DNA from: Brevibacillus sp. JNUCC-41
Lineage (GTDB): Bacteria; Bacillota; Bacilli; Bacillales; DSM-1321
Assembly (NCBI RefSeq): GCF_014844095.1
Contig: NZ_CP062163.1
Span: forward strand, 2,503,001-2,567,000
Direction of reading: 5' to 3'
DNA: 64,000 nucleotides
Part shown: in pieces, positions 1-64,000 of the stretch
How the letters are laid out: every line of letters begins with the position of its first letter
Numbering within the stretch: the first letter of the stretch is position 1
Notes under the pieces: model-generated
What the model saw: only the letters and a program-made list of their open reading frames with translations
Databases searched by the model: none
Told to the model about the DNA's origin: nothing
Program-made: the position numbers and the translations under genes

Positions 1-1
1 G

Positions 2-340
2 GTGTTGGTTGCAAAGTGCAATCAGGATATCCTTGGTACATTACAGCTTTTTCAGTCATCTGAAAAAGCATATGAAAAGCCGGAACTTGGGATTTTTTCA
101 CCAATCATTCGGTTGTTGGCCGTTCATCCCGAATCAAGGGGACGCGGTATCGCACAGGAATTATTAAAAGCTAGTGTAAATTATGCAAAATCGCAAGGTG
201 CGTCCAGTTTGTATCTACATTCTACTGATAAGATGCATAAAGCCATTAAACTATATGAATGGTTTGGCTTTAAACGGGATCGAACGAAGGAATTTCAAAA
301 TCATGATATTTTAGTAAAATGCTATCGCTTAGATTTATAG
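2..340 (+). CDS. GNAT family N-acetyltransferase, 5'-truncated by window edge
   Basis: This is the C-terminal part of a GCN5-related N-acetyltransferase, an enzyme that moves acetyl from acetyl-CoA to an amine. The visible 112 residues carry the acetyl-CoA loop (VHPESRGRGIAQELL, the R/Q-x-x-G-x-G/A motif) and the closing strand around YEWFGFKRD, which is typical of the fold's end. GNAT proteins are usually 150-180 aa, so the real start lies before base 1; the GTG at position 2 is probably internal. The stop sits 14 bases before the start of the M20 amidohydrolase, so the two are probably co-transcribed. Next to a deacetylase and two flavin monooxygenases, a role like SnaA/SnaB of B. subtilis (acetylating S-modified cysteines) is an attractive inference, but the substrate cannot be read from sequence. 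Confidence 0.8.
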   Translation: MLVAKCNQDILGTLQLFQSSEKAYEKPELGIFSPIIRLLAVHPESRGRGIAQELLKASVNYAKSQGASSLYLHSTDKMHKAIKLYEWFGFKRDRTKEFQNHDILVKCYRLDL

Positions 341-354
341 AAGGAGGCGACTGT

Positions 355-1497
355 ATGAGTCGAGAGCTGGAAAAGCGCTTAATATCGATACGGCGCCATT
401 TACATCAATATCCGGAATTATCTAATGAAGAGTTCGAAACGACAAAATCGATACAAACGTGGCTCGAGGAAGAGAGCATTGAGATCCGTCATACAGGATT
501 GAAAACAGGTGTTTTTGCAGATATAAAGGGCGGCCACCCCGGACCGACAGTAGCCATAAGGGCGGATATCGATGCACTTCCGATTGAGGAACGAACCGGG
601 CTGCCATTTGCTTCGAAAGTAAAAGGAGTGATGCATGCTTGTGGCCATGATTTTCATACGGCAGCTGTAATGGGTGCTGCCTACCTTTTAAAAGAATGTC
701 AATCAGAGTTGTGCGGGACAGTGCGATTGCTTTTTCAACCCGCAGAAGAATTTGGTGGCGGAGCGGTGCATGTGATAAAAGATGGTCAAATTGACGATGT
801 AGCGGCTGTGATTGGGCTGCACAATAAACCCAATTTGCCTGTCGGCACCATTGGAATAAAAGATGGCCCGTTAATGGCGGCAGTGGACCGTTTTCATATT
901 GTTCTTCAAGGGAAGGGGAGTCACGCGGCCATCCCTCAACACGGAAAAGATCCAATAGTGGCAGCGGCTCAGCTTATTACCGCTCTTCAAACTATCGTCA
1001 GCCGGAATGTCTCCCCATTAGATAGTGCTGTTGTAAGTGTAACGAGAATTACAGGTGGAAACACCTGGAATGTAATTCCGGGTGACGTCATATTGGAAGG
1101 AACGATTCGAACCTTTAATTCTGAAATACGCGAAGAATTAAAGAATAAGTTTTATTCGATTGTGAATCATATCGCCGCTGCTTTTTCACAGGGAGCTGCG
1201 ATTGGTTGGTTTCCTGGACCACCCGCGCTTCATAATCATCCAGCTGTCACAGAAATGGCACGCAGGTCTGCTTTGGAGCAATCATTACACGTAATCAATC
1301 CAGAACCTTCAATGGGTGGTGAAGATTTCGCTTATTACCTTCAACATATCCCCGGTACCTTTGCCTTTTTTGGTACAAACGGAAACGAAGACTGGCATCA
1401 TCCAGCCTTTACTGTTGATGAAAAAGCCGTTATTAAAGCCGCTTATTTTTTATCTGGAAGTGCCAAGGATTTATTATCTAACCATGGTAAGTGGTGA
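355..1497 (+). CDS. M20 family amidohydrolase (N-acyl-amino acid deacylase, SndA/SndB-like)
   Basis: A cytoplasmic metallo-amidohydrolase of 380 aa, the normal length for the M20D/hippurate hydrolase group. The metal-binding motif MHACGHDFHTA lies near residue 95, followed by a glutamate pair in LFQPAEEFGGGA. The dimerisation insert and the C-terminal GGEDFAYY and HHPAF motifs are also present. The ATG at 355 is chosen because GAAGGAGG ends about 8 bases before it; the longer frame from 319 overlaps the upstream gene and lacks a site. The family removes acetyl or acyl groups from amino acids. Beside an acetyltransferase and two LLM monooxygenases, it may release free cysteine from an oxidised N-acetyl-S-alkylcysteine, as YxeP (SndB) and SndA do in B. 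subtilis. The substrate is inferred. Confidence 0.85.
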   Translation: MSRELEKRLISIRRHLHQYPELSNEEFETTKSIQTWLEEESIEIRHTGLKTGVFADIKGGHPGPTVAIRADIDALPIEERTGLPFASKVKGVMHACGHDFHTAAVMGAAYLLKECQSELCGTVRLLFQPAEEFGGGAVHVIKDGQIDDVAAVIGLHNKPNLPVGTIGIKDGPLMAAVDRFHIVLQGKGSHAAIPQHGKDPIVAAAQLITALQTIVSRNVSPLDSAVVSVTRITGGNTWNVIPGDVILEGTIRTFNSEIREELKNKFYSIVNHIAAAFSQGAAIGWFPGPPALHNHPAVTEMARRSALEQSLHVINPEPSMGGEDFAYYLQHIPGTFAFFGTNGNEDWHHPAFTVDEKAVIKAAYFLSGSAKDLLSNHGKW

Positions 1498-1510
1498 ACA
1501 TATTTGACTT

Positions 1511-1542
1511 AGGTGCCAGACACGATTTCGTGCCTAGTACCT
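1511..1542 (+). terminator. Long hairpin after the M20 gene
   Basis: Two 15-base arms (1511-1525 and 1528-1542) pair with only two mismatches and one G-T pair around a 2-base loop. The run that follows is T-rich but interrupted by G (TTGTTGTTG), so termination strength is uncertain. The arm begins with AGGTGCCAGACAC, a string I recall from dispersed intergenic hairpins in Bacillus genomes, so this may be a small dispersed repeat that also acts as a terminator. Confidence 0.55.
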
Positions 1543-1936
1543 TTGTTGTTGTAACTCCAAAGGTTTCGGTCCACCTTAATTTCAAGTATAGTCATGATGC
1601 AAACATTCTCCCCTTTTTTTCCTTCAATACATAGCCACTCTTCTTTCATTCATTCCAGCTTTTCATAGACTCCTCTCTCTCTCATTGATGAATCTAATTC
1701 TGAAAGGGTCTAGAAGATTAAATCTCAAACCATTATAGGCGAGAGCTTGGTCAATTATTAGTCAGAGGTATTCCATACTCATAAGCGAATGATAGATTTT
1801 TTTAATCAATTAAATAAATTTTTCTATCAATTAAGGTGTTGTCAAGTGCTTGTTTACAATGTTAGGATGAATTTCAATCAAATTAAAACAACTAATTCTA
1901 TTTGTTAACTTGGTTTTGATGATTGGAGAGAGAGAT
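1543..1936. other. Intergenic region before the luciferase-like gene
   Basis: About 390 bases with no convincing gene. It is AT-rich towards the 3' end and presumably holds the promoter of the downstream monooxygenase/transport genes. I looked for an S-box (SAM) riboswitch and saw none of its conserved core, and no convincing -35/-10 pair stood out. Confidence 0.4.
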
Positions 1937-2941
1937 ATGAATTTTAAGCTTGGAATATTAGATCAAAGCCCCATTTTTCCTGGGAATTCGGCAGTTGATG
2001 CACTTAAGCAAACCGTAAACCTAGCTCAAAAAGCTGAGGAATGGGGATATACCCGTTTTTGGGTATCTGAACATCATCATATGGAACAAGTTGCTGGCTC
2101 TTCACCGGAAGTATTAATTTCTTATTTATTATCGAAGACCACATCCATTCGTGTAGGTTCTGGAGGTGTCATGCTTCAGCACTACAGTCCTTATAAAGTC
2201 GCTGAAAATTTTCATGTTTTATCCACGCTTGCCCCGGGCAGGGTAGATCTTGGCATCGGTAAAGCACCAGGTGGATTTCCTTTATCAACAAAGGCATTAC
2301 AATTTGGAACTGTAAATGATGGAAAGGATTTTGGGGAACGTGCATCCTTATTGCAGAAGATTATTGAAAATTCAATCAATGACGATCATTTGCTTTCTGG
2401 TATTCAAGCAACGCCGATACCGCCTGAAAAGCCCGAAACTTTTCTGCTGGGTGCAAGTTCAGACAGCGCTCAACTAGCCGCTAACCTAGGAATGGGTTTT
2501 GTATTCGCCAGATTTATTAATAGTGATGATACCATGCTGTATGAAGCTTCCTCTGCTTACCGAAGCAAGTACCCAGAAGGTCGTTTTATCGTAACAGTAG
2601 CGGTTGTGGCAGCTCCTACCCAACAAAAAGCAGAGGAGCTGGCAAGCGAACACAAACTATTTAAAGTTCATCTTCAAAGTGGCCGGACGCTTACAGTTCA
2701 ATCACGTGAGCAGGCTGAGTCATTTGAGAAGCAGGCTGGTGAAGCTTACGAAATAGAAGAGCAGACCCCAAGTGTTATTGCTGGGACTCCAGGATATGTT
2801 AACGGGATTTTAAAGGAACTTCAGGAAGTTTTTCAAGTGGATGAATTTATTTTGCATACACCGCTTCGAACAGAAACAGAACGGATCCAATCTTTTCAGT
2901 TGTTGAGTCCGCTTCTCTTAGGGGATGAGACTATCATTTAG
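1937..2941 (+). CDS. LLM-class flavin-dependent oxidoreductase (YtmO-like)
   Basis: A 334-aa single-component luciferase-like monooxygenase. The N-terminus (MNFKLGILDQSPIFPGN) and the WVSEHHHMEQVAGSSPE segment near residue 50 are typical of the MsnO8/YtmO group, as is the GIGKAPGGFP region. The ATG at 1937 follows a GGAGAGAGAG purine run; the upstream in-frame GTG/ATG lack a site. These enzymes use reduced FMN and oxygen to oxidise or cleave small substrates. In B. subtilis the ytm operon pairs YtmO with an acetyltransferase, a deacetylase and an NtaA-type monooxygenase for S-alkylcysteine salvage; all four types occur here. The exact substrate is unknown. Confidence 0.8.
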   Translation: MNFKLGILDQSPIFPGNSAVDALKQTVNLAQKAEEWGYTRFWVSEHHHMEQVAGSSPEVLISYLLSKTTSIRVGSGGVMLQHYSPYKVAENFHVLSTLAPGRVDLGIGKAPGGFPLSTKALQFGTVNDGKDFGERASLLQKIIENSINDDHLLSGIQATPIPPEKPETFLLGASSDSAQLAANLGMGFVFARFINSDDTMLYEASSAYRSKYPEGRFIVTVAVVAAPTQQKAEELASEHKLFKVHLQSGRTLTVQSREQAESFEKQAGEAYEIEEQTPSVIAGTPGYVNGILKELQEVFQVDEFILHTPLRTETERIQSFQLLSPLLLGDETII

Positions 2942-3028
2942 AAGGAAAAGAAATACCAGCAGATATGAAGCAGCTGAAAAATATTTGTTATTCCAATATA
3001 AAAAGATAAGAAAGAGGAGTGAGAAACA

Positions 3029-3862
3029 TTGAAGAAAATTAAATGGCTGTCCGTAACGATTTTAACAATAGCATTGCTGGTATTGGGAGCTTGTGGAAAT
3101 AATGAGCAAACAGGATCGGAGAGTAAAGGAGACAAAGATGAGGTAGTGACTTTGAAAATTAGTGCAGCCTCGATCCCACATGCAGAAATTTTAGAGTTTA
3201 TCGCACCGGATTTAGAAAAACAGGGCGTGAAACTGGATGTAGTGATTTCTACGGATGGTATTCAAACGAATCAACAAACCGCAAACAAAGAATTGGATGC
3301 AAATTTCTTTCAACATACCCCGTATTTAGAGCAAGTAAATAAAGATAGTGGTTTAAATTTGGTTAATGTGAAGGGCGTACATATTGAACCATTTGGTGTC
3401 TATTCAAAGAAAATTAAGTCTATAGGGGAATTGTCAGACGGAGCGAAAGTAGCTATCCCCAAAGATCCAGTAAACTTTTCACGTGCGTTACAGCTTTTTG
3501 CAGCAAATAATATCATTGAGCTGGATGGTTCCAAGTCAGGGGAATATACGATTGAGGACATTACAAAAAATGATAAAAAAATAGAATTCATTGCAGTCGA
3601 TTCCCCACTTTTAGTTCACTCGCTTGACGATGTGGAAGCATCGGCCATTAACACAAACTATGCTCTGGAAGGAGGGTTAAAACCTCTAGATGATGCACTG
3701 ATAATTGAAGGAAAGGATTCACCATATGTAAACATTTTAGTGGCACGTCCTGATAATAAGGACGATAAAGCGATCCAAAAGCTTGCGAATGCATTAACGA
3801 CGGAAAAGGTCAAAGAGTTTATTTTAGATAAATATGAAGGAGCCGTCGTGCCAGCGTTTTAA
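3029..3862 (+). CDS. metQ: MetQ/NlpA-family substrate-binding lipoprotein 1
   Basis: A 277-aa extracytoplasmic binding protein of the methionine ABC importer family. Residues 1-22 form a lipoprotein signal with lipobox LGAC, giving lipidated Cys22. The mature part has family landmarks: KISAASIPHAEILEF, ANFFQHTPYLEQ and AINTNYALEGGL. It starts at TTG 3029 behind AAGAGGAG. It heads a binding protein-ATPase-permease set with metN and metI immediately downstream. Classical ligands are L- or D-methionine. Given the flanking monooxygenases and deacylase, it may instead bind a methionine- or cysteine-like thioether; that is inference. Confidence 0.85.
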   Translation: MKKIKWLSVTILTIALLVLGACGNNEQTGSESKGDKDEVVTLKISAASIPHAEILEFIAPDLEKQGVKLDVVISTDGIQTNQQTANKELDANFFQHTPYLEQVNKDSGLNLVNVKGVHIEPFGVYSKKIKSIGELSDGAKVAIPKDPVNFSRALQLFAANNIIELDGSKSGEYTIEDITKNDKKIEFIAVDSPLLVHSLDDVEASAINTNYALEGGLKPLDDALIIEGKDSPYVNILVARPDNKDDKAIQKLANALTTEKVKEFILDKYEGAVVPAF

Positions 3863-3912
3863 GGGAAGGGAGTATTCTATACCAAGCTAGTTAAAAAGAG
3901 GAGGTGGCCACT

Positions 3913-4992
3913 TTGATTGAATTTCGTCAGGTTTCAAAAGTATTTGATGATGGAGAGAAGAAAATCGAAGCGTTAAAGGAAATTAATATAACCGTTGAAA
4001 AAGGGGATATATTCGGGGTCATCGGTTTTAGTGGAGCCGGAAAAAGTACACTCATCCGAACTGTTAATCTGCTAGAATATCCTACTTTAGGTGAAGTGAT
4101 TGTAGAAGGAAAAGATCTAACAAAGATGTCTGAAAAAGATTTGCGTGAAGCTAAGAAAAATATCGGCATGATTTTTCAGCATTTTAATTTACTTAATTCC
4201 AAAACAGTCTTTGATAATGTAGCGATGCCGTTATTGTTAAGTAAAAAAAAGAAAAAAGAGATTGAAGAACGAGTTTATGAGATTCTCCGCTTTGTTGGCC
4301 TAGAAAACAAAGCAATGAATTATCCAAATCAGCTATCAGGTGGACAAAAGCAGCGTGTCGGGATTGCCCGTGCATTGGCTACAAACCCCTCCATTTTATT
4401 ATGTGATGAAGCAACATCAGCTTTGGATCCACAAACAACAAAATCAATCTTGAATTTGCTGAAACGGATAAATGATGAATATAAAATTACCATTCTTATT
4501 ATCACGCACGAAATGGAAGTGATTAAAGAAATTTGTAATCGGGTTGCAGTGATGGAGGATGGTAGCGTGATTGAATCAGGGAATGTGATCGATATCTTTG
4601 CCCGTCCACAAACAGAAACAACACGTAACTTCATTCGATCGGTTGTTCGCGATGAAGTGCCATCAAGTGTTTATGGATTGCTCAATGAGAATACCTATTT
4701 CAGCCGTATTTTTAAAATTGATTTTTTGGGATTGAGCTCTGGGCAGTCAATCGTTTCAAGAACAGCGAAGAGGTTTAATGTGGAAATAAACGTTCTGTTC
4801 GGCAATATTACTGAGTTACAAGGCGTCCCATTTGGTAATTTAATTGTTGAAATAATAGGAAATGATGATGAAATTGATCGGGCATTACAGTTTATAAAGA
4901 ATCAAAAGGTTGAAGTGAAGGAGGTTACGAAGGATGGAAGTAAGCAAAGAGCTCATTTTAAACGCCTTGTGGGAAACGCTGTACATGGTTAG
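3913..4992 (+). CDS. metN: Methionine-type ABC transporter ATP-binding protein
   Basis: A 359-aa ATPase that powers the importer. Walker A is GFSGAGKST at residues 38-46; the signature [16 protein letters not shown] and Walker B ILLCDEATSALD follow. A C-terminal NIL regulatory domain (about residues 270-359) is the hallmark of MetN and in characterised members binds methionine to inhibit transport. The start is TTG 3913 because AGGAGG at 3899-3904 lies 8 bases before it; the GTG at 3904 overlaps that ribosome binding site. The 3' end overlaps metI by 59 bases, implying translational coupling. Confidence 0.9.
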   Translation: MIEFRQVSKVFDDGEKKIEALKEINITVEKGDIFGVIGFSGAGKSTLIRTVNLLEYPTLGEVIVEGKDLTKMSEKDLREAKKNIGMIFQHFNLLNSKTVFDNVAMPLLLSKKKKKEIEERVYEILRFVGLENKAMNYPNQLSGGQKQRVGIARALATNPSILLCDEATSALDPQTTKSILNLLKRINDEYKITILIITHEMEVIKEICNRVAVMEDGSVIESGNVIDIFARPQTETTRNFIRSVVRDEVPSSVYGLLNENTYFSRIFKIDFLGLSSGQSIVSRTAKRFNVEINVLFGNITELQGVPFGNLIVEIIGNDDEIDRALQFIKNQKVEVKEVTKDGSKQRAHFKRLVGNAVHG

Positions 4993-5584
4993 TATTTCAC
5001 TTTTTTTTGGAAGCATCATCGGAATATTCTTAGGCATTTTATTGGTTGTAACAAGAAAAGGTCATATTTATGAAAATAGATTTATTTTTTCTATATTGAA
5101 TCCAATTGTAAACATTTTCAGGTCGATTCCGTTTATAATCTTGCTTGTGGCGATTATCCCATTTACAAGACTAATTGTTGGTACGTCGATTGGTACCACA
5201 GCAGCAATTGTACCACTCGTGCTTCATATTGGCCCTTATATCTCAAGACTAGTAGAGAATTCGCTATTGGAAGTGGATGAAGGCATTATTGAAGCCGCGA
5301 AAGCCATGGGAGCAACGCCGTTACAAATTATTTTCAGGTTTTTAATGCCTGAAGCTTTTGCGTCGTTAATTCTGAGTATAACAACTGCAACAATTGGTTT
5401 AGTGGGCGCTACAGCTATGGCAGGAGCTATAGGTGGCGGTGGACTTGGAGATGTAGCGATAACATATGGCTATCAACGCTTTAGCACCATTACGATATTC
5501 GTCACCGTTGTAATTCTAGTAATTGTAGTTCAGGGAGTTCAAAGTTTAGGAAATATGTGCGAACGAAAAATTAGAAGGGTGTAG
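4934..5584 (+). CDS. metI: Methionine-type ABC transporter permease
   Basis: A 216-aa integral membrane permease (called MetI or MetP). It has five or so hydrophobic segments and the conserved cytoplasmic loop EAAKAMGATPLQIIFRFLMPEA, which contacts the ATPase. The length is normal for the family. It begins inside the end of metN and is followed 32 bases later by a second MetQ-type lipoprotein gene, so one permease pair may serve two binding proteins. Confidence 0.9.
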   Translation: MEVSKELILNALWETLYMVSISLFFGSIIGIFLGILLVVTRKGHIYENRFIFSILNPIVNIFRSIPFIILLVAIIPFTRLIVGTSIGTTAAIVPLVLHIGPYISRLVENSLLEVDEGIIEAAKAMGATPLQIIFRFLMPEAFASLILSITTATIGLVGATAMAGAIGGGGLGDVAITYGYQRFSTITIFVTVVILVIVVQGVQSLGNMCERKIRRV

Positions 5585-5616
5585 TGGCGGTATTGAACAG
5601 AGGGAGAGGGGAATGA

Positions 5617-6471
5617 ATGATGAAAAAATGTATTTTACCTATATTGCTTATCTTGGGGGTGTTATTGACAGGTTGCACAAGTGATTCAACGAATGCAGGA
5701 GGGAAACAAACGAAAGTGAAGGTCGGGATTAGAAATTCTGAACTTCGAACATGGGAATTTTTAAAGGAACAGGCTGAAAAAGAAGGGGTGGAAATTGAAA
5801 TTGTTAATTTCTCATCGGCTTATGATCCGAATGCAGCGCTGGCAGAAGGGGATATTGATATCAACGCCTTTCAACATGTTGCCTATTTAGATTCATTTAA
5901 TGCGAAAAACGATACAGACATCGTTCCAATTGGGACTACAATTATTGCTCCTCTTGGTTTGTATTCAAGTAAATATAAATCGGTGGAAGAGATTCCAAAT
6001 GGTGCACAAATTGCTGTCCCCAATGACCAGGCTAACTGGGGGAGAGCTTTATTGTTATTACAAGAAGCTAAGCTCTTAAAGGTTGTTGATGACTTTGACG
6101 GGAATGGTGGACAGGATAAAATAAAGGAAAATCCGAAGAAAATCAAAATTGTTCCTGTCGATGGTGCAAGTGCCCCACGTGTGATGGAAGATACAGCTGG
6201 TTCGGTGATTAATAATGGAGTTGCGGTAGAAGCGGGACTCACTTTAAAAGATGCTCTTGTGCATGAAAGTAGTACTGCAAAGCCATATATAAATATTATA
6301 GCGGCCAGGAGTGAAGACCAAGACAATGAAGTTTTCCGAAAACTAGTTGATCTCTATCAATCAGAGAAAACGGCTAAGTTTATTGAAGAGACCTATAATG
6401 GAAACTATATTCCAACATTCATTACCTTGAAAGAATTGAGCAGTTATAAGGAGATATATTCTAATAAATAA
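5617..6471 (+). CDS. MetQ/NlpA-family substrate-binding lipoprotein 2
   Basis: A 284-aa second binding protein of the NlpA/MetQ family, clearly diverged from the one encoded before metN. The signal ends in lipobox LTGC (Cys20). Family landmarks are INAFQHVAYLDSFN, GAQIAVPNDQANWGRAL and INNGVAVEAGL. Two adjacent ATGs (5617, 5620) follow GGGAGAGGGG; either could be used. It is 12 bases upstream of the NtaA-type monooxygenase, so uptake and oxidation of the ligand are probably coupled. A different ligand from the first MetQ is likely but unproven. Confidence 0.85.
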   Translation: MMKKCILPILLILGVLLTGCTSDSTNAGGKQTKVKVGIRNSELRTWEFLKEQAEKEGVEIEIVNFSSAYDPNAALAEGDIDINAFQHVAYLDSFNAKNDTDIVPIGTTIIAPLGLYSSKYKSVEEIPNGAQIAVPNDQANWGRALLLLQEAKLLKVVDDFDGNGGQDKIKENPKKIKIVPVDGASAPRVMEDTAGSVINNGVAVEAGLTLKDALVHESSTAKPYINIIAARSEDQDNEVFRKLVDLYQSEKTAKFIEETYNGNYIPTFITLKELSSYKEIYSNK

Positions 6472-6483
6472 GGAGAGATTAGA

Positions 6484-7827
6484 ATGGCTCAAGACAGACA
6501 GATGAAGTTAGCTGCTTATCTGATTGGAACAGGCATGCATGTTGCGTCGTGGAGGCATCCGGCATCAAATCCGAATGCAAGTATCGATGTAAAAGCTTTG
6601 CAAAGACTCTCAAAAATTGCGGAGAAGGGGAAATTTGATCTTGCCTTTGTGGCAGATAGTTTGGCCATTAATCATGAATCACATCCTCAAATACTTAATC
6701 GGTTTGATCCGATTGTACTTATTACAGCATTAGCTGCAGCGACAGAAAAAATTGGCATTGGGGCGACAGCTTCTACAACGTACAGTGAACCTTATGTACT
6801 CGCTCGCCAATTTGCTTCTGTTGACCATATAAGCGGCGGACGGGTGGGCTGGAATGTTGTTACGACAGCTGATGCGACCGGAGAAACGGCCTTGAATTTC
6901 AGTCGCGATAAACATTGGGCGCACGATCATCGTTATGAACGAGCGGAGGAGTTCATCGACGTTGTCCAAGGATTATGGGATTCGTGGGAAGATGATGCGT
7001 TTGTGCATAACAAAGAAACGGGACATTTTTTTGATCCTGATAAAGTACATGAGCTTCGGCATAAAGGCAACTATTTTTCAGTTAAAGGTCCGTTGAATAT
7101 TGCACGCTCGGCGCAGGGGCAGCCGGTTATTATTCAAGCGGGTGCGTCAATACCAGGGCAGCGATTAGCCGCTCGAACAGCCGAAGTCGTTTTCACTCAT
7201 TGGGATAACATTGAAGAATCGAAACGATATTATCAAGAATTAAAATCGTCTTTAATGGATTTTGGAAGAAGCGGAGAAGAGCTCCACATCCTTCACGGAA
7301 TTTCCCCTATTATCGGAGAAACCGAAGAAATAGCCATTCAAAAATACAATAAACTCCAAAGTCTCGTTGACCCTTATGAGAGTTTGAAATTCGTTTCTGG
7401 TTATATGGGCAACGTAGATTTTTCAAAATATTCTTTAGATACATCAGCGAAGGATGTTGATTTTCCATCAGTAAATAGCATACAAAGTAATTTTAATGAA
7501 ATGAAGAAAATTATTGATGAAGAAGACATAAAAGTCGGTGAATTATATGCGAGATTTTTCAGTCCTGCCAGACGGGATAGATTTGTCGGTACACCAGCTC
7601 AAGTAGCCGATGAAATGGAGTTATGGTTTACTGAAAAAGCTTCAGATGGCTTTATGCTTCAATTTCCACTGTTACCAGGCGACTTAGAGGATTTCGTCGA
7701 GTTGGTGGTTCCAATTTTACAGGAGAGAGGTTTGTTCCGTTTGGACTACGAAGGAGACACTCTCCGTGATCATCTTGGATTAAAGAATCCAAAAAATCGC
7801 TTTGTTAACGAAGAAATAACAAATTAA
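6484..7827 (+). CDS. NtaA/SnaA/SoxA-family flavin-dependent monooxygenase (YtnJ/YxeK-like)
   Basis: A 447-aa reduced-flavin-dependent monooxygenase of the two-component LLM subgroup. Diagnostic segments are the start KLAAYLIGTGMHVASWRHP, the FVADSLAI strand, SGGRVGWNVVTTAD near residue 120, and SGEELHILHGISPIIGET. Length matches NtaA-type proteins (about 440-460 aa). B. subtilis YtnJ and YxeK belong here; YxeK is involved in breakdown of S-(2-succino)cysteine. It needs reduced FMN from a separate reductase, which is not encoded nearby. It closes the sulfur cluster, ending about 80 bases before a hairpin. Confidence 0.85.
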   Translation: MAQDRQMKLAAYLIGTGMHVASWRHPASNPNASIDVKALQRLSKIAEKGKFDLAFVADSLAINHESHPQILNRFDPIVLITALAAATEKIGIGATASTTYSEPYVLARQFASVDHISGGRVGWNVVTTADATGETALNFSRDKHWAHDHRYERAEEFIDVVQGLWDSWEDDAFVHNKETGHFFDPDKVHELRHKGNYFSVKGPLNIARSAQGQPVIIQAGASIPGQRLAARTAEVVFTHWDNIEESKRYYQELKSSLMDFGRSGEELHILHGISPIIGETEEIAIQKYNKLQSLVDPYESLKFVSGYMGNVDFSKYSLDTSAKDVDFPSVNSIQSNFNEMKKIIDEEDIKVGELYARFFSPARRDRFVGTPAQVADEMELWFTEKASDGFMLQFPLLPGDLEDFVELVVPILQERGLFRLDYEGDTLRDHLGLKNPKNRFVNEEITN

Positions 7828-7906
7828 TGGGAATTAGGGATTAAATTACTCGCATTTTCATTAGAATCCATCAATTAAGTCATATATAAGGGAAGGACAA
7901 AGGAAA

Positions 7907-7935
7907 GAGGGACTATGGAGAAATCCTAGTCCCTC
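7907..7935. terminator. Hairpin between the monooxygenase gene and gdh
   Basis: Arms GAGGGACTA and TAGTCCCTC (9 bp) flank an 11-base loop, with extra pairing possible inside. It lies between convergent genes and could terminate either; the T-run is weak on both sides. Confidence 0.45.
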
Positions 7936-8021
7936 AAATTCTTTTCTCCTATCCATATACATAAAGGTCTCTTGTTTATAGAAGGGAAATATCAACAGCT
8001 ACTAAAACTAACAAGTTAAGT

Positions 8022-8810
<789 letters not shown>

Positions 8811-8824
8811 TTATCGCTCCCTGA

Positions 8825-9676
8825 CTATTCTTTTGTAAAGCCGATCATAACTCCGCCAGCAATTACGAGTACACACCCGATGAGGACGAAGGCCATTTGC
8901 TTTTTGGATTTTTTCTCTCCTAAAAGAAAGATGCCGCCTAAAGTGGAAATGACGATCCCCATTTGGGAAAATGAGAATGAGATGGCAACGCCCACTTTTG
9001 GATTAGCGAGCAGGAGACCGATATTACCGACTGCCCACATCAATCCGGTTAGGATATTACGCCTAGCATATTTATTAAACGGTTTATGTTTGATGGAAAG
9101 GAGCACGGCAGCCAGGAACATGCCGATTGCTTGCGGCAGGATCGCCGACCATCCGTCAACTTCATTCCATCGGATAACAATGACATATGTAACATAACCC
9201 ACTGTTGAAATGGCAAGGTGAAAAACCCCTTTTTTCATGCTTCCTGCTTTTTTGTTATCACCATCGTCGTAGCTCGTCAGCAAGACACCTGTAATCAAAC
9301 AGATTATTGCAACAATGCCGATGATGATTGTCATCCTGTCATTCCATTCCCTGAAAATGATAACCGCAAAAAATGCATTTCCTAGAATTTGCAGTCCTGT
9401 TGAGATTGGAACGGTTTTCGATACCCCGATTTCCTTGACGCTATTGAATTGAAATAACTGCCCGAATGCCCAGCCTATCCCGGAAATGATGCCGACAATC
9501 CACACTAGACTGCTCCATTCCGGCGGATTGATGAAAGACATCATGATGGCGAACAGTAATGAACCGATTGTAATGCCAAGTGTTTGATTATAAGAGTTGC
9601 CCCCGAGTTTTTCGGAAACAAGCACTAAGCTGCCCCATGTCAATGCAGGGAGTAGTGCAAAGAGAAAGCCTTCCAC
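8825..9676 (-). CDS. glcU: Glucose uptake permease
   Basis: A 283-aa polytopic membrane protein with about ten hydrophobic helices, typical of the DMT/GRP sugar-uptake family (GlcU, RhaT-like). Features include the N-terminal ALLPALTWGSLVLVSEKLGG and the repeated small-residue helices ending in CVLVIAGGVMIGFTKE. It imports glucose without phosphorylation and so feeds intracellular glucose dehydrogenase, encoded just downstream on the same strand. It is probably transcribed from the 9677-9889 gap, divergently from the thioredoxin-like gene. Confidence 0.88.
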   Translation of the reverse strand: MEGFLFALLPALTWGSLVLVSEKLGGNSYNQTLGITIGSLLFAIMMSFINPPEWSSLVWIVGIISGIGWAFGQLFQFNSVKEIGVSKTVPISTGLQILGNAFFAVIIFREWNDRMTIIIGIVAIICLITGVLLTSYDDGDNKKAGSMKKGVFHLAISTVGYVTYVIVIRWNEVDGWSAILPQAIGMFLAAVLLSIKHKPFNKYARRNILTGLMWAVGNIGLLLANPKVGVAISFSFSQMGIVISTLGGIFLLGEKKSKKQMAFVLIGCVLVIAGGVMIGFTKE

Positions 9677-9889
9677 AAAATTTCATCTCCTAAACTAAAA
9701 TACAATGATTTAATGAATATATAATAGGTAGTTAGCAAGCTATTGAATGTATTTAGAGTTTTCCCTTTACACGGGAAAGAAAAACATGGTTTTAATTTAC
9801 CGATTTGTCATTTTTTTAAAGTGTGGGAAACAATGAAATAATAAGTGTTTTATGGTACTTTAAATGTAAAAATAGTTAGGAGAAATAGT

Positions 9890-10450
9890 ATGACGACACT
9901 GAATGAATGGTTTGAAAAGGGGATTCCTGCTAAAGAATTTGTAGCTTCGATGAAAGTTCATAAAGAAAACTTACAATCGATTCAGGAGGGTTTTACCATT
10001 TCTGCAGAGGACCAAGGTTTTTTTGATGAATTAAAGACGAAGGAACTTCGAGCCATTGTCATTACTGAAGACTGGTGCGGGGACGCGATGATGAATATTC
10101 CTATATTGTTGAATATATCTGAAGCGGCAAATATTGAAACTCGCATGGTTTTACGAGATCAAAATCTAGAACTGATGGATCAATACTTAACGAATGGAAC
10201 AGCGCGTTCGATTCCCATTTTTATATTCATTGATAAGAATGGTGAAGAAAAAGCTGTTTGGGGGCCTCGTGCACCAAAGGTACAAGAGTATGTGATGGAG
10301 TTGAGGTCTGACCTGCCGGCCAAGGATGATGAGCGTTTCGAGGCAGAGCAAAAAGCAGTTATTAAAAAGATAACTGCAGCTTTTGCTGAAGAAAAGCACC
10401 TGTGGGGCGAAGTATACAGCAGCATCAAGGAAGCATTGGGGAGCTGCTGA
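9890..10450 (+). CDS. Thioredoxin-family protein with single-Cys WCGD site
   Basis: A 186-aa cytoplasmic protein with a thioredoxin-like fold. The active-site position reads EDWCGDAMMN, with one Cys where a classical thioredoxin has CxxC. The cis-Pro strand follows (SIPIFIFIDKNGEEKAVWGPR). This matches small Bacillus thioredoxin-family proteins of unknown role. ATG 9890 is preferred because TTAGGAGAAA lies just upstream; the earlier in-frame ATG at 9845 has no site. It is monocistronic, divergent from glcU. Without a resolving Cys it may act as a monothiol protein or have lost redox function. Confidence 0.7.
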   Translation: MTTLNEWFEKGIPAKEFVASMKVHKENLQSIQEGFTISAEDQGFFDELKTKELRAIVITEDWCGDAMMNIPILLNISEAANIETRMVLRDQNLELMDQYLTNGTARSIPIFIFIDKNGEEKAVWGPRAPKVQEYVMELRSDLPAKDDERFEAEQKAVIKKITAAFAEEKHLWGEVYSSIKEALGSC

Positions 10451-10525
10451 CAGCGGGTATGGCACTTTTTAATCTGACCAAAAAAGGGTGGTTAAGCCCA
10501 TTTTAGATTTTCTTCCATGATGTAT

Positions 10526-10626
10526 GGCTGTTTCAAAACGGATACTGCAACCTGATTGGTTGAATAGATAATACGATTCCTTCTATAAGAATTCACCTTT
10601 CTAGAGTCCGTGGTTTTGGAACAGCC
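10526..10626. repeat. About 100-bp inverted-repeat element (MITE-like or long hairpin)
   Basis: Arms 10526-10539 and 10613-10626 pair over 14 bases (GGCTGTTTCAAAAC with GTTTTGGAACAGCC, including G-T pairs). Further imperfect pairing (CGGA/TCCG) lies inside. It is followed by a T-run (CTTCTTTTTTT) and is non-coding. It sits at the left edge of the NRPS locus, just beyond the regulator's stop. It could be a miniature inverted-repeat element or simply a large terminator. Confidence 0.5.
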
Positions 10627-10636
10627 TCTTCTTTTT

Positions 10637-11182
10637 TTATGATTCTGGAATAATTGTGACGCCGATTGTTCGAATAGGAGAGTCTTGTTTAGCACTTTGA
10701 TTCGTAGCTTTGTAGTATTTTACCATTAAATCGTTCAATTCATTTTGGAAGTTAATAAAGCTTTCATCATCAAGCTTTAGTTCTAAAAGGGAAAAGGTTG
10801 AGCCATCTTCCGCGCAGTCTCTTTCTTCTAATTTAGTTAGATAGTTTTGATATTGAGTCATAAGGGATAATTGATAATAAGAAAAATAGTTCACCTTTTT
10901 CTCATTAGAAGATTTTTTCCATTCTTCCCCGCTAAGTCGCGCTTCTTCTTCATTTAAAACATAGTATTTTTCGGAAACGGATCTCACTTTTTTTTCTTTT
11001 ACAATGCGAATGACCCCTGAATCCAACAGAACCTGTATATGTCTATATAATGTTGCTTGGGGTACATCTTTAATGATTTTTAACATTTCCAATGGTGTTA
11101 AGCCACTTTCCCTGTTTCTCATTAAAGCTTGGGTAATTTTTATTCTTACAGGATGCATTAAAATTTCAGCTTTATTAATCAT
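10637..11182 (-). CDS. Winged-helix (ArsR-like) transcriptional regulator
   Basis: A 181-aa DNA-binding protein. The N-terminal winged helix reads MINKAEILMHPVRIKITQAL followed by a recognition helix in VPQATLYRHIQVLLDSG and a wing strand at VIRIVKEKKVRS. The C-terminal 100 residues are helical and resemble HTH_20/ArsR-like proteins with an added ligand or dimer domain. The ATG at 11182 is chosen because GAGGAGAATAAG precedes it; the longer frame to 11245 has no clear site. It is transcribed away from the ABC transporter genes, so it is the obvious candidate regulator of the NRPS locus. There are no Cys-rich metal motifs. Its ligand is unknown. Confidence 0.75.
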   Translation of the reverse strand: MINKAEILMHPVRIKITQALMRNRESGLTPLEMLKIIKDVPQATLYRHIQVLLDSGVIRIVKEKKVRSVSEKYYVLNEEEARLSGEEWKKSSNEKKVNYFSYYQLSLMTQYQNYLTKLEERDCAEDGSTFSLLELKLDDESFINFQNELNDLMVKYYKATNQSAKQDSPIRTIGVTIIPES

Positions 11183-11444
11183 CTTATTCTCCTCACATTG
11201 GAAATTATAACTGGATAATCTTAAATCAATTTTAATGTTGGTCATGAATAATAAGTTTAATTCATCATAAATTGTAATGATTGAATCACTTTCATTTAAA
11301 TAAAAATGACACAGTTCGAAAAATAATATTACAGAAATATTTTTTCGAAGTAAATCATAAGCCTTTTCGAATAAGTGTAAAAAAATAATGTCTTCATGAA
11401 ATGAAATTTAATAAATAACACTATATTTTTATTATTATTCATTG

Positions 11445-11458
11445 TGATAATATTATCA
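11445..11458. promoter_or_regulatory. 14-bp palindrome (possible operator)
   Basis: TGATAATATTATCA is a perfect palindrome in the divergent control region, about 90 bases upstream of the larger palindrome. Its half-sites share the GATAAT core with that motif. It is close to, but one base shorter than, the Fur-family 7-1-7 box. Confidence 0.4.
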
Positions 11459-11531
11459 TTATAAATAACAATAAAAACTAAAACAATATTTTATTAAAGA
11501 AAAAAACAGGTGCAAAATTCCATTTTTCATG

Positions 11532-11553
11532 TTATCATTATCGATAATGATAA
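11532..11553. promoter_or_regulatory. 22-bp perfect palindrome upstream of the ABC genes
   Basis: Half-sites TTATCATTATC and GATAATGATAA form a perfect 22-bp palindrome ending about 30 bases before the small membrane protein start. Eighteen bases (11538-11555) recur exactly at 16447-16464, upstream of the NRPS operon. GATAAT at 11549-11554 could serve as a -10 element with a weak TTTTCA -35 about 19 bases upstream. The binder may be the divergent winged-helix protein or a Fur-family protein; the sequence does not decide. Confidence 0.6.
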
Positions 11554-11583
11554 TAATATTTCATTTTCAAAGGAGTGGTATAT

Positions 11584-11823
11584 ATGGAATTGCATTATGG
11601 ATGGAATGAATTGAAAGATATTGATTTCATGTCGATTCTGCCGATTGTTTTACCGGTAATTGCTATTGGGATGATTTTAGTGCTTATAGCATTAATTGAT
11701 TTATACAGAAATCGAAAGACGAGGAAAAATGTTTTATTGTGGACACTCATCATTATTTTTGCAAATACTATCGGTCCAATTCTGTACTTCGTTATTGGAA
11801 GAAAGGACAGTGAAAGAATATGA
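11584..11823 (+). CDS. Small PLDc_N-domain membrane protein (YxlE/LugI-like position)
   Basis: A 79-aa membrane protein with two hydrophobic segments (about residues 20-42 and 53-72). It carries the PLDc_N signature ending ANTIGPILYFVIGRKDSERI. ATG 11584 follows AAAGGAGTGG. The stop overlaps the next ATPase gene (ATGA), so they are translationally coupled. Such proteins precede ABC ATPases in the B. subtilis sigY operon (yxlE-yxlF-yxlG), and a small membrane protein accompanies the lugdunin transporters. Probably an accessory to export or immunity; the mechanism is unknown. Confidence 0.8.
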   Translation: MELHYGWNELKDIDFMSILPIVLPVIAIGMILVLIALIDLYRNRKTRKNVLLWTLIIIFANTIGPILYFVIGRKDSERI

Positions 11824-12725
11824 AATTAGAAATTAAAAATGTTACAAAAAAATTCAAAGAAAAAACAGCGGTCTATAATTTTTCAATGGAACTGCAATCA
11901 GGGGAATGTGTTGGATTGATAGGGCCAAATGGGGCTGGTAAATCGACACTAATAAAAGTGATTGCAGACATAATAGATCCAAGTATGGGAGAAGTATTGC
12001 TTGATGGCAAGAAAATTTCAAAAATGAAAAAGGAGATAGGCTATTTACCACAATACCCTAACTTCTTTCAATGGATGACTGCCAAAGAAACCCTCACTTT
12101 CATGGGCCAGCTCTCAGGTATCAAGAGGGAGGAATTATTAAGCGGCATTCCTGAGATATTGTCGAAAGTGGGGTTGAGCGGGGAAGAGAATTCCAAGGTG
12201 CGGACTTTTTCAGGCGGAATGAAACAAAGGCTTGGAATTGCACAGGCGCTGTTACATAAACCGGCATTGATTGTCATGGATGAACCGGTTTCTGCATTGG
12301 ATCCAATCGGCCGGAGAGAAGTGTTAAACATCATAAAAGAGATAAAGAAAGATACGACAATTTTAATATCGACGCATATATTAAGCGATGCAGAAGAAAT
12401 ATGTGAGAGGTTTGTCATTATAAAAAGTGGTAAAAAAATTGAGGACACAACTATGTCGGAATTATTAAATAGGAATAGCGGAAATAAAATTAATGTCGAC
12501 ATAACCTCTAAAAGTCAAAAATGGATTGAAAACGTTAAAAGCTTGAACTTTGTCAAAGGTGTAGAGGTAATGGGAAATAAATTGAAGATTGAAGTGGAAA
12601 ATATTGAGTCAAACAAGAATATGTTACTGGCGAATGCTTTGGAGCATAATGTTGATCTTGTAAGGTTCGAAATAGATAACGATACATTGGAAGAGATATT
12701 CTTAAAATTGGTGGTGGAAAAATGA
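11820..12725 (+). CDS. ABC transporter ATP-binding protein (transporter 1)
   Basis: A 301-aa ATPase of the CcmA/YxlF drug-export class. Walker A is GPNGAGKST near residue 40, the signature is FSGGMKQRLGIAQAL, Walker B is LIVMDEPVSALDP, and the switch histidine is in ISTHILSDAE. The last 90 residues form the extra domain typical of ATPases paired with ABC-2 permeases. It overlaps both the small membrane protein gene and the permease gene by 4 bases. It probably drives export of, or self-protection against, the NRPS product. Confidence 0.88.
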   Translation: MKLEIKNVTKKFKEKTAVYNFSMELQSGECVGLIGPNGAGKSTLIKVIADIIDPSMGEVLLDGKKISKMKKEIGYLPQYPNFFQWMTAKETLTFMGQLSGIKREELLSGIPEILSKVGLSGEENSKVRTFSGGMKQRLGIAQALLHKPALIVMDEPVSALDPIGRREVLNIIKEIKKDTTILISTHILSDAEEICERFVIIKSGKKIEDTTMSELLNRNSGNKINVDITSKSQKWIENVKSLNFVKGVEVMGNKLKIEVENIESNKNMLLANALEHNVDLVRFEIDNDTLEEIFLKLVVEK

Positions 12726-13510
12726 ATAATTTTGCCGTTTTAGCTAAAAAGGAATTTGTTCAGATGTTACGTGAATATAAAGTGATTTGGCTGCCGCTTG
12801 TATTTATATTTTTAGGAATAACTCAACCAGTCGTAAGCTATTATTTACCTTCAATATTAGAGGCACTGGGCGGGGGCCAAGGGATTACCATTGACCCAAG
12901 CATGGCTGCCCAAAAAGGCGGCGAAGTTCTTGCTAGTACATTGGGGTCTCAATTCGATCAGCTAGGGGTCATGATCATCATCGTTTCCATGATGGGAGTC
13001 GTACAATCCGATAAAGCGAATGGAATGCTGGCTTTCATTCTTACAAGGCCAGTGACGGTTGGAGCTTATATAAGCGGGAAAATCATTTCCAATTATCTGT
13101 TTGTTGCCTGCAGTGTAGCATTGGGATATTTGGTTTCATATCTGTATGTAGTTTTTTTGTTTACGAGTGTTGATTTTGCGGATTTAGTAGTGGCTTTGCT
13201 GTTCTATCTGCTGTGGGTCCTATTTATCGTTTCATTCACGACGATGATCAGTACCATTTTTAATAGTCAGGGTATAATTGCATTAATTTCGATAGTATTT
13301 CTCCTCGGCTGTAGAATCATAGTTGGGTTAAGTCCGGTTATAGACAATATGAATCCGGCAAGCATGAGTAAACATGCCATGGAAGTACTGATTTTAGGCA
13401 CAGTCAATTCACAGGCGATTTGGGGTGCAATAGCGGCACTTGCGTTAACGGCAGTAACGATATTGGTAACGAACATATGGATTTCAAAAAAGAAATTCAA
13501 TAACGAGTAA
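12722..13510 (+). CDS. ABC-2 type permease (transporter 1)
   Basis: A 262-aa ABC-2 permease with six predicted membrane segments and an N-terminal FAVLAKKEFVQMLREYK elbow helix. A loop of about 50 residues after the first helix contains IDPSMAAQKGGEVLAS. It resembles YxlG/NatB-type permeases. It is coupled to the ATPase gene by ATGA overlap, so the two form one exporter. Confidence 0.85.
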   Translation: MNNFAVLAKKEFVQMLREYKVIWLPLVFIFLGITQPVVSYYLPSILEALGGGQGITIDPSMAAQKGGEVLASTLGSQFDQLGVMIIIVSMMGVVQSDKANGMLAFILTRPVTVGAYISGKIISNYLFVACSVALGYLVSYLYVVFLFTSVDFADLVVALLFYLLWVLFIVSFTTMISTIFNSQGIIALISIVFLLGCRIIVGLSPVIDNMNPASMSKHAMEVLILGTVNSQAIWGAIAALALTAVTILVTNIWISKKKFNNE

Positions 13511-13559
13511 GTTGGGGATGGAAATGTGTTAATCATGAAGTGATGGGAGGATGATAACT

Positions 13560-14276
13560 TTGTTAAGCATCACAGATTTAGAGAAAAGCTACTCGGTCAA
13601 GAAGATTTTGAATGGTGTAAATCTAGAAATCAAAAAAGGGGAAATCTTAGGTTTTATAGGGGCAAATGGTGCAGGGAAAACGACGACGCTGAACATTATT
13701 ACGGGCATTTTAGATTCTGAAAATGGAAAGGTTGAAATAAATGGCCTGACCAAAGAAGACGGCATAGAATATAAAAAACAATTTTTCTTCATCCCTGATA
13801 CTATCAATGTTTTTAACAATGTTTCGGGATTTGATTGGATCCGTTTCTTGATGAACCTATATGGAAATGATGACAAAGAACGTTTGGGGAAATATATCAA
13901 TCGGTTTGGGATGCAGGAGTCCATTAAAAAGCCAATGGGAAGTTATTCTTATGGGATGATGCATAAGGTATCCCTGATAGCGGCCTTTACCATTAATCCC
14001 CCGATCATCATTATGGATGAACCGTTAAATGGATTAGATCCAAACGCCGTTTTAGTTTTTAAGGGGTTAATCAAACAATATGTTGAAACGGGCGGTACAG
14101 TGTTTTTCTCGACGCATCTGCTGGATGTGGCAGAGAAAATTTGTAATACAGTGGCTATTTTAAAAGAGGGGAAAATCATCCTGCATGATGAAATACAAAA
14201 TATAATAGGTGAAAGTTCATTAGAATCTACCTTTATGGAGGCTCAGGTATATGAAGGAAAAACTTCAGTTAACTAG
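13560..14276 (+). CDS. ABC transporter ATP-binding protein (transporter 2)
   Basis: A 238-aa ATPase. Walker A is GANGAGKTT near residue 38; the signature is degenerate (YSYGMMHKVSLIAAF, with SYGM for SGGQ); Walker B is IIIMDEPLNGLDP and the H-loop is FSTHLLDVAE. TTG 13560 is favoured because GGGAGG ends 9 bases before it; the ATG at 13551 touches that site. It overlaps the next permease gene by 26 bases. The weak signature motif is common in ATPases paired with large YthQ-like permeases. Confidence 0.85.
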   Translation: MLSITDLEKSYSVKKILNGVNLEIKKGEILGFIGANGAGKTTTLNIITGILDSENGKVEINGLTKEDGIEYKKQFFFIPDTINVFNNVSGFDWIRFLMNLYGNDDKERLGKYINRFGMQESIKKPMGSYSYGMMHKVSLIAAFTINPPIIIMDEPLNGLDPNAVLVFKGLIKQYVETGGTVFFSTHLLDVAEKICNTVAILKEGKIILHDEIQNIIGESSLESTFMEAQVYEGKTSVN

Positions 14277-15843
14277 ATTTTTCATTTCTTCCTTCTATAA
14301 AATGCCCAAGCAGACAATGTTGCAGGCTGTACTGATAATAGCCGCTTTTTATATGTTTTTGCAGCTGACTGTCGTAAATGCCTTTGTTTATTTTCTTGGA
14401 GATACCGAGGTCTTCCTGTTTTATAATGTAACGATTTCCAGCATTCTCGTCTTTGCATTGGTTTGCTATTTGTCCACATCACAAATATTTGCTTATTATG
14501 AATTTAAAGTATTGGCGGCTCTGCCACTCACCTATAAAGAAATATCAAGGGCTAAGGTATTAAGTAGTTTATGGGTCCCCATCATCTTATCAATGGCAAT
14601 CCAGGTGCCAACAATCGGCTTCTTGATAGTCGATCTAAAGTTTATGGAAGCGTTTAAATTATTCATATTTTTACCGATTGTCAACGGTTTGACGGCTTTG
14701 CTCCTGCTTTTAATCTTATCGTGCATTAATAGGTATTATTATAGATTCAAAAATAAAGTAGCATACTTACTTGTGAACATTGTTGTCATCCTCATGCTTG
14801 CGATTATTTCCATTGTATATTTTGCTGGAAAATCATCCATTGCCCTTTCAGAGGTCATCTCGGAAATAGATATGAATTCTATTGAAGGTCTAAAAAACTC
14901 GTTGCAATTCATAATGGGACATATGTTTGAAACCGCAAATATGATTCCGGTGATTAAATGGATACTGGATGCCTTTGTATCAAATGAAATAACAGTTCAA
15001 TTTATAATTATTTATATTTCGATACTAGTAATTGGTTTCCTATTATATTCATTTATTATAGAAAACATTTCCGTTAATTATTTTAAAAACGGGTTATTGG
15101 GAAATAACAAAGCGAATATGAAAAACTCAAAGGTTAATATATCAAAAAATCAATGGAGTAACTATTTACAAAGAGAGATATGGATCATTAAGTCTGAAGC
15201 ATATTTTAAGATGCAAATCGGTTTAGGCCTTTTATTGCCGCCAGTCTTTTCACTGGTCATGTTATTGCTGATTCAGAATGAAGTGTTCCCGAATTATTTG
15301 AATATAACGAAAGAGGGAGTCTTTGATAAATACTTTTCATATTCGATCCTTTTCTTGTGTTGTATAAATAATATAAGCGGAACCCCATATTCAAGAGAAG
15401 GAAAATATCATTATTTACTGAAAAGTGCCCCTTTTGATGAAAAATATGTTTATTTTTCTAAAGTGATATTTTCATCAATAATAGGGATTATAGCCGTATT
15501 GATCAGCTTTATGATATTTGCACTTTTTGGTTATTGGGAAATGGAAACTGCAGTCATGTTATTAATTACTTCTTGTTTAGTGGTTTGCTATAATCTTCTA
15601 ACACCATTATATGATATGAAAAATCCAAGTATAGAATGGGAGAACCCATCTGCTGCCATTAAATCAAACCCCAATGTATTAATTAGCCTGCTTTATGGAT
15701 TGCCATTATTAATCGTGGTTACATCCATTCATTTTGGCTTGGTTTGGTTCAGTGTCCAGCCCATGATGGGAGCGCTCATAATATTAATGATCGTAATAGC
15801 GATCAATTCCGTTTTGGTTAATAGGTTGAAATATAATTTATGA
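14251..15843 (+). CDS. Large multi-spanning ABC permease (transporter 2)
   Basis: A 530-aa membrane protein with roughly 11-12 hydrophobic segments spread over two halves, separated by a hydrophilic stretch around residues 275-320. It has no recognisable enzymatic motif. Length and layout match large permeases such as YthQ-like proteins that pair with a single ATPase. The ATG at 14251 follows GGAGG and lies inside the ATPase gene. Together with the ATPase it makes a second exporter, parallel to the two ABC systems of the lugdunin locus. Cargo is inferred from context only. Confidence 0.75.
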   Translation: MKEKLQLTRFFISSFYKMPKQTMLQAVLIIAAFYMFLQLTVVNAFVYFLGDTEVFLFYNVTISSILVFALVCYLSTSQIFAYYEFKVLAALPLTYKEISRAKVLSSLWVPIILSMAIQVPTIGFLIVDLKFMEAFKLFIFLPIVNGLTALLLLLILSCINRYYYRFKNKVAYLLVNIVVILMLAIISIVYFAGKSSIALSEVISEIDMNSIEGLKNSLQFIMGHMFETANMIPVIKWILDAFVSNEITVQFIIIYISILVIGFLLYSFIIENISVNYFKNGLLGNNKANMKNSKVNISKNQWSNYLQREIWIIKSEAYFKMQIGLGLLLPPVFSLVMLLLIQNEVFPNYLNITKEGVFDKYFSYSILFLCCINNISGTPYSREGKYHYLLKSAPFDEKYVYFSKVIFSSIIGIIAVLISFMIFALFGYWEMETAVMLLITSCLVVCYNLLTPLYDMKNPSIEWENPSAAIKSNPNVLISLLYGLPLLIVVTSIHFGLVWFSVQPMMGALIILMIVIAINSVLVNRLKYNL

Positions 15844-15922
15844 AAGTCGTTATATTAGAAAAGTATATAAAGGAAGTACAGAAAATCGGCACTAAATAAA
15901 TTTAAAAAAGGAGTGTCTTATT

Positions 15923-16210
15923 ATGGGGAAGCACCATGATAGAGATTTTAAAATTTATGCTGCTCGATTAGTATTGGAAGAAGGCAGAAAACCTAGGGAA
16001 TTGGCTGAAGAACTTAATATCTCGACACCTACATTAAGAAATTGGGTCAACATCTATAAAGAAGCAAATGAAGAAGGCCTGGCGGACTCCAGTATTGGTT
16101 TTTCAGGTCTCAGTCAGAAAGAGGAAAAGGATAAAATAATTAAAGATTTACAGGAAGAGAATGAGATATTAAAAAAGGCAATGCACATTTTTACGAAACA
16201 ACCAAAATGA
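15923..16210 (+). CDS. Orphan IS3-family OrfA (HTH transposase subunit)
   Basis: A 95-aa protein with an N-terminal HTH (HDRDFKIYAARLVLEEG, then ELNISTPTLRNWV) and a C-terminal leucine-zipper-like helix ending EENEILKKAMHIFTKQPK, the usual end of IS3/IS150 OrfA. AAAGGAG precedes ATG 15923. No OrfB (DDE integrase) is found downstream; instead a strong terminator follows within 20 bases. It is either an IS remnant whose OrfB was lost, or an OrfA kept as a DNA-binding regulator between the transporter and NRPS operons. The frame is intact. Confidence 0.8.
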   Translation: MGKHHDRDFKIYAARLVLEEGRKPRELAEELNISTPTLRNWVNIYKEANEEGLADSSIGFSGLSQKEEKDKIIKDLQEENEILKKAMHIFTKQPK

Positions 16211-16225
16211 TCGAACCGCATTTAA

Positions 16226-16278
16226 GCCATATTTTATTTTTCACAAATTATAGTGAAAAATAAAATATGGCTTTTTTT
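16226..16278. terminator. Strong terminator after OrfA
   Basis: Two perfectly complementary 19-base arms (16226-16244 and 16253-16271) flank an 8-base loop, followed by seven Ts. It separates the transporter/OrfA unit from the biosynthetic operon, so the latter needs its own promoter. Confidence 0.85.
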
Positions 16279-16433
16279 AATTAGTATTTTTTTCATTTAA
16301 TGTAATATTTTCTAAATTATTTAATACTAAACTCCCTATGAAAATATTACTAAAGAGGAAAAATAATAAAAATTGGTAAAGTTATTATGTAATGTAGATA
16401 ATTTACAAATTTTTAATGGACTCGGCAAAATTC

Positions 16434-16464
16434 TTGTGATAAAGTGTTATCGATAATGATAATA
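16434..16464 (+). promoter_or_regulatory. Putative promoter and operator of the NRPS operon
   Basis: TTGTGA (16434-16439), an 18-base spacer and GATAAT (16458-16463) form a plausible sigma-A promoter. The -10 lies inside TTATCGATAATGATAATA (16447-16464), the same 18 bases found upstream of the ABC transporter genes. A protein bound there would block the promoter. The 16279-16576 gap is otherwise AT-rich with no gene. Confidence 0.5.
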
Positions 16465-16576
16465 GGTAATAATTAACCTAGAAAATGAAATAATTGTTTA
16501 AAAAAAGAAATTTTTGAGGGAAAAAATGGATAAAATCTACGGATTTCCAGAAAAAAAGAGAGGAGGAAAATTATAA

Positions 16577-17290
16577 TTGATTGAATATTTTATGAATAAG
16601 AAAAAGATTTATAAATCTTACATCAATTTTTATGAAGCGGAATCAGTTAATTTGGACTATATGGATGATATTTTCAACGAAAAGGAATGGAATTATCTTA
16701 ATTTGCAAAATGGCAAAAGAACCATCGAAGCAAAGAAAAGTTTGTACTTTGGAAAAAAAGCAATTATGGAGTTTTTAGATATAGGTTTGGATGAAATAAA
16801 GAATGTATCACTGTTGAAAGGAGTCTTTGGACAGCCGATTATTGTTAATAACCTGTTCTTATTAATGAACATGAACATGGGGATATCCATCGCTCATACG
16901 GATAAAACATTCGGAATACTGATTTTTGATCAACTGCATCCAATGGGAATCGATATAGAAACAAAAACGAAAACTGATTCTGAATTTTTAGAGACCTATT
17001 TAACTAAATCCGAGAAAAAGATGATTAAGGATAGTGAAGGTCTTTTAAATAATGAAATTTTCTTTAGTGCAAAAGAAAGTCTATCAAAAATACTAAAAAC
17101 AGGATTGACCTCTCCACTTGAAATCTATGAGATTTCTAAGGCTGAAATGGATCATGATAACATCTCACTTTTCTATAAAAATTTTTCCCAGTACAAATCA
17201 GCGGTCGTACTCGTGAATGATGAAATAAGAAGCATTACCATTCCAATAAACTCTACGAAAATAATTAAGGGGGAATACCAATGGAATTAA
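16577..17290 (+). CDS. 4'-phosphopantetheinyl transferase (Sfp-type)
   Basis: A 237-aa enzyme that moves phosphopantetheine from CoA to the serine of carrier domains, needed to activate the eight intact carriers encoded downstream. The Mg/CoA motifs are present: PMGIDIE near residue 130 and FFSAKESLSKILKTG near 170. An upstream GVFGQP element and ISIAHTD also match Sfp family landmarks. TTG 16577 follows AGGAGG by 10 bases. It is the first gene of the biosynthetic operon and overlaps the next gene by 10 bases. Confidence 0.85.
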   Translation: MIEYFMNKKKIYKSYINFYEAESVNLDYMDDIFNEKEWNYLNLQNGKRTIEAKKSLYFGKKAIMEFLDIGLDEIKNVSLLKGVFGQPIIVNNLFLLMNMNMGISIAHTDKTFGILIFDQLHPMGIDIETKTKTDSEFLETYLTKSEKKMIKDSEGLLNNEIFFSAKESLSKILKTGLTSPLEIYEISKAEMDHDNISLFYKNFSQYKSAVVLVNDEIRSITIPINSTKIIKGEYQWN

Positions 17291-17937
17291 AAATGGAAGC
17301 AAATGCTGAATTTAATAATAATAAATTAGTACAATATCTTTTTAAAAAAGAGGATAGAGTTCATAAGTTAATAATTTCGTTATTACTACTCAGTTTAATC
17401 GCAGGTATCGAAACGACGCTTTTGTTATATTCTGCGGATCAAAAAGGGATGAATGTATTAAATGGCATGTCCATTTCAGAGATTGGGGCCATGAGTTTTG
17501 CCATTAACACAATTGTAATGGGGGCTCTGGGATTATTTGTCACTTTCATCATTCAAATATTAATTGTGTGCCTATTATTTTTAGTTTTAAAAGAAAGACC
17601 GGTAAATATTAAAGGGATTTGCCAAGCTGTCATAAATGCTGGGATATGCATCGTCATTGGATCTGGTGTTAATGCAATAATCTCATTATTGGTCAAGAGC
17701 AAGGAAACGACATTTACTAGCTTATCCTTACTCGTGCATGATAAAAATTCCATCCTTCACACCTTCATGGCCGAATTTGAATTGTTTTACATTGTCAGTT
17801 TAATCCTATTCAGTTTTAGTTTGGAAAAGTTGGCGCTCGCCAAAAGAAGGAATGCAATAATCATAACGATTGTAATAGCTTTAATTTCTTTAGTTTTTCA
17901 TATGTTGACAGTTGCATCAGGCACATATTTAAAATAA
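17281..17937 (+). CDS. Membrane protein of unknown function in the NRPS operon
   Basis: A 218-aa protein with about five hydrophobic segments (roughly residues 30-52, 72-110, 118-143, 165-187 and 192-214) and a hydrophilic, Asn-rich N-terminus. I see no enzymatic motif. The overall look resembles Yip1-like small membrane proteins, but this is weak. ATG 17281 follows AAGGGGGA. It is wedged between the PPTase and first NRPS gene with 10-base overlap and 9-base gap, so it is probably part of the pathway, perhaps immunity or export. Confidence 0.6.
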   Translation: MELKMEANAEFNNNKLVQYLFKKEDRVHKLIISLLLLSLIAGIETTLLLYSADQKGMNVLNGMSISEIGAMSFAINTIVMGALGLFVTFIIQILIVCLLFLVLKERPVNIKGICQAVINAGICIVIGSGVNAIISLLVKSKETTFTSLSLLVHDKNSILHTFMAEFELFYIVSLILFSFSLEKLALAKRRNAIIITIVIALISLVFHMLTVASGTYLK

Positions 17938-17946
17938 TGGGGGAAA

Positions 17947-20900
17947 ATGATGAAGATGAATTCTTTAGCGAATCTATTTGAAGAAAGTGTTAGGGAATAT
18001 GGAGACAATATTGCAGTAAGAAATAAGGATCAGCAATTTACTTATAAAGAAACGAATATCTTGGCAAATAAAATGGCGATGTACATAAAAAACAAAGGGA
18101 TAAATAAAGGTGATAATGTCGGAATCTATATTGAAAAGTCGGAGCATGTTTTATTTTTAATCATAGCACTCCTTAAATTGGGGGCTACCTATGTACCTAT
18201 CGACCCTAAAAGTCCTGATGAAAGAGTAAAGCATATAATAAAGAACTCAGAATTGAAGTTATTGATTGGGGATAAAGGCCGGATTAGCGGCATTGATTGC
18301 AATTATGTAACCCTCGATGAAGTGATAGAGAATTCAAATGATATAACCGGTGAGAATTTCCATATCTTAATTGATCCAAAGGATCCAGCCTATATCATTT
18401 TCACATCGGGCTCTACTGGTAAGCCTAAAGGAGTTTGCGTTTCACATGAAAATGTCATGAACTTGTTTTTAGGCTGCGACGGTTTGTTCGAGTTTAATAA
18501 TAAAGATATATGGACATTTTTCCATTCCTACGCATTTGACTTCTCCGTCTGGGAGATGTGGGGGGCTTGGATATATGGCGGAGAAGTTGTAGTGGTTTCA
18601 TTTGAGGAAAGCAGAAATCCAATATCCTTTGTTGATTTATTGATAAGTACACAAACAACCGTTTTCAATTGTACACCAAGCGCTTTCTTCGAGGTGATTG
18701 GTGAGCTCATAAACCGACAAAATGAATTAAGTTTAAAATACATCATTTTTGGAGGGGAAGCATTAAACTTCAAGAAATTGACACAGTGGTTTTCTCCCGA
18801 AAATGACAGGCTGCCAAAGTTAATAAATATGTACGGAATAACTGAAACCACCGTTCATGTAACATACAAACACATCACTAAGAATGATGTGGAAAAAGGA
18901 ATTACGAATATCGGAAAAGTCTTGCCTCATCTTGGGTTCAAGGTGATGAATCAAAATGGAGAAGAAGTAACTGGAGATGAAGAGGGCGAGTTATACGTTT
19001 CAGGAAAAGGTGTTTCGCTAGGCTATTATAAAAATACCATGATGAATAAGCTGAAATTTACGGATATTGATAATGTTCGCTACTATAAGTCAGGGGATGT
19101 AGTGAAAGTTTTGGATGATGGTGATCTGCAATATATCGCCAGGAATGATGAGCAAGTGCAGTTAAGAGGTTTCAGGATTGAATTAGGGGAAATAGAGAGC
19201 TCGTATAATGATTTGAAAAACATCAGGAATGCAGTCGTTACGATGGATAAAGCGTTTAATGATGATATGCACTTATTTTTATACTATGTTGCTGATGAAG
19301 AATTAGCTGCTGATTATTTGAGGGAAAGTGTAAAGAGCTCATTGCCAGCCTATATGATCCCAAGCTTTTTTATCAAGGTGGACAGCATCCCCCTAACGGT
19401 AAATGGCAAGCTGGATAAATCCTTATTACCCAAATTCGTCATAAAAGACAGTGAAGCTCCATCAAATATCGAGAGTCCAGTGGCTGAAACAATTAGTGAA
19501 AAAGTAAGAGAATTGGTTGGTGGCATCATAGGCAATGGGGTTATAAAAAATAATCAGTCCCTACTTGAATGTGGAATGAACTCATTATCGATAATGAGAT
19601 TAATTGTCAATATTAAAAATCAATTTCAAATTGAAATGGCTCCTTCAGTTTTATTGGAGAACGACACGATTATGAAATTATCCCGAGTCATAGAAACTCG
19701 TCAAAAAGAAGGGGGAAAGCAAGATTATACACCGATCAATATTAATGCCAGAAATACATACCCTTTAACATATGAACAAGAAAATTTGTGGTTCATTCAC
19801 CAAACCAATGCAGACAAGTCGTTATATAACATCGTTTTTTCGTATGAAATATCAGGTGAAGTGAATGAAGGAAATCTGGAACTATCTTTAGATAAGCTAA
19901 GCAATAAACATCAAATTTTAAAAAGTGTCATTAGAGAAGAAGCTGGAATGGGCACCTTGGCTTTCGATGAGTCGATTCATCATGACATTACCTATTTCGA
20001 TGTTTCGGATCTTCCTCTAGACATGCAGGAAGAAAAAATAAATTACTTGGTGAAGGAAGAAACGGAAAGGCAATTTGATTTAGGAAATGGTCCCCTCTTA
20101 TCGATTGCGCTAGTGAAGACAAATGAATGTGAATATCAATTATTATGTAACATCCACCATATTATTTTTGATGGTTGGTCGATTCCATTAATGATCAATG
20201 ATTGGTTTTCCATTTATGAGGAAATCAAGAATGGTGAACGAAATGATAGAAATAACCAATCAATCCAATATGGAGATTATGCTTTATGGCAAAAAAACTC
20301 GCCAAATTATGTAAGTGGTAAGGATAATGAGTTCTGGAGTAATGAAATAACTGCATTACGGCAAAAGTCTTTATTACAATATGATCATCAAAAAACCGGA
20401 GAAGGTAAAAGCACTTCCGATATTATCAGCTTTTCGTTACCTAAAGAAATTCAAAACAACCTGGAAAGTCTTCATAAAAAAACGAAATCGACTTTGTTCA
20501 TGAGTTTACTTACTGCCTATCAAACCTTTTTATCAGTGTACTTTGATGAAGAGGAAGTTGTCGTCGGGAGTCCTTTGGCAAAGAGAAACCATGTGGACAC
20601 TGAACAATTGATAGGATATTTCGTTAACACATTGCCCTTTAAATTAAATGTATCCCAGGAAGATTCATTTGAAGAAATTTTGCGGAAAAATATAAAAAAT
20701 ATTGCAGGTGTTTTTGACCATCAAAATTTACCTACTAAGGAAATTTTGAAATATTTATCGGCAGAAAGAACCATGGAAACTACGCCATTATTCGATACAA
20801 TATTTGTCCTGCAAAATAACCAGAAAGAAAAGCTGGCATATAGAAATTTCACGTTAAAGCCGAAAAAAATCAATACCTTTAAAGCTAAATTTGATTTAGT

Positions 20901-23900
20901 TGTTCAGGCAGAAGAAATGGATGGGGATGAAATATTCATTTCGTTTGAATTCAACAAATCATTATTTAATAAAGCGACGATTCAAAGAATGGCTAGTAAT
21001 TTTCAGTATTGGCTGCAAGAGATTACAACCGAGGGAAACAAGAAGATAAAGGACATCACCTATTTAGAGCCTGCACAGTTACGATCGATAATCGAAATGG
21101 GTACAGGCAATGTAAATCAAGAAGTGGAAGATCATCGTTTTGAAGATGTAATTGCTAGGTTTGAGAATAAAGTACGTACAAATTTCAATGATGTTGCCAT
21201 TGTTCATGGTGATGACCAGGTGACGTATAGCGAGTTAAATGCCCGGGCAAATCAGGTGGCACACCGATTATTCCGGAACCATGTAAATGTAGAAGATAGA
21301 ATCGGGATTTTTATGGATCGATCGATCAATATGGTTACGGCCATTTTAGCCATTATGAAAGTTGGGGCGGCATATGTGCCTTTGGACCCGTCACAACCAG
21401 AGTCACGGCTGAAACATATGATTGAGGATTCTCAACTCACATATTGTTTAAGTAATGAAGAAGGACTTTCAAAGTATCCCGGTGATGAAGGGAAACTAAT
21501 ATGTATCGAAGACATACTAAAAGAGCGGGAAATTGAATGCGAAGAATTCGTTTCAAGAAAGATATCGGAAAGTGATCTGGCCTATATCATCTACACTTCA
21601 GGAACAACAGGTAAACCTAAAGGGGTCATGATTGAACATGGAGGGTTGGCTAACCTCTGTAATTGGCATATCAATTATTATTCTGTCGATGGAAAAGATG
21701 CAGCAGTACTAGTTTCGAATACATCTTTTGATGCTTCCGTTTGGGAGATATTCCCTTACTTGGCAAATGGGAATAAACTCCTGATATTGGATTACTATGA
21801 TTTATTGGATGTAGAAATCCTTTCGGAGAAGTTAGAAAAGGAGAAAGTCACACTCGCGTTTTTTTCAACGGGACTGCTCGAGCAATTATTTATCAACGAT
21901 ATGAAATTTCCAGAATCAATCAGAGCCATTTTGACAGGGGGAGATCGTTTAAAAACGATACCCGATCATTTGAACTTTGATTTATATAATAATTACGGGC
22001 CGACTGAGGGCACCGTCGTTTCGACAGCATATAAGGTACTTCCAAGTGATGATACTGTGATTCCGATCGGAAAGCCGATCTTAAATGCAGAAGCATATGT
22101 GTTCAACACCAGGATGAAGCCAACTCCTAAGGGTCAAATAGGAGAGCTGTATATCGGCGGGAGAGGCATTGCAAGAGGATATATAAATAATCCGGAGAAA
22201 AACGTTGAAAGCTTCATCCCAAATCCGTTCAATCCTTCAAGGAAGCTATATAAAACAGGGGATTTAGTTAAGTATACCGAGGATGGAAATTTACTATTTG
22301 CAGGCAGAGCGGATGACCAAGTGAAAATCAGGGGATATCGTATCGAACTTGGCGAGATCAGTGCCGTTCTAAATAAATGCACAGGTATAAAGGATTGCTT
22401 TATAGCGATAAAAGATGAATCTAAGGCAAAGAAATTCATCATTGCTTATTATATATCCGACAATGACCTGGAAGAAAATTATATCCGGGATTATATGAAG
22501 AATCATCTTCCCCAATATATGATTCCTTCTTATTTCATTAAAATGGAGTCATTTCCGCTAACGGTTAACGGCAAAGTCGACATGAAGAGTCTGCCGGATA
22601 CTAAAACGAATACGGAAGGAACCGACAACAAAAGTGCCATTAATGAAACGGAACAAAAATTGTTAAAGATATGGAAAGAGGTACTGAATAATCAGGAAAT
22701 AACCATCTTTGATAACTTTTTCGAATGTGGGGGAGACTCCATCCTAAGCATTCAAATTTGTTCACTTGCCAAGAAAGAAAATCTTTTCATTACTTCAAAA
22801 AACATCTTTGAAAAACAAAGCATCGAAGAGCTGGCAAAGGTTGTGGAATTGACTGGCGATTTAACGATAAATCAGTCTGATGTTTTTGGAAAGGCGCCAT
22901 TTACACCTATTCAAAATTGGTTTTTCACTCAACAAATAAATAATTATAATCATTGGAATCAATCTGTAACGTTAAAGGGCTACCCGAAGATGAATGAGAA
23001 ACGGATGCAAAAGATCATGGCTCATATCGTTAGGCATCATGATGTGCTGAGATCAAGGTTCAATAAAGATGAAGCATTTTCGAAAGTGGAAAAGCATATC
23101 GACCCGACTGAAAATTGGACTATGAATTATGTAAATCTATCGAATGTGAATAAAGATGGACAGGAACGGGAAATAGCTAGACTCGGGAACGATGCACAGC
23201 AGGGCATGAACATTTCAAACGGTCCACTGATGAAAATTGAATGCATCAATACTGGCCAAAATGAGCATGTAATCATTTGGATCATTCATCACTTACTTGT
23301 TGATGGGGTTTCCTGGAGAATCTTGATCGAAGATTTTGATCGGCTATATATTCAGGATGTCAACGATCAAGAACTAAAACTGGATAATAAAACGACATCA
23401 TATAAGGAATGGGCGAATAATCTAAACCAATACAAAAATAGCATTCCATTAGGCATTAAAGAGTACTGGCAGAATGAATATGAGGCAGTAAACGAAAGTG
23501 CCCTAGTCAAAACAGGGAATGTTTACGATGGAAAATCATTTGAATTGAAGCTGAATAAAGAGATTACAAACAAAATCTATAATGAAATGACAAAAGCGTA
23601 TAAAGCATCCATTGATGAAATATATTTATCCATTTTCGCAACGCTAATCGGGAATTATTTTAATAAAAAGGATATTCATTTCACTTTGGAAGGACATGGT
23701 CGCGAAGAATTATTTGCAGGTGTCGATTTGTCCAGGACAGTAGGATGGTTTACGACTATGTGCCCGGTTTATATAGAAAATAAAGAAACCATTTCGAACA
23801 CGATTCAAGGTACAAAGAAAAAGTTAAGGACACTGCCTAATAAAGGGATCGAGTATGGGATCCTGACCGAATTATGTGGCGAGACACATATGAAACGAAA

Positions 23901-25488
23901 TAGGCCGATTATCAGTTTTAATAATTTAGGGAGATTTCACCAAAGTAATGAATTGGCTGCAAAAGAGGTCATCTTTTTTAGTGAACAAGATATTCAACAT
24001 AATGCCTATACCGAGCATGAAGTCGATATTGAATTGCTTGTAGTGAACGAAGAGCAAACTATAAAAATAAACTATAACAGACATTTCGTAAAAGAAGATT
24101 TTGAGAGATATATTCAACGCAATTTGCCGGAATTGTTAAGGGCATTGGAAGAAGAAACAAAATTGGTAAAACAGATGTACCGTCCGGAGGACTTTCCATT
24201 GTTGGATATGCCTGAAGAGGAACTTAACCAACTACTGCGCAAAGAAACAGGAATTGTTGATATTTATGAATTGACTGCTTTGCAAAAAGGAATGTTGTAC
24301 CATAGCTTGTTTGATAGTGAGAGCAGCCAGTATAAAGTGCAACTCATATTTGATATTAACGGTTTCCTGGACGTCGAAAAATTAAAGAATGCCATTGCGA
24401 CAACGGCAGGGAAACATGACATTTTAAAAACGAAATTATATTCGAGTAAAAAAGGGTTATTCTACCAACTGCTAATGAATTCCGTGGATACCGAGATTGA
24501 ATATGAAGAAATAATGGAACAACAAGAAAAGCTGGAAAAGTTGTTAGCGGATCAATATAAGATGATAGATATCGAGAACAATAGGTTGAATCGCTTCATG
24601 ATCGTTAAGCATACGGACAATGAATACCAATTAATATGGACATTCCACCATATTATTATGGATGGCTGGAGTTATTCGATGGTTATTAATGACATCTTTA
24701 ATTCTTATCATTCAATAACACCATCATCATCCGGTAGTGCTTCATTTAAAGAGTATGTTGAATATATGAAAGGTTATACGAGTAATGAGGAGCTGCGGAA
24801 ATATTGGGCAGGGAAATTGGAGGGTGTCCGAAATTCCGGATCCAGTATAACGGGAGTATTGGAAGGCGAGGGATACATTGAAGATGGTTACTTGAAAGTA
24901 CTGGATGAGGAATTGATTAATACCATACAACGATTCTGTCAGGAATACAAGATTACCATGAATACTTTCTTTCTAACTATATGGCTAGCCACTTTAAAAG
25001 AAGTAAAAGGTACGGAAAATGTATGCTGCGGCGTAGTTACATCCGGCAGGAATATCCCAGTCCGGAATATTGGGGCCATGGTTGGTCCATTTATCAATAC
25101 TGTGCCATTTATAAAGCATATCAGCCAAGAAAAGACTTACATTGAGCTGCTCGATGAAGTTCAAAAAGAGTTTTTGGAACTAAGTGCCTATGAGAATACA
25201 CCATTATCAGAGATTTATGAGTGGGCTAATTTGGAGAATCATTTGTTTGAATCATTATATGCCTTTGAAAACTATCCTATGGTACTAGCTAATAATGATG
25301 AAATCATTGTGAGTTTGAAAGAAGGACGGGAAACGACCCATTATCCAATCGTCATTATCATCACCCCTGGTTCAAGTGTTCAAATTAAGTTTAATGAGGC
25401 AGCGGTCACTTCAAAGTTAAGGTCATCAGTCCTTTCTATATTTAATCGAATCTTAAGCGAAATGTTAGAAAAAATGAAAGTTAAGTGA
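17947..25488 (+). CDS. NRPS 1: A-T-C-A-T-E-C (modules 1, 2 and start of 3)
   Basis: A 2513-aa synthetase. Domains in order: A1 about 10-500; T1 (Ser546 in ECGMNS); C about 605-1050 (HHIIFDG near 740); A2 about 1070-1560; T2 (Ser1598 in ECGGDS); E about 1650-2070 (HHLLVDGVSW near 1780, GHGRE, SRTVGWFT); terminal C about 2100-2513 (HHIIMDG). Reading the ten pocket residues by eye gives A1 DFWNIGMVHK (Thr) and A2 DAWFLGNVVK (Leu), both well-known codes. There is no starter C domain, so residue 1 keeps a free amine. The final C follows an E domain and starts LTALQKGMLYHS, typical of D-acceptor C domains. The chain ends after this C with no A or T; the next gene supplies T. Confidence 0.92.
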   Translation: MMKMNSLANLFEESVREYGDNIAVRNKDQQFTYKETNILANKMAMYIKNKGINKGDNVGIYIEKSEHVLFLIIALLKLGATYVPIDPKSPDERVKHIIKNSELKLLIGDKGRISGIDCNYVTLDEVIENSNDITGENFHILIDPKDPAYIIFTSGSTGKPKGVCVSHENVMNLFLGCDGLFEFNNKDIWTFFHSYAFDFSVWEMWGAWIYGGEVVVVSFEESRNPISFVDLLISTQTTVFNCTPSAFFEVIGELINRQNELSLKYIIFGGEALNFKKLTQWFSPENDRLPKLINMYGITETTVHVTYKHITKNDVEKGITNIGKVLPHLGFKVMNQNGEEVTGDEEGELYVSGKGVSLGYYKNTMMNKLKFTDIDNVRYYKSGDVVKVLDDGDLQYIARNDEQVQLRGFRIELGEIESSYNDLKNIRNAVVTMDKAFNDDMHLFLYYVADEELAADYLRESVKSSLPAYMIPSFFIKVDSIPLTVNGKLDKSLLPKFVIKDSEAPSNIESPVAETISEKVRELVGGIIGNGVIKNNQSLLECGMNSLSIMRLIVNIKNQFQIEMAPSVLLENDTIMKLSRVIETRQKEGGKQDYTPININARNTYPLTYEQENLWFIHQTNADKSLYNIVFSYEISGEVNEGNLELSLDKLSNKHQILKSVIREEAGMGTLAFDESIHHDITYFDVSDLPLDMQEEKINYLVKEETERQFDLGNGPLLSIALVKTNECEYQLLCNIHHIIFDGWSIPLMINDWFSIYEEIKNGERNDRNNQSIQYGDYALWQKNSPNYVSGKDNEFWSNEITALRQKSLLQYDHQKTGEGKSTSDIISFSLPKEIQNNLESLHKKTKSTLFMSLLTAYQTFLSVYFDEEEVVVGSPLAKRNHVDTEQLIGYFVNTLPFKLNVSQEDSFEEILRKNIKNIAGVFDHQNLPTKEILKYLSAERTMETTPLFDTIFVLQNNQKEKLAYRNFTLKPKKINTFKAKFDLVVQAEEMDGDEIFISFEFNKSLFNKATIQRMASNFQYWLQEITTEGNKKIKDITYLEPAQLRSIIEMGTGNVNQEVEDHRFEDVIARFENKVRTNFNDVAIVHGDDQVTYSELNARANQVAHRLFRNHVNVEDRIGIFMDRSINMVTAILAIMKVGAAYVPLDPSQPESRLKHMIEDSQLTYCLSNEEGLSKYPGDEGKLICIEDILKEREIECEEFVSRKISESDLAYIIYTSGTTGKPKGVMIEHGGLANLCNWHINYYSVDGKDAAVLVSNTSFDASVWEIFPYLANGNKLLILDYYDLLDVEILSEKLEKEKVTLAFFSTGLLEQLFINDMKFPESIRAILTGGDRLKTIPDHLNFDLYNNYGPTEGTVVSTAYKVLPSDDTVIPIGKPILNAEAYVFNTRMKPTPKGQIGELYIGGRGIARGYINNPEKNVESFIPNPFNPSRKLYKTGDLVKYTEDGNLLFAGRADDQVKIRGYRIELGEISAVLNKCTGIKDCFIAIKDESKAKKFIIAYYISDNDLEENYIRDYMKNHLPQYMIPSYFIKMESFPLTVNGKVDMKSLPDTKTNTEGTDNKSAINETEQKLLKIWKEVLNNQEITIFDNFFECGGDSILSIQICSLAKKENLFITSKNIFEKQSIEELAKVVELTGDLTINQSDVFGKAPFTPIQNWFFTQQINNYNHWNQSVTLKGYPKMNEKRMQKIMAHIVRHHDVLRSRFNKDEAFSKVEKHIDPTENWTMNYVNLSNVNKDGQEREIARLGNDAQQGMNISNGPLMKIECINTGQNEHVIIWIIHHLLVDGVSWRILIEDFDRLYIQDVNDQELKLDNKTTSYKEWANNLNQYKNSIPLGIKEYWQNEYEAVNESALVKTGNVYDGKSFELKLNKEITNKIYNEMTKAYKASIDEIYLSIFATLIGNYFNKKDIHFTLEGHGREELFAGVDLSRTVGWFTTMCPVYIENKETISNTIQGTKKKLRTLPNKGIEYGILTELCGETHMKRNRPIISFNNLGRFHQSNELAAKEVIFFSEQDIQHNAYTEHEVDIELLVVNEEQTIKINYNRHFVKEDFERYIQRNLPELLRALEEETKLVKQMYRPEDFPLLDMPEEELNQLLRKETGIVDIYELTALQKGMLYHSLFDSESSQYKVQLIFDINGFLDVEKLKNAIATTAGKHDILKTKLYSSKKGLFYQLLMNSVDTEIEYEEIMEQQEKLEKLLADQYKMIDIENNRLNRFMIVKHTDNEYQLIWTFHHIIMDGWSYSMVINDIFNSYHSITPSSSGSASFKEYVEYMKGYTSNEELRKYWAGKLEGVRNSGSSITGVLEGEGYIEDGYLKVLDEELINTIQRFCQEYKITMNTFFLTIWLATLKEVKGTENVCCGVVTSGRNIPVRNIGAMVGPFINTVPFIKHISQEKTYIELLDEVQKEFLELSAYENTPLSEIYEWANLENHLFESLYAFENYPMVLANNDEIIVSLKEGRETTHYPIVIIITPGSSVQIKFNEAAVTSKLRSSVLSIFNRILSEMLEKMKVK

Positions 25489-25499
25489 GGGGAATATAT

Positions 25500-25766
25500 A
25501 TGGGAACAACTATTGCTGTGAAGGAACGGTTAATTGAGGAAAAGCTTATAGGATTTTGGAAAGAGATTTTAGAACAAGAAACGATAGGTACAGATTCCAA
25601 CTTCTTTGACTTAGGCGGGAATTCCCTTTTAGCCATGCAATTCATTCAAATGGTGAAGAATAACATGGGAGTGAAATTGCCAATCAAAGTGATGTTCGAA
25701 CAATCAACCATCCAGGAACTATCCTTACTTATCAAACAATTGGATGATATTAATAAGTTAGGTTGA
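25500..25766 (+). CDS. Free-standing peptidyl carrier protein (module 3 T)
   Basis: An 88-aa carrier protein, a single T domain with the site FFDLGGNSLLAMQF; Ser42 should carry phosphopantetheine. ATG 25500 follows GAGGGGAA; the upstream ATG at 25485 overlaps the previous gene. It lies between the terminal C domain of NRPS 1 and NRPS 2, so it completes an A-less module 3. An A domain from elsewhere must charge it, perhaps A1. It is separated from NRPS 2 by 26 bases. Confidence 0.88.
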   Translation: MGTTIAVKERLIEEKLIGFWKEILEQETIGTDSNFFDLGGNSLLAMQFIQMVKNNMGVKLPIKVMFEQSTIQELSLLIKQLDDINKLG

Positions 25767-25792
25767 ATGGAAAAGAATTGAGGTGTTTTTCT

Positions 25793-28700
25793 ATGAACAG
25801 GATAATCAGTGAAACGGAAGATAGGCTATTAAACTTGATTTCAATTGTTATCAAACCTTTTAAAATTTCACTAATGGAGGATATGAATGAATCACTAAGC
25901 ACAAATGAAAAAAAAGATGAGTTCTTGTCTTTGATAAAACGGGAGTTTGGTATTCAATTAACACCGGAAATCATTTCAAGTCAATGGAATATAGAAAAGC
26001 TGGCAAGTTTTCTGGACATGCTCATCAGCATGAGGGAAGTCGAGGTAAATAAGCCTTATAAACGTGGGAAAAGTGAAGGGATGCTATCTCATAATCAAGA
26101 TCGGATGTATCTGTTTGACAGCCTGAATGAAAGGAAAATGCTCTATAATATGCCATTTAAATTCATTTTAAATGGCATAGTGGACATCGATGACCTGCAA
26201 CAGGCATTAGATTTCATGATTGAACGTCATGAAACATTGCGAACCAATTTCAAGGGTGAAGAACATCAAATCCTTCAATTCTTATCAAAAAAAAGCAGAA
26301 ACATAATTGCCTATGAGGACTGTCGGGAAGTAGATCCCGAAGTCAGTAATATAATGGTCACCTCCCATCTTACTGAAGAAATGGAAAGATGTTTCGACCT
26401 GGAAAATGATCATTTATTTAATATGAAACTATTTCGAATTGACGAAGAAAAGCATTATTTAGTATGCAATTTCCACCATATCATTTTTGATGGAGTATCG
26501 TTTGTCACCTTTTTCGAAGAGTTAATGGAGATTTATGAAAGAATTCAAACGGGCAAGGTTGGGGATATTCCTCCTCTGGACATACAATATTTAGATTATG
26601 CTGTCTGGCATAAGGAGTGGGTCAAGGAAAGTACGCCAAGCCAAAGGAGGTTTTGGGAGAGTTATTTAGATCAAGAGGAAGACGCATTGGAACTTCCATT
26701 TGACTTTCAACGTCCAAAATCACCTTCATACTCAGGTGGAAGGCTGGAAATGGCGATAACGGACGAACTCCGTGTATTGATAGACAGGATTTTAAAGGAG
26801 AAGGGCACGACTTTATATGCTTTTATGATGACAGCTTATCAAGTGTTTTTAAGTCAATATACCGGGAAGAATCAAATCATTGTCGGGAGTACCGTGGCAA
26901 ACCGCGGCCAGGTAGAATTTGCCCGGACAGTTGGATGCTTTGTCAATACGCTGCCATTGAAGCTGACCGTGGATGCCACAGAATCATTTCATGAAATATT
27001 GAACCGAAATCGTAAAGTGATTTTTGATGTATTGGAACATCAGGCCTTTCCATTTGAAAAAATCGTTGAAATCATTAATCCGGACAGGGATCTCAGCCAT
27101 TCTCCATTGTTCCAAACAGCACTGGCAATGGAAGAAAGCTTTGATGGGAACTTTAACAATTCATTCTTCACTCTTGAACAAGACAAATTCGAAATTCCTT
27201 ATTCAAATTATGACCTGACCATAAAAGTGAAAGGTTCCCATAACCTGATCCTAGAGTTTGAGTATTCCGATGAACTTTTTAGACGGGAAACAATTGAAAG
27301 ACTCATGTTGAGTTTTGAAAAATGGTTATTCCAAATTTGCAGAAATGGCGATAGACCTATACGTCTTTTGGAGCATTTAGATGACAATCAAATGAATCAA
27401 TTGTTATTTGATTGGCAAGGTGAGGTTTCGGATGCACATCAAAATGAGACGATCACCTCTATATTCGAAAGAATCGTTAAGAAGCATTCGAACAAATTAG
27501 CCGTTGCTGATAATGGTAAGTCCATCACCTATTCGGAATTAGATCAACGATCAAATGTGATTGCTAAATTGCTTAGAAATAATATCGAAAATGGCTCCAA
27601 TAAGGTAGGCCTGCATGTAAACAGATCGATTGATATGGTGATAGGCATGTTGGGAATCATTAAAGCCGGATGTGCATATGTTCCGCTTGATCCCATGCTG
27701 CCAGCTGAAAGGTTGGAATATATCATCAATGATTCGAAAATGGATATATGCATTACGAATCAAATTGAGGTTCCTGCCTTAAAAAAAATAGCTAAAGTGA
27801 TCAATCTTGAATCCGTCCATTACGTGGATACCGATTGCTGTAACGAATCGATTGCGCCATCCGATCTGGCTTACATAATCTATACTTCGGGAACGACTGG
27901 AAAACCTAAAGGTGTCATGTTATCCCATAGAGGAGTAGTGAATTTAATAATAAGCCAAAACAAGTACTTACAACTTGATGAGACCTCTAGGGTATTACAA
28001 TTTGCCACTTTTAATTTTGACGCTTCCATCTATGAGATTTTTGGAAGCTTATTAAATGGTGCAGAGCTGCATATCGGGAATAATAAGGAGGAAATGTTTG
28101 ATTTATTCGCTTTGGAAAATCAAATCAAAAATGAAAAGTTAACTCACCTAGTATTGCCGCCTGCAGTTTTGCAAGAACTCAATATTGAGGAATCTGATGT
28201 GAAGTTCGTTGGTTCGGCCGGATCTGAATGTCCAATAGCTTTGCTGGATCGCTATCGAAATATAAACTTTTATAACGCCTACGGTCCAACGGAATATTCA
28301 GTATGGACCACGATTGAAATGTTTAAAGCGTTCGAAAACAATGAGACTGCTAATAATAAAGTATCGATAGGAAAACCTATCCTGAATACTGATATCTATT
28401 TACTAAGTCCGGAGCAAAAGCTTGTCCCGATAGGTGCCACAGGGGAAATATATATTGGTGGTGAAGGGTTAGCTGTTGGCTATGTGAATAATGATGATTT
28501 AACGAAAGAAAAGTTCATTGATCATCCTTTTAAATGTGGAAAGCGTTTATATCGCAGCGGCGACCTTGCAAAATTCACGAGTGATGGTGAGTTGATTTTT
28601 CTGGGGCGTAAAGATAATCAAGTGAAAATAAGAGGTTTCCGGGTGGAAGTTGATGAGATTTCGGTCAATCTCAATGCGTATCCTCAAGTAAGTGACTCAT

Positions 28701-30511
28701 TCATTAAGGTTCAGGATCAGCCAAACTTAAATAAACAAATAATCGCTTATTTCACATCCAAACAACAAGTTGATTATGACCACTTAAAAGCATTTTTAAA
28801 AGAGAGATTACCAAGTTACATGATTCCTTCCTTCTTTATGCAAGTGGATAAATTTCCGTTAAATGCAAATGGGAAAATTGATTCAGCGCTTCTACCGGTA
28901 CCCGTAACTAGAAGCAATACATTGGAAGAACCTGAGACGATCAATGAGAAAGTGCTTCTTCAAATTTTTAAGACGGTACTAGGGCTGGATGACATAAGTA
29001 TCCGGGATAACTTTTTTGAACTTGGCGGTGATTCCATTCAGAGCATTCAAATATGTTCTCTAGCAAGGCAGGAAAATATAATCATCAGTCCAAAATCCAT
29101 TTTTGAAAATCAAACGGTAGCAGAGCTGGCAGCGATCGCGAAAACCGAAAATAAGGTCATGATTCAACCAATAGCCACTAGGGGGAATGTGGAACTGACC
29201 CCCATCCAAGAATGGTTCTTTGCAGAACACACGACTTCCATCAATCATTGGAACCAGTCCATTGTTTTTAGTCAAGATTCCTGTGCTCAAATGGAGGACA
29301 TTGAAAAAATTCTATCTCAAATCGTGGAACATCATGATGGATTGTTAACCCTATTTAAAAAACATGAAAATAAATATATCGGGAATATAGACTCAAAACA
29401 TAAAACATGGGAGTTAGTCTATAAGGATTTACATCATTTAGATGATGAAACGCGAATAAGAATGAGAGATGAATGGGAAAGTAAGGCTCAGCGTTCATTG
29501 GACATAAGTAATGGACCGATCATGAAAATGCTTGTTTTAAAAGAACAATCAAACAAGTATCGCTTCTTTTGGGTAATCCATCATTTATTGATTGATGCAG
29601 TTTCCTGGAGAATTTTACTTGAAGATTTCAATGCTCTCCATGATCAAGCATTGAACAATCAAACAGGGAAGCTTACTTATAAAACTTCATCATTCAAAGA
29701 CTGGTCAAACTTCTTGAAAAAATATAATGAATCGTTGATGGACCCTGAAACAATCCGTTATTGGGAACAAAAAACAAAAAGTGAAATAACGGATTTTAAG
29801 GTAGCGGAAGACTTTATAGCTAAAGAAGAAAGAACAATGGAGAAATCATTCAGTGAAGAAGAAACTGAATTATTGATCCAGGAATTTTCAAGGCAATCAA
29901 AAGCGACTGTGGAAGAAGTATTGTTGTCATTAATTGCAAAGAGTTTTAAAAAATCTTTTGAGGTGAAGAACTTCTGGATCGAAGTAGAAGGGCATGGCAG
30001 GGAAATGGCGGATGAAACAATGGATGTTACTCGGACCGTTGGCTGGTTTACTGCGATGTATCCGATATTGCTGCATTCAGGAGAGACATTTGATGACACT
30101 TTAAAAAACACGAAGAATGCTATAAGGGAAATTCCAAATAAAGGTTTTGATTATGGCGTTATCAAATATTTACGCCCTGGGGTCATTAAGGAGCCGGATA
30201 TCCACGTTACTTTTAATTATTTAGGAAAATTGGACTCCCAATTTGAATCATCCAAAAGCAGGGACTTTGGTGAGTTTGAAAAAAAACCAAAAATCCATTT
30301 CCTGGCATTGATCCAGGACGGAAAACTATCAATAAAAATAATCTCAAAATTAGCTGAAGAAAAGATGAACTTAATAATAGAAGCTATTGGTAATGTCGTC
30401 ATGGAAATCAAGGGAACTGAATTTGACCAAGCTTCTTTAATAGAAAGTGATTTTCCAGATGCGATGCTTACTGAGGAAGATTTGTTTCATATATTGAATT
30501 CCAATAAATAA
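25793..30511 (+). CDS. NRPS 2: degenerate T-C-A-T-E (module 4)
   Basis: A 1572-aa synthetase. Residues 1-75 look like a carrier fold with normal spacing (IS plus 22 residues to KREFGIQL, then NIEKLASFLDML), but the GGDS site reads LSTN, with Asn38 replacing the serine, so it cannot be primed. C is about 95-530 (HHIIFDG near 230), A about 560-1045, T has Ser1081 (ELGGDS), and E is about 1130-1570 (HHLLIDAVSW near 1262, GHGRE, TRTVGWFT). The A code reads about DAYVGAAVWK, which I cannot assign. The E motif has DA instead of DG. ATG 25793 is chosen over the earlier frame start because a GAGGTG precedes it. The product is residue 4, in D form. Confidence 0.9.
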   Translation: MNRIISETEDRLLNLISIVIKPFKISLMEDMNESLSTNEKKDEFLSLIKREFGIQLTPEIISSQWNIEKLASFLDMLISMREVEVNKPYKRGKSEGMLSHNQDRMYLFDSLNERKMLYNMPFKFILNGIVDIDDLQQALDFMIERHETLRTNFKGEEHQILQFLSKKSRNIIAYEDCREVDPEVSNIMVTSHLTEEMERCFDLENDHLFNMKLFRIDEEKHYLVCNFHHIIFDGVSFVTFFEELMEIYERIQTGKVGDIPPLDIQYLDYAVWHKEWVKESTPSQRRFWESYLDQEEDALELPFDFQRPKSPSYSGGRLEMAITDELRVLIDRILKEKGTTLYAFMMTAYQVFLSQYTGKNQIIVGSTVANRGQVEFARTVGCFVNTLPLKLTVDATESFHEILNRNRKVIFDVLEHQAFPFEKIVEIINPDRDLSHSPLFQTALAMEESFDGNFNNSFFTLEQDKFEIPYSNYDLTIKVKGSHNLILEFEYSDELFRRETIERLMLSFEKWLFQICRNGDRPIRLLEHLDDNQMNQLLFDWQGEVSDAHQNETITSIFERIVKKHSNKLAVADNGKSITYSELDQRSNVIAKLLRNNIENGSNKVGLHVNRSIDMVIGMLGIIKAGCAYVPLDPMLPAERLEYIINDSKMDICITNQIEVPALKKIAKVINLESVHYVDTDCCNESIAPSDLAYIIYTSGTTGKPKGVMLSHRGVVNLIISQNKYLQLDETSRVLQFATFNFDASIYEIFGSLLNGAELHIGNNKEEMFDLFALENQIKNEKLTHLVLPPAVLQELNIEESDVKFVGSAGSECPIALLDRYRNINFYNAYGPTEYSVWTTIEMFKAFENNETANNKVSIGKPILNTDIYLLSPEQKLVPIGATGEIYIGGEGLAVGYVNNDDLTKEKFIDHPFKCGKRLYRSGDLAKFTSDGELIFLGRKDNQVKIRGFRVEVDEISVNLNAYPQVSDSFIKVQDQPNLNKQIIAYFTSKQQVDYDHLKAFLKERLPSYMIPSFFMQVDKFPLNANGKIDSALLPVPVTRSNTLEEPETINEKVLLQIFKTVLGLDDISIRDNFFELGGDSIQSIQICSLARQENIIISPKSIFENQTVAELAAIAKTENKVMIQPIATRGNVELTPIQEWFFAEHTTSINHWNQSIVFSQDSCAQMEDIEKILSQIVEHHDGLLTLFKKHENKYIGNIDSKHKTWELVYKDLHHLDDETRIRMRDEWESKAQRSLDISNGPIMKMLVLKEQSNKYRFFWVIHHLLIDAVSWRILLEDFNALHDQALNNQTGKLTYKTSSFKDWSNFLKKYNESLMDPETIRYWEQKTKSEITDFKVAEDFIAKEERTMEKSFSEEETELLIQEFSRQSKATVEEVLLSLIAKSFKKSFEVKNFWIEVEGHGREMADETMDVTRTVGWFTAMYPILLHSGETFDDTLKNTKNAIREIPNKGFDYGVIKYLRPGVIKEPDIHVTFNYLGKLDSQFESSKSRDFGEFEKKPKIHFLALIQDGKLSIKIISKLAEEKMNLIIEAIGNVVMEIKGTEFDQASLIESDFPDAMLTEEDLFHILNSNK

Positions 30512-30589
30512 GGGGTTAAAGAGTTTAATAGAATGATTGCAGTCGGCAGATATGGATGACACAAGAAAATGGAATCGGGAGGCGCAAAA

Positions 30590-33500
30590 TTGGAGAAATC
30601 TATTCAGAATATTTACTCATTAACTCCGCTTCAAGAAGGAATCCTTTATGAACTGGAAATGAACAATACAGCAGAGAACCTTTACATTTCTCAAATGCGA
30701 ATAAGGATAACGGGCTCTCTTGAAGTACATGCATTATGTCAGGCATGGAGCCAGGTTGTAGAACGTCATGAAGCATTAAGAATGAAGGTCATCTCTAAAA
30801 ATATCGAAAACAATGTTCAGGTTGTATTCAATGCAATGGATTATCAACCAGAAATAATCGATATGATAGAGTTTAGTAAACATGATCAATTAAATGAAAT
30901 TCAAAGAGTGATATCCAAATCCCAGGAGATGGATGTGAATAACTCCAATTTGATGAAACTCCAGTTAGTGAAAATTGAAGAAAATCAGTATATCTTGATT
31001 TGGACTCATCACCATATAATTTTGGATGGCTGGAGTACCAGCATAGTCATCGATGAACTCTTCGTTATTTACAGCCGAATTGTAGGAAAAGAATCCAAAC
31101 GGCTTATTGAAAAACCAAAGCAATATGGAGATTTTATCCGGTACATGAATAAAATCGATGCGGAAGATCTAAACCATTTTTGGAAAGAACTAGCAAAGGA
31201 TATTGAGCAGCCGACAATCACATTCCCCGCTCTGAAGCATGTGAAGGAAAACCAGCAGGAAAATGATCTATTTTGGGAGCTGGATAAGAAACAGAGTGAG
31301 CTTTTAAGGGAGTTTGCCGCCAAAAACCATGTAACGATGAATGTATTATTACAGTTAATTTGGTCGATCGTCCTAAAGGAAATGTCCAATCAAAATCGAA
31401 TAGTCTTTGGAATTGTAAGCTCTGGCAGGTCGAATAACCTATTTAAATCCGAAGAAATTGTTGGGCTACTCATTAATACGATCCCGATGATAGTTGAAAT
31501 GAACGAAACAGATAGCATTACTGATTTACTGAAACGCTTCCAGGAAACATTAAACAATATGCTGGATTACTCTCAAATTTCTTTAGTGGATATCAAAAGG
31601 CATACGAAATTAAAGAAGGAAGATCCCATTTTCGAAACTTTATTTGTTTATGAAAATTATCCGGAAGCGAAAAACGATGGATTTGAAATTAACTGGGAAA
31701 TTGAAGGCGGGAAAGAGACACATAGCTTTCCATTATCATTACAGGCCCAGGATAATAAAGATACGATTAAATGCAAATTATATTTTAATCGCTGCTTCCT
31801 AGAACGTTCACTAGTAAATGGTATCCAATCAGCCTTCATGCAGATTGCCCATCAAATTACAAAAATACAGCAAATTGACGAAATATATGTCGATGTTGAT
31901 TTTTCAAAACTAAAAAATAATGTGAGTAAGAACCATCAAGCAACAAGTAACAATAAGATCGCATCCACATCTGTTAATCAAGAACTTAAAGAAATATGGC
32001 AAGAGTTTTTCTTGAACAGTGAGATTAATGAGGATTCTGATTTCTTTCAATTGGGCGGGCATTCGATAACAGCCATGAAATTGGTGTCTAAAATAAATAA
32101 AAGACTTGATGCGAATATGAAACTAGCCGATTTGTTTGAAAATCCTACATTGAAAATGCTAAGTCATAAGATCTTTCCGGAAGTGAATACGCCTCCGAAA
32201 GATGTTACATCTTTCGTGGAAAAGACATTTTTGGAAGTCTTATCAACAAGTCAAATCGATAAAAAGGCCGATTTTTTTGAAGTGGGCGGACACTCGATTT
32301 TAGCCATGAAGTTATTGACGAAATTAAACAAAGAATACAATCAAATTCTAACCTTGAAAAATATTTTTCAAAATTCAACAATTGATTCGTTGACGGCCTT
32401 CATCATTAATGAAATGTCAGATCATGACTTAGATCACAGTGAAGCACAACAAAAAGATCATGTTTTATCCAGTAACCAAGAGGCTTTGTGGTTCAACGAA
32501 AAACTTAATGGTAAGACAACCAATTATAATATCCCTCAGAAATATAAAATTACTGGTGCAGTGGATACTTCGATTATGGAAAAAACAGTAAACTGTGTCA
32601 TTAGTAGACATGAGATTTTAAGGACCACCGTCCGTGAAAATGCCGGGAAGGGCTACCAGGAAATCAAGGAAAATTTGTACATTAAAATAGATGAAATCGA
32701 CCTAACTGCATTAAAGCCCGAACAGCAATCGACTCGTATGCTGCAAATCGAAGAAGATGTCCAGTCGGAAATTTTTGAAATTGAAAAAGGTCCTCTCATG
32801 ACAGTGAAACTGGTTAAATTGAGCGAAAAAGAGTCTGTTTTATTTGTGAATCTCCACCATTTCATTTTTGACGGATGGTCAGTGAGTATATTTTTAGACG
32901 AATGGTTATCTTTTTATGACAGTGAAGTGAATGAAAAGGAACTCATCCTTGAAAACGACTTTAAACAATATAAGGATTTTGCCTTTGAGCAGAAAAGCTG
33001 GTTAGAACATAACATTAAAGAAGAATCGCTATTTTGGAAAACAAACCTATCTGGGGAATTACCTAAATTGGAGCTTCCTTTAGATACGATGCGTACAAAA
33101 GAAAACCGCACCGATGGCAGTAGTTTCATGGTGGAACTAACAAGTGAAGAGCTCCATGGTTTAAAGAGGATGTCCTTTGAACAAAACTCGACATTATTCA
33201 TGACGCTGCTAACGATGTATCAGTCTTTTCTAGCAAAATATACAGGTCAAAACGATATCATCGTTGGAAGTCCTTTGGCGAATAGAATGATAGAAGGAAC
33301 AGAAAAATCGATAGGTTATTTTGTCAATACACTGCCCTTTAGATTAAAGCTGGGACTTGAGGAGACATTCGAAGAGATTCTTGAAAGAAATACAAACCAT
33401 ATCATCGACATCTATGATCATCAGCAAATGACATTGGAGAAAATTGTTGAAGTCATTAACCCTGAAAGAAATTTAGCGAACACTTCATTATTTCAAACCG

Positions 33501-36500
33501 TCTTCATTTTACAAAATAATGCCAAAGCTTCATTTGAAAGTGAATACATAAAGTTAACGCCTGAAGTGATGAAATCAAAGGCAGCAAAATTCGATTTGAG
33601 TTTAGCTGCAGAGGAATATGAGGATAAGCTTTTGTTCGCTTTTGAGTATAATTCAGGGATCTTCAATGAACGAACGATTCAAACTCTAGCTGAAAATTTC
33701 TTAGAATGGATTAGGAAAATTACCTATCAGCCTGAACGATCGATTGACAAGGTATCTGTGGTGAGTATGCGGCAGGAAAAAGTATTATTGGAAGAATGGC
33801 AGGGAGAAACCATTCGCTTTGAGGGGATCAATGACACAATCCCAGAAGCCTTCCATAAAATTGTTGAGCGGTTTCCTGATAAGATAGCCATTGTTGATGG
33901 TCCGAGAACCATTACATATCGCGAATTGAATGATAAGAGCAATCGACTCTCACACTATTTACTAAGCAAAGGGATTTCTAAAGAAGAAAGAATCGGAATT
34001 TATATGAATCGATCAATTGATATGGTGACAGGGATGTTGGCAGTAATCAAAGCTGGTGCTGCGTATGTTCCATTGGATCCTCATTATCCTGATGAACGAT
34101 TAAGCTACATGGTGGAAGATTCGTCCATTTCCTATTGCTTGAGTCACAAAGAACTCGGAAAGAATGGTTTGATTGACTCATCCAAAATAATATATTTTGA
34201 AGATATTGAAAAAGAATCGGATCTGTTAATGGAAACGAATCTTCACATTGCGAATCAGAGTGACTTAGCATATGTCATTTATACCTCGGGAACGACAGGC
34301 AGGCCAAAAGGAGTCATGTTGGAACATAGTGGAATCATTAACTTAGTTTATAACCAAAATGAAATGATGTGTTTGGATACGTCAGCTAAAGTGCTGCAAT
34401 TCGCCACGTTTAATTTTGATTCATCCGTCATAGAGATTTTCAGCACACTCTTATTCGGTGCCGAGCTGCATATAAGTGTAGATAAAGAAAATCAATTTGA
34501 CATGAGTAAACTTGTTGAACAAATTAAGCGTGAAGGAATTTCTCATATCATTTTACCGCCTGCTGTGTTGAAAGAACTGCCAATCATTGAATTGAGCACG
34601 ATTAAAGTATTGGGATCTGCAGGTTCAGAATGTCCAGTTGAGCTCGTTTCAAAGTTTAAACATATAGCGTTTTTCAATGGCTACGGGCCTACGGAATATT
34701 CCGTATGTACAAGTTTTAAAATGTTTCCCCCGAATGAAGATGTTACAGATGAATTCGTTGTATCGATCGGGAAGCCTTTGACCAACACGGTTGTACTTGT
34801 GTTGGATGAAAATCGGAAACTAGTGCCGGCAGGGTCAGTTGGAGAACTTTACGTGGGAGGAATTGGGTTAGCTAGGGGATATTTGAATAATGAGAGCCTG
34901 ACAAATGAAAGATTCGTAGCCAATCCATTCAACCCTGCCGAAAAAGTATACAGAACTGGGGATTTAGTTAAGCATAACGAAGCTGGGGAATTAGTTTATG
35001 TAGGCAGGGCGGACGATCAAGTGAAAATAAGGGGATACCGTGTTGAACTATCGGAGATTAATGTTTCATTACGAAAAATAGCAGAAATCAAGGATAGTTA
35101 TGTAACGGTATTGGAAGATGGATTTGAGCATAAAAGGCTAATTGCTTATTATACGGTGAATGATGAGGTTTCGGTAGATTCAATCAGAAGAAGATTGAAA
35201 GAAACACTGCCTGCTTTCATGATTCCTGCTCATTTTATGCAACTGGATAAATTTCCTTTGACGCCGAATGGAAAAGTCGATCGGAAATCCCTGCCGAAAT
35301 GGACGGAACAGTTTGATGAGAGGCAGGAAAAAGTGCTGGATGTGCAAGAATTGTCCAAAACTGAAATAGAGCTTCTGACAATCTGGAGAAATGTTTTAAA
35401 CGATCCGACTATAGGACCGGAAGATAACTTTTTCGAATGTGGCGGTGATTCAATCATCAGTATTCAAATATGCTCTGCCGCCAAAGAAAAGGATTTATTT
35501 ATAACTCCTAAAGATTTATTTGAATGCCAAACGGTCCGTGAGCTAGGGAATGTTGTAAATGAGCTGGAGCAAAAACAAGTGGTTCAAGAAACAGTATCAG
35601 GTTATGTCCCGTTGACGCCAATTCAATCATGGTTTTTTAATGAAAACCATGAGAATATCCATCATTGGAATCAGTCAGTCGTTTTGATGAAGGATAATGC
35701 GTTGACGTCTGAACACTATAAAAAAATCATCATGAAATTAATTGATCAGCACGATGTTTTAAGGACATTATTTGAAAAACATGGTGATTCATATATCGGC
35801 AATATTTCAAATGCTGATACGGTATACGGTTTTCATGAGTACCATGTTTCAAGTTTTAAAGATGAAAAAAGCTTGAAGGAAATTAATGAGCTAGAAGAAA
35901 ACGCCCAACAAAGCTTGAATATACACAATGGCCCCTTGATGAAGTTCCTTCTATTCAGGGATCAAAGGGAGGTAAGGATTTTTTGGGTGATTCATCACCT
36001 TGTGGTTGATGGTGTTTCGTGGAGGATACTTCTTGAACATTTCGAAAGATGCTATCAACAGATAAAGAATGAACAAGAACCATCACTGCCTCTAAAAACG
36101 ACTTCTTATAAACAATGGTCCGAAAAACTAAATGAATACAAGAACACTGACCTACCGGAAGAGGCCGTTCAATATTGGGAAAAGGAAATGAATGTTCCGG
36201 TTTCTCCGCTGACGGAAGACTTAGGAGAAACGTGTGATTTTGAAAACATGTACAAAATAGTAGTGGATGGGGCCCAAACACAAAACCTCATTAAAAACAC
36301 TTTAAGAAAACATAAAACGACGATTGATGAAGTTTTATTATCCGTTATCGCACATGCACTTTCCAATCGAATGGGAATCGGTGAATTTTGGCTCGATTTA
36401 GAAGGACATGGAAGAGAGGATATTGATGATGATATTGATTTATCAAGGACGGTAGGGTGGTTCACCTCAATCTATCCAGTAAGGATTAAAGGAATGGCGA

Positions 36501-38263
36501 CTTTGGGCTCAACCTTAAGAAATACAAAAAACATATTGAGAAATGTGCCAAACAAAGGGTTTGACTTTGGAATCCTAAAGTATATTTCCAATCGGAATCA
36601 TAACTATCCAGATAGCCTTGTGAGTTACAACTATCTAGGCCAGTTTAATAACACGGGTGATATGGCACAAACCAATAGCAGCAATATCGATTCGAACTAT
36701 AAATTCCCATATAAACTCAATTTTGTCGCCAGCATCGTAAACAATAGACTCATGCTGAATATTATTGGCGATAGCAATAATGAGAACTTCCGAATGATAT
36801 GTAAAGAAGTTGAAGTACATTTAAACAAAATATTAAGTGGAAGTGCAGATTTGTATGACTCCATTGTCGAAACGGATTTTGAAGCTGAGAAAATAGTCGA
36901 TGGAAGCACGATCACCCATTTCATAAATAAGTTTAATAATATTGAAGAGATTTACCCAGTGACATCACTTCAAGAAGGAATGTTATTCCATAGTGAAGTA
37001 ACCCAAAGTCCTGAATATATTTCACAGCTATCCATTGATTTAGTGGGTGATCTGGACTTGGCTAAATTAGAAGAAGCCTGGAATGAAACCTGTAGAAAAT
37101 ACGATGTTCTAAGATCGGTTTTCAGGCGCAATCAATTGGGGGACCGTTATCAAATCATACTTAATGACATTTATTATGTGTTTAATCATGTGGATCTTAC
37201 GATGTTTAGTGAAGACGAGTCAGGATCCAAGATAGACAACCTTTTAGAGCATAGCAAAAACAGACAAACGGATTTAGAAAACGGTCCGCTCATGAACATC
37301 ACTTTGATACAGCTATCGGATCATCGCTATAAATTCATATGGACACATCATCATGCTTTAATAGATGGCTGGAGCCTGCAAATTGTCATTAATCATTTTT
37401 TGGATAATTACCGAAACCCATCCAATACGACAAAAGATAGTGATGAACATAAGAATGCTTATAAACAAGTCATGAATCATGTCAGAAATATTAATAAACA
37501 GGAAGAGGCAGCATTTTGGAATAAAGAATTGAGGGATTTCGAACAAGTAAAAGCACTAGTGAGTAATAAAGCGGATAAGGTAGCTTTTACATCGGATAAA
37601 GTTATTGAATATAGCGTACCTAAAGAGTTTACCGAAAGATTAATAGAATTATCCAAGCGACATAGAAAGACCATTAATACCGTTGTTCAAGGAGTTTGGG
37701 GCATCGTTCTATCCTACCTAAGTGAAAGCGACTCGGTATGCTATGGGGTGACAAGCTCAGGAAGGAACCTGAGCATTCCGCATATTGAATCAGCTGTAGG
37801 CTTATTGATCAATACTCTGCCATTCTCTTTGAAAATCGATTGGGATGTTGATTTGCAATCCTATCTAACTGCTATTCAAAACAAGCAATTACAAATGAGA
37901 GAGTATGAGTTCAGTTCACTTACGGATATAAAGAAATACGCTGAAATTCCATGGGATAAGGAATTATTCCAACATATATTTGTATTTGAAAATTATCCGA
38001 GCACAGAACTGGCAGAAGATTCGCAAATCATGATTGAAGATTCAGTTGGAAGTGAATCGACCAATTTTGATCTTACGTTCTCTGCGGCTGTAGTGCAATC
38101 CAAGCTGCATTATAAAATCATTTATAAAGAAAGTAAATTCGATGAAATTGAAATTTTACGTTTTATGGATTCCATGCAGGAAATATTCTTGAAACTAACA
38201 GAAGATGAAACACTACTATCTATTGGTAAATTAATAAATCACTTGAAAGTTGGGGCCCGATGA
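30590..38263 (+). CDS. NRPS 3: C-T-T-C-A-T-E-C (modules 5, 6 and start of 7)
   Basis: A 2557-aa synthetase. First C about 1-430 (HHHIILDG near 138; begins SLTPLQEGILYE, a D-acceptor type). It is followed by two tandem carriers with Ser492 and Ser569 (both GGHS) and no A domain. Then C about 625-1060 (HHFIFDG), A about 1090-1575, T with Ser1621, E about 1670-2090 (HHLVVDGVSW, GHGRE, SRTVGWFT) and a final C about 2110-2557 (HHHALIDG). The A pocket reads about DSIIGAGVCK, which I cannot assign. TTG 30590 is preferred because CGGGAGGCG precedes it by about 7 bases; ATG 30569 is the alternative. The last C passes the chain to NRPS 4, whose gene overlaps by 4 bases. Confidence 0.92.
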   Translation: MEKSIQNIYSLTPLQEGILYELEMNNTAENLYISQMRIRITGSLEVHALCQAWSQVVERHEALRMKVISKNIENNVQVVFNAMDYQPEIIDMIEFSKHDQLNEIQRVISKSQEMDVNNSNLMKLQLVKIEENQYILIWTHHHIILDGWSTSIVIDELFVIYSRIVGKESKRLIEKPKQYGDFIRYMNKIDAEDLNHFWKELAKDIEQPTITFPALKHVKENQQENDLFWELDKKQSELLREFAAKNHVTMNVLLQLIWSIVLKEMSNQNRIVFGIVSSGRSNNLFKSEEIVGLLINTIPMIVEMNETDSITDLLKRFQETLNNMLDYSQISLVDIKRHTKLKKEDPIFETLFVYENYPEAKNDGFEINWEIEGGKETHSFPLSLQAQDNKDTIKCKLYFNRCFLERSLVNGIQSAFMQIAHQITKIQQIDEIYVDVDFSKLKNNVSKNHQATSNNKIASTSVNQELKEIWQEFFLNSEINEDSDFFQLGGHSITAMKLVSKINKRLDANMKLADLFENPTLKMLSHKIFPEVNTPPKDVTSFVEKTFLEVLSTSQIDKKADFFEVGGHSILAMKLLTKLNKEYNQILTLKNIFQNSTIDSLTAFIINEMSDHDLDHSEAQQKDHVLSSNQEALWFNEKLNGKTTNYNIPQKYKITGAVDTSIMEKTVNCVISRHEILRTTVRENAGKGYQEIKENLYIKIDEIDLTALKPEQQSTRMLQIEEDVQSEIFEIEKGPLMTVKLVKLSEKESVLFVNLHHFIFDGWSVSIFLDEWLSFYDSEVNEKELILENDFKQYKDFAFEQKSWLEHNIKEESLFWKTNLSGELPKLELPLDTMRTKENRTDGSSFMVELTSEELHGLKRMSFEQNSTLFMTLLTMYQSFLAKYTGQNDIIVGSPLANRMIEGTEKSIGYFVNTLPFRLKLGLEETFEEILERNTNHIIDIYDHQQMTLEKIVEVINPERNLANTSLFQTVFILQNNAKASFESEYIKLTPEVMKSKAAKFDLSLAAEEYEDKLLFAFEYNSGIFNERTIQTLAENFLEWIRKITYQPERSIDKVSVVSMRQEKVLLEEWQGETIRFEGINDTIPEAFHKIVERFPDKIAIVDGPRTITYRELNDKSNRLSHYLLSKGISKEERIGIYMNRSIDMVTGMLAVIKAGAAYVPLDPHYPDERLSYMVEDSSISYCLSHKELGKNGLIDSSKIIYFEDIEKESDLLMETNLHIANQSDLAYVIYTSGTTGRPKGVMLEHSGIINLVYNQNEMMCLDTSAKVLQFATFNFDSSVIEIFSTLLFGAELHISVDKENQFDMSKLVEQIKREGISHIILPPAVLKELPIIELSTIKVLGSAGSECPVELVSKFKHIAFFNGYGPTEYSVCTSFKMFPPNEDVTDEFVVSIGKPLTNTVVLVLDENRKLVPAGSVGELYVGGIGLARGYLNNESLTNERFVANPFNPAEKVYRTGDLVKHNEAGELVYVGRADDQVKIRGYRVELSEINVSLRKIAEIKDSYVTVLEDGFEHKRLIAYYTVNDEVSVDSIRRRLKETLPAFMIPAHFMQLDKFPLTPNGKVDRKSLPKWTEQFDERQEKVLDVQELSKTEIELLTIWRNVLNDPTIGPEDNFFECGGDSIISIQICSAAKEKDLFITPKDLFECQTVRELGNVVNELEQKQVVQETVSGYVPLTPIQSWFFNENHENIHHWNQSVVLMKDNALTSEHYKKIIMKLIDQHDVLRTLFEKHGDSYIGNISNADTVYGFHEYHVSSFKDEKSLKEINELEENAQQSLNIHNGPLMKFLLFRDQREVRIFWVIHHLVVDGVSWRILLEHFERCYQQIKNEQEPSLPLKTTSYKQWSEKLNEYKNTDLPEEAVQYWEKEMNVPVSPLTEDLGETCDFENMYKIVVDGAQTQNLIKNTLRKHKTTIDEVLLSVIAHALSNRMGIGEFWLDLEGHGREDIDDDIDLSRTVGWFTSIYPVRIKGMATLGSTLRNTKNILRNVPNKGFDFGILKYISNRNHNYPDSLVSYNYLGQFNNTGDMAQTNSSNIDSNYKFPYKLNFVASIVNNRLMLNIIGDSNNENFRMICKEVEVHLNKILSGSADLYDSIVETDFEAEKIVDGSTITHFINKFNNIEEIYPVTSLQEGMLFHSEVTQSPEYISQLSIDLVGDLDLAKLEEAWNETCRKYDVLRSVFRRNQLGDRYQIILNDIYYVFNHVDLTMFSEDESGSKIDNLLEHSKNRQTDLENGPLMNITLIQLSDHRYKFIWTHHHALIDGWSLQIVINHFLDNYRNPSNTTKDSDEHKNAYKQVMNHVRNINKQEEAAFWNKELRDFEQVKALVSNKADKVAFTSDKVIEYSVPKEFTERLIELSKRHRKTINTVVQGVWGIVLSYLSESDSVCYGVTSSGRNLSIPHIESAVGLLINTLPFSLKIDWDVDLQSYLTAIQNKQLQMREYEFSSLTDIKKYAEIPWDKELFQHIFVFENYPSTELAEDSQIMIEDSVGSESTNFDLTFSAAVVQSKLHYKIIYKESKFDEIEILRFMDSMQEIFLKLTEDETLLSIGKLINHLKVGAR

Positions 38264-41163
38264 TAAGTAAATCGATGACGACGAATAAATTGATGTCAAT
38301 AACTGAAGCTTTTATAAAAGTTGCGGAAGATAAGCAGGCGAAAGCGGCACTTTGTGAAAATGGCAGGCAAATTACTTATAAAGAATTAGATATTCTTTCA
38401 GATAATCTTGCTAAAAGGATCATTGATTTGGGGATTCAAGAAGAAACAATGATCGGGATTCCAAGCAAAAGGTCCATTGAACTGATCATCGGTATGCTTG
38501 CCATAATTAAGTCAGGCTGTTGCTATGTTCCGATAGACGAAAAGTACCCATTAAAAAGATTGGAATATATGCTTGCGGATACGGATATGAAGTTCTTTTT
38601 ATCGTTTAATGGCCAAGAAGGGAAGCTCCGTGAATTGGATATTGAGCCAATTCCATTTGAGATTAATGAACTAGGCAAGGAAGGGCACATCCCCGTTAAC
38701 CGTTCTTCGCAGAATGGTCTTGCATATGTTATCTATACATCAGGAACGACTGGAAAGCCAAAAGGGGTAATGATAGAGCAAAAGAGTGTAGTCAATTTAG
38801 TATTGAACTCTGAGATACTTGAAATAAACGAAAATAATAGAGTGGCTCAATTTTCCAACCCATGCTTTGACGCCGCAACTTTTGAGATATGGGGAGCTTT
38901 ATTGAATGGCGCAACTTTATTCTTGATGTCGAATGAGTTCACTTCTTTTGATGATTGGAGAGAAGCGATATCCGTTGGAAAGGTGGATGTAGCTTTTTTT
39001 ACGACAGGTCTTTTTAATGCAATGGTTGATGAGGATCCATTAATTTTTGAAGGATTAAAGAAAATTGTGGTTGGCGGAGATAAAATCTCGGTTTCCCATG
39101 TAAAAAGATTGAAGCAAACAATCGGTCATTTTTCCTTGATTAATGGGTATGGACCAACTGAATGCACGACTTTTGCCATTTGCCATGAGGTCGAAGACAA
39201 AGATGTCGATGTTATTCCTATTGGAAAGCCGTTAAGCAATGTAGCAATCAAGATTCTATCTGAAGAACAAGTAGAGGTAGTGGATGGGGAAGCAGGCGAG
39301 ATCTACATTGGCGGACAAGGGGTCATGAGAGGTTATTTAAATCAGCCGCAATTAACGGAACAAGCTTTGATCATGGATGATTTGAATCAGGCGAAGTGGT
39401 ACAAAACAGGTGATCATGGCGTCCGGTTACACAATGGTGAAATCCTGTACAAAGGCCGAAAAGACAGTCAAGTGAAAATTCGCGGCTTTAGAATTGAATT
39501 GAATGAAATTCAGGAAAAGCTTGATAAATACATGAAGATTGAAAGTTCAGTAGTTGCGGTTAAAAACATCAATGGTGAGAATTATGTTATCGCTTATTAC
39601 AAACATAAAGATGAAAAAGCGGTTGACGCTGAAAAGGATATTAAAGACTATCTGAGCAATGAATTGCCGAATTATATGATTCCCCATTTTTTTGTCAGAG
39701 TGGATGATTTCCCGCTTAATGCCAACGGTAAAGTGGATAAAGACAAATTATTGGATATGGATTTCATGCAAAATAAAACTTCCTTAACCAATCAAGAAAC
39801 TGGAAAGAAAAAAGAAGTATTGGAGATTTGGAAAAATGTATTAGGAAATCCAAGTCTAGGATTGGACGACAACTTCTTTGAAAATGGAGGCCATTCCATT
39901 TTAGCTACAAAACTGGTCTATGTAATGAAGGAAACCGTACTTCCTGAGGCCACTTTACAAGTATTATTGGAAAATAACACAGTCAATAAATTTGTTGAGG
40001 CACTTGAAGTCGATTCAGCGGGCAGCATGGAAGCAGTGATGGAAAAGGATTCCATTCTCACTCCAGCGTTGATGGAGAAAATAAGGGAAATATCCACTAA
40101 ACCAGTGGAGATTGAAAAAAATATAATGATTACAGGTGGAACAGGGTTTTTAGGGGCACATCTATTAAATAAATTGTTACTGGAAATGGAAGATGTCAAA
40201 ATCTATTGTTTGGTTAGATTTCCTTCAAGAAATAGATTGAAAGATACTTTAATGAAATATGGTCTTTGGCAGGATGATTTCGTAAGTAGAATCGTTGTAA
40301 TTGAAGGGGATCTTAGTAAGCATCAATTTGGTCTGGATGATATGACATATGAGAAATTAAGCAATGATGTTTCTCAAGTCTATCATGTCGGTGCCGAAAC
40401 GAATTTCTTCGAGCCATATAGCAAATCAAAGATTTCAAATGTGGATGGTGTAGTGGAGATGATTAAGTTTGCTTCATCATACACTCGGAAAAACATTTAT
40501 TATGCCTCAACGCTTTCTGTCTTGACCGGCGAAAGGAAATGGGACGAGGAAGACGAATTGGTTTACTCCCCCGATTTAATGATCGGGTACAGCCAGTCCA
40601 AATGGGTTGCCGAGAAATTGCTCCTTCAAGCAAGGGAACATGGACTGACCATCGATATTTTCCGATTAGGCAGGATTTCATCTAATTCAAACGGGGTTTG
40701 GAACGAGAAAGATATGTTGTACAAGGTTTTTGAATCATTTATTGAACAAAGGATATTGCCATTTAAAGAGGAAATTCATTTTGAATTGATGCCAGTCGAC
40801 TTTGTAAGTGAGTTCATTTACAAAATATCAAGATTGAATGCGGATCAAAAGCTCGGGATCTATCATATGTTCAATGATCAGAGGGTTTCAAGTGAATTCG
40901 TGACCTCCTTCTTCGAAAAAAATGAAATACCTTACTCCAACATGGATTTGGAAGAATGGTTACAATCATTAAAAGAAAAGACCCAATCTAACGAGATTCA
41001 TTCATTAAGTGCTTTGTCCCAGTTAATTGATGAATCAACAAAATTAAAAGAGTCGGAAATCCTGCAATCCAAAACCAAGAAGGAAATGGAATTGATATCA
41101 ATGAAAATGCCGGAAATCGATTCAGGGTATGTTGAAAGCTTCATGAAGTTCATGCTGAAATAA
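38260..41163 (+). CDS. NRPS 4: A-T-R termination module (module 7)
   Basis: A 967-aa protein. A about 10-495 (YVIYTSGTTGKPKG near 155), T with Ser546 (ENGGHS), and a C-terminal thioester reductase from about residue 620: nucleotide site MITGGTGFLGAHLL, ASTLSVLTGE, and catalytic YSQSK near 777. The A code reads DAFFVGGTFK, close to Val and Ile codes. The reductase uses NAD(P)H to release the chain as an aldehyde (or alcohol after a second reduction). No type I thioesterase is present. ATG 38260 overlaps the NRPS 3 stop. Confidence 0.92.
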   Translation: MISKSMTTNKLMSITEAFIKVAEDKQAKAALCENGRQITYKELDILSDNLAKRIIDLGIQEETMIGIPSKRSIELIIGMLAIIKSGCCYVPIDEKYPLKRLEYMLADTDMKFFLSFNGQEGKLRELDIEPIPFEINELGKEGHIPVNRSSQNGLAYVIYTSGTTGKPKGVMIEQKSVVNLVLNSEILEINENNRVAQFSNPCFDAATFEIWGALLNGATLFLMSNEFTSFDDWREAISVGKVDVAFFTTGLFNAMVDEDPLIFEGLKKIVVGGDKISVSHVKRLKQTIGHFSLINGYGPTECTTFAICHEVEDKDVDVIPIGKPLSNVAIKILSEEQVEVVDGEAGEIYIGGQGVMRGYLNQPQLTEQALIMDDLNQAKWYKTGDHGVRLHNGEILYKGRKDSQVKIRGFRIELNEIQEKLDKYMKIESSVVAVKNINGENYVIAYYKHKDEKAVDAEKDIKDYLSNELPNYMIPHFFVRVDDFPLNANGKVDKDKLLDMDFMQNKTSLTNQETGKKKEVLEIWKNVLGNPSLGLDDNFFENGGHSILATKLVYVMKETVLPEATLQVLLENNTVNKFVEALEVDSAGSMEAVMEKDSILTPALMEKIREISTKPVEIEKNIMITGGTGFLGAHLLNKLLLEMEDVKIYCLVRFPSRNRLKDTLMKYGLWQDDFVSRIVVIEGDLSKHQFGLDDMTYEKLSNDVSQVYHVGAETNFFEPYSKSKISNVDGVVEMIKFASSYTRKNIYYASTLSVLTGERKWDEEDELVYSPDLMIGYSQSKWVAEKLLLQAREHGLTIDIFRLGRISSNSNGVWNEKDMLYKVFESFIEQRILPFKEEIHFELMPVDFVSEFIYKISRLNADQKLGIYHMFNDQRVSSEFVTSFFEKNEIPYSNMDLEEWLQSLKEKTQSNEIHSLSALSQLIDESTKLKESEILQSKTKKEMELISMKMPEIDSGYVESFMKFMLK

Positions 41164-41182
41164 TCGATCCTGGAGAAGGGGG

Positions 41183-41914
41183 ATGGAAGGGCTGAAGAAG
41201 ACAATTTTTTGTTTCCCTTATGCAGGGGGAAGTGCATCTTTTTATAGGGAATGGAAATTTGATGATGATGTGATAGAGGTAGTCCCGCTGGAATACCCAG
41301 GACATGGCAGTAAATATAGTGAACCATTGTGTGACCATATGGCGGATTTGACGGATAAATTAATGAAAGAAATGGAAACGAAGCATCAAATGCATACACT
41401 GGGAAGCATATCTTTGTTTGGACATAGCATGGGTGCGATCGTTGCCTATGAAATTGCGGCAAAATTAGAAGAGAGACATGCTAAAAAAGTAGAGCATATA
41501 TTCATTTCAAGTAAATCGTCTCCAAATTATAAAGTAGATCAAATCGATTGCTCTAATGCAAAACGTTTAAAGCAATCGCTTGAAAAAATCGGGGGAACCA
41601 ACAAGGAACTCCTGGAAACCGAAGATTTCATGAATATATTCCTTCCGATAATCCAGTCGGACTTGAATGTTTTAGCCAACTATCACCATGAAATGAAGCG
41701 CAATAAAAAGGTGGGAAATAAAGCCGTTTTGCTTTTGGGCTCGGATGATTCCGTGACGAAGGAGAGTATCGAAAGCTGGAATGAATATATTGAACATATT
41801 GAAGGATTGCATATATTAAAGGGTGATCATTTCTATTTAAAGCAAAACCAAGATATTGTATTAAAAATCATTCAAGAGTATTTACTAAGAAGTCGTTGTG
41901 AAATTCTGATTTAG
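41183..41914 (+). CDS. Type II (external) thioesterase
   Basis: A 243-aa alpha/beta hydrolase of the GrsT/SrfAD type. It has FCFPYAGGSASFY at the start, EYPGHGSK, the nucleophile elbow LFGHSMGAIVAYE near residue 77, and the catalytic His in KGDHFYL near 215. Such enzymes hydrolyse mis-primed or stalled thioesters from carrier domains. That may matter here because two modules are charged in trans. The gene is 19 bases after NRPS 4 and is the last of the operon. Confidence 0.9.
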   Translation: MEGLKKTIFCFPYAGGSASFYREWKFDDDVIEVVPLEYPGHGSKYSEPLCDHMADLTDKLMKEMETKHQMHTLGSISLFGHSMGAIVAYEIAAKLEERHAKKVEHIFISSKSSPNYKVDQIDCSNAKRLKQSLEKIGGTNKELLETEDFMNIFLPIIQSDLNVLANYHHEMKRNKKVGNKAVLLLGSDDSVTKESIESWNEYIEHIEGLHILKGDHFYLKQNQDIVLKIIQEYLLRSRCEILI

Positions 41915-41969
41915 GTATATGCAATTGTTTGTGAAATCGGATTAGGAATAATTAATGTAAAAAGAATAT

Positions 41970-42064
41970 GACCCAAAAGTGTTCGGATCATGACTCTAGA
42001 ATTATGGATTATATCCAGATTTTAAAGATGAAATGATTTCAGACACTTTTGGGTCCTTTTTTTC
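41970..42064. terminator. Inverted repeat with T-run at the right end of the NRPS operon
   Basis: Arms of 13 bases (GACCCAAAAGTGT at 41970-41982 and its complement at 42043-42055) enclose about 60 bases with only patchy pairing. CTTTTTTTT follows. It can terminate the NRPS operon, but the large loop and long arms also suit a small MITE-like element. The rest of 41915-42394 shows no gene. Confidence 0.6.
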
Positions 42065-42394
42065 TATCTAAGCTATAATGCGACTTTGGTTTTTAAGCTG
42101 GTTATTAATGCGCTAGACACAATTTATTCAAATCATGTATATTATCATGTAAGGCTCAAATTGGAGCAATAAAATCTCTAAAGTTAAAGGGGAACAATTA
42201 TCATTGGTTGATATTGTTATTTTCAGCCAGTATGTTGGGGGATATGATTAAACATTGACTCATAACGGTACGAAAAATTTACCTTTGATATAAAGAATAT
42301 GAAGCGAAAAAAATGATCCAAATAGTTTTTTTGAAAGAACGGATCTCTATACAGATTTTCATGTTTAATTAGAAAAAAAGAAGGGTTGACGCAA

Positions 42395-43411
42395 TTGATA
42401 ACAACGACCAAATTTTATAAGAAAAAACGATGGATGATTCCCATCTCTATCATGATCATTCCAATTATCTTTGTATTAATAATGGGGAATTTCACACCGG
42501 TACTTAATACCTTTATGATCAAGCAGCTTTTCGAAGCTGATTCTTTTGCATCTCCTAAAAACATTGAGATAATTAAGGAACAGGTTCATGTCGAAAAAGA
42601 TTTAACTTATGATAAGCATGGAATGGATAATAGTATTTTAGATATCTATTATCCCAAAAATATGAATAAACCACTCCCCGTTATCATGTGGATACACGGA
42701 GGTGCGTTTGTATCAGGCAGTAAAGAACAAACAAAAGAATATGGAATGGCATTAGCCAATGAGGGATATGTCGTGGCAAATATAAACTATGCGATTGCAC
42801 CAGGACAAAAATATCCCGGTCCAATTCTGCAAGCCAACCAAGCCCTCAAGTATTTACAGGAGAATATCGCAAAATACGGTGGTGATATGAATACTCTATT
42901 TATCGGGGGGGACTCAGCTGGTGCGCAAATCGCTAGTCAAACCGTTGCGTTAATAACGAATGAAGCACTGGCAAAGTCAATGGATATTCAACCTTCAATT
43001 GATAAAGAACAGTTAAAAGGTGCACTTTTATATTGTGGGATTTATAACATGGACGAAATGGGTACTCAGTCTTCTCCGGTGATAAAAAAGGGGATCGACT
43101 CGGTGTTTTGGGCATATACAGGGCAAAAGGATTATAAAGCTTTCGCTAGACTGAATGAGATGTCTACAGTTAAACATATAACATCATATTACCCTCCTAC
43201 CTTTTTGACAGTTGGAGATGCGGATCCACTAGCACCACAATCAGCAGAACTTATAGACGTTCTTGAAAAACAAGGAGTGGAAATAGAAAGTGTTCTATTT
43301 GATGGAACAAATACGGACTTAGGTCATGAATACCAATTTGATTTTACCATCCCGCATGCTGAACAAACTTTTGAGCAAACCATTCAATTCTTAAAGGAAC
43401 ATAGTGAATGA
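42395..43411 (+). CDS. Membrane-anchored alpha/beta hydrolase (esterase/lipase family)
   Basis: A 338-aa hydrolase with an N-terminal hydrophobic anchor (about residues 11-33, after KKKRW), so probably on the outer membrane face or secreted. Catalytic features are the oxyanion motif MWIHGGAFVSG, the nucleophile elbow IGGDSAGAQIAS, Asp in VGDADPLAP and His in LGHEYQF, typical of the BD-FAE/HSL-like group. TTG 42395 is preferred because AAGAAGGG lies 9 bases before it. It is not part of the NRPS operon (terminator between), though hydrolysis of a secreted ester cannot be excluded. Substrate unknown. Confidence 0.8.
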   Translation: MITTTKFYKKKRWMIPISIMIIPIIFVLIMGNFTPVLNTFMIKQLFEADSFASPKNIEIIKEQVHVEKDLTYDKHGMDNSILDIYYPKNMNKPLPVIMWIHGGAFVSGSKEQTKEYGMALANEGYVVANINYAIAPGQKYPGPILQANQALKYLQENIAKYGGDMNTLFIGGDSAGAQIASQTVALITNEALAKSMDIQPSIDKEQLKGALLYCGIYNMDEMGTQSSPVIKKGIDSVFWAYTGQKDYKAFARLNEMSTVKHITSYYPPTFLTVGDADPLAPQSAELIDVLEKQGVEIESVLFDGTNTDLGHEYQFDFTIPHAEQTFEQTIQFLKEHSE

Positions 43412-43536
43412 TTTTTTTGCTATATGATATTCAATTCGGTGAATTTCATCATTATCAGGCTAATATGTTAGTGTAACTGATTATACCCTATACATTTAGG
43501 GGTATTGCGATAATCCTTATATTAGAATTGCCACCT

Positions 43537-43583
43537 AAAAAACGAAATCCCCTGTTTCATTCATGCAGGGGATTTCGTTTTTT
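43537..43583. terminator. Bidirectional rho-independent terminator
   Basis: Arms AACGAAATCCCCTG (43541-43554) and complement (43566-43579) with an 11-base loop, an A-run before and a T-run after. It ends the esterase gene and could also stop minus-strand transcripts from the permease gene. Confidence 0.85.
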
Positions 43584-43869
43584 TATAAACAAGCGAGGTT
43601 GTGAAAGCAATAACCAGCAATAGAAAGAGGGAAGAACATTGCTTATAAACTGAAAATATTTGTTTCCTTTTCAACTGTTAGAGTAGGTTGATACGTCTTC
43701 GATAGATGCAGTTGCATATTTAGAGCATTAGCTTTCCCGCTTATCAAGCTATTTTGGGATGAGATTAAAGTAAGATATCGTACTTTATCGATCATCATCC
43801 GCTATGTCGATCGATTTAGGATTATTTAAAATCAATCTACCCTGTTTAGGAACACAGGAGTACATTAAG
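43584..43869. other. Non-coding gap between esterase terminator and permease 3' end
   Basis: I see no convincing gene or terminator here. A plus-strand frame at 43804-44085 is mostly antisense to the permease and has no family likeness, so it is not called. Confidence 0.4.
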
Positions 43870-45261
43870 CTAAATGAGAAACATCGCGACAATTGTAGTG
43901 ACTGCCAAACCAATGGTTACCGGAAGCAGGTTCCGGCGTGCAAGTTCAAAGGGACTGACGTTACATATTGCAGCGGCAGGTATCAATGCCCATGGAATCA
44001 GGGTACCTCCGCCAACCCAAATCGCGGTTATTTGCCCGAGTGCAGTCAAGGTGGCGGTTCCGCTTCCGATTGCCGTTCCAAATAGTTTGGCGACAGACCC
44101 TGCTAAAGAAATGCCTGAGAAGCCCGATCCATCCAAGCCAGTGATGGCACCGATGCCCGTTAATGTGACGGCGGCTATTTCTTTCGTTAAAGGAACGGAG
44201 GCCGCTAAGGCGGCACCGAGGTCATTGACGATGCCGAGTGATGTTTTTGGTAAGTAGTCCCCGATGATCTGGTTGAATCCCGAATCACCTAAATAGAAGA
44301 ATGCTGCGATTGGAATCACAGGTCCGAATACCTTGAAGCCAAATTGAAAACCCTGAATCAAATAGGCCGTTGATTTTTCCAGTCCTTGCTGTTTATGTGC
44401 GACAAGGGATAAAATCAGCAAGATGAAAACGGCTGTACCGCCAACCAACGCCGTGGCATCTCCGCCTTGCAACTTCAAAACCGACAATGCCACAACATCC
44501 AACAGAAAGGCAATCGGAATGAAAACGGCAAAAAACTTCTTTTGTCCCAGTGTTAGCAAATCTTCACTGATTGTCTGATCTTGGACGATGCCCTCATTAT
44601 CCGCCGCCTTGATTCTTCCAAGCTTCATATCCCGCTTTAAAAGGATAAAGGCGGAGAGGGTGGTGACGACCCCCATTGTAATGACAAGGGGAATGCTTGC
44701 AGCGATGACATCTCCTACTGGTATGGAAGCGGCATCCCCCGTTAGTTTAGGAGCAGCTTGAATGATGAAGTCCCCTGATAATGCGATTCCATGACCAAAA
44801 AGGTTCATCGCCATCGCCACGCCAAGAGCAGGTAAGCCAGCCCGTAAGGCAACGGGGAGCAGGACTGCCCCAAGTAAGGCAACGGCAGGTGATGGCCAGA
44901 AAAACCAAGATATGATCATCATGACGATTCCAATTACCCAAAAGGCAAGTGTAGGATTCTTAATGAATTTCGCAAACGGTGCAATCATGACATCATTAAT
45001 GCCGGACCTCGTTAAAACCGTACTCATGGCAACGATGATTGAAATGATTAAAATCGTTGACATTAATTCCGTGATTGCGAAAATGAAACTGTTGAATATC
45101 CCGCTTATGGAAGAGGCTAAACTGTCTGTAGCCACTAAAGCCAATAGGAATATACCAATTATGCAGATGAGGGTAGTATCACGACGTTTTACCATAAACC
45201 CGATTATCAATGCAATAAATACAACATAAATCCAATGGAGTGCCGTTAATTCCATCTCCAT
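43870..45261 (-). CDS. Multi-spanning permease of the ion transporter superfamily
   Basis: A 463-aa membrane protein with about 12 hydrophobic segments and glycine-rich re-entrant-like stretches (DGSGFSGISLAGSVAKLFGTA, FFWPSPAVALLGAV). It looks like GntP/CitM/DcuC-type organic anion carriers, but I cannot place it in a characterised family. ATG 45261 follows GAGGGGGAC on the minus strand. It stands alone, divergent from the C45 hydrolase gene; a shared substrate theme with the downstream acid-catabolism genes is possible. No terminator is obvious. Confidence 0.7.
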   Translation of the reverse strand: MEMELTALHWIYVVFIALIIGFMVKRRDTTLICIIGIFLLALVATDSLASSISGIFNSFIFAITELMSTILIISIIVAMSTVLTRSGINDVMIAPFAKFIKNPTLAFWVIGIVMMIISWFFWPSPAVALLGAVLLPVALRAGLPALGVAMAMNLFGHGIALSGDFIIQAAPKLTGDAASIPVGDVIAASIPLVITMGVVTTLSAFILLKRDMKLGRIKAADNEGIVQDQTISEDLLTLGQKKFFAVFIPIAFLLDVVALSVLKLQGGDATALVGGTAVFILLILSLVAHKQQGLEKSTAYLIQGFQFGFKVFGPVIPIAAFFYLGDSGFNQIIGDYLPKTSLGIVNDLGAALAASVPLTKEIAAVTLTGIGAITGLDGSGFSGISLAGSVAKLFGTAIGSGTATLTALGQITAIWVGGGTLIPWALIPAAAICNVSPFELARRNLLPVTIGLAVTTIVAMFLI

Positions 45262-45701
45262 GATCCGTCCCCCTCATAAATGTGCCTAGTTACAGATTAT
45301 GAGGGAGGTACGGGGTGGTGAGTTGTTTCAAAAATTTTAAAGCTTATCTCATTTTCAACTTATGATGTAAATAACGAGTTTAAGAGGAGTATACTTGGTC
45401 AGAGTATTTTTTCTTTTGCTTAAGACTTTTCAAAGTTTTGCAAATAGAACTTAATAAGCAATACAATAAAAAGCTTGTTGTGGATGGTTAATAGGGAGCT
45501 AAGATTAAGTCTGCAACTATCTTAACTAACACCGTAATATCAATTATTTTGAAATTGATATTCCGTAATTGCAATAGCCCTATCTGGTCTTCTTATCTGA
45601 ACTACTGACATGTGAAAATTAAATGCTTATCTTCTTTATTTTCAACAATACTTCAAGTATCCTTAATTTGAATAGCAACTACTGTAAATGAGGGATAAGC
45701 C
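45262..45701. other. Divergent control region (permease / C45 hydrolase)
   Basis: About 440 AT-rich bases between divergent genes. It must contain promoters for both, but I could not pick a clear -35/-10 pair. No RNA gene or repeat was recognised. Confidence 0.4.
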
Positions 45702-46766
45702 GTGAAGCAAATATATAGTAATGTCATACAATTTCGGGGTACACATTATGAGTTTGGATACATGCAAGGGGAGGAATTAAAAGATTCACTAACGGTAAAA
45801 AATCGTGAAGATCAGTGGAAGATCAGGCAGCCGCGGTTTACGGTTGAGGAAGAAGAGGTCAAGAAAGCAATTACACAATTCGCCCCTGGAGTTTGGGAAG
45901 AATTACTGGGGTTGCAGGAAGCGTTGAAATGGCCAATTGACCGCGTACTGCAAGAGTTCGGTGGATACCGATTGGATTATGTTCGGTCGGGCTGCTCCAT
46001 CATGACTGGCGATGATTATCTCATTCGCAATTATGATTACCACCCAAAGACCTATGAAGGACGCTATGTTTTATTCCAGCCAACCGATCAAGGGTATGCA
46101 AGCATCGGCCCGAGTCAGAGAGGGACAGGCCGGATGGATGGAATGAATGAAAAAGGTTTGGTGATAGGCTATAATTTCATGAATCGCAAGAACCCTGGTG
46201 ATGGTTTCATTTGCTGCATGATTGGCAGATTGATTGTTGAATCTTGTGCAAACGTACAGGAAGCGGTCGCGATGTTGAAGGAAATCCCGCATCGTCATTC
46301 CTTCACTTACGTCGTCTATGATAAAAGCGGAAGTACCTATATCGTTGAAACCTCTCCGAGAAATGTAGAGGTGCGCACGTCAAATGCCTGTACAAATCAC
46401 TTTGAAATCATGAAAAATGAGAACCGTAACCATCTTATCGATTCGAGGCGCCGATTGGAGATCATCCAAGATCATGAAGGGAGACTTTCATCTGCCTACG
46501 ATGCTTACAGATTGTTTAATGATACCAATCAAGGTGTATTCTCGGATTTATATAGCAGCTGGGCGGGAACGATTCATACTTCCGCTTATTTACCTAACGA
46601 AATGAAAGCTTGGATTGCCTTGGGGGGGAACCAGGAGCCGACTTCAATAGATTTTGCGAAATGGCTCGAAGGGGAAAATGTTGAGCTAGAACGAATCAGA
46701 GGTGTGGTTGATACGGATATTCCCTTCGTGCATATGGATGAGGGAGCGAATTGGTTTCGGGATTGA
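45702..46766 (+). CDS. C45-family autoproteolytic acyltransferase/hydrolase
   Basis: A 354-aa Ntn-type hydrolase related to fungal isopenicillin-N acyltransferase and bacterial homologues. The likely nucleophile after self-cleavage is Cys98 in VRSGCSIMTGDD, followed by the family strand YLIRNYDYHP. GRMDGMNEKGLVIGYNF and TYVVYDKSGSTYIVE are further landmarks. GTG 45702 follows GAGGGATAAGC. These enzymes cleave or form amide bonds; natural substrates in Bacillus are mostly unknown. It is near, but not coupled to, the IclR regulator gene. Confidence 0.85.
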   Translation: MKQIYSNVIQFRGTHYEFGYMQGEELKDSLTVKNREDQWKIRQPRFTVEEEEVKKAITQFAPGVWEELLGLQEALKWPIDRVLQEFGGYRLDYVRSGCSIMTGDDYLIRNYDYHPKTYEGRYVLFQPTDQGYASIGPSQRGTGRMDGMNEKGLVIGYNFMNRKNPGDGFICCMIGRLIVESCANVQEAVAMLKEIPHRHSFTYVVYDKSGSTYIVETSPRNVEVRTSNACTNHFEIMKNENRNHLIDSRRRLEIIQDHEGRLSSAYDAYRLFNDTNQGVFSDLYSSWAGTIHTSAYLPNEMKAWIALGGNQEPTSIDFAKWLEGENVELERIRGVVDTDIPFVHMDEGANWFRD

Positions 46767-46887
46767 GCGTATTATGGAAAGCCCTCGTTGGGTAAATGAT
46801 GCTGGAATTAACATACATAATATAAGTGAAGTACATTTAAATGGCCAAGAATCAGTTGGTGAATAATTGTAAAAGAGGGGACATTTA

Positions 46888-47646
46888 ATGGATGAAAATG
46901 AAAGTTTAAAAGGGTCAAGAACAGTTCAACGGTCAATTAATATAATGAACTGCTTTACTTTGGAAGAGCCAGAATTATCCTTAACGGAAATCTCGAATAA
47001 GATAGATTTGGCGAAATCAACAACTTCCAGACTATTGGATACACTAGTACAAAATGGTCTTCTGCAAAAAAAATTCTCCAATTCAAAATATCAGTTTGGC
47101 TATAAAATGTATCAGTTTGGTCGTATTGCAGAAAATACCATTTCATTTGAAATAACGGAACTTGCAAAACCATTCATGAAGAAGCTAAGAAATGAAATTG
47201 GAGAATCAGTAAGTTTATATATGCTTGAAAATAAAGAACGAAGGTGTATTGCACGATACGGAAGTAATCAATCAATCCGTCATGTAGTAAGTATCGGAGA
47301 GGCACTTCCATTGGAGAAAGGTTCAGGTGGGAAGGCATTATTGGCTTTTCAGTCTCCGGCGTTTGTTGAATCAATTCTAAAAAACTTAGATTCCGAAGCA
47401 TTACGAATCAGTCTATCAGGCGAATTGCCAATTATTCAAAAGGAATCTATTGCTATGAGTTTAGACGAAAGAGGAGCCGGAGTTAATTCAGTTGCATCAC
47501 CTATTTTTGGAAAGGATCAAGAAGTGAATTTTTGTCTGTGCGTATCTGGGCCAAGTACAAGATTTACGCAAGCTATAATCGATTCAATTAAAAATGAAGT
47601 GAAGATGAATGCTTTAAAGATTTCGGAATGTTTTAATGACCAATAA
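46888..47646 (+). CDS. IclR-family transcriptional regulator
   Basis: A 252-aa regulator. The N-terminal winged helix (TVQRSINIMNCF, LSLTEISNKIDLAKSTTSRLLDTLVQNGLLQ) is followed by a GAF-like effector domain (from about residue 90; IGESVSLYMLEN, SIGEALPLEKGSGGKALLAF, RGAGVNSVASPIFG). It lies upstream of a CoA-transferase/HMG-CoA lyase operon, with two IclR-type inverted repeats just after that operon's promoter. It is therefore the likely repressor of the operon, released by a pathway acid. Confidence 0.9.
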   Translation: MDENESLKGSRTVQRSINIMNCFTLEEPELSLTEISNKIDLAKSTTSRLLDTLVQNGLLQKKFSNSKYQFGYKMYQFGRIAENTISFEITELAKPFMKKLRNEIGESVSLYMLENKERRCIARYGSNQSIRHVVSIGEALPLEKGSGGKALLAFQSPAFVESILKNLDSEALRISLSGELPIIQKESIAMSLDERGAGVNSVASPIFGKDQEVNFCLCVSGPSTRFTQAIIDSIKNEVKMNALKISECFNDQ

Positions 47647-47676
47647 GAATAGCCACATTGTGGACAAGTTGTATTG

Positions 47677-47708
47677 ACAGCGCCTTTTTACTGGGCGCTG
47701 TTTTTTAT
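47677..47708 (+). terminator. Terminator of the IclR gene
   Basis: Arms ACAGCGCC and GGCGCTGT (8 bp) with a 9-base loop, followed by a T-run. It separates the regulator from the catabolic operon. Confidence 0.85.
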
Positions 47709-47745
47709 TTTAGTAATCAAAAGACAGAATTTTTTAATTTTTTTC

Positions 47746-47774
47746 GTGACAGATAAAAGTGGCTTTGTTATAAT
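47746..47774 (+). promoter_or_regulatory. Sigma-A promoter of the CoA-transferase operon
   Basis: GTGACA (47746-47751), a 17-base spacer and a perfect TATAAT (47769-47774). The start point would fall near 47781, just before the inverted repeats. Confidence 0.75.
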
Positions 47775-47785
47775 TCATTCATAAA

Positions 47786-47824
47786 GTTCCGTTTAGTGAA
47801 ATTGATTGTTCCGCTAGATGGAAC
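47786..47824 (+). promoter_or_regulatory. Two IclR-type operators
   Basis: GTTCCGCTAGATGGAAC (47808-47824) is an interrupted palindrome (GTTCC/GGAAC). GTTCCGTTTAGTGAAAT (47786-47802) is a weaker copy exactly 22 bases upstream, two helical turns away. Both lie immediately downstream of the promoter, as expected for repression by the adjacent IclR protein. Confidence 0.65.
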
Positions 47825-47914
47825 TTGATAAAAAGAGATTTATGTAAAAGTTCTTATTCACATTTTGTTTAACAAAATTAGCAGACTCATAACTTCGAGG
47901 AGGAAGTATTAATT

Positions 47915-49123
47915 ATGGATAATCCAACAAATGGACCTCTGACTGGAATTCGTGTTATCGATGCATCGACTGTGATTGCTGCTCCGTTTGCAGCTACCTT
48001 ATTAGCGGACTTGGGAGCCGAAGTGTTAAAAGTGGAACTTCCGGATAAAGGGGATCCTTTAAGGGGGCTTGGACCGTGGAAGGGTTCTGAACCATTGAGG
48101 TGGCCAGGTCTTGCACGTAATAAGCAGTCTATAACTTTGGACATTCGCACTATTGAGGGGAGGGAGTTATTTAAAAAATTAATTGGCACTGCAGATGTAC
48201 TGATAGAAAATTTCAGGCCTGGAACAATGGAGAAATGGGGACTGGGCTATGAAGAGCTGAAAGAAGTGAATCCCCGTCTCATTATGACTAGGCAATCGGG
48301 TTACGGGCAAACGGGACCATATGCAGAAAAGGCAGGGTTTGGGACGCCTAGTACCGCCTTTTCGGGATATACCCATTTACAGGGATTTCAGGACCGCCAC
48401 CCAGTAAGTCCTTCATTTTCATTACTTGATTATATATCTGGCATTTATATTGCCTTTGGAACTGTAAGCGCTCTCCTTCATCGCGAAACTTCTAAAGCTG
48501 AAAAAGGTCAAATCGTTGAGATGGGACTATATGAAGGAATGTTCAGGATGATGGATTTCTTAATTGCTGAGCATGATCAGCTCGGTAAAGTACGTGAGAG
48601 AGCACCTATGCTTCATGGTCATTCAAGTCCTTCAGGTACTTACCAAACAAAAGACGGACATTGGGTTGTTATGGTATGCAGTACACAAAAAACATGGGAA
48701 CGTCTGGCTCAAGCTATGGGACGGTCGGATTTGATAGAAAACCCTGATTATATAACGAATAAAAAACGAATGAATAACGATAGCTTCCTTCAAGAACTTG
48801 TTATGACCTTTATGAAATCATTAAATAAACAAGAGCTTTTGAGTAAAATGGATGAGTTTGGTGTTCCCATTTCACCAATATTAAGCATCAAGGACATCTT
48901 TGAAGATCCTCATTATCAAGCAAGGGAAAATATTTTGGAAGTTGATCATCCTCGATTAGGAACAATTAAAGTCCCCGGCATTGTACCTAAGTTTTCAGAA
49001 ACACCGGGGCGTATCCGCCATCGTGCACCGGAGCTGGGAGAGCATAACAAACAAGTGTTCAGTGAAGAACTTGGTTTATCTGAAGAGGAATTAACGAATC
49101 TAAAAGCCAAAGGGGTCATCTAA
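47915..49123 (+). CDS. Class III (CaiB/BaiF family) CoA-transferase
   Basis: A 402-aa CoA-transferase that swaps CoA between carboxylic acids. Family landmarks are the N-terminal GIRVIDASTVIAAPFAATLLADLGAEVLKVE, NKQSITLDIRT, ENFRPGTMEKWGLGYEEL and the likely catalytic Asp172 in SLLDYISG. ATG 47915 follows CGAGGAGGAAG. The next gene, an HMG-CoA lyase-type enzyme, starts 1 base after the stop. Together they suggest activation of a 3-hydroxy-3-methyl dicarboxylate with CoA, then cleavage. Succinyl-CoA as donor is a guess from related enzymes. Confidence 0.88.
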   Translation: MDNPTNGPLTGIRVIDASTVIAAPFAATLLADLGAEVLKVELPDKGDPLRGLGPWKGSEPLRWPGLARNKQSITLDIRTIEGRELFKKLIGTADVLIENFRPGTMEKWGLGYEELKEVNPRLIMTRQSGYGQTGPYAEKAGFGTPSTAFSGYTHLQGFQDRHPVSPSFSLLDYISGIYIAFGTVSALLHRETSKAEKGQIVEMGLYEGMFRMMDFLIAEHDQLGKVRERAPMLHGHSSPSGTYQTKDGHWVVMVCSTQKTWERLAQAMGRSDLIENPDYITNKKRMNNDSFLQELVMTFMKSLNKQELLSKMDEFGVPISPILSIKDIFEDPHYQARENILEVDHPRLGTIKVPGIVPKFSETPGRIRHRAPELGEHNKQVFSEELGLSEEELTNLKAKGVI

Positions 49124-49124
49124 C

Positions 49125-50078
49125 ATGAAAAATGAACAAATGATCGTACCTGATGAAGTGAATATATGGGAAGTTCTCCCGCGAGATGGTTTTCAAATGG
49201 AAGACAAATGGATACCGACAGAAGAAAAGATTCGCATTATCCGTGGTCTGGCAAATACAGGAATCAAACATATTGAAGTTACATCTTTTGTGCATCCTCG
49301 AGCAATACCTCAATTAAAAGATGCTGAAGAGGTGGTAAAGCGGGTTCAAGACTTAGATGGAGTGAAGTTCCGAGCGCTGGTTCCCAACTTGCGCGGAGCG
49401 GAACGAGCCATTAATGCAGGAATGAAAAAAATAAAGATATTATTATCTGCCACGGATTCACATAGCCTATCCAATTCCAACTGTATGGTTAAAGAAGCAC
49501 AAATGGATCACCTGCCGATTGTAGAACTGGCTGGAAAATATGGTGTAGAAGTAGGAGGTTCAATTGCGGTAGCATTTGGCTGTCCATATGAAGGTAAGGT
49601 ACCTCTGGAAAAGATAGTATCCATTCTTGAAGGATACAAAGATATGGGGGTTAACGAAGTTTCTTTGGCAGATACGGCTGGAATGGGAAACCCAAAGCAA
49701 GTATCCGAAATGTTAAGTATCATTAGAGAATTATTCCCTAGTTTCAAGATCACTTTACATTTACACAATACAAGAGGAATGGCATTTGCCAATGCAGTGG
49801 CAGCCTTGCAGCAAGGGGTCACTGATTTTGATAGTTCCACCACTGGATTGGGAGGATGCCCTTATGCCCCTAACGCTGCAGGAAATATTCCCACAGAAGA
49901 TATCGTACATGGCTTTCATGAAATGGGAATCCGGACAGCCATTAATCTTGACTCATTACTCGAGGTCGCCAGCAATATCAAAAGTACAATGGGGCACGAT
50001 GGTGGAAGCTTTATTCTTAAGGCAGGGCCGAACGACAGGCTGCATTCTAAACCAAAGGGTCAAAAAAAGCTTGGTTGA
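49125..50078 (+). CDS. Hydroxymethylglutaryl-CoA lyase-type enzyme
   Basis: A 317-aa TIM-barrel lyase of the HMG-CoA lyase/DRE group. Motifs: EVLPRDGFQ near residue 18 (catalytic Arg-Asp), TSFVHPRAIPQ, metal-binding HLHNTRG, and the active-site loop GGCPYAPNAAGN with the conserved Cys. HMG-CoA lyase splits HMG-CoA into acetyl-CoA and acetoacetate; relatives act on citramalyl-CoA-like substrates. It is tightly coupled to the CoA-transferase gene. Final substrate is not certain. Confidence 0.88.
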   Translation: MKNEQMIVPDEVNIWEVLPRDGFQMEDKWIPTEEKIRIIRGLANTGIKHIEVTSFVHPRAIPQLKDAEEVVKRVQDLDGVKFRALVPNLRGAERAINAGMKKIKILLSATDSHSLSNSNCMVKEAQMDHLPIVELAGKYGVEVGGSIAVAFGCPYEGKVPLEKIVSILEGYKDMGVNEVSLADTAGMGNPKQVSEMLSIIRELFPSFKITLHLHNTRGMAFANAVAALQQGVTDFDSSTTGLGGCPYAPNAAGNIPTEDIVHGFHEMGIRTAINLDSLLEVASNIKSTMGHDGGSFILKAGPNDRLHSKPKGQKKLG

Positions 50079-50154
50079 TTACTAAAGGGGATTCAAGTGA
50101 ATCCCTTTAAAGTAATTATGAATGAAAACGGATACAAAACAAGGGGGGGTATAT

Positions 50155-51453
50155 ATGTTATCCATATTAGGGTTCATGATGATTGTTGTTTTTATGTATT
50201 TAATTATGAGTAAGCGATTGAGTGCACTTAATGCCCTGATTATCATTCCGGTCATTTTTGCTCTGATAGGCGGATTCACTGATTTAGGACCTATGATGAT
50301 GAGTGGGATTGAAACAATTGCACCAACCGCGATAATGGTGATATTCGCCATTTTATATTTTGGAATATTAATAGATGCAGGCATGTTTGATCCTTTGGTA
50401 ACAAGAATGGTGAAGATATCAAAAGGGGATCCATTAAAGATTTCCGTTACTACTGCAGTATTATCTTTATTGGTAGGATTGGACGGGGATGGAACGATCA
50501 CGTATCTTATTGTCGTTACAGCATTATTGCCATTATACGAGAAGTTAGGGATGAATAAGTTAATACTTGCTTGTCTCCCAGCAATGTCAATGGGAATCAT
50601 GAATGTACTTCCTTGGGGGGGACCAACTGCAAGGGTAATGTCCATCTTTGGATACGACGCTATGGAACTCCTGGGACCAATTATCCCATCTATCATCGCT
50701 GGGGCATTATATGTCATTGGGCTAGGCGTGTTTTTTGGTGTTAGGGAACGCAAAAGGTTAGGTGTATTTGGTCATTATACAGAAACAGAAGGTGAAATAG
50801 CCGTATCAATGGAGGACATTACGGACCAATCATTAAAAAGACCCAAATTGTATTGGTTCAACATCATTCTTACACTATTATTGGTTTTTGCCCTAGTTAA
50901 AGCAATTTTACCATTACCTGCTCTATTTATGATCGCATTTGTCATAGTCATAGTTGTAAACTATCCGAATTTAAAAGAGCAACAGAGAAGAGTTGAAGCG
51001 CATGCAGGAAACATTCTAACTGTCACTTCCTTGATCTTTGCTGCGGGTATTTTCGCAGGAATATTGGAGGGAACTGAAATGGTGGATGCCATGGCCTCAA
51101 CTTTAGTGCATATTATACCAGACTTCCTAGGTCCACAATTGCCTGTAATTGTAGGATTGACCAGTATGCCATTTACGTTTGTGATGGCAAATGACCCTTA
51201 TTATTTCGGTATTATTCCAATCATTGCTGAGACTGCTTCGGGATTCGGTATTGATAAACTGGAGATTGCACAGGCCTCTTTATTAGGGCAGCCATTACAT
51301 TTATTAAGTCCATTGGTCGGGTCTGTATATGTATTGATTGGGCTTGTCGGCATAGAGTTTAGGGAGCATATTAGGTTTTCACTTAAATACGCTGTCGGAT
51401 CAGCGTTGGTCATGATTATTACAGCTATCCTTTTCGGCACATTATCAATTTAG
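50155..51453 (+). CDS. CitMHS-family citrate/dicarboxylate permease
   Basis: A 432-aa polytopic carrier. The start MLSILGFMMIVVFMYLIMSKRLSAL is typical of CitM/CitH-like proteins of Bacillus, which import citrate-like acids as metal complexes. About 11-12 hydrophobic segments with GLDGDGTITYL, LPWGGPTARV and LGQPLHLLSPLV are present. ATG 50155 follows AAGGGGGGG; the frame extends upstream but without a site. In this operon it probably imports the acid handled by the CoA-transferase and lyase. Confidence 0.87.
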   Translation: MLSILGFMMIVVFMYLIMSKRLSALNALIIIPVIFALIGGFTDLGPMMMSGIETIAPTAIMVIFAILYFGILIDAGMFDPLVTRMVKISKGDPLKISVTTAVLSLLVGLDGDGTITYLIVVTALLPLYEKLGMNKLILACLPAMSMGIMNVLPWGGPTARVMSIFGYDAMELLGPIIPSIIAGALYVIGLGVFFGVRERKRLGVFGHYTETEGEIAVSMEDITDQSLKRPKLYWFNIILTLLLVFALVKAILPLPALFMIAFVIVIVVNYPNLKEQQRRVEAHAGNILTVTSLIFAAGIFAGILEGTEMVDAMASTLVHIIPDFLGPQLPVIVGLTSMPFTFVMANDPYYFGIIPIIAETASGFGIDKLEIAQASLLGQPLHLLSPLVGSVYVLIGLVGIEFREHIRFSLKYAVGSALVMIITAILFGTLSI

Positions 51454-51518
51454 TTATTATTGTTTGCGGAATTGAAAGCAACGATCCATGAATAAATAGC
51501 AAAATGAGGTGTTAGCAA

Positions 51519-52214
51519 TTGAATAGATTAACTTCAAAGCCTCCGTTATTACCCAAGTCCATCATTGAAAGAGCTAAAAAGTTAAATACGACCCTTATAG
51601 CAGACGCTTTGTATGAATCTAATGCTCGTGTAATGGATTATAAGATAAAGCCTGTGTCATCCGGAATGAAAGTGATGGCAACAGCAAATGACGGTTGATA
51701 TGATTGCGGGGGATAATTTTCTCCTGCATCAGGCCATATATGCTGGAAGTGAAGGCTATGTGTTAATTGCGGATGGGAAAGGTCACGAAGGAAATGCCTA
51801 CCTTGGAGAGTTAATGGCTGGGGTGCGCACGCAGTAGGACAAGATGGGATTATCATTGACTGTTTTGTTCGTGACAAAGAGGCACTTTGTGAATTGGGGT
51901 TTCCGATTTTTGCAAAGGAATTCACTCCAAACGGGCCGTGTAAAGATCGACCGGGAGAACTTAATGCGACGATCACATGTGGCGGTGTAACTGTTCATCC
52001 TGGTGATTTAGTCATAGGAGATGAGGATGGTGTAGTTATTGTTTCACCGGTTGAAATTGAAGAGGTATTTTCCAGGGCGGAGAAAAAATTAGCTTATGAA
52101 CAAAAGCGTCTCGAAGAAATAGCGGAATATGGAAGTAACCGTAAACAAGGTGTTACAGAAGGAAATATTGAACCTTGCTGGTTGAAAAGTGAAATAGGGA
52201 ATTTCAACAAGTGA
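51519..52214 (+). pseudogene. RraA-family (HMG aldolase-like) gene with two frameshifts
   Basis: The three frames together encode a normal RraA-type protein of about 230 aa: frame 1 from TTG 51519 (KPVSSGMKVMATA), frame 2 (TVDMIAGDNFLLHQAIYAGSEGY...GHEGNAYLGELMAG) and frame 3 (AVGQDGIIIDCFVRDKEALCELGF...PGDLVIGDEDGVVIV). The first break is near 51692 (one extra base around CAAATGACGG). The second is near 51823 (one base missing in GGGGTGCG). RraA-like proteins include 4-hydroxy-4-methyl-2-oxoglutarate aldolases, fitting the C6 branched-acid theme. Either a recent pseudogene or two sequencing errors. Confidence 0.85.
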
Positions 52215-52279
52215 CGTAAGATGCTATGGTACTAAAATCAACTACTTGGTAGTCAGTAATTGGCTATAGAAATAATTAG

Positions 52280-52306
52280 GCCCAATACTTGGATTGGGCT
52301 TCTTTT
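52280..52306 (+). terminator. Terminator of the catabolic operon
   Basis: GCCCAAT/ATTGGGC (7 bp) with a 6-base loop followed by TTCTTTTG. Confidence 0.65.
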
Positions 52307-52453
52307 GTTGTTCTATTTTTAGGAAAAGCTGGTACTATTTATTAGGGGATCTGCCAGTAATATAATATGATAGAGGAACATATTTTGGATGGGGGACAAG
52401 AAGCTGGAAGTCTGTTTGTGCCATACTTGTACAATGAATAAGGGGATGTGCGA

Positions 52454-52744
52454 ATGTTTTCTACAGCTATTGGATGGTTTCGGTTTATTACAATAATTGA
52501 GGGAATCTCATATGTTCTATTGCTTGCCATTGGCATGCCCATTAAGTACATATTGGATATTGGGGAAGCAACACTCATTTTAGGCAGCATCCATGGTTTC
52601 TTATTTGTCGTGTTTGGGCTTTTATTACTTTATGTGAGCGTCATATCAAAATGGTCCTTTTTAAAAATGGCGATGATTTTCATCGTTTCATTCATCCCAT
52701 TTGGGAATTTTGTAATCGACCGCCGGCTATTGAAGCAAAGTTAA
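52454..52744 (+). CDS. DUF3817 small membrane protein
   Basis: A 96-aa protein with three hydrophobic helices and the DUF3817 look: GWFRFITIIEGISYVLLLAIGMPIKY, an IHGFLFVVFGLLLLY helix and the end FIPFGNFVIDRRL. ATG 52454 sits about 9 bases after AAGGGGA; the GTG at 52448 is too close to that site. Function is unknown; family members are widespread in Bacillus as single genes. Confidence 0.85.
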   Translation: MFSTAIGWFRFITIIEGISYVLLLAIGMPIKYILDIGEATLILGSIHGFLFVVFGLLLLYVSVISKWSFLKMAMIFIVSFIPFGNFVIDRRLLKQS

Positions 52745-52788
52745 ATGATAAAGATCCATGCCCTAATACTTTACCTTTTGAAAAATCA

Positions 52789-52829
52789 AAAAAAAACGTC
52801 TTTCCATTTAAATGGAAGGCGTTTTTTTT
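52789..52829. terminator. Terminator after the DUF3817 gene
   Basis: A hairpin built on TTCCATTT/AAATGGAA with a bulged ACG(T)CT/GGCGT extension, flanked by A8 and T9 runs, so it may work in both directions. Confidence 0.8.
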
Positions 52830-52921
52830 TGGATTTAAGCTTGCTGTAAGGTTGGGACAAAGATGCTGTAAGAATGAGCATGTAAAGTATAAGTATCAAC
52901 AATACTGAAGAGGTGAAACAA

Positions 52922-53689
52922 ATGGAACCATTATTAAAAGTGGAAAATATAAAAAAAACATATGGTAAATCAAGCGCTGCCTACACAGCGTTGGAAAATA
53001 TATCTTTTGACATTCATGAAGGGGAGTTTGTAGGGATCATGGGACCTTCTGGAGCGGGGAAATCGACGTTGCTCAATATGCTGGCAACCATTGATTCGCC
53101 GACTGAAGGGAAAATATTCATGAATGATACGAGCATTCACGATATGAAAGGGGCGGACTTAACGGATTTCAGACGTGATAATCTTGGTTTCATCTTCCAG
53201 GATTACAATTTGCTCGACTCATTGACTGTGAAGGAAAATATATTATTACCACTGGCTATTGCGAAAGTCCCAGCGAAAGAAATTACTAAATTGGTGAATC
53301 GTATTGCTAAAGTATTTGGGATTGAAGCTTTATTAGCTAAATATCCTTACCAAATCTCCGGTGGGCAAAAGCAAAGAACAGCTGCTGCAAGAGCGCTTGT
53401 GACAGAGCCTGCATTGATCCTGGCTGATGAGCCAACAGGTGCACTTGATTCAAAATCAGCAACAGGCCTTCTGGAAAGTTTAAGTGAACTAAATGAAAAA
53501 AATAATTCGACCATCATGTTGGTGACACATGATGCATATGCCGCAAGCTTCTGCCGGCGGATCATTTTCATCAAGGATGGAACGCTTTCTACAGAAATTT
53601 ATCGCCGTGGCCAATCACGTAAAGCTTTCTTCCAAGAAATTATGGATGTCCTTGCAACAATTGGAGGTGAGGTAGATGACGTTATTTAG
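52922..53689 (+). CDS. BceA-type ABC transporter ATP-binding protein
   Basis: A 255-aa ATPase of the antimicrobial-peptide detoxification (BceA/YxdL/PsdA) type. Walker A is GPSGAGKST near residue 43, the signature ISGGQKQRTAAARALV, Walker B LILADEPTGALDS, and H-loop VTHDAYAASFCRR. ATG 52922 follows AGAGGTGAA. It overlaps the permease gene by 14 bases. With BceB-type permease and YxeA-like protein it matches the B. subtilis yxdLM-yxeA order. Confidence 0.92.
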   Translation: MEPLLKVENIKKTYGKSSAAYTALENISFDIHEGEFVGIMGPSGAGKSTLLNMLATIDSPTEGKIFMNDTSIHDMKGADLTDFRRDNLGFIFQDYNLLDSLTVKENILLPLAIAKVPAKEITKLVNRIAKVFGIEALLAKYPYQISGGQKQRTAAARALVTEPALILADEPTGALDSKSATGLLESLSELNEKNNSTIMLVTHDAYAASFCRRIIFIKDGTLSTEIYRRGQSRKAFFQEIMDVLATIGGEVDDVI

Positions 53690-55595
53690 TCTGGCGAGGA
53701 AAAATATTGCCCGGAACCTCTCCCAATATTTTATATATATCGCATCCATGGTATTTAGCATTATCATCTACTTCACATTTGTAACATTAAAATATAGCGA
53801 TACAGTTGCAGAACAAACGGCTTCATCACAGAAATTAGATTCATTGATGAGTGGTGCGGCAGTCATCCTGATTTTCTTCGTTGCCATTTTTATTGCCTAT
53901 TCCAATTCATTCTTTATGAAAAGGCGTAAAAAAGAAGTGGCATTATATGCATTGCTTGGCGTACGTAATCGTCAGATTGGTTTTATGCTCTTCTTTGAGA
54001 ACCTATTGCTAGGTTTGGTTTCATTGGTTGTGGGGATTTTACTTGGATTTCTTTGTTCAAAAGGGTTCATGACGATTTTGATCTATTTAATGGGCTATGA
54101 TGTCATGGCACCATTTACATTTTCGGGATCTGCAGCTTTGAACACCTCTATCGTATTTCTTATGATTTTCTTGGTGACATCATTCCAGGGCTATCGTTTG
54201 ATCTATCAATTTAAACTAATTGATCTCTTCCATGCATCGAAAAAGGGGGAAGCTGCACCGAAGCCATCGATGATTGTAGCCTTTCTGGGAATTTTCCTGA
54301 TTGTCATGGGCTATTGGTTGGCGATGCAAGATATTTTTACTTCTAAAGTATGGGAAAAGGTCGGCTTTTTAATGACGGCACTCATTATTTTGACAACGGT
54401 TATTGCCGGTACGTTTTTATTGTTTCATAGCGTGACGGGCTTTGTTTTGGCCATGATCAAGAAAAATGAAAAATGGCTATGGAAAGGCCTGCATCTGATG
54501 ACGATTTCGCAACTACTATATCGCATACGGGGGAATGCACGTACATTGACCGTAATTGCGGTGTTAAGTGCTACAACGGTAACGGCTGGCGGTGCGGTTT
54601 ATGGTCTTTATTATAACGCGAATGACCAAGTTATGACCGTTGATCCGAATACCTTCATGTATCAGCAAACGGATGCAAAAAGCGATCATCAAGTCAGCGA
54701 TGTATTGCCAAATACAAAGTATGATGAAAATGTCGAAGCACTATCTGTCACATTTAATACGAAAGAATTGAATAATGGATCGGCATTCGATAGCTCGGAT
54801 AAAAGGATTTACACGATAATCGATGAAAGAACATATAACAAATTAGCAGAAGTGCAAGGCAAGGAAGCACTGCATGTGAGTAATGAAAAAGCAGTCATTT
54901 TAGATATTGGATATGACAAAAGATTCTCACCTGAATACAAGGACAAGACCATCAGGACAGAAAACAACACGGCAATCACATTCCAAAGCTTTAAAACACA
55001 AACCGTTTTAAATGCCGGAACAGCAGGCATTGCAGTGGTCGTATCGAATGAGCAATTTAAATTATTGCAAAAAGAAGGGGAAGCGCTAAAATATCGTGTC
55101 ATCGGTGTTGATCAAGCTTCCACGGATTTATCGGAAAAAATTGCAACAAAAGTGCCTGAAGAAGCGCTATTTTCCAGTGCCCCTCAAGATTTCCAAACAA
55201 GCATCGAAAGTGTCGGCTCATTGCTCTTTATCGGAAGTTTTCTTGGTCTGGTTTTTTTAGCAGCAACAGGCAGTATCATTTACTTTAAAGTTCTAACGGA
55301 AGCAGAGGAAGATAAAACACAATACAATATGCTTCATAAATTGGGCGTTAACGCAAAAGAAATGCGGAAATCCATTGCCTCACAAGTGCTTGTAATCTTT
55401 TTCGTTCCACTGGCAGTGGGGTTATTACACAGTGCGGTTGCTTTAAAAGCCTTCTCGGGCTTATTGATGATGAATCTAGCAAAACCTGTGATGATCTGGA
55501 TGGTCGCTTATACGGTTATTTACGGAATGTATTATATCTTAACGGCAGCTTCCTACAATCGTATTATCATACAAAATAATAAAACAGAAGGATGA
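53676..55595 (+). CDS. BceB-type ABC permease
   Basis: A 639-aa FtsX-superfamily permease with about ten membrane segments and a large extracellular domain (about residues 310-515) between helices 7 and 8, the hallmark of BceB-type transporters that sense and remove peptide antibiotics. The N-terminus FSLARKNIARNLSQYFIYIAS is typical. The gene is followed directly by a YxeA-family gene. Substrates of this family are bacitracin-, nisin- or LL-37-like peptides; the one here is unknown. Confidence 0.9.
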   Translation: MTLFSLARKNIARNLSQYFIYIASMVFSIIIYFTFVTLKYSDTVAEQTASSQKLDSLMSGAAVILIFFVAIFIAYSNSFFMKRRKKEVALYALLGVRNRQIGFMLFFENLLLGLVSLVVGILLGFLCSKGFMTILIYLMGYDVMAPFTFSGSAALNTSIVFLMIFLVTSFQGYRLIYQFKLIDLFHASKKGEAAPKPSMIVAFLGIFLIVMGYWLAMQDIFTSKVWEKVGFLMTALIILTTVIAGTFLLFHSVTGFVLAMIKKNEKWLWKGLHLMTISQLLYRIRGNARTLTVIAVLSATTVTAGGAVYGLYYNANDQVMTVDPNTFMYQQTDAKSDHQVSDVLPNTKYDENVEALSVTFNTKELNNGSAFDSSDKRIYTIIDERTYNKLAEVQGKEALHVSNEKAVILDIGYDKRFSPEYKDKTIRTENNTAITFQSFKTQTVLNAGTAGIAVVVSNEQFKLLQKEGEALKYRVIGVDQASTDLSEKIATKVPEEALFSSAPQDFQTSIESVGSLLFIGSFLGLVFLAATGSIIYFKVLTEAEEDKTQYNMLHKLGVNAKEMRKSIASQVLVIFFVPLAVGLLHSAVALKAFSGLLMMNLAKPVMIWMVAYTVIYGMYYILTAASYNRIIIQNNKTEG

Positions 55596-55954
55596 TCGAA
55601 GTGAAGAAATTTCTTATGGTAGTTGGCATTTTGTTTATACTTGGAGCAGCAGGAGTCATCGCGCTTACTAAAATCGACTTCAACCGCATGAATGCGGACA
55701 ATTATTATTTGCAAATTACAGAGGATGGGGTACAACATGAAACCAAACTGGATGATGGTTCGGTGATGACGTACTATTCTTATAAACTTGACGCCAAAAA
55801 TGCAGATGGTGAAACGATTCCGCTTGAATTCACGGCACAAAAAAATCTTCGGAAAGATGCTTACTTAAAGATGTACGTGAAAAATGGTGATGAAGTTTCG
55901 TCATATGATGAAGTGAAATTCGAAGACATTCCAAAAAAGGCACAAACAAAATAA
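55592..55954 (+). CDS. YxeA-family (DUF1093) exported protein
   Basis: A protein of 117-120 aa with one N-terminal membrane helix/signal (KKFLMVVGILFILGAAGVIAL) and a small beta domain (ADNYYLQITEDG, YYSYKLDAKNADGE, LRKDAYLKMYVKNGDEVSSYDEV). It overlaps the permease stop. GTG 55601 is an alternative start, 9 bases after GAAGGA, giving the more typical MKKF start. YxeA-type proteins accompany Bce-like transporters; the role is not established. Confidence 0.85.
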   Translation: MIEVKKFLMVVGILFILGAAGVIALTKIDFNRMNADNYYLQITEDGVQHETKLDDGSVMTYYSYKLDAKNADGETIPLEFTAQKNLRKDAYLKMYVKNGDEVSSYDEVKFEDIPKKAQTK

Positions 55955-55962
55955 TAGGAATG

Positions 55963-55995
55963 AAGGGCTGTCTTGAAGTTGAGGACAGCCCTTTC
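55963..55995. terminator. Terminator between convergent units
   Basis: AAGGGCTGTC pairs with GACAGCCCTT (9-10 bp) around an 11-base loop, followed by TCTCT. It separates the BceAB-YxeA operon from the convergent kinase gene. Confidence 0.75.
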
Positions 55996-56011
55996 TCTGC
56001 AAGAAAAATAC

Positions 56012-57412
56012 TTATAAAAGTATCGTGATCGTGGTTCCTTTATTTTCAATGCTAGTCAAATCTATTTTACCTTTATGAGCCAGGATGATGTCCCTTGCAA
56101 TGGCCATTCCTAAACCGGTCCCATGTGTGCTTGCAGTATTCGTACCTCGATAGTAGCGTTCAAAAACCTGTTCTAAATCTTTGGCGGGAATACCGCGGCC
56201 ATTATCGGCAATGGTAATTTGGGTATGCAGTTCTGATTGTGGACCAATATCATCAATTTGTATTTTAACAACGACATTTTCCAGGTTATGTACGAGTGCG
56301 TTATAGATAAGGTTAAAAATCGCCCGTTTCAGTAATTTTTTATCCACTTTATGTGTTGCTTTGTCCACATTTGCCACGAACTCAACCTGTTGATCACCAA
56401 ATTGTGAATCATTTAAAAGCTCGATCGTCATTTCTTTTATGAACCCAACGATATCAACATCTTCAAATTGCAAAGGAAGTCGTTGGTTGCGCAAACGCAT
56501 CGTTAAATTCAGATCATCCAATAAATCTTTCATATAAACGGACTGTCTATTAATAATGGATGTAAACTCATACAATTCCTGTGGAGTTAATGCAGTGGCG
56601 TTATCTTTCATCAATTCTGTATAACCATGGATGGAAGCAAGTGGTGTCTTCATGTCATGAGAAATATTGCTAATCCATTCCTCACGCATTTGGTCTAGTT
56701 GATCACGTTCTTTCTCATACTGATCCAACTTCACCGATAGTTCATTCATATTACGAAATACATCTTCATAAACGCCTTTTGGTATGTTCATTTTTTTAAA
56801 GCGCCGCTCCCGAAGCTGCTGAATTCCTTCTATTAATATGTTCAGCGGACTCGTTAATTTTTTTCCAAATAAGAATCCAATGACTAATGCAATGATGATA
56901 TCCACGATTAAAAATATTACAAGTAAGATGTTAAAGTTCTTAAAAACTTTTTCATAATCATAGGTTATTACATAGCGGCCAATTTTCTGTTCCTTAACTC
57001 CTACAAAATAGCTGAAATTATGGGCTTCGCCGACAAAAACAGTCGTCTCTGCATCAATTTCCTTATACTTATACATTTGGACGATTTCAACGGGAGAATA
57101 TACGGTTTGCAATTTTTGAGGTGTATAAAAGGCTGCAACTTGCTCACCCTCATCATTCAAAAATTGTATCCAGGCGTTATTGCTCCGCAGTTTTTCCAGC
57201 CCTTCTTCATTTACGATCGGTTTGTTATCTATTAGTTCCACATATTGTGAAAATGTTCTGCTAAAGTTTTCAGCAGAAACTTCTTCTGCTTCGAAATTAT
57301 GCATGGCTCGATAAATGAGAAGGGATAAAAGTAAAATTGTATTTACAATCCCTACGATTACAACAATTGTCACAACGGATCCTAAAAAGCGCCGTGTCAA
57401 TTTCCACTTCAT
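56012..57412 (-). CDS. Sensor histidine kinase with extracellular domain
   Basis: A 466-aa kinase. TM1 is about residues 10-34, an external domain of about 130 residues follows, then TM2 about 163-185 (ILLVIFLIVDIIIALVIGFLF), HAMP, H-box SNISHDMKTPLASIHGY (His near 250), N-box NLIYNALVH, and G-boxes DNGRGIPAKDLEQVFERYYRG and GTGLGMAIA. It is much larger than BceS-type kinases, which have almost no external loop. The gene overlaps the response regulator gene by 4 bases and converges on the BceAB genes. Confidence 0.92.
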   Translation of the reverse strand: MKWKLTRRFLGSVVTIVVIVGIVNTILLLSLLIYRAMHNFEAEEVSAENFSRTFSQYVELIDNKPIVNEEGLEKLRSNNAWIQFLNDEGEQVAAFYTPQKLQTVYSPVEIVQMYKYKEIDAETTVFVGEAHNFSYFVGVKEQKIGRYVITYDYEKVFKNFNILLVIFLIVDIIIALVIGFLFGKKLTSPLNILIEGIQQLRERRFKKMNIPKGVYEDVFRNMNELSVKLDQYEKERDQLDQMREEWISNISHDMKTPLASIHGYTELMKDNATALTPQELYEFTSIINRQSVYMKDLLDDLNLTMRLRNQRLPLQFEDVDIVGFIKEMTIELLNDSQFGDQQVEFVANVDKATHKVDKKLLKRAIFNLIYNALVHNLENVVVKIQIDDIGPQSELHTQITIADNGRGIPAKDLEQVFERYYRGTNTASTHGTGLGMAIARDIILAHKGKIDLTSIENKGTTITILL

Positions 57413-58119
57413 TTTGTTTCACCCTTGGTTTGTAATTTATAACCAAGCCCTTTAACGGTTATTAAAAAAGAAGGATTTGAAGGGTCAGTCTCGATTTTTT
57501 CGCGTAAACGACGAATATGTACCATTACTGTATTATCAGAGCCAAAGAAATCATCGCCCCACACATGTTCAAATAAGGTTTCCTTGCTTAAAATCTGATT
57601 TGGATGATGCATAAAACAGCTCATTAGTCCGATTTCTTTAGCTGTGAGCTCAAGCGTTTTGCCATCCTTTTTCACTTCATTTTCATTTGCACTAAGCTCA
57701 AATGGCCCAACTTGCCGTTTTTTCGGAACGGCCTTTTCCTCTGAAAAGCCCGCACGTCTCAGCTGCGCCTTTACTCGATATGCCACTTCTTTCGGACTGA
57801 ATGGTTTGGTAATATAATCATCCCCGCCAATCGCCAACCCTAGAAGCTTATCAATTTCCTCATCCTTTGCCGACAAAAATAAAATGGGTACATTCGACAC
57901 TTCACGAATTTGCTTGCATAAATCATAGCCTTCACCATCAGGCAGCATAATATCAAGCAAAACCAGTGATGGATCGAACTCCTGAAACTTTGCCCACCCA
58001 TCCGCAATCGTCCCCGCCGTAACAATATTCGGGATACCTTCTTTATGTAAAACTGTCTCCATGAGACGTGCCAAATCTTCTTCATCGTCAATAATTAAAA
58101 TCCACTGATCATTCGACAT
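57409..58119 (-). CDS. OmpR-family response regulator
   Basis: A 236-aa regulator with receiver domain (acidic IIDDEED, phospho-acceptor Asp56 in LVLLDIMLPDGEG, Lys in YITKPFSPKE) and a C-terminal winged helix (ELTAKEIGLMSCF, VHIRRLREKIE, TVKGLGYKL). ATG 58119 is chosen because GGGAGGTAGCAG lies just upstream; the longer frame to 58134 overlaps that site. It is co-transcribed with the kinase. The obvious target is the convergent BceAB-YxeA operon. Confidence 0.92.
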   Translation of the reverse strand: MSNDQWILIIDDEEDLARLMETVLHKEGIPNIVTAGTIADGWAKFQEFDPSLVLLDIMLPDGEGYDLCKQIREVSNVPILFLSAKDEEIDKLLGLAIGGDDYITKPFSPKEVAYRVKAQLRRAGFSEEKAVPKKRQVGPFELSANENEVKKDGKTLELTAKEIGLMSCFMHHPNQILSKETLFEHVWGDDFFGSDNTVMVHIRRLREKIETDPSNPSFLITVKGLGYKLQTKGETK

Positions 58120-58481
58120 TCTGCTACCTCCCAAACATCAATCATACCCTACAGTATAGAGTACCCCTAAAGGGGAGGAAAGATATTTAACGAACTCATT
58201 CATTATTTTCACGAAACAAAGCGGAAAAAACGTAAGTGCCATTACCTGAAAAATCACTGTGAATTTCAGGATTCTGATGCCTGTCTTTATTTAGTTAAGG
58301 CAGTTTCGGAAAGAAGAGCGTACTTCATACTGATTTGGTAAAGGTTGTATGATAAACTGTTTAAAGTATTGTTAGGAAGATTATGCTAAGTAATATGATT
58401 AAGGAATTCGTTGCTGTTCTTTTGACCCAAACCTTTAATTAAGTATGCAGCGAATGTGGAAGAATAAAAGGAGAAAAAATA
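58120..58481. other. Divergent region between response regulator and MFS gene
   Basis: About 360 bases without a gene. A short CCCCTAAAGGGG palindrome at 58164-58175 lies upstream of the regulator gene and could be an operator. No RNA or repeat element was recognised. Confidence 0.4.
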
Positions 58482-59657
58482 ATGGAAACAAAAAAGGTGT
58501 TACCCGTTCTTTTTTTAGTGATGTTTTTAGTCATGGTCGGATTTGGGATCATCATTCCCGTCATTCCGTTCCTTGCCGAAAAGGTTGGTGGCAGTCCTAC
58601 TGAGCTTGGTCTTTTAATGGCTGTTTATTCATTAATGCAATTATTCTTTGCCCCGATGTGGGGACGTATATCTGACCGGATAGGACGGAAGCCTGTCATG
58701 ATTATCGGGATTGCTGGATTGGCCCTTTCGTTTTTCATCATGGCCTCGGCAGATTCCTTATGGGTATTATTTGTAGCCAGGATCATTGGCGGGATTTTGT
58801 CATCGGCAAACATGCCAACCGCCATGGCGTATGTGGCTGATATTACGACGCCGGAAGATCGGGGAAAAGGGATGGGAATAATCGGGGCCGCTACAGGGCT
58901 TGGATTCATCTTCGGACCTGCGATTGGCGGGGTATTCTCCAAATCAAGTTTGAACTTACCGTTTTACATTGCAGGAATATCCTCTTTGATTACTTTATTC
59001 TTAGTGATTGCGATACTAAAGGAATCACATACGGTTGAAAAGAGAGCCCAACAGTCAATAAATAAAGAGTCCATGTGGAAAGCTTTTAAAGGGCCACTTA
59101 AAACCATGTTCTTTCTGCAAATGATCGTCACCCTTTCAATGGCAGGACTCGAAACGACTTTTGCCTATTTTGCAGCCAAAAAGGCTGATATAAGTCTTGT
59201 ACAATTAGGCTATATCTTTATGATCATGGGGTTTGGCAGTGCGATCGTTCAAGGTGGATTGGTGGGTAGGATGACAAAGAAATATGGAGAAGGCGCGGTT
59301 ATCCGAATGGGAATCATTCTGTCGGCAGTTGGTTTCATTCTCATCCTGTTCTCTTCCGGTTTTTGGACATCGGCGATCTTCCTGACTATCTTCGGATTGG
59401 GTAATGGGTTCATCCGGCCGGCAATTTCGGCACTGCTGACCAAAAGTTCCATGACCGGCCATGGCAGTGTCACTGGCCTGCTATCTTCCTTCGACTCGTT
59501 CGGCAGGATTGCGGGTCCCCCGATCGGCGGTTGGTTATTTTCGATTTCGATTGAATTACCTTTTATATCCGGCGCCATCCTTTCCGTTTTTGCTTTGATT
59601 CTTTTTCAGTTATACCATGCACGGAAACAGACTGAGCAGGTCCAAGTATCTCATTAG
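58482..59657 (+). CDS. MFS drug-efflux-type transporter
   Basis: A 391-aa major facilitator with 12 predicted helices. Motif A is GRISDRIGRKPVM near residue 65, and motif C-like GAATGLGFIFGPAIGGVFS near 130 marks a drug/proton antiporter (TetA/Blt/NorA-like). ATG 58482 follows AAAAGGAGA. It is monocistronic with a terminator behind it. The substrate cannot be predicted. Confidence 0.87.
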   Translation: METKKVLPVLFLVMFLVMVGFGIIIPVIPFLAEKVGGSPTELGLLMAVYSLMQLFFAPMWGRISDRIGRKPVMIIGIAGLALSFFIMASADSLWVLFVARIIGGILSSANMPTAMAYVADITTPEDRGKGMGIIGAATGLGFIFGPAIGGVFSKSSLNLPFYIAGISSLITLFLVIAILKESHTVEKRAQQSINKESMWKAFKGPLKTMFFLQMIVTLSMAGLETTFAYFAAKKADISLVQLGYIFMIMGFGSAIVQGGLVGRMTKKYGEGAVIRMGIILSAVGFILILFSSGFWTSAIFLTIFGLGNGFIRPAISALLTKSSMTGHGSVTGLLSSFDSFGRIAGPPIGGWLFSISIELPFISGAILSVFALILFQLYHARKQTEQVQVSH

Positions 59658-59675
59658 TTTAATGATATGCAAAAC

Positions 59676-59732
59676 CCCCATTTCCAAAAATGGGGGGAGT
59701 CGTGAGCGGTGCTTGAATAGCACCGTTTTTTA
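59676..59732 (+). terminator. Tandem hairpins after the MFS gene
   Basis: CCCCATTT/AAATGGGG (59678-59697 region) is followed by CGGTGCT/AGCACCG (59707-59713 and 59719-59725) with a T-run. The second is the likely terminator. Confidence 0.75.
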
Positions 59733-60467
59733 TTGAATCATATTGAGGAATTTACGTGTACGCGCTTCTTTAGGATTTGTGAAAATTTGCTCGGGTGTTC
59801 CCCGCTCCATTATTTTTCCTTCATCCATGAAAATGACTTCGTCGGCGACTTCACGAACGAAACGCATTTCATGGGTAACCACGATCATTGTCATTCCTTC
59901 TTCTTTCGCCAGGTCTTTCATGACCTGTAGCACGTCTCCGACTAGTTCGGGGTCTAAAGCGGACGTGGGTTCATCGAATAGCATGACTTTAGGCTCCATG
60001 GCCAGGGCCCTTGCAATTCCGACTCGTTGCTGCTGTCCGCCGGACAATTGAAATGGATAAAAATCGATTTTTTCACCTAAGCCCACTTTTGTAAGCAGGG
60101 CAGCAGCCGTTTCTTTCGCTTGATGTTTGGCTATATTTTTTACAATGATGGGGCCTTCCATTACATTTTCCAATGCTGTTTTATGGGGGAAGAGGTTATA
60201 GCTTTGGAAAACCATCCCTGTCAAACTGCGAAAAGATGTAATTGAATTTTTTTTAACGGGTTTTTTGAAGTCCATTACGGTTTCATCGATTTCAATCGTC
60301 CCGTCCGTGGGTACTTCAAGGAGATTCAAACACCGAAGAAAGGTTGTTTTACCTGAACCCGAAGGACCGATCAATACAATGACTTTACCTTGCTCCACTT
60401 CCAAATCGATGCCCTTTAGTACGTCAAGGTCACCAAATGATTTATGAAGATTCTTAATGTTGATCAT
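59730..60467 (-). CDS. tcyC: Amino acid (cystine-type) ABC transporter ATP-binding protein
   Basis: A 245-aa ATPase of the polar amino acid family: Walker [10 protein letters not shown] near residue 35, signature [16 protein letters not shown], Walker [14 protein letters not shown] and [13 protein letters not shown]. Third gene of a binding protein-permease-ATPase operon. The binding protein resembles TcyA, hence the cystine assignment; a related polar amino acid is possible. Confidence 0.85.
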
Positions 60468-60496
60468 GTTAAAATCTCCTTTAACTACTGCGGTTC

Positions 60497-61210
60497 TTAT
60501 TTTGCTACATAACGATTAAGTCTCTCCTCTAAACTTCCTTGAATGAAAGATAGAATGGTACACAAAATCCAATATAAAACAGCTGCCTCTATGTATAGTA
60601 GTAGAAATTCATAGTTTTTTGCAGCGATTTCCTGGGCTTTACGGAATAATTCCGTTACAAGAATGAGTGATGCAAGCGATGTATCTTTTAAAAGGCTAAT
60701 GAACGTATTGGATAATGGGGGGATGGATACCCGAGCTGCTTGCGGCAAAATGATGCGCTTTAAAGCTTGGGTATATGTCATCCCGATTGAATAGCCTGCT
60801 TCCCATTGCCCTTTTGGTATCGATAAAATGGCTGCTCGTATAATTTCCGAAGCATATGCTCCTACATTTAAAGAGAATCCTATAATAGCCGATATGAAAG
60901 GATCGATGGTTACACCTAAATTTGGAAGTCCATAGAAAATGATAAATAATTGCACAAGTAAAGGTGTCCCGCGGATGATTGACACATATACACGCGCAAT
61001 TATTTGAAGAATTCTCATGGAAGATAATCTAGCCAATGCTGTGAGTACAGCGAGAACAAGGCCGAGAACGAATGTGATCAATGTTAGTGGAATCGTATAT
61101 TGAATAGCTCCCTCTATCATTGGATAGAGGGAGGTTTGAGCGATGGAAACAAGCTGGTTCATACGCTCGGGGTCCGTGAAAATATTACTTAGGAGAAACA
61201 TCTTCGCCAA
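60497..61210 (-). CDS. tcyB: Amino acid (cystine-type) ABC permease
   Basis: A 237-aa HisM/GlnP-type permease with about five membrane helices. It has [19 protein letters not shown] and the coupling loop [25 protein letters not shown]. The frame begins inside the tcyA gene (26-base overlap). Starts at 61210 or 61201 are both possible. Confidence 0.85.
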
Positions 61211-62009
61211 ACCATTTATCCGAGATTTTCGCGTACGTGCCGTCGTCTTTCATTGCTTTAAGTGCTTTATTTACTTCTTCCACTAATTTGCCGCTGTCTT
61301 TTCTGAACATTAAACCACTGGCGACTCCGCTTTCTTCCTCATCAGCGACTTTGATAGGTGCATCCGGATGTTGCTTTTTATAATCAAGGTACGATAATTT
61401 GTCATTGATCGTCGCATCTACACGTTTAGAGCCAATAAGCTGTATGGCTTGAGAAAATCCTTCAATGCCTGTAACTTCAGCACCATGTGATTTGGCTAGA
61501 TCATTGTAATTACTCGTTAAAGATTGTGCAGAGGTCTTACCTTTCAAATCATCGAAGGATTTAATATCCGAATTATCTTTGTGTACAAGCAATACGGCCC
61601 CTGATTGAATATATGGGTCAGAGAAATCATATTTCTTTTGACGGTCTTCATCGATGCCCACTTGGTTTGCGATCATATCAAAACGTTTAGCATCCAAGCC
61701 TGCAAACATGCCGTCCCATTGTGTTTCCTTGAATTCAGCTTTCACTCCAAGGCGTTTTGCCACTTCTTTAGCAATTTCAACATCAAACCCCGTTAGTTTA
61801 TCTGAATCATCGTGGAATGTGAAAGGAGGGTATGTACCTTCAGTTCCAACAGTTAATACGCCATCTTTTTTGACTTTATCATATAGACTTTCTTGTGATG
61901 AAGATTTATTGCCGGTATCGTTTGCCTCATTTTTGTTATTGGTACCACAAGCGGTAAGTACAACCGTGAAAGCTAACAATAGCGATAAAAGTGCAACCAT
62001 TTTTTTCAT
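61185..62009 (-). CDS. tcyA: Amino acid (cystine-type) substrate-binding lipoprotein
   Basis: A 274-aa lipoprotein. Lipobox LTAC gives Cys21. The SBP_bac_3 fold is marked by [54 protein letters not shown] and the [16 protein letters not shown] segment, all close to Bacillus TcyA-like cystine binders. ATG 62009 follows AGGAGG. Cystine uptake suits the sulfur theme of the window's left end, though the two are far apart. Confidence 0.87.
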
Positions 62010-62053
62010 TTTGGTAAACCTCCTAGTAATCTGATAGGGATTGATACTCTGTG

Positions 62054-62082
62054 ATACTATACAAGAAAAGGAAAAAAGTCAA
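62054..62082 (-). promoter_or_regulatory. Putative promoter of the tcyABC operon
   Basis: On the minus strand TTGACT (62077-62082), a 17-base spacer and TAGTAT (62054-62059); TATAGT two bases closer is an alternative -10. No riboswitch or T-box was recognised in the leader. Confidence 0.5.
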
Positions 62083-62238
62083 TGAAAATAACTTACATCA
62101 TTAGTGTTAATGAAACTTGGTGAATTATACGGATTTTCGCGCATTGAAGTGAAATAATAATAAAAGAAAGATGCATCTTTATCCGAGGAAGGATTTTAAA
62201 GAAAAGGAAGGGCATTAAGAATCCAAGGAGACAAAAAG

Positions 62239-62277
62239 CCCCTCATCCACATGATTATCAGCTAAGTGGAAAAGGGG
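62239..62277. terminator. Bidirectional terminator after the PHP gene
   Basis: Twelve-base arms (62239-62250 and 62266-62277) pair with one mismatch and one G-T pair, flanked by an A5 run and a T6 run. It ends the minus-strand PHP gene. Confidence 0.8.
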
Positions 62278-62318
62278 TTTTTTGGGCCATCGAGAACTAT
62301 TGCAAGATTGTTTTTAAC

Positions 62319-63908
62319 TTAGTGTTTATCATGATTCCTATCCTCTACGCTGACGAAAATAGGGTTCGAATAGAACCAAAGGTCTTTATAGTTACGTTTG
62401 TTTATTTCCGAAAAACGCGTTTCGTTATCCTCGATTTCAGTCTTTTTATCGATCAGCGGTTCCCCGTCCATCGTTTCTCCAGAGACATTTTCCCCTAGGT
62501 TCGTGCCTCTCAAACGGAAATATTGATCCTTATTCGCTTTGACTTTGTAAGTGATGGTATGAAAACCATCGCGATCGGTTTTCCAGTCTTTACTTGTAAA
62601 GCGTTTAACCACTTTTGTCGTATCATTGGTGGCTTTATTATAAGCAGGTGTTCCAGGAACTGCTTTCCCGGTTACTTCCCCCGAAATTAGGTCCACGTGA
62701 TCCACTTTGACGGGGTCCCCGTTGTTGTTCTTTTGGGGGCTCTTAAATCGGATGGTGATCTTGACCATCTGACCCTCCTTTACCTTAAGGTCCCCGCCCA
62801 TATCAACCGTGTTGTTCCCATTTTCAACTTGGAAATTAAGGGCATCGATCAAGTCACCAAAAACGGAGAAGGATTTCCCAGATCGCATGCCGTCAAGGAC
62901 GGATTTTATTGATGAGCCATTTACCCATGTATAATTCTTGGAATATTCTCCTGGCCAGTAACCGCTGGAGTATAGGCGATTTTCACTGATTTCGAAATGG
63001 GAGTCCGAATTGGAAAAATTCCAGAACTTACGACCTTCCCCAAGAAGCGCATCCCATGCACCTCCTACCTTAGCAAGCATGTAATCGGATCCGCCATAGG
63101 TCCGGTTTTCCGGTGTTGTCAGATTTAAACCGCCTCTATCTGGCTCCATCTGGTTACCTGGCATACCTTCAAATCCGAACATGACATCCGGGGCGATATT
63201 GTTGAAGTCACGAAAATCAGAAATGTTGTACACCATTTTTCTTGATGGGTGGTTCAATATGGCATAACTTGTATGCTTATAATTTTTCTCAAGCCATGCC
63301 AATGCTGTTCGGGCATCCTCGGATGTCTTATTGGCTCTTTGATCCTGTGCTTTCCAAACGGCTACATCCTTAGAATCAAACATCTTTTCATCCTGGTTGG
63401 TGAACAGATATTCGAACTGATTGGCAGCTTTCAGACTTTTAGGTGAGCCCGGCTGATCTCCCAAAATGCCTATGCCGACATGCTCGTATGTAGGCATATC
63501 CCATTCGAAGCCTGAAAAGATGACTTTATTTTTAAACTTGCCCTCTTTTTGCAGTTGTTCCATTTTCGGGGCTTGATATTTAATGATTCCTTCAGACAGC
63601 GGTATCGGCCCGCCTGGAATCAATTGTCCCTGATCATCCCTTGAAGACATCCTTAAGTGGTCGGAAATTCCCATCCAATCCATGCCATACTTCTCAAATG
63701 CGTTATTTAGCAAGCTTTCAAGGCTCTGTGATCCCTCGGCATCATCTGACTGAGTGGTATGGGCATGATATTCCCCCTTCATCCATCTGCCTCCCGGATT
63801 TGTCTGATTGTCTTTTGCATCTTTTGCAGCACCCTCGACCGGTAGACCCTGAAAAAGGATGGCTATGCTTAGAATCGATACTGTGAAAGCCCTGAACTTA
63901 TTAATCAT
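62319..63908 (-). CDS. Secreted PHP-domain metallohydrolase (CehA/McbA-like)
   Basis: A 529-aa exported protein. Residues 1-28 form a signal peptide ending near VEGAAK. The PHP metal motifs follow: GEYHAHTTQSDD (HxH), WMGISDHLRMS, SYAILNHPSRK and NFSNSDSHFE. The last 200 residues form a beta-rich domain (KITIRFKSPQK, YFRLRGTNLGE). ATG 63908 follows GGAGGTTG. CehA-like enzymes hydrolyse phosphoesters or carbamate-type esters; the substrate here is unknown. The gene's own promoter should lie in 63909-64000. Confidence 0.82.
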   Translation of the reverse strand: MINKFRAFTVSILSIAILFQGLPVEGAAKDAKDNQTNPGGRWMKGEYHAHTTQSDDAEGSQSLESLLNNAFEKYGMDWMGISDHLRMSSRDDQGQLIPGGPIPLSEGIIKYQAPKMEQLQKEGKFKNKVIFSGFEWDMPTYEHVGIGILGDQPGSPKSLKAANQFEYLFTNQDEKMFDSKDVAVWKAQDQRANKTSEDARTALAWLEKNYKHTSYAILNHPSRKMVYNISDFRDFNNIAPDVMFGFEGMPGNQMEPDRGGLNLTTPENRTYGGSDYMLAKVGGAWDALLGEGRKFWNFSNSDSHFEISENRLYSSGYWPGEYSKNYTWVNGSSIKSVLDGMRSGKSFSVFGDLIDALNFQVENGNNTVDMGGDLKVKEGQMVKITIRFKSPQKNNNGDPVKVDHVDLISGEVTGKAVPGTPAYNKATNDTTKVVKRFTSKDWKTDRDGFHTITYKVKANKDQYFRLRGTNLGENVSGETMDGEPLIDKKTEIEDNETRFSEINKRNYKDLWFYSNPIFVSVEDRNHDKH

Positions 63909-64000
63909 CTTACCGACAACCTCCATATATTGAAATAATATTGAACAAGCTAATTTTATTGTAAAAATATTAAGAATCCGTTTGGGGTGGGTATGGTTTT

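Follow-up and report, generated by a model that had tools for sequence, protein, structure and literature searches.

The stretch of DNA analyzed here, 64,000 nucleotides long and referred to as the window, carries a seven-module NRPS locus, which raises the question of what this locus makes and whether it is new. The original prediction, for positions 16577-41914, was of a fibupeptide-like and possibly undescribed system, with koranimine cited merely as a relative. We found that the NRPS cluster is already known, with its product already linked, and that it is very probably the cluster for koranimine biosynthesis in a Peribacillus species, judging from gene sizes, gene order and the P. frigoritolerans orthologue. 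As an NRPS cluster, kor is ordinary for Peribacillus; the module lying upstream of it carries more weight.

The NRPS ORFs proved to be real, uninterrupted and all on one strand (Table 1). Pfam and local HMMs gave the assembly-line order A1-T1-C2-A2-T2-E2-C3 / T3 / T*-C4-A4-T4-E4 / C5-T5-T5'-C6-A6-T6-E6-C7 / A7-T7-R, that is, seven modules with five A domains and with E domains after T2, T4 and T6, which confirms the predicted domain order with epimerization at modules 2, 4 and 6. An A domain is lacking from modules 3 and 5: 28 residues lie between C5 and T5, and C3 extends to the end of KorA. The HHxxxD motif is kept in every kor C and E domain, and the R domain of KorD scored over the TIGR01746 cut-off, marking it as a terminal thioester reductase and thus a feature of reductive release. 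The start codons were placed at ATG 25500 for T3 and ATG 25793 for KorB. T* at the KorB start gave no HMM match, and the stretch that might carry its serine is absent from the orthologue in Solibacillus; by its sequence it reads as a degenerate carrier. The YknW-like membrane protein behind kfp probably corresponds to the "hypothetical gene" in the published koranimine cluster. No Rfam family was found between positions 8000 and 46000. Downstream of the NRPS genes, on the minus strand, lies a 463-aa ORF (43870-45261) with no Pfam match.

Table 1. Features of the kor locus and its upstream module (positions in the window).
Feature	Position	Strand	Evidence or remark
KorJ (name proposed here), winged-helix repressor, LugJ homologue	10637..11245	-	HTH_20; 35% over 173 aa to LugJ, E=6e-35
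22-bp palindromic operator-like site TTATCATTATCGATAATGATAA, between korJ and korI	11532..11553	. 	
KorI-like small membrane protein, LugI homologue	11575..11823	+	PLDc_N; 49% over 67 aa to LugI
LugE-like ABC ATPase	11820..12725	+	54% over 209 aa to LugE
LugF-like ABC-2 permease	12722..13510	+	39% over 192 aa to LugF; ABC2_membrane_2
Second ABC ATPase, LugG position	13551..14276	+	37% over 230 aa to LugG (moderate)
Second permease, 530 aa, LugH position	14251..15843	+	genome co-occurrence with KorD
IS3-type HTH protein, 95 aa, own ribosome-binding site	15923..16210	+	88-97% conserved, all nine Peribacillus loci
Strong terminator-like 20-bp stem with a T run after it, separating the two operons	16225..16272	+	conserved throughout the nine loci
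Partial operator-like site TTATCGATAATGATAATAGG, upstream of kfp	16447..16466	+	
Kfp, 4'-phosphopantetheinyl transferase, 237 aa	16577..17290	+	ACPS Pfam; size equals published kfp
YknW-like membrane protein	17281..17937	+	weak NCBIfam match NF052650, below cut-off
KorA, A1(Thr)-T1-C2-A2(Leu)-T2-E2-C3	17947..25488	+	Pfam, local HMMs, A codes
T3, free-standing 88-aa carrier with its own ribosome-binding site; no A in module 3	25500..25766	+	
KorB, degenerate T*-C4-A4-T4-E4	25793..30511	+	Pfam, local HMMs
KorC, C5-T5-T5'-C6-A6-T6-E6-C7; module 5 without A	30569..38263	+	Pfam, local HMMs
KorD, A7(Val)-T7-R, terminal thioester reductase	38260..41163	+	Pfam; TIGR01746 over cut-off
KorTE, type II thioesterase, 243 aa	41183..41914	+	Thioesterase Pfam; size equals published korTE

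To analyze the stereochemical pattern, we built an ML tree from 49 domains of the C and E types, taken from kor and the orthologous Solibacillus cluster, from the lugdunin cluster (lug) and a lug-like one, and from two other NRPSs that end in R. C2/C4/C6, C3/C5/C7 and E2/E4/E6 formed three groups (support 99/98, 98/94 and 100/100, respectively), corresponding to LCL, DCL and E domains and agreeing with the L/D assignment made earlier. An alternating heptapeptide of predicted configuration L-D-L-D-L-D-L, released reductively, is therefore supported by both domain order and the C-domain tree.

The A-domain codes were DFWNIGMVHK (A1), DAWFLGNVVK (A2), DAYVGAAVWK (A4), DSIIGAGVCK (A6) and DAFFVGGTFK (A7). 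We take the first to read as Thr, the second as Leu and the last as Val-type. These three fit the koranimine specificities Thr, Leu, Phe, Phe and Val, and the codes of A4 and A6 are non-canonical for Phe.

The gene order kfp - hypothetical - korA - korB - korC - korD - korTE agrees with that of the published koranimine cluster (PMC9640594). Kfp (714 bp/237 aa), korTE (732/243) and korD (2904/967, as in strain BE93) are identical in length to the published genes, korA, korB and korC are within about 1% of the published table, and the two modules without an A domain, 3 and 5, are the very ones that borrow it in the published cluster. P. frigoritolerans RU293 carries an orthologue (KorD 93%); P. 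frigoritolerans BE93 has been reported as a koranimine producer, and the cluster in 50 of 51 genomes of this species (PMC11678259). Given these matches in gene size and order and the P. frigoritolerans orthologue, the suggestion that the cluster was possibly undescribed was wrong: koranimine is not a relative of this system but its likely product. The published descriptions differ from the window in a few respects. In Bacillus sp. NK2003, KorA is a single ORF that includes T3, whereas T3 is separate in BE93, in the window and in the other loci that we examined, and six A domains have been reported for BE93, whereas no sixth was present in any intact locus that we examined. The published description also does not include the upstream regulator and transporter genes.

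We found the kor cluster in 9 of 36 Peribacillus genomes, one copy (G025) being fragmented; all nine loci have T3 as a gene of its own, 88 aa long, and Solibacillus has an 83-aa ORF in its place. A search of the plasmid collection for near-identical DNA gave no match. Outside the genus, Solibacillus merdavium Sa1YVA6 (G506:C53:108000-145000) carries a full koranimine-type cluster of 52-58% identity, the sole distant full-length relative of KorD in a scan of named genomes.

Another reading is that the locus makes a koranimine congener, the same cluster having at least one residue changed through A-domain drift. The Solibacillus orthologue speaks for this, for it has the same A2, A4 and A6 codes and a near-identical Thr code, but its A7 code is changed to DAYFIGATFK, and drift thus occurs in this family. 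The other Peribacillus loci, that of P. frigoritolerans among them, however, share the window codes throughout, except for one A6 position in a single locus (G006), and we consider a congener quite improbable. For koranimine itself, the assembly would run as follows. Kfp would prime the carriers, and KorA would load Thr, add Leu and epimerize it to D. The A-less module 3, made up of C3 and the free T3, would add a second Leu, supplied by the Leu-specific A domain of KorA, and KorB would add D-Phe. The A-less module 5, with its tandem carriers, would then add Val loaded from KorD, followed by D-Phe from KorC and Val from KorD. Finally, the R domain would free the heptapeptide aldehyde, and attack by the N-terminal amine would give the cyclic imine. 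The expected m/z is 804.3 for koranimine and 822.3 for its open aldehyde. In this scheme, domain order and codes come from the sequence, the residues, cross-loading and cyclization from the koranimine literature, and we infer the D configurations.

The fibupeptide-like character ascribed to the locus called for a comparison with lugdunin. We used a Staphylococcus cluster (G478) that matches the published lugJ-IEFGH-R-ABCTDZM in ORF sizes and order and, on that match, appears to be lug of S. lugdunensis. Its domains are A-T in LugD, C-A-T-E-C-A-T in LugA, C-A-T-E in LugB and C-A-T-C-T-E-C-T-R in LugC, and its A codes are compatible with Cys-Val-Trp-Leu-Val, with DLFNLSLIWK as the starter code. 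Lug and kor share seven modules, five A domains, E domains at modules 2, 4 and 6, R release, a PPTase, a type II thioesterase, homologues of LugJ, LugI, LugE and LugF (plus one at the LugG position) and a near-same palindrome. The common C/E order, R release, the LugJ, LugI, LugE and LugF homologues and the palindrome would favor a distinct, undescribed cluster of the lugdunin family in Bacillaceae, making a new compound. In lug, however, the A domains are absent from modules 6 and 7 rather than 3 and 5, and its starter is Cys, while the kor starter code is that of Thr. In addition, the kor C, E and A domains are not nearest to their lug counterparts: in BLAST ranks and in the C-domain tree, kor pairs with Solibacillus and lug with the lug-like cluster (G114), so that a module-by-module descent of kor from lug was rejected. 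With the gene sizes equal to those of the published kor cluster as well, we regard a new lugdunin-family cluster as extremely unlikely. The fibupeptide class is defined by its thiazolidine (PMC11045845). An alternating heptapeptide is predicted for kor from the E positions and the C-domain tree, but the thiazolidine arises from an N-terminal Cys and the starter code is Thr; because of this, kor lies outside the class, although it resembles lugdunin functionally. What stands of "fibupeptide-like" is the module order and the regulator/transporter module, not class membership.

That module occupies positions 10637-15843, where a divergent winged-helix gene and five further genes match lugJ and lugIEFGH in order and size. 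The predicted NRPS span was correct as to its ORFs, but the functional cluster probably begins at 10637, about 6 kb upstream of 16577. Across seven further kor loci of Peribacillus, the counterparts of KorJ are 94-97% identical to it; for the Solibacillus counterpart the value is 64%. Homology to the lug proteins is clear for J, I, E and F and moderate for G. The similarity of KorH to LugH is not clear, HHalign giving a weak result (P-value 0.005-0.029, probability <10%), and no LugR counterpart was found in the kor cluster. The transposase-like ORF at 15923-16210 was considered as a recent insertion, which was rejected because it is kept at the same place in all nine loci. In the searched literature, a single paper mentions koranimine and lugdunin together, and that in passing; a LugJ-like repressor, LugI/E/F-like genes, a second transporter pair at the G/H positions and a palindrome beside kor are new to this literature.

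The upstream operon might instead be an unrelated neighbor outside the koranimine pathway, a reading that concerns the control module only and leaves the identity of the NRPS as it is. The published koranimine borders leave the operon out, and the J-I-E-F set also stands alone, without an NRPS, in several Bacilli. Against this, the permease at the H position and KorD occur in one and the same set of 9 among the 36 Peribacillus genomes, Solibacillus keeps the same regulator/transporter block in the same order and strand upstream of its kor-like genes, and a partial operator-like site precedes kfp. We consider an unrelated neighbor unlikely.

The counterpart of the korJ-korI palindrome in the lug cluster, TTATCATTATCAATAATGATAA, lies between lugJ and lugI and differs from TTATCATTATCGATAATGATAA at one centre position of 22. 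The perfect site occurs once in the complete 5.49-Mb genome, with a chance expectation of 0.01 per 64 kb even if three mismatches are allowed, and in 2.46 Mb of scanned sequence, copies with at most one mismatch were seen only adjoining I-E-F operons. As the pattern was chosen after both the kor and lug sequences had been seen, more weight belongs to the copies that turned up afterwards in other genera. A palindrome of the form TTATCATTATCNATAATGATAA was observed 5' of I-E-F operons in several Bacilli, with NRPS genes present or not, which suggests an operator common to the entire LugJ family. A Fur box was also considered as the source of the GATAATGATAAT repeats, and gave no match with up to 3 mismatches. 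The operator sequence offers a tag for finding other clusters of the kor/lug type.

In S. lugdunensis, the lugI promoter is repressed by LugJ and relieved by lugdunin (PMC11980582), and LugEF and LugGH serve lugdunin export and producer protection (PMC7927808). By homology, the LugJ-like repressor would occupy the palindrome ahead of the transporter operon, and possibly a site ahead of kfp too; koranimine would release it, so that export and immunity would rise with the product. We lean towards such control, in which a product-sensing repressor governs export of and immunity to a D,L-cyclic peptide as for lugdunin. Membrane-depolarizing antibacterial activity marks the fibupeptides; koranimine has been reported to lack antibacterial or antifungal activity, which weakens the need for immunity. 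It has so far no assigned biological activity, and its lugdunin-type neighbors lead to the hypothesis of membrane action and self-sensing. In its full form, this would place koranimine functionally alongside lugdunin and gramicidin, as a hydrophobic cyclic peptide of alternating D and L residues acting as a membrane ion carrier or channel, sensed by its own LugJ-type repressor, which turns on an exporter/immunity operon through a cross-genus operator; we offer this wider picture tentatively, as somewhat doubtful.

Since J-I-E-F sets stand alone in other Bacilli, they may represent a resistance module of general use that was recruited repeatedly, and the permease tree agrees with this. In that tree, one well-supported side holds both the kor and the lug copies, away from the copies of the linear gramicidin cluster (lgr) and of G350. 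A single NRPS-linked clade of LugF-type permeases was unsupported: five label changes were needed, and 134 of 500 shuffles gave as low a number. The lgr cluster of Brevibacillus shares with kor alternating E domains, R release and adjacent transporter genes of the I-E-F type, but lies on a different branch of the permease tree. Linear gramicidin is a linear 15-residue product. At G270:C1:3109500-3140000 we noticed a linear-gramicidin-like synthetase with codes of the Leu-Trp-Leu-Trp-Gly type and a terminal R domain, with transporter genes of the I-E-F type immediately after it.

The 2020 lugdunin transporter paper reported transporter homologues outside lug only without biosynthesis genes. We observed a complete lug-like cluster outside Staphylococcus (G114:C10:60000-95000), with homologues of lugIEFGH (H 37.5%, G 65%, F 51%, E 54.5%). 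Its NRPS genes follow the order of LugD/A/B/C; the Cys starter code, DLFNLSLIWK, is that of lug, and module 6 contributes a sixth A domain. The GC content of this cluster is 0.36, versus 0.46-0.48 around the stand-alone modules of genus-mates. A further seven-module NRPS (G350:C1:2055000-2091000) combines R release with E domains at modules 2, 4 and 6 and has an A domain in each of its seven modules, the codes reading Thr-Val-?-Leu-Val-Leu-Val; it also has a starter C domain, and transporter genes of the E/F type lie upstream.

Follow-up and report, generated by a model that had tools for sequence, protein, structure and literature searches.

Residues 1–82 of KorB (25793–26038, plus strand; delimited by ortholog alignment, hhalign and AlphaFold2) are confirmed as a domain of carrier (thiolation, T) type whose phosphopantetheine serine is missing; to judge by its sequence this domain, here called T*, cannot be phosphopantetheinylated. 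We read T*, with middling confidence, as a retired carrier that has been kept, with no catalytic part to play, for spacing or docking at the junction between KorA/T3 and KorB, T3 being the free-standing carrier encoded between the two. In favour of this reading are the homology and predicted fold of T*, the loss of the serine and the GG pair everywhere, and conservation above the neutral level; further support comes from the lack of any other extra domain at the junction, and from the pairing of T* with a separate T3 in the relatives examined. Counting against it are the lowest constraint within KorB, a deletion in Solibacillus, the acidic character of both T3 and T*, and a poor model of the didomain with the following condensation domain, C4.

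The koranimine locus

The NRPS cluster in the window (the whole stretch of 64,000 nucleotides analysed) matches the koranimine cluster (korA–D) of Peribacillus, known from Bacillus sp. NK2003 and P. frigoritolerans BE93 (PMC9640594), and the gene at 25793–30511 is korB. Relatives of the window's genome carry the names P. frigoritolerans and P. simplex, and the window's copy is counted with Peribacillus throughout. Cluster and gene order are like those of NK2003 and BE93, and the sizes agree with Table 1 of PMC9640594 for kfp (16577–17290, 237 aa), for KorD (korD, 38260–41163; A-T-R, 967 aa) and for the TE (korTE, 41183–41914, 243 aa), likewise for KorA plus T3, for KorB, and for KorC with its T-T pair; korB measures 4719 bp here against 4710 bp there. 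The accessible description of koranimine KorB (PMC9640594) makes no mention of the N-terminal serine-less carrier, which is described here.

KorA (17947–25488, plus strand) has the layout A-T-C-A-T-E-C by Pfam, translation and its size match to PMC9640594; it ends in C3 and is without the A or T domain of module 3 (Pfam, translation). The module-3 carrier, T3, stands free on the plus strand at 25500–25766 (88 aa from the ATG at 25500); a GTG start at 25485 is possible too, and over 25485–25766 T3 overlaps the korA stop (GTGA) in a frame that differs from that of korA. KorB follows on the plus strand as [T*]-C-A-T-E: T* is joined by a linker (26039–26080, residues 83–96, with an invariant K87-P88 in the ortholog alignment) to the LCL-like condensation domain C4 (26081–27412; Pfam PF00668, residues 97–538), with A4-T4-E4 making up the remainder (27413–30511, Pfam). 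KorC (korC, 30569–38263; C-T-T-C-A-T-E-C) contains the tandem carriers T5a–T5b (31982–32443, plus strand; Pfam), which have GGHS intact in both members and serve as the comparison pair. By its Pfam domain layout the assembly line has seven modules and five A domains; one leucine A domain, in KorA, provides for both the second and the third leucine, and KorD charges valine onto both tandem carriers of KorC (PMC9640594, quoting Evans 2011).

Three further observations concern the locus. A transposase-like helix-turn-helix ORF (15923–16210) lies just 5' of the kor genes, beside ABC transporter genes (11820–14276); the first carrier of KorA has an unusual box at residue 546, LLECGMNS, with GM for GG and the serine retained; and the E domain of KorB reads HHLLIDA at residue 1263, against the usual HHxxxDG, the DG being present in E2 and E6.

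The N-terminal domain of KorB

The korB frame starts at the ATG at 25793, behind a ribosome-binding-like GAGGTG, and is open for 1572 codons. Within T*, the carrier spacing on which the original prediction was built is kept, exactly 22 residues lying between S26 and K49, as in T3 (IG-22-KNNMGVKL) and T4 (IS-22-RQENIIIS). The serine box is lost, also as predicted: in alignment with T3, T4 and foreign carriers, residues 31–38 (25883–25906, plus strand) read MNESLSTN where carriers have FF[ED]LGG[DNH]S, and Asn38 (codon AAT, 25904–25906) occupies the position of the phosphopantetheine serine. In the ortholog alignment this position is N in Peribacillus (setting aside the frame-broken P. frigoritolerans T7-IITJ), V in Priestia, Y in Halalkalibacter and K in Solibacillus; all four genera have lost GG, and no conserved serine occurs anywhere in the loop. 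Helix II opens with a polar stretch (NEKKDE, VEKQNT, YAEQEA, KDELDK), as against the S-L-x-A-M of carriers, and in the Solibacillus domain some 12 residues of helix I and the loop are missing. Seven core positions are invariant across the four genera: L12, L13, F52, L56, L70, A71 and F73.

The Pfam PP-binding model gives no match to T* even at E ≤ 10; the sole Pfam match at that threshold, PARP_reg, scores 19.9 bits, below its cut-off of 26.8, and was taken as chance. A profile built from seven T* sequences alone and run on about 800 Bacilli genomes matches KorB orthologs strongly and then, at E-values of 1e-4 to 1e-2, ordinary NRPS carriers, which align in register with their GGHS serine on N38; a minority of its weak matches are unrelated to carriers. 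With hhalign, T* aligns to the carriers of the cluster over residues 5–79 (probability 91%, E 1.1e-6), and when it is compared with 128 slices of the KorA, KorB and KorC alignments, the best eight all hold carriers, the best non-carrier slice reaching 4.6%. KorB 1–236 aligns end to end with T-C didomains of other Bacilli, including Paenibacillus and B. velezensis, ungapped across most of the carrier part, and a sequence search of the PDB returns carriers as seven of nine weak matches, those of tyrocidine synthetase 3 (1dny, 2gdw, 2md9) being nearest.

The original prediction had staked itself on a four-helix carrier fold, and the AlphaFold2 model, computed from seven T* orthologs with no true carrier in the alignment, has that fold: the helices (7–20, 31–34, 38–52, 58–63 and 67–85) follow the carrier order, at pLDDT 82 and pTM 0.69. 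Foldseek ranks a peptidyl carrier first (4mrt; TMt 0.85, rmsd 1.4, probability 1.00, E 7.6e-3), and of the 50 structural neighbours listed nearly all are carriers. VIA-align Z-scores reach 11.9, and the TycC5-6 PCP-C structure aligns over residues 3–92 of the model; for helical bundles it is the agreement with sequence, rather than Z by itself, that is decisive. Since the profile search, hhalign, the AlphaFold2 model with its structural neighbours and the T-C didomain alignment agree, T* is a genuine carrier relative. It is like an NRPS carrier (PF00550) in its four-helix fold, its helix spacing and its position before a C domain (cf. TycC5-6, 2jgp), and unlike one in having no serine, no GG and a polar start of helix II, and in falling under Pfam detection; a standard domain search can thus miss a whole domain that starts an NRPS subunit.

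Constraint and descent

All T* sequences form one clade (support 100/99), so that the loss of the serine either predates the split of these lineages or travelled with the cluster. The original prediction saw in T* a former second carrier of module 3; its position agrees with this, but trees fail to place it among carriers, and constrained tests that group it with T3, T5b, T2 or T4 favour none of these groupings and reject none. The claimed mirroring of the T-T pair of module 5 likewise holds for layout, C3 / T3 / T*-C4-A-T-E running parallel to C5-T-T-C6-A-T-E of KorC, and is not borne out for ancestry, so that it is fairly described as a positional analogy rather than as demonstrated ancestry. 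T5a and T5b are clear sisters (support 99/97). A simple duplication of modules 3–4 into 5–6 is unsupported by the identities of domain pairs (C4–C6 31%, C2–C6 35%).

Within KorB, T* diverges fastest and is under the least constraint. In a comparison of five korB genes from Peribacillus it has dN 0.051, dS 0.104 and omega 0.50, against a korB median of 0.15 for omega and 0.22 for dS; among the 82-codon windows of korB its omega ranks in the top 0.1% and its dN in the top 5%. Its omega is inflated because local dS at the 5' end of korB is low; with dN set over the median dS of korB the ratio is about 0.23, and with nine sequences omega is 0.36. The low dS itself (0.10 over 25793–26038, against the median of 0.22) might reflect constraint on translation start or on RNA. 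These values, the highest omega of any such window among them, would be expected if T* were a vestige, left from a carrier duplication or from the splitting of module 3, which must only fold and not disturb C4; the deletions in Solibacillus and a divergence faster than that of every other KorB domain point the same way. We rank this as the main rival of a structural or docking role and consider it possible, if on the improbable side. Against it stand the retention of T* in four genera with invariant core positions, and the finding of no korB ortholog without T* among the orthologs examined in these genera. Identity to T* is 49% in Priestia, 38% in Halalkalibacter and 35% in Solibacillus, where C4 has 60, 66 and 50% and T4 has 75, 77 and 65%; the first two values, set against the 60–66% of C4 at the same distances, imply that T* is not drifting freely. 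Judged from these comparisons, T* is under purifying selection that is genuine though weak, and it is not evolving in a fully neutral way.

The KorA/KorB junction

The free T protein upstream of korB, which the original prediction had assumed, is real: T3 is a separate ORF in every relative examined (Peribacillus, Priestia, Halalkalibacter, Solibacillus), and the T3 of the window matches Pfam PP-binding at 2.9e-15 and has its box, FFDLGGNS, intact. In all of these relatives the genes for T3 and T* are adjacent, and in all four genera T* stands directly before a C domain with an intact motif, here HHIIFDG at KorB residue 228. By identity C4 falls with the LCL-like C2 and C6 and away from the C domains that come after E domains (C3, C5 and C7). 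The translations of the C-terminal end of KorA, of T3 and of the start of KorB show no further extra domain.

For T* as a retired carrier we propose the following. It descends from a thiolation domain and has retained the predicted fold of four helices and the site immediately in front of C4; there, where a carrier would sit N-terminal to C4, it would help KorB to engage the upstream C3/T3 unit, and peptidyl-T3 would thereby reach the C4 donor site without a competing second carrier. A docking or spacing role is what we infer for T*, and its persistence in four genera suggests a structural or docking piece. The model of the T*-C4 didomain is poor (pLDDT 59), and no orientation is readable from it.

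In a narrower and plausible form of this proposal, the one put forward in the original prediction, T* would dock specifically to free T3, serving as a docking domain devoted to a carrier acting in trans. The adjacency of the two genes, the separate encoding of T3 and the lack of a classical docking element at the junction favour such a specific contact. It is nevertheless rather unlikely: in most cases T3 and T* are acidic alike, which offers no simple charge complementarity, and a review of NRPS docking has no class in which carrier docks to carrier, listing COM, PAX and beta-hairpin domains, none with a carrier fold (PMC9113145). Moreover, korA of NK2003 is given as 7815 bp, encoding 2605 aa (PMC9640594), and KorA there seems to contain T3 in frame, i.e. 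fused; from this size, T* may lie where KorA and KorB meet even in strains without a free T3.

It is very improbable that T* is itself a conventional docking domain of the beta-hairpin, COM or PAX type whose likeness to a carrier is superficial. T* resembles these types in being a non-catalytic N-terminal element at a subunit junction, and its position, at the N-terminus of a subunit starting with a C domain, would be right for one; it differs in being carrier-folded, its model being all-helical and its structural neighbours being carriers. The all-helical model of about 82 residues speaks against a beta-hairpin domain, and the N-terminus of a Salinivibrio protein, which we take to be of the beta-hairpin kind, differs strongly from T* in sequence. 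A COM domain does not fit the upstream partners, C3 and the free T3, the C-terminus of KorA being without the terminal E domain of COM junctions. The four-helix-bundle docking class takes two helices from each subunit; in the AlphaFold2 model T* alone supplies the four helices in one chain.

That a sequencing or frameshift error hides a normal GGxS box is hardly credible: the frame of P. frigoritolerans T7-IITJ is indeed disrupted inside T*, but it is broken elsewhere too, T* recurs almost unchanged in a number of independent Peribacillus genomes, three further genera have it without the serine, and the other two frames across the former GGxS stretch run into stops. In T7-IITJ both korA and korB are broken at several places; since reading returns to frame some 16 residues later, these breaks are probably assembly errors.

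Two known systems invite comparison with T* as a retired carrier. The inactive carrier of the myxochromide assembly, which, as Wenzel is said to have reported in 2006, goes with module skipping, is likewise a substrate-incapable carrier within a working assembly line; T* differs in standing at the start of a subunit beside an active free carrier. The X domain of glycopeptide NRPSs, which has a condensation-type fold and recruits P450s, shares the principle of turning a dead NRPS domain into a recruitment platform, but is unrelated to T*. A search of the open literature for inactive or degenerate PCPs used in docking returned nothing relevant.

NRPS engineering is held up by the unsettled question of how free carriers and split modules are matched to the correct condensation domain. 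Here a single assembly line holds both an active tandem pair, T5a–T5b of KorC, and an inactive one, T3 with T*, and a naturally inactivated carrier kept at a subunit junction offers a clean test case. Tentatively, T* may represent a new class of NRPS docking element, in which a former carrier acts as the receptor and keeps either free T3 or C3, upstream, on the donor side of the C domain that follows; if this is true, a serine-less carrier would be the receptor that founds the class.
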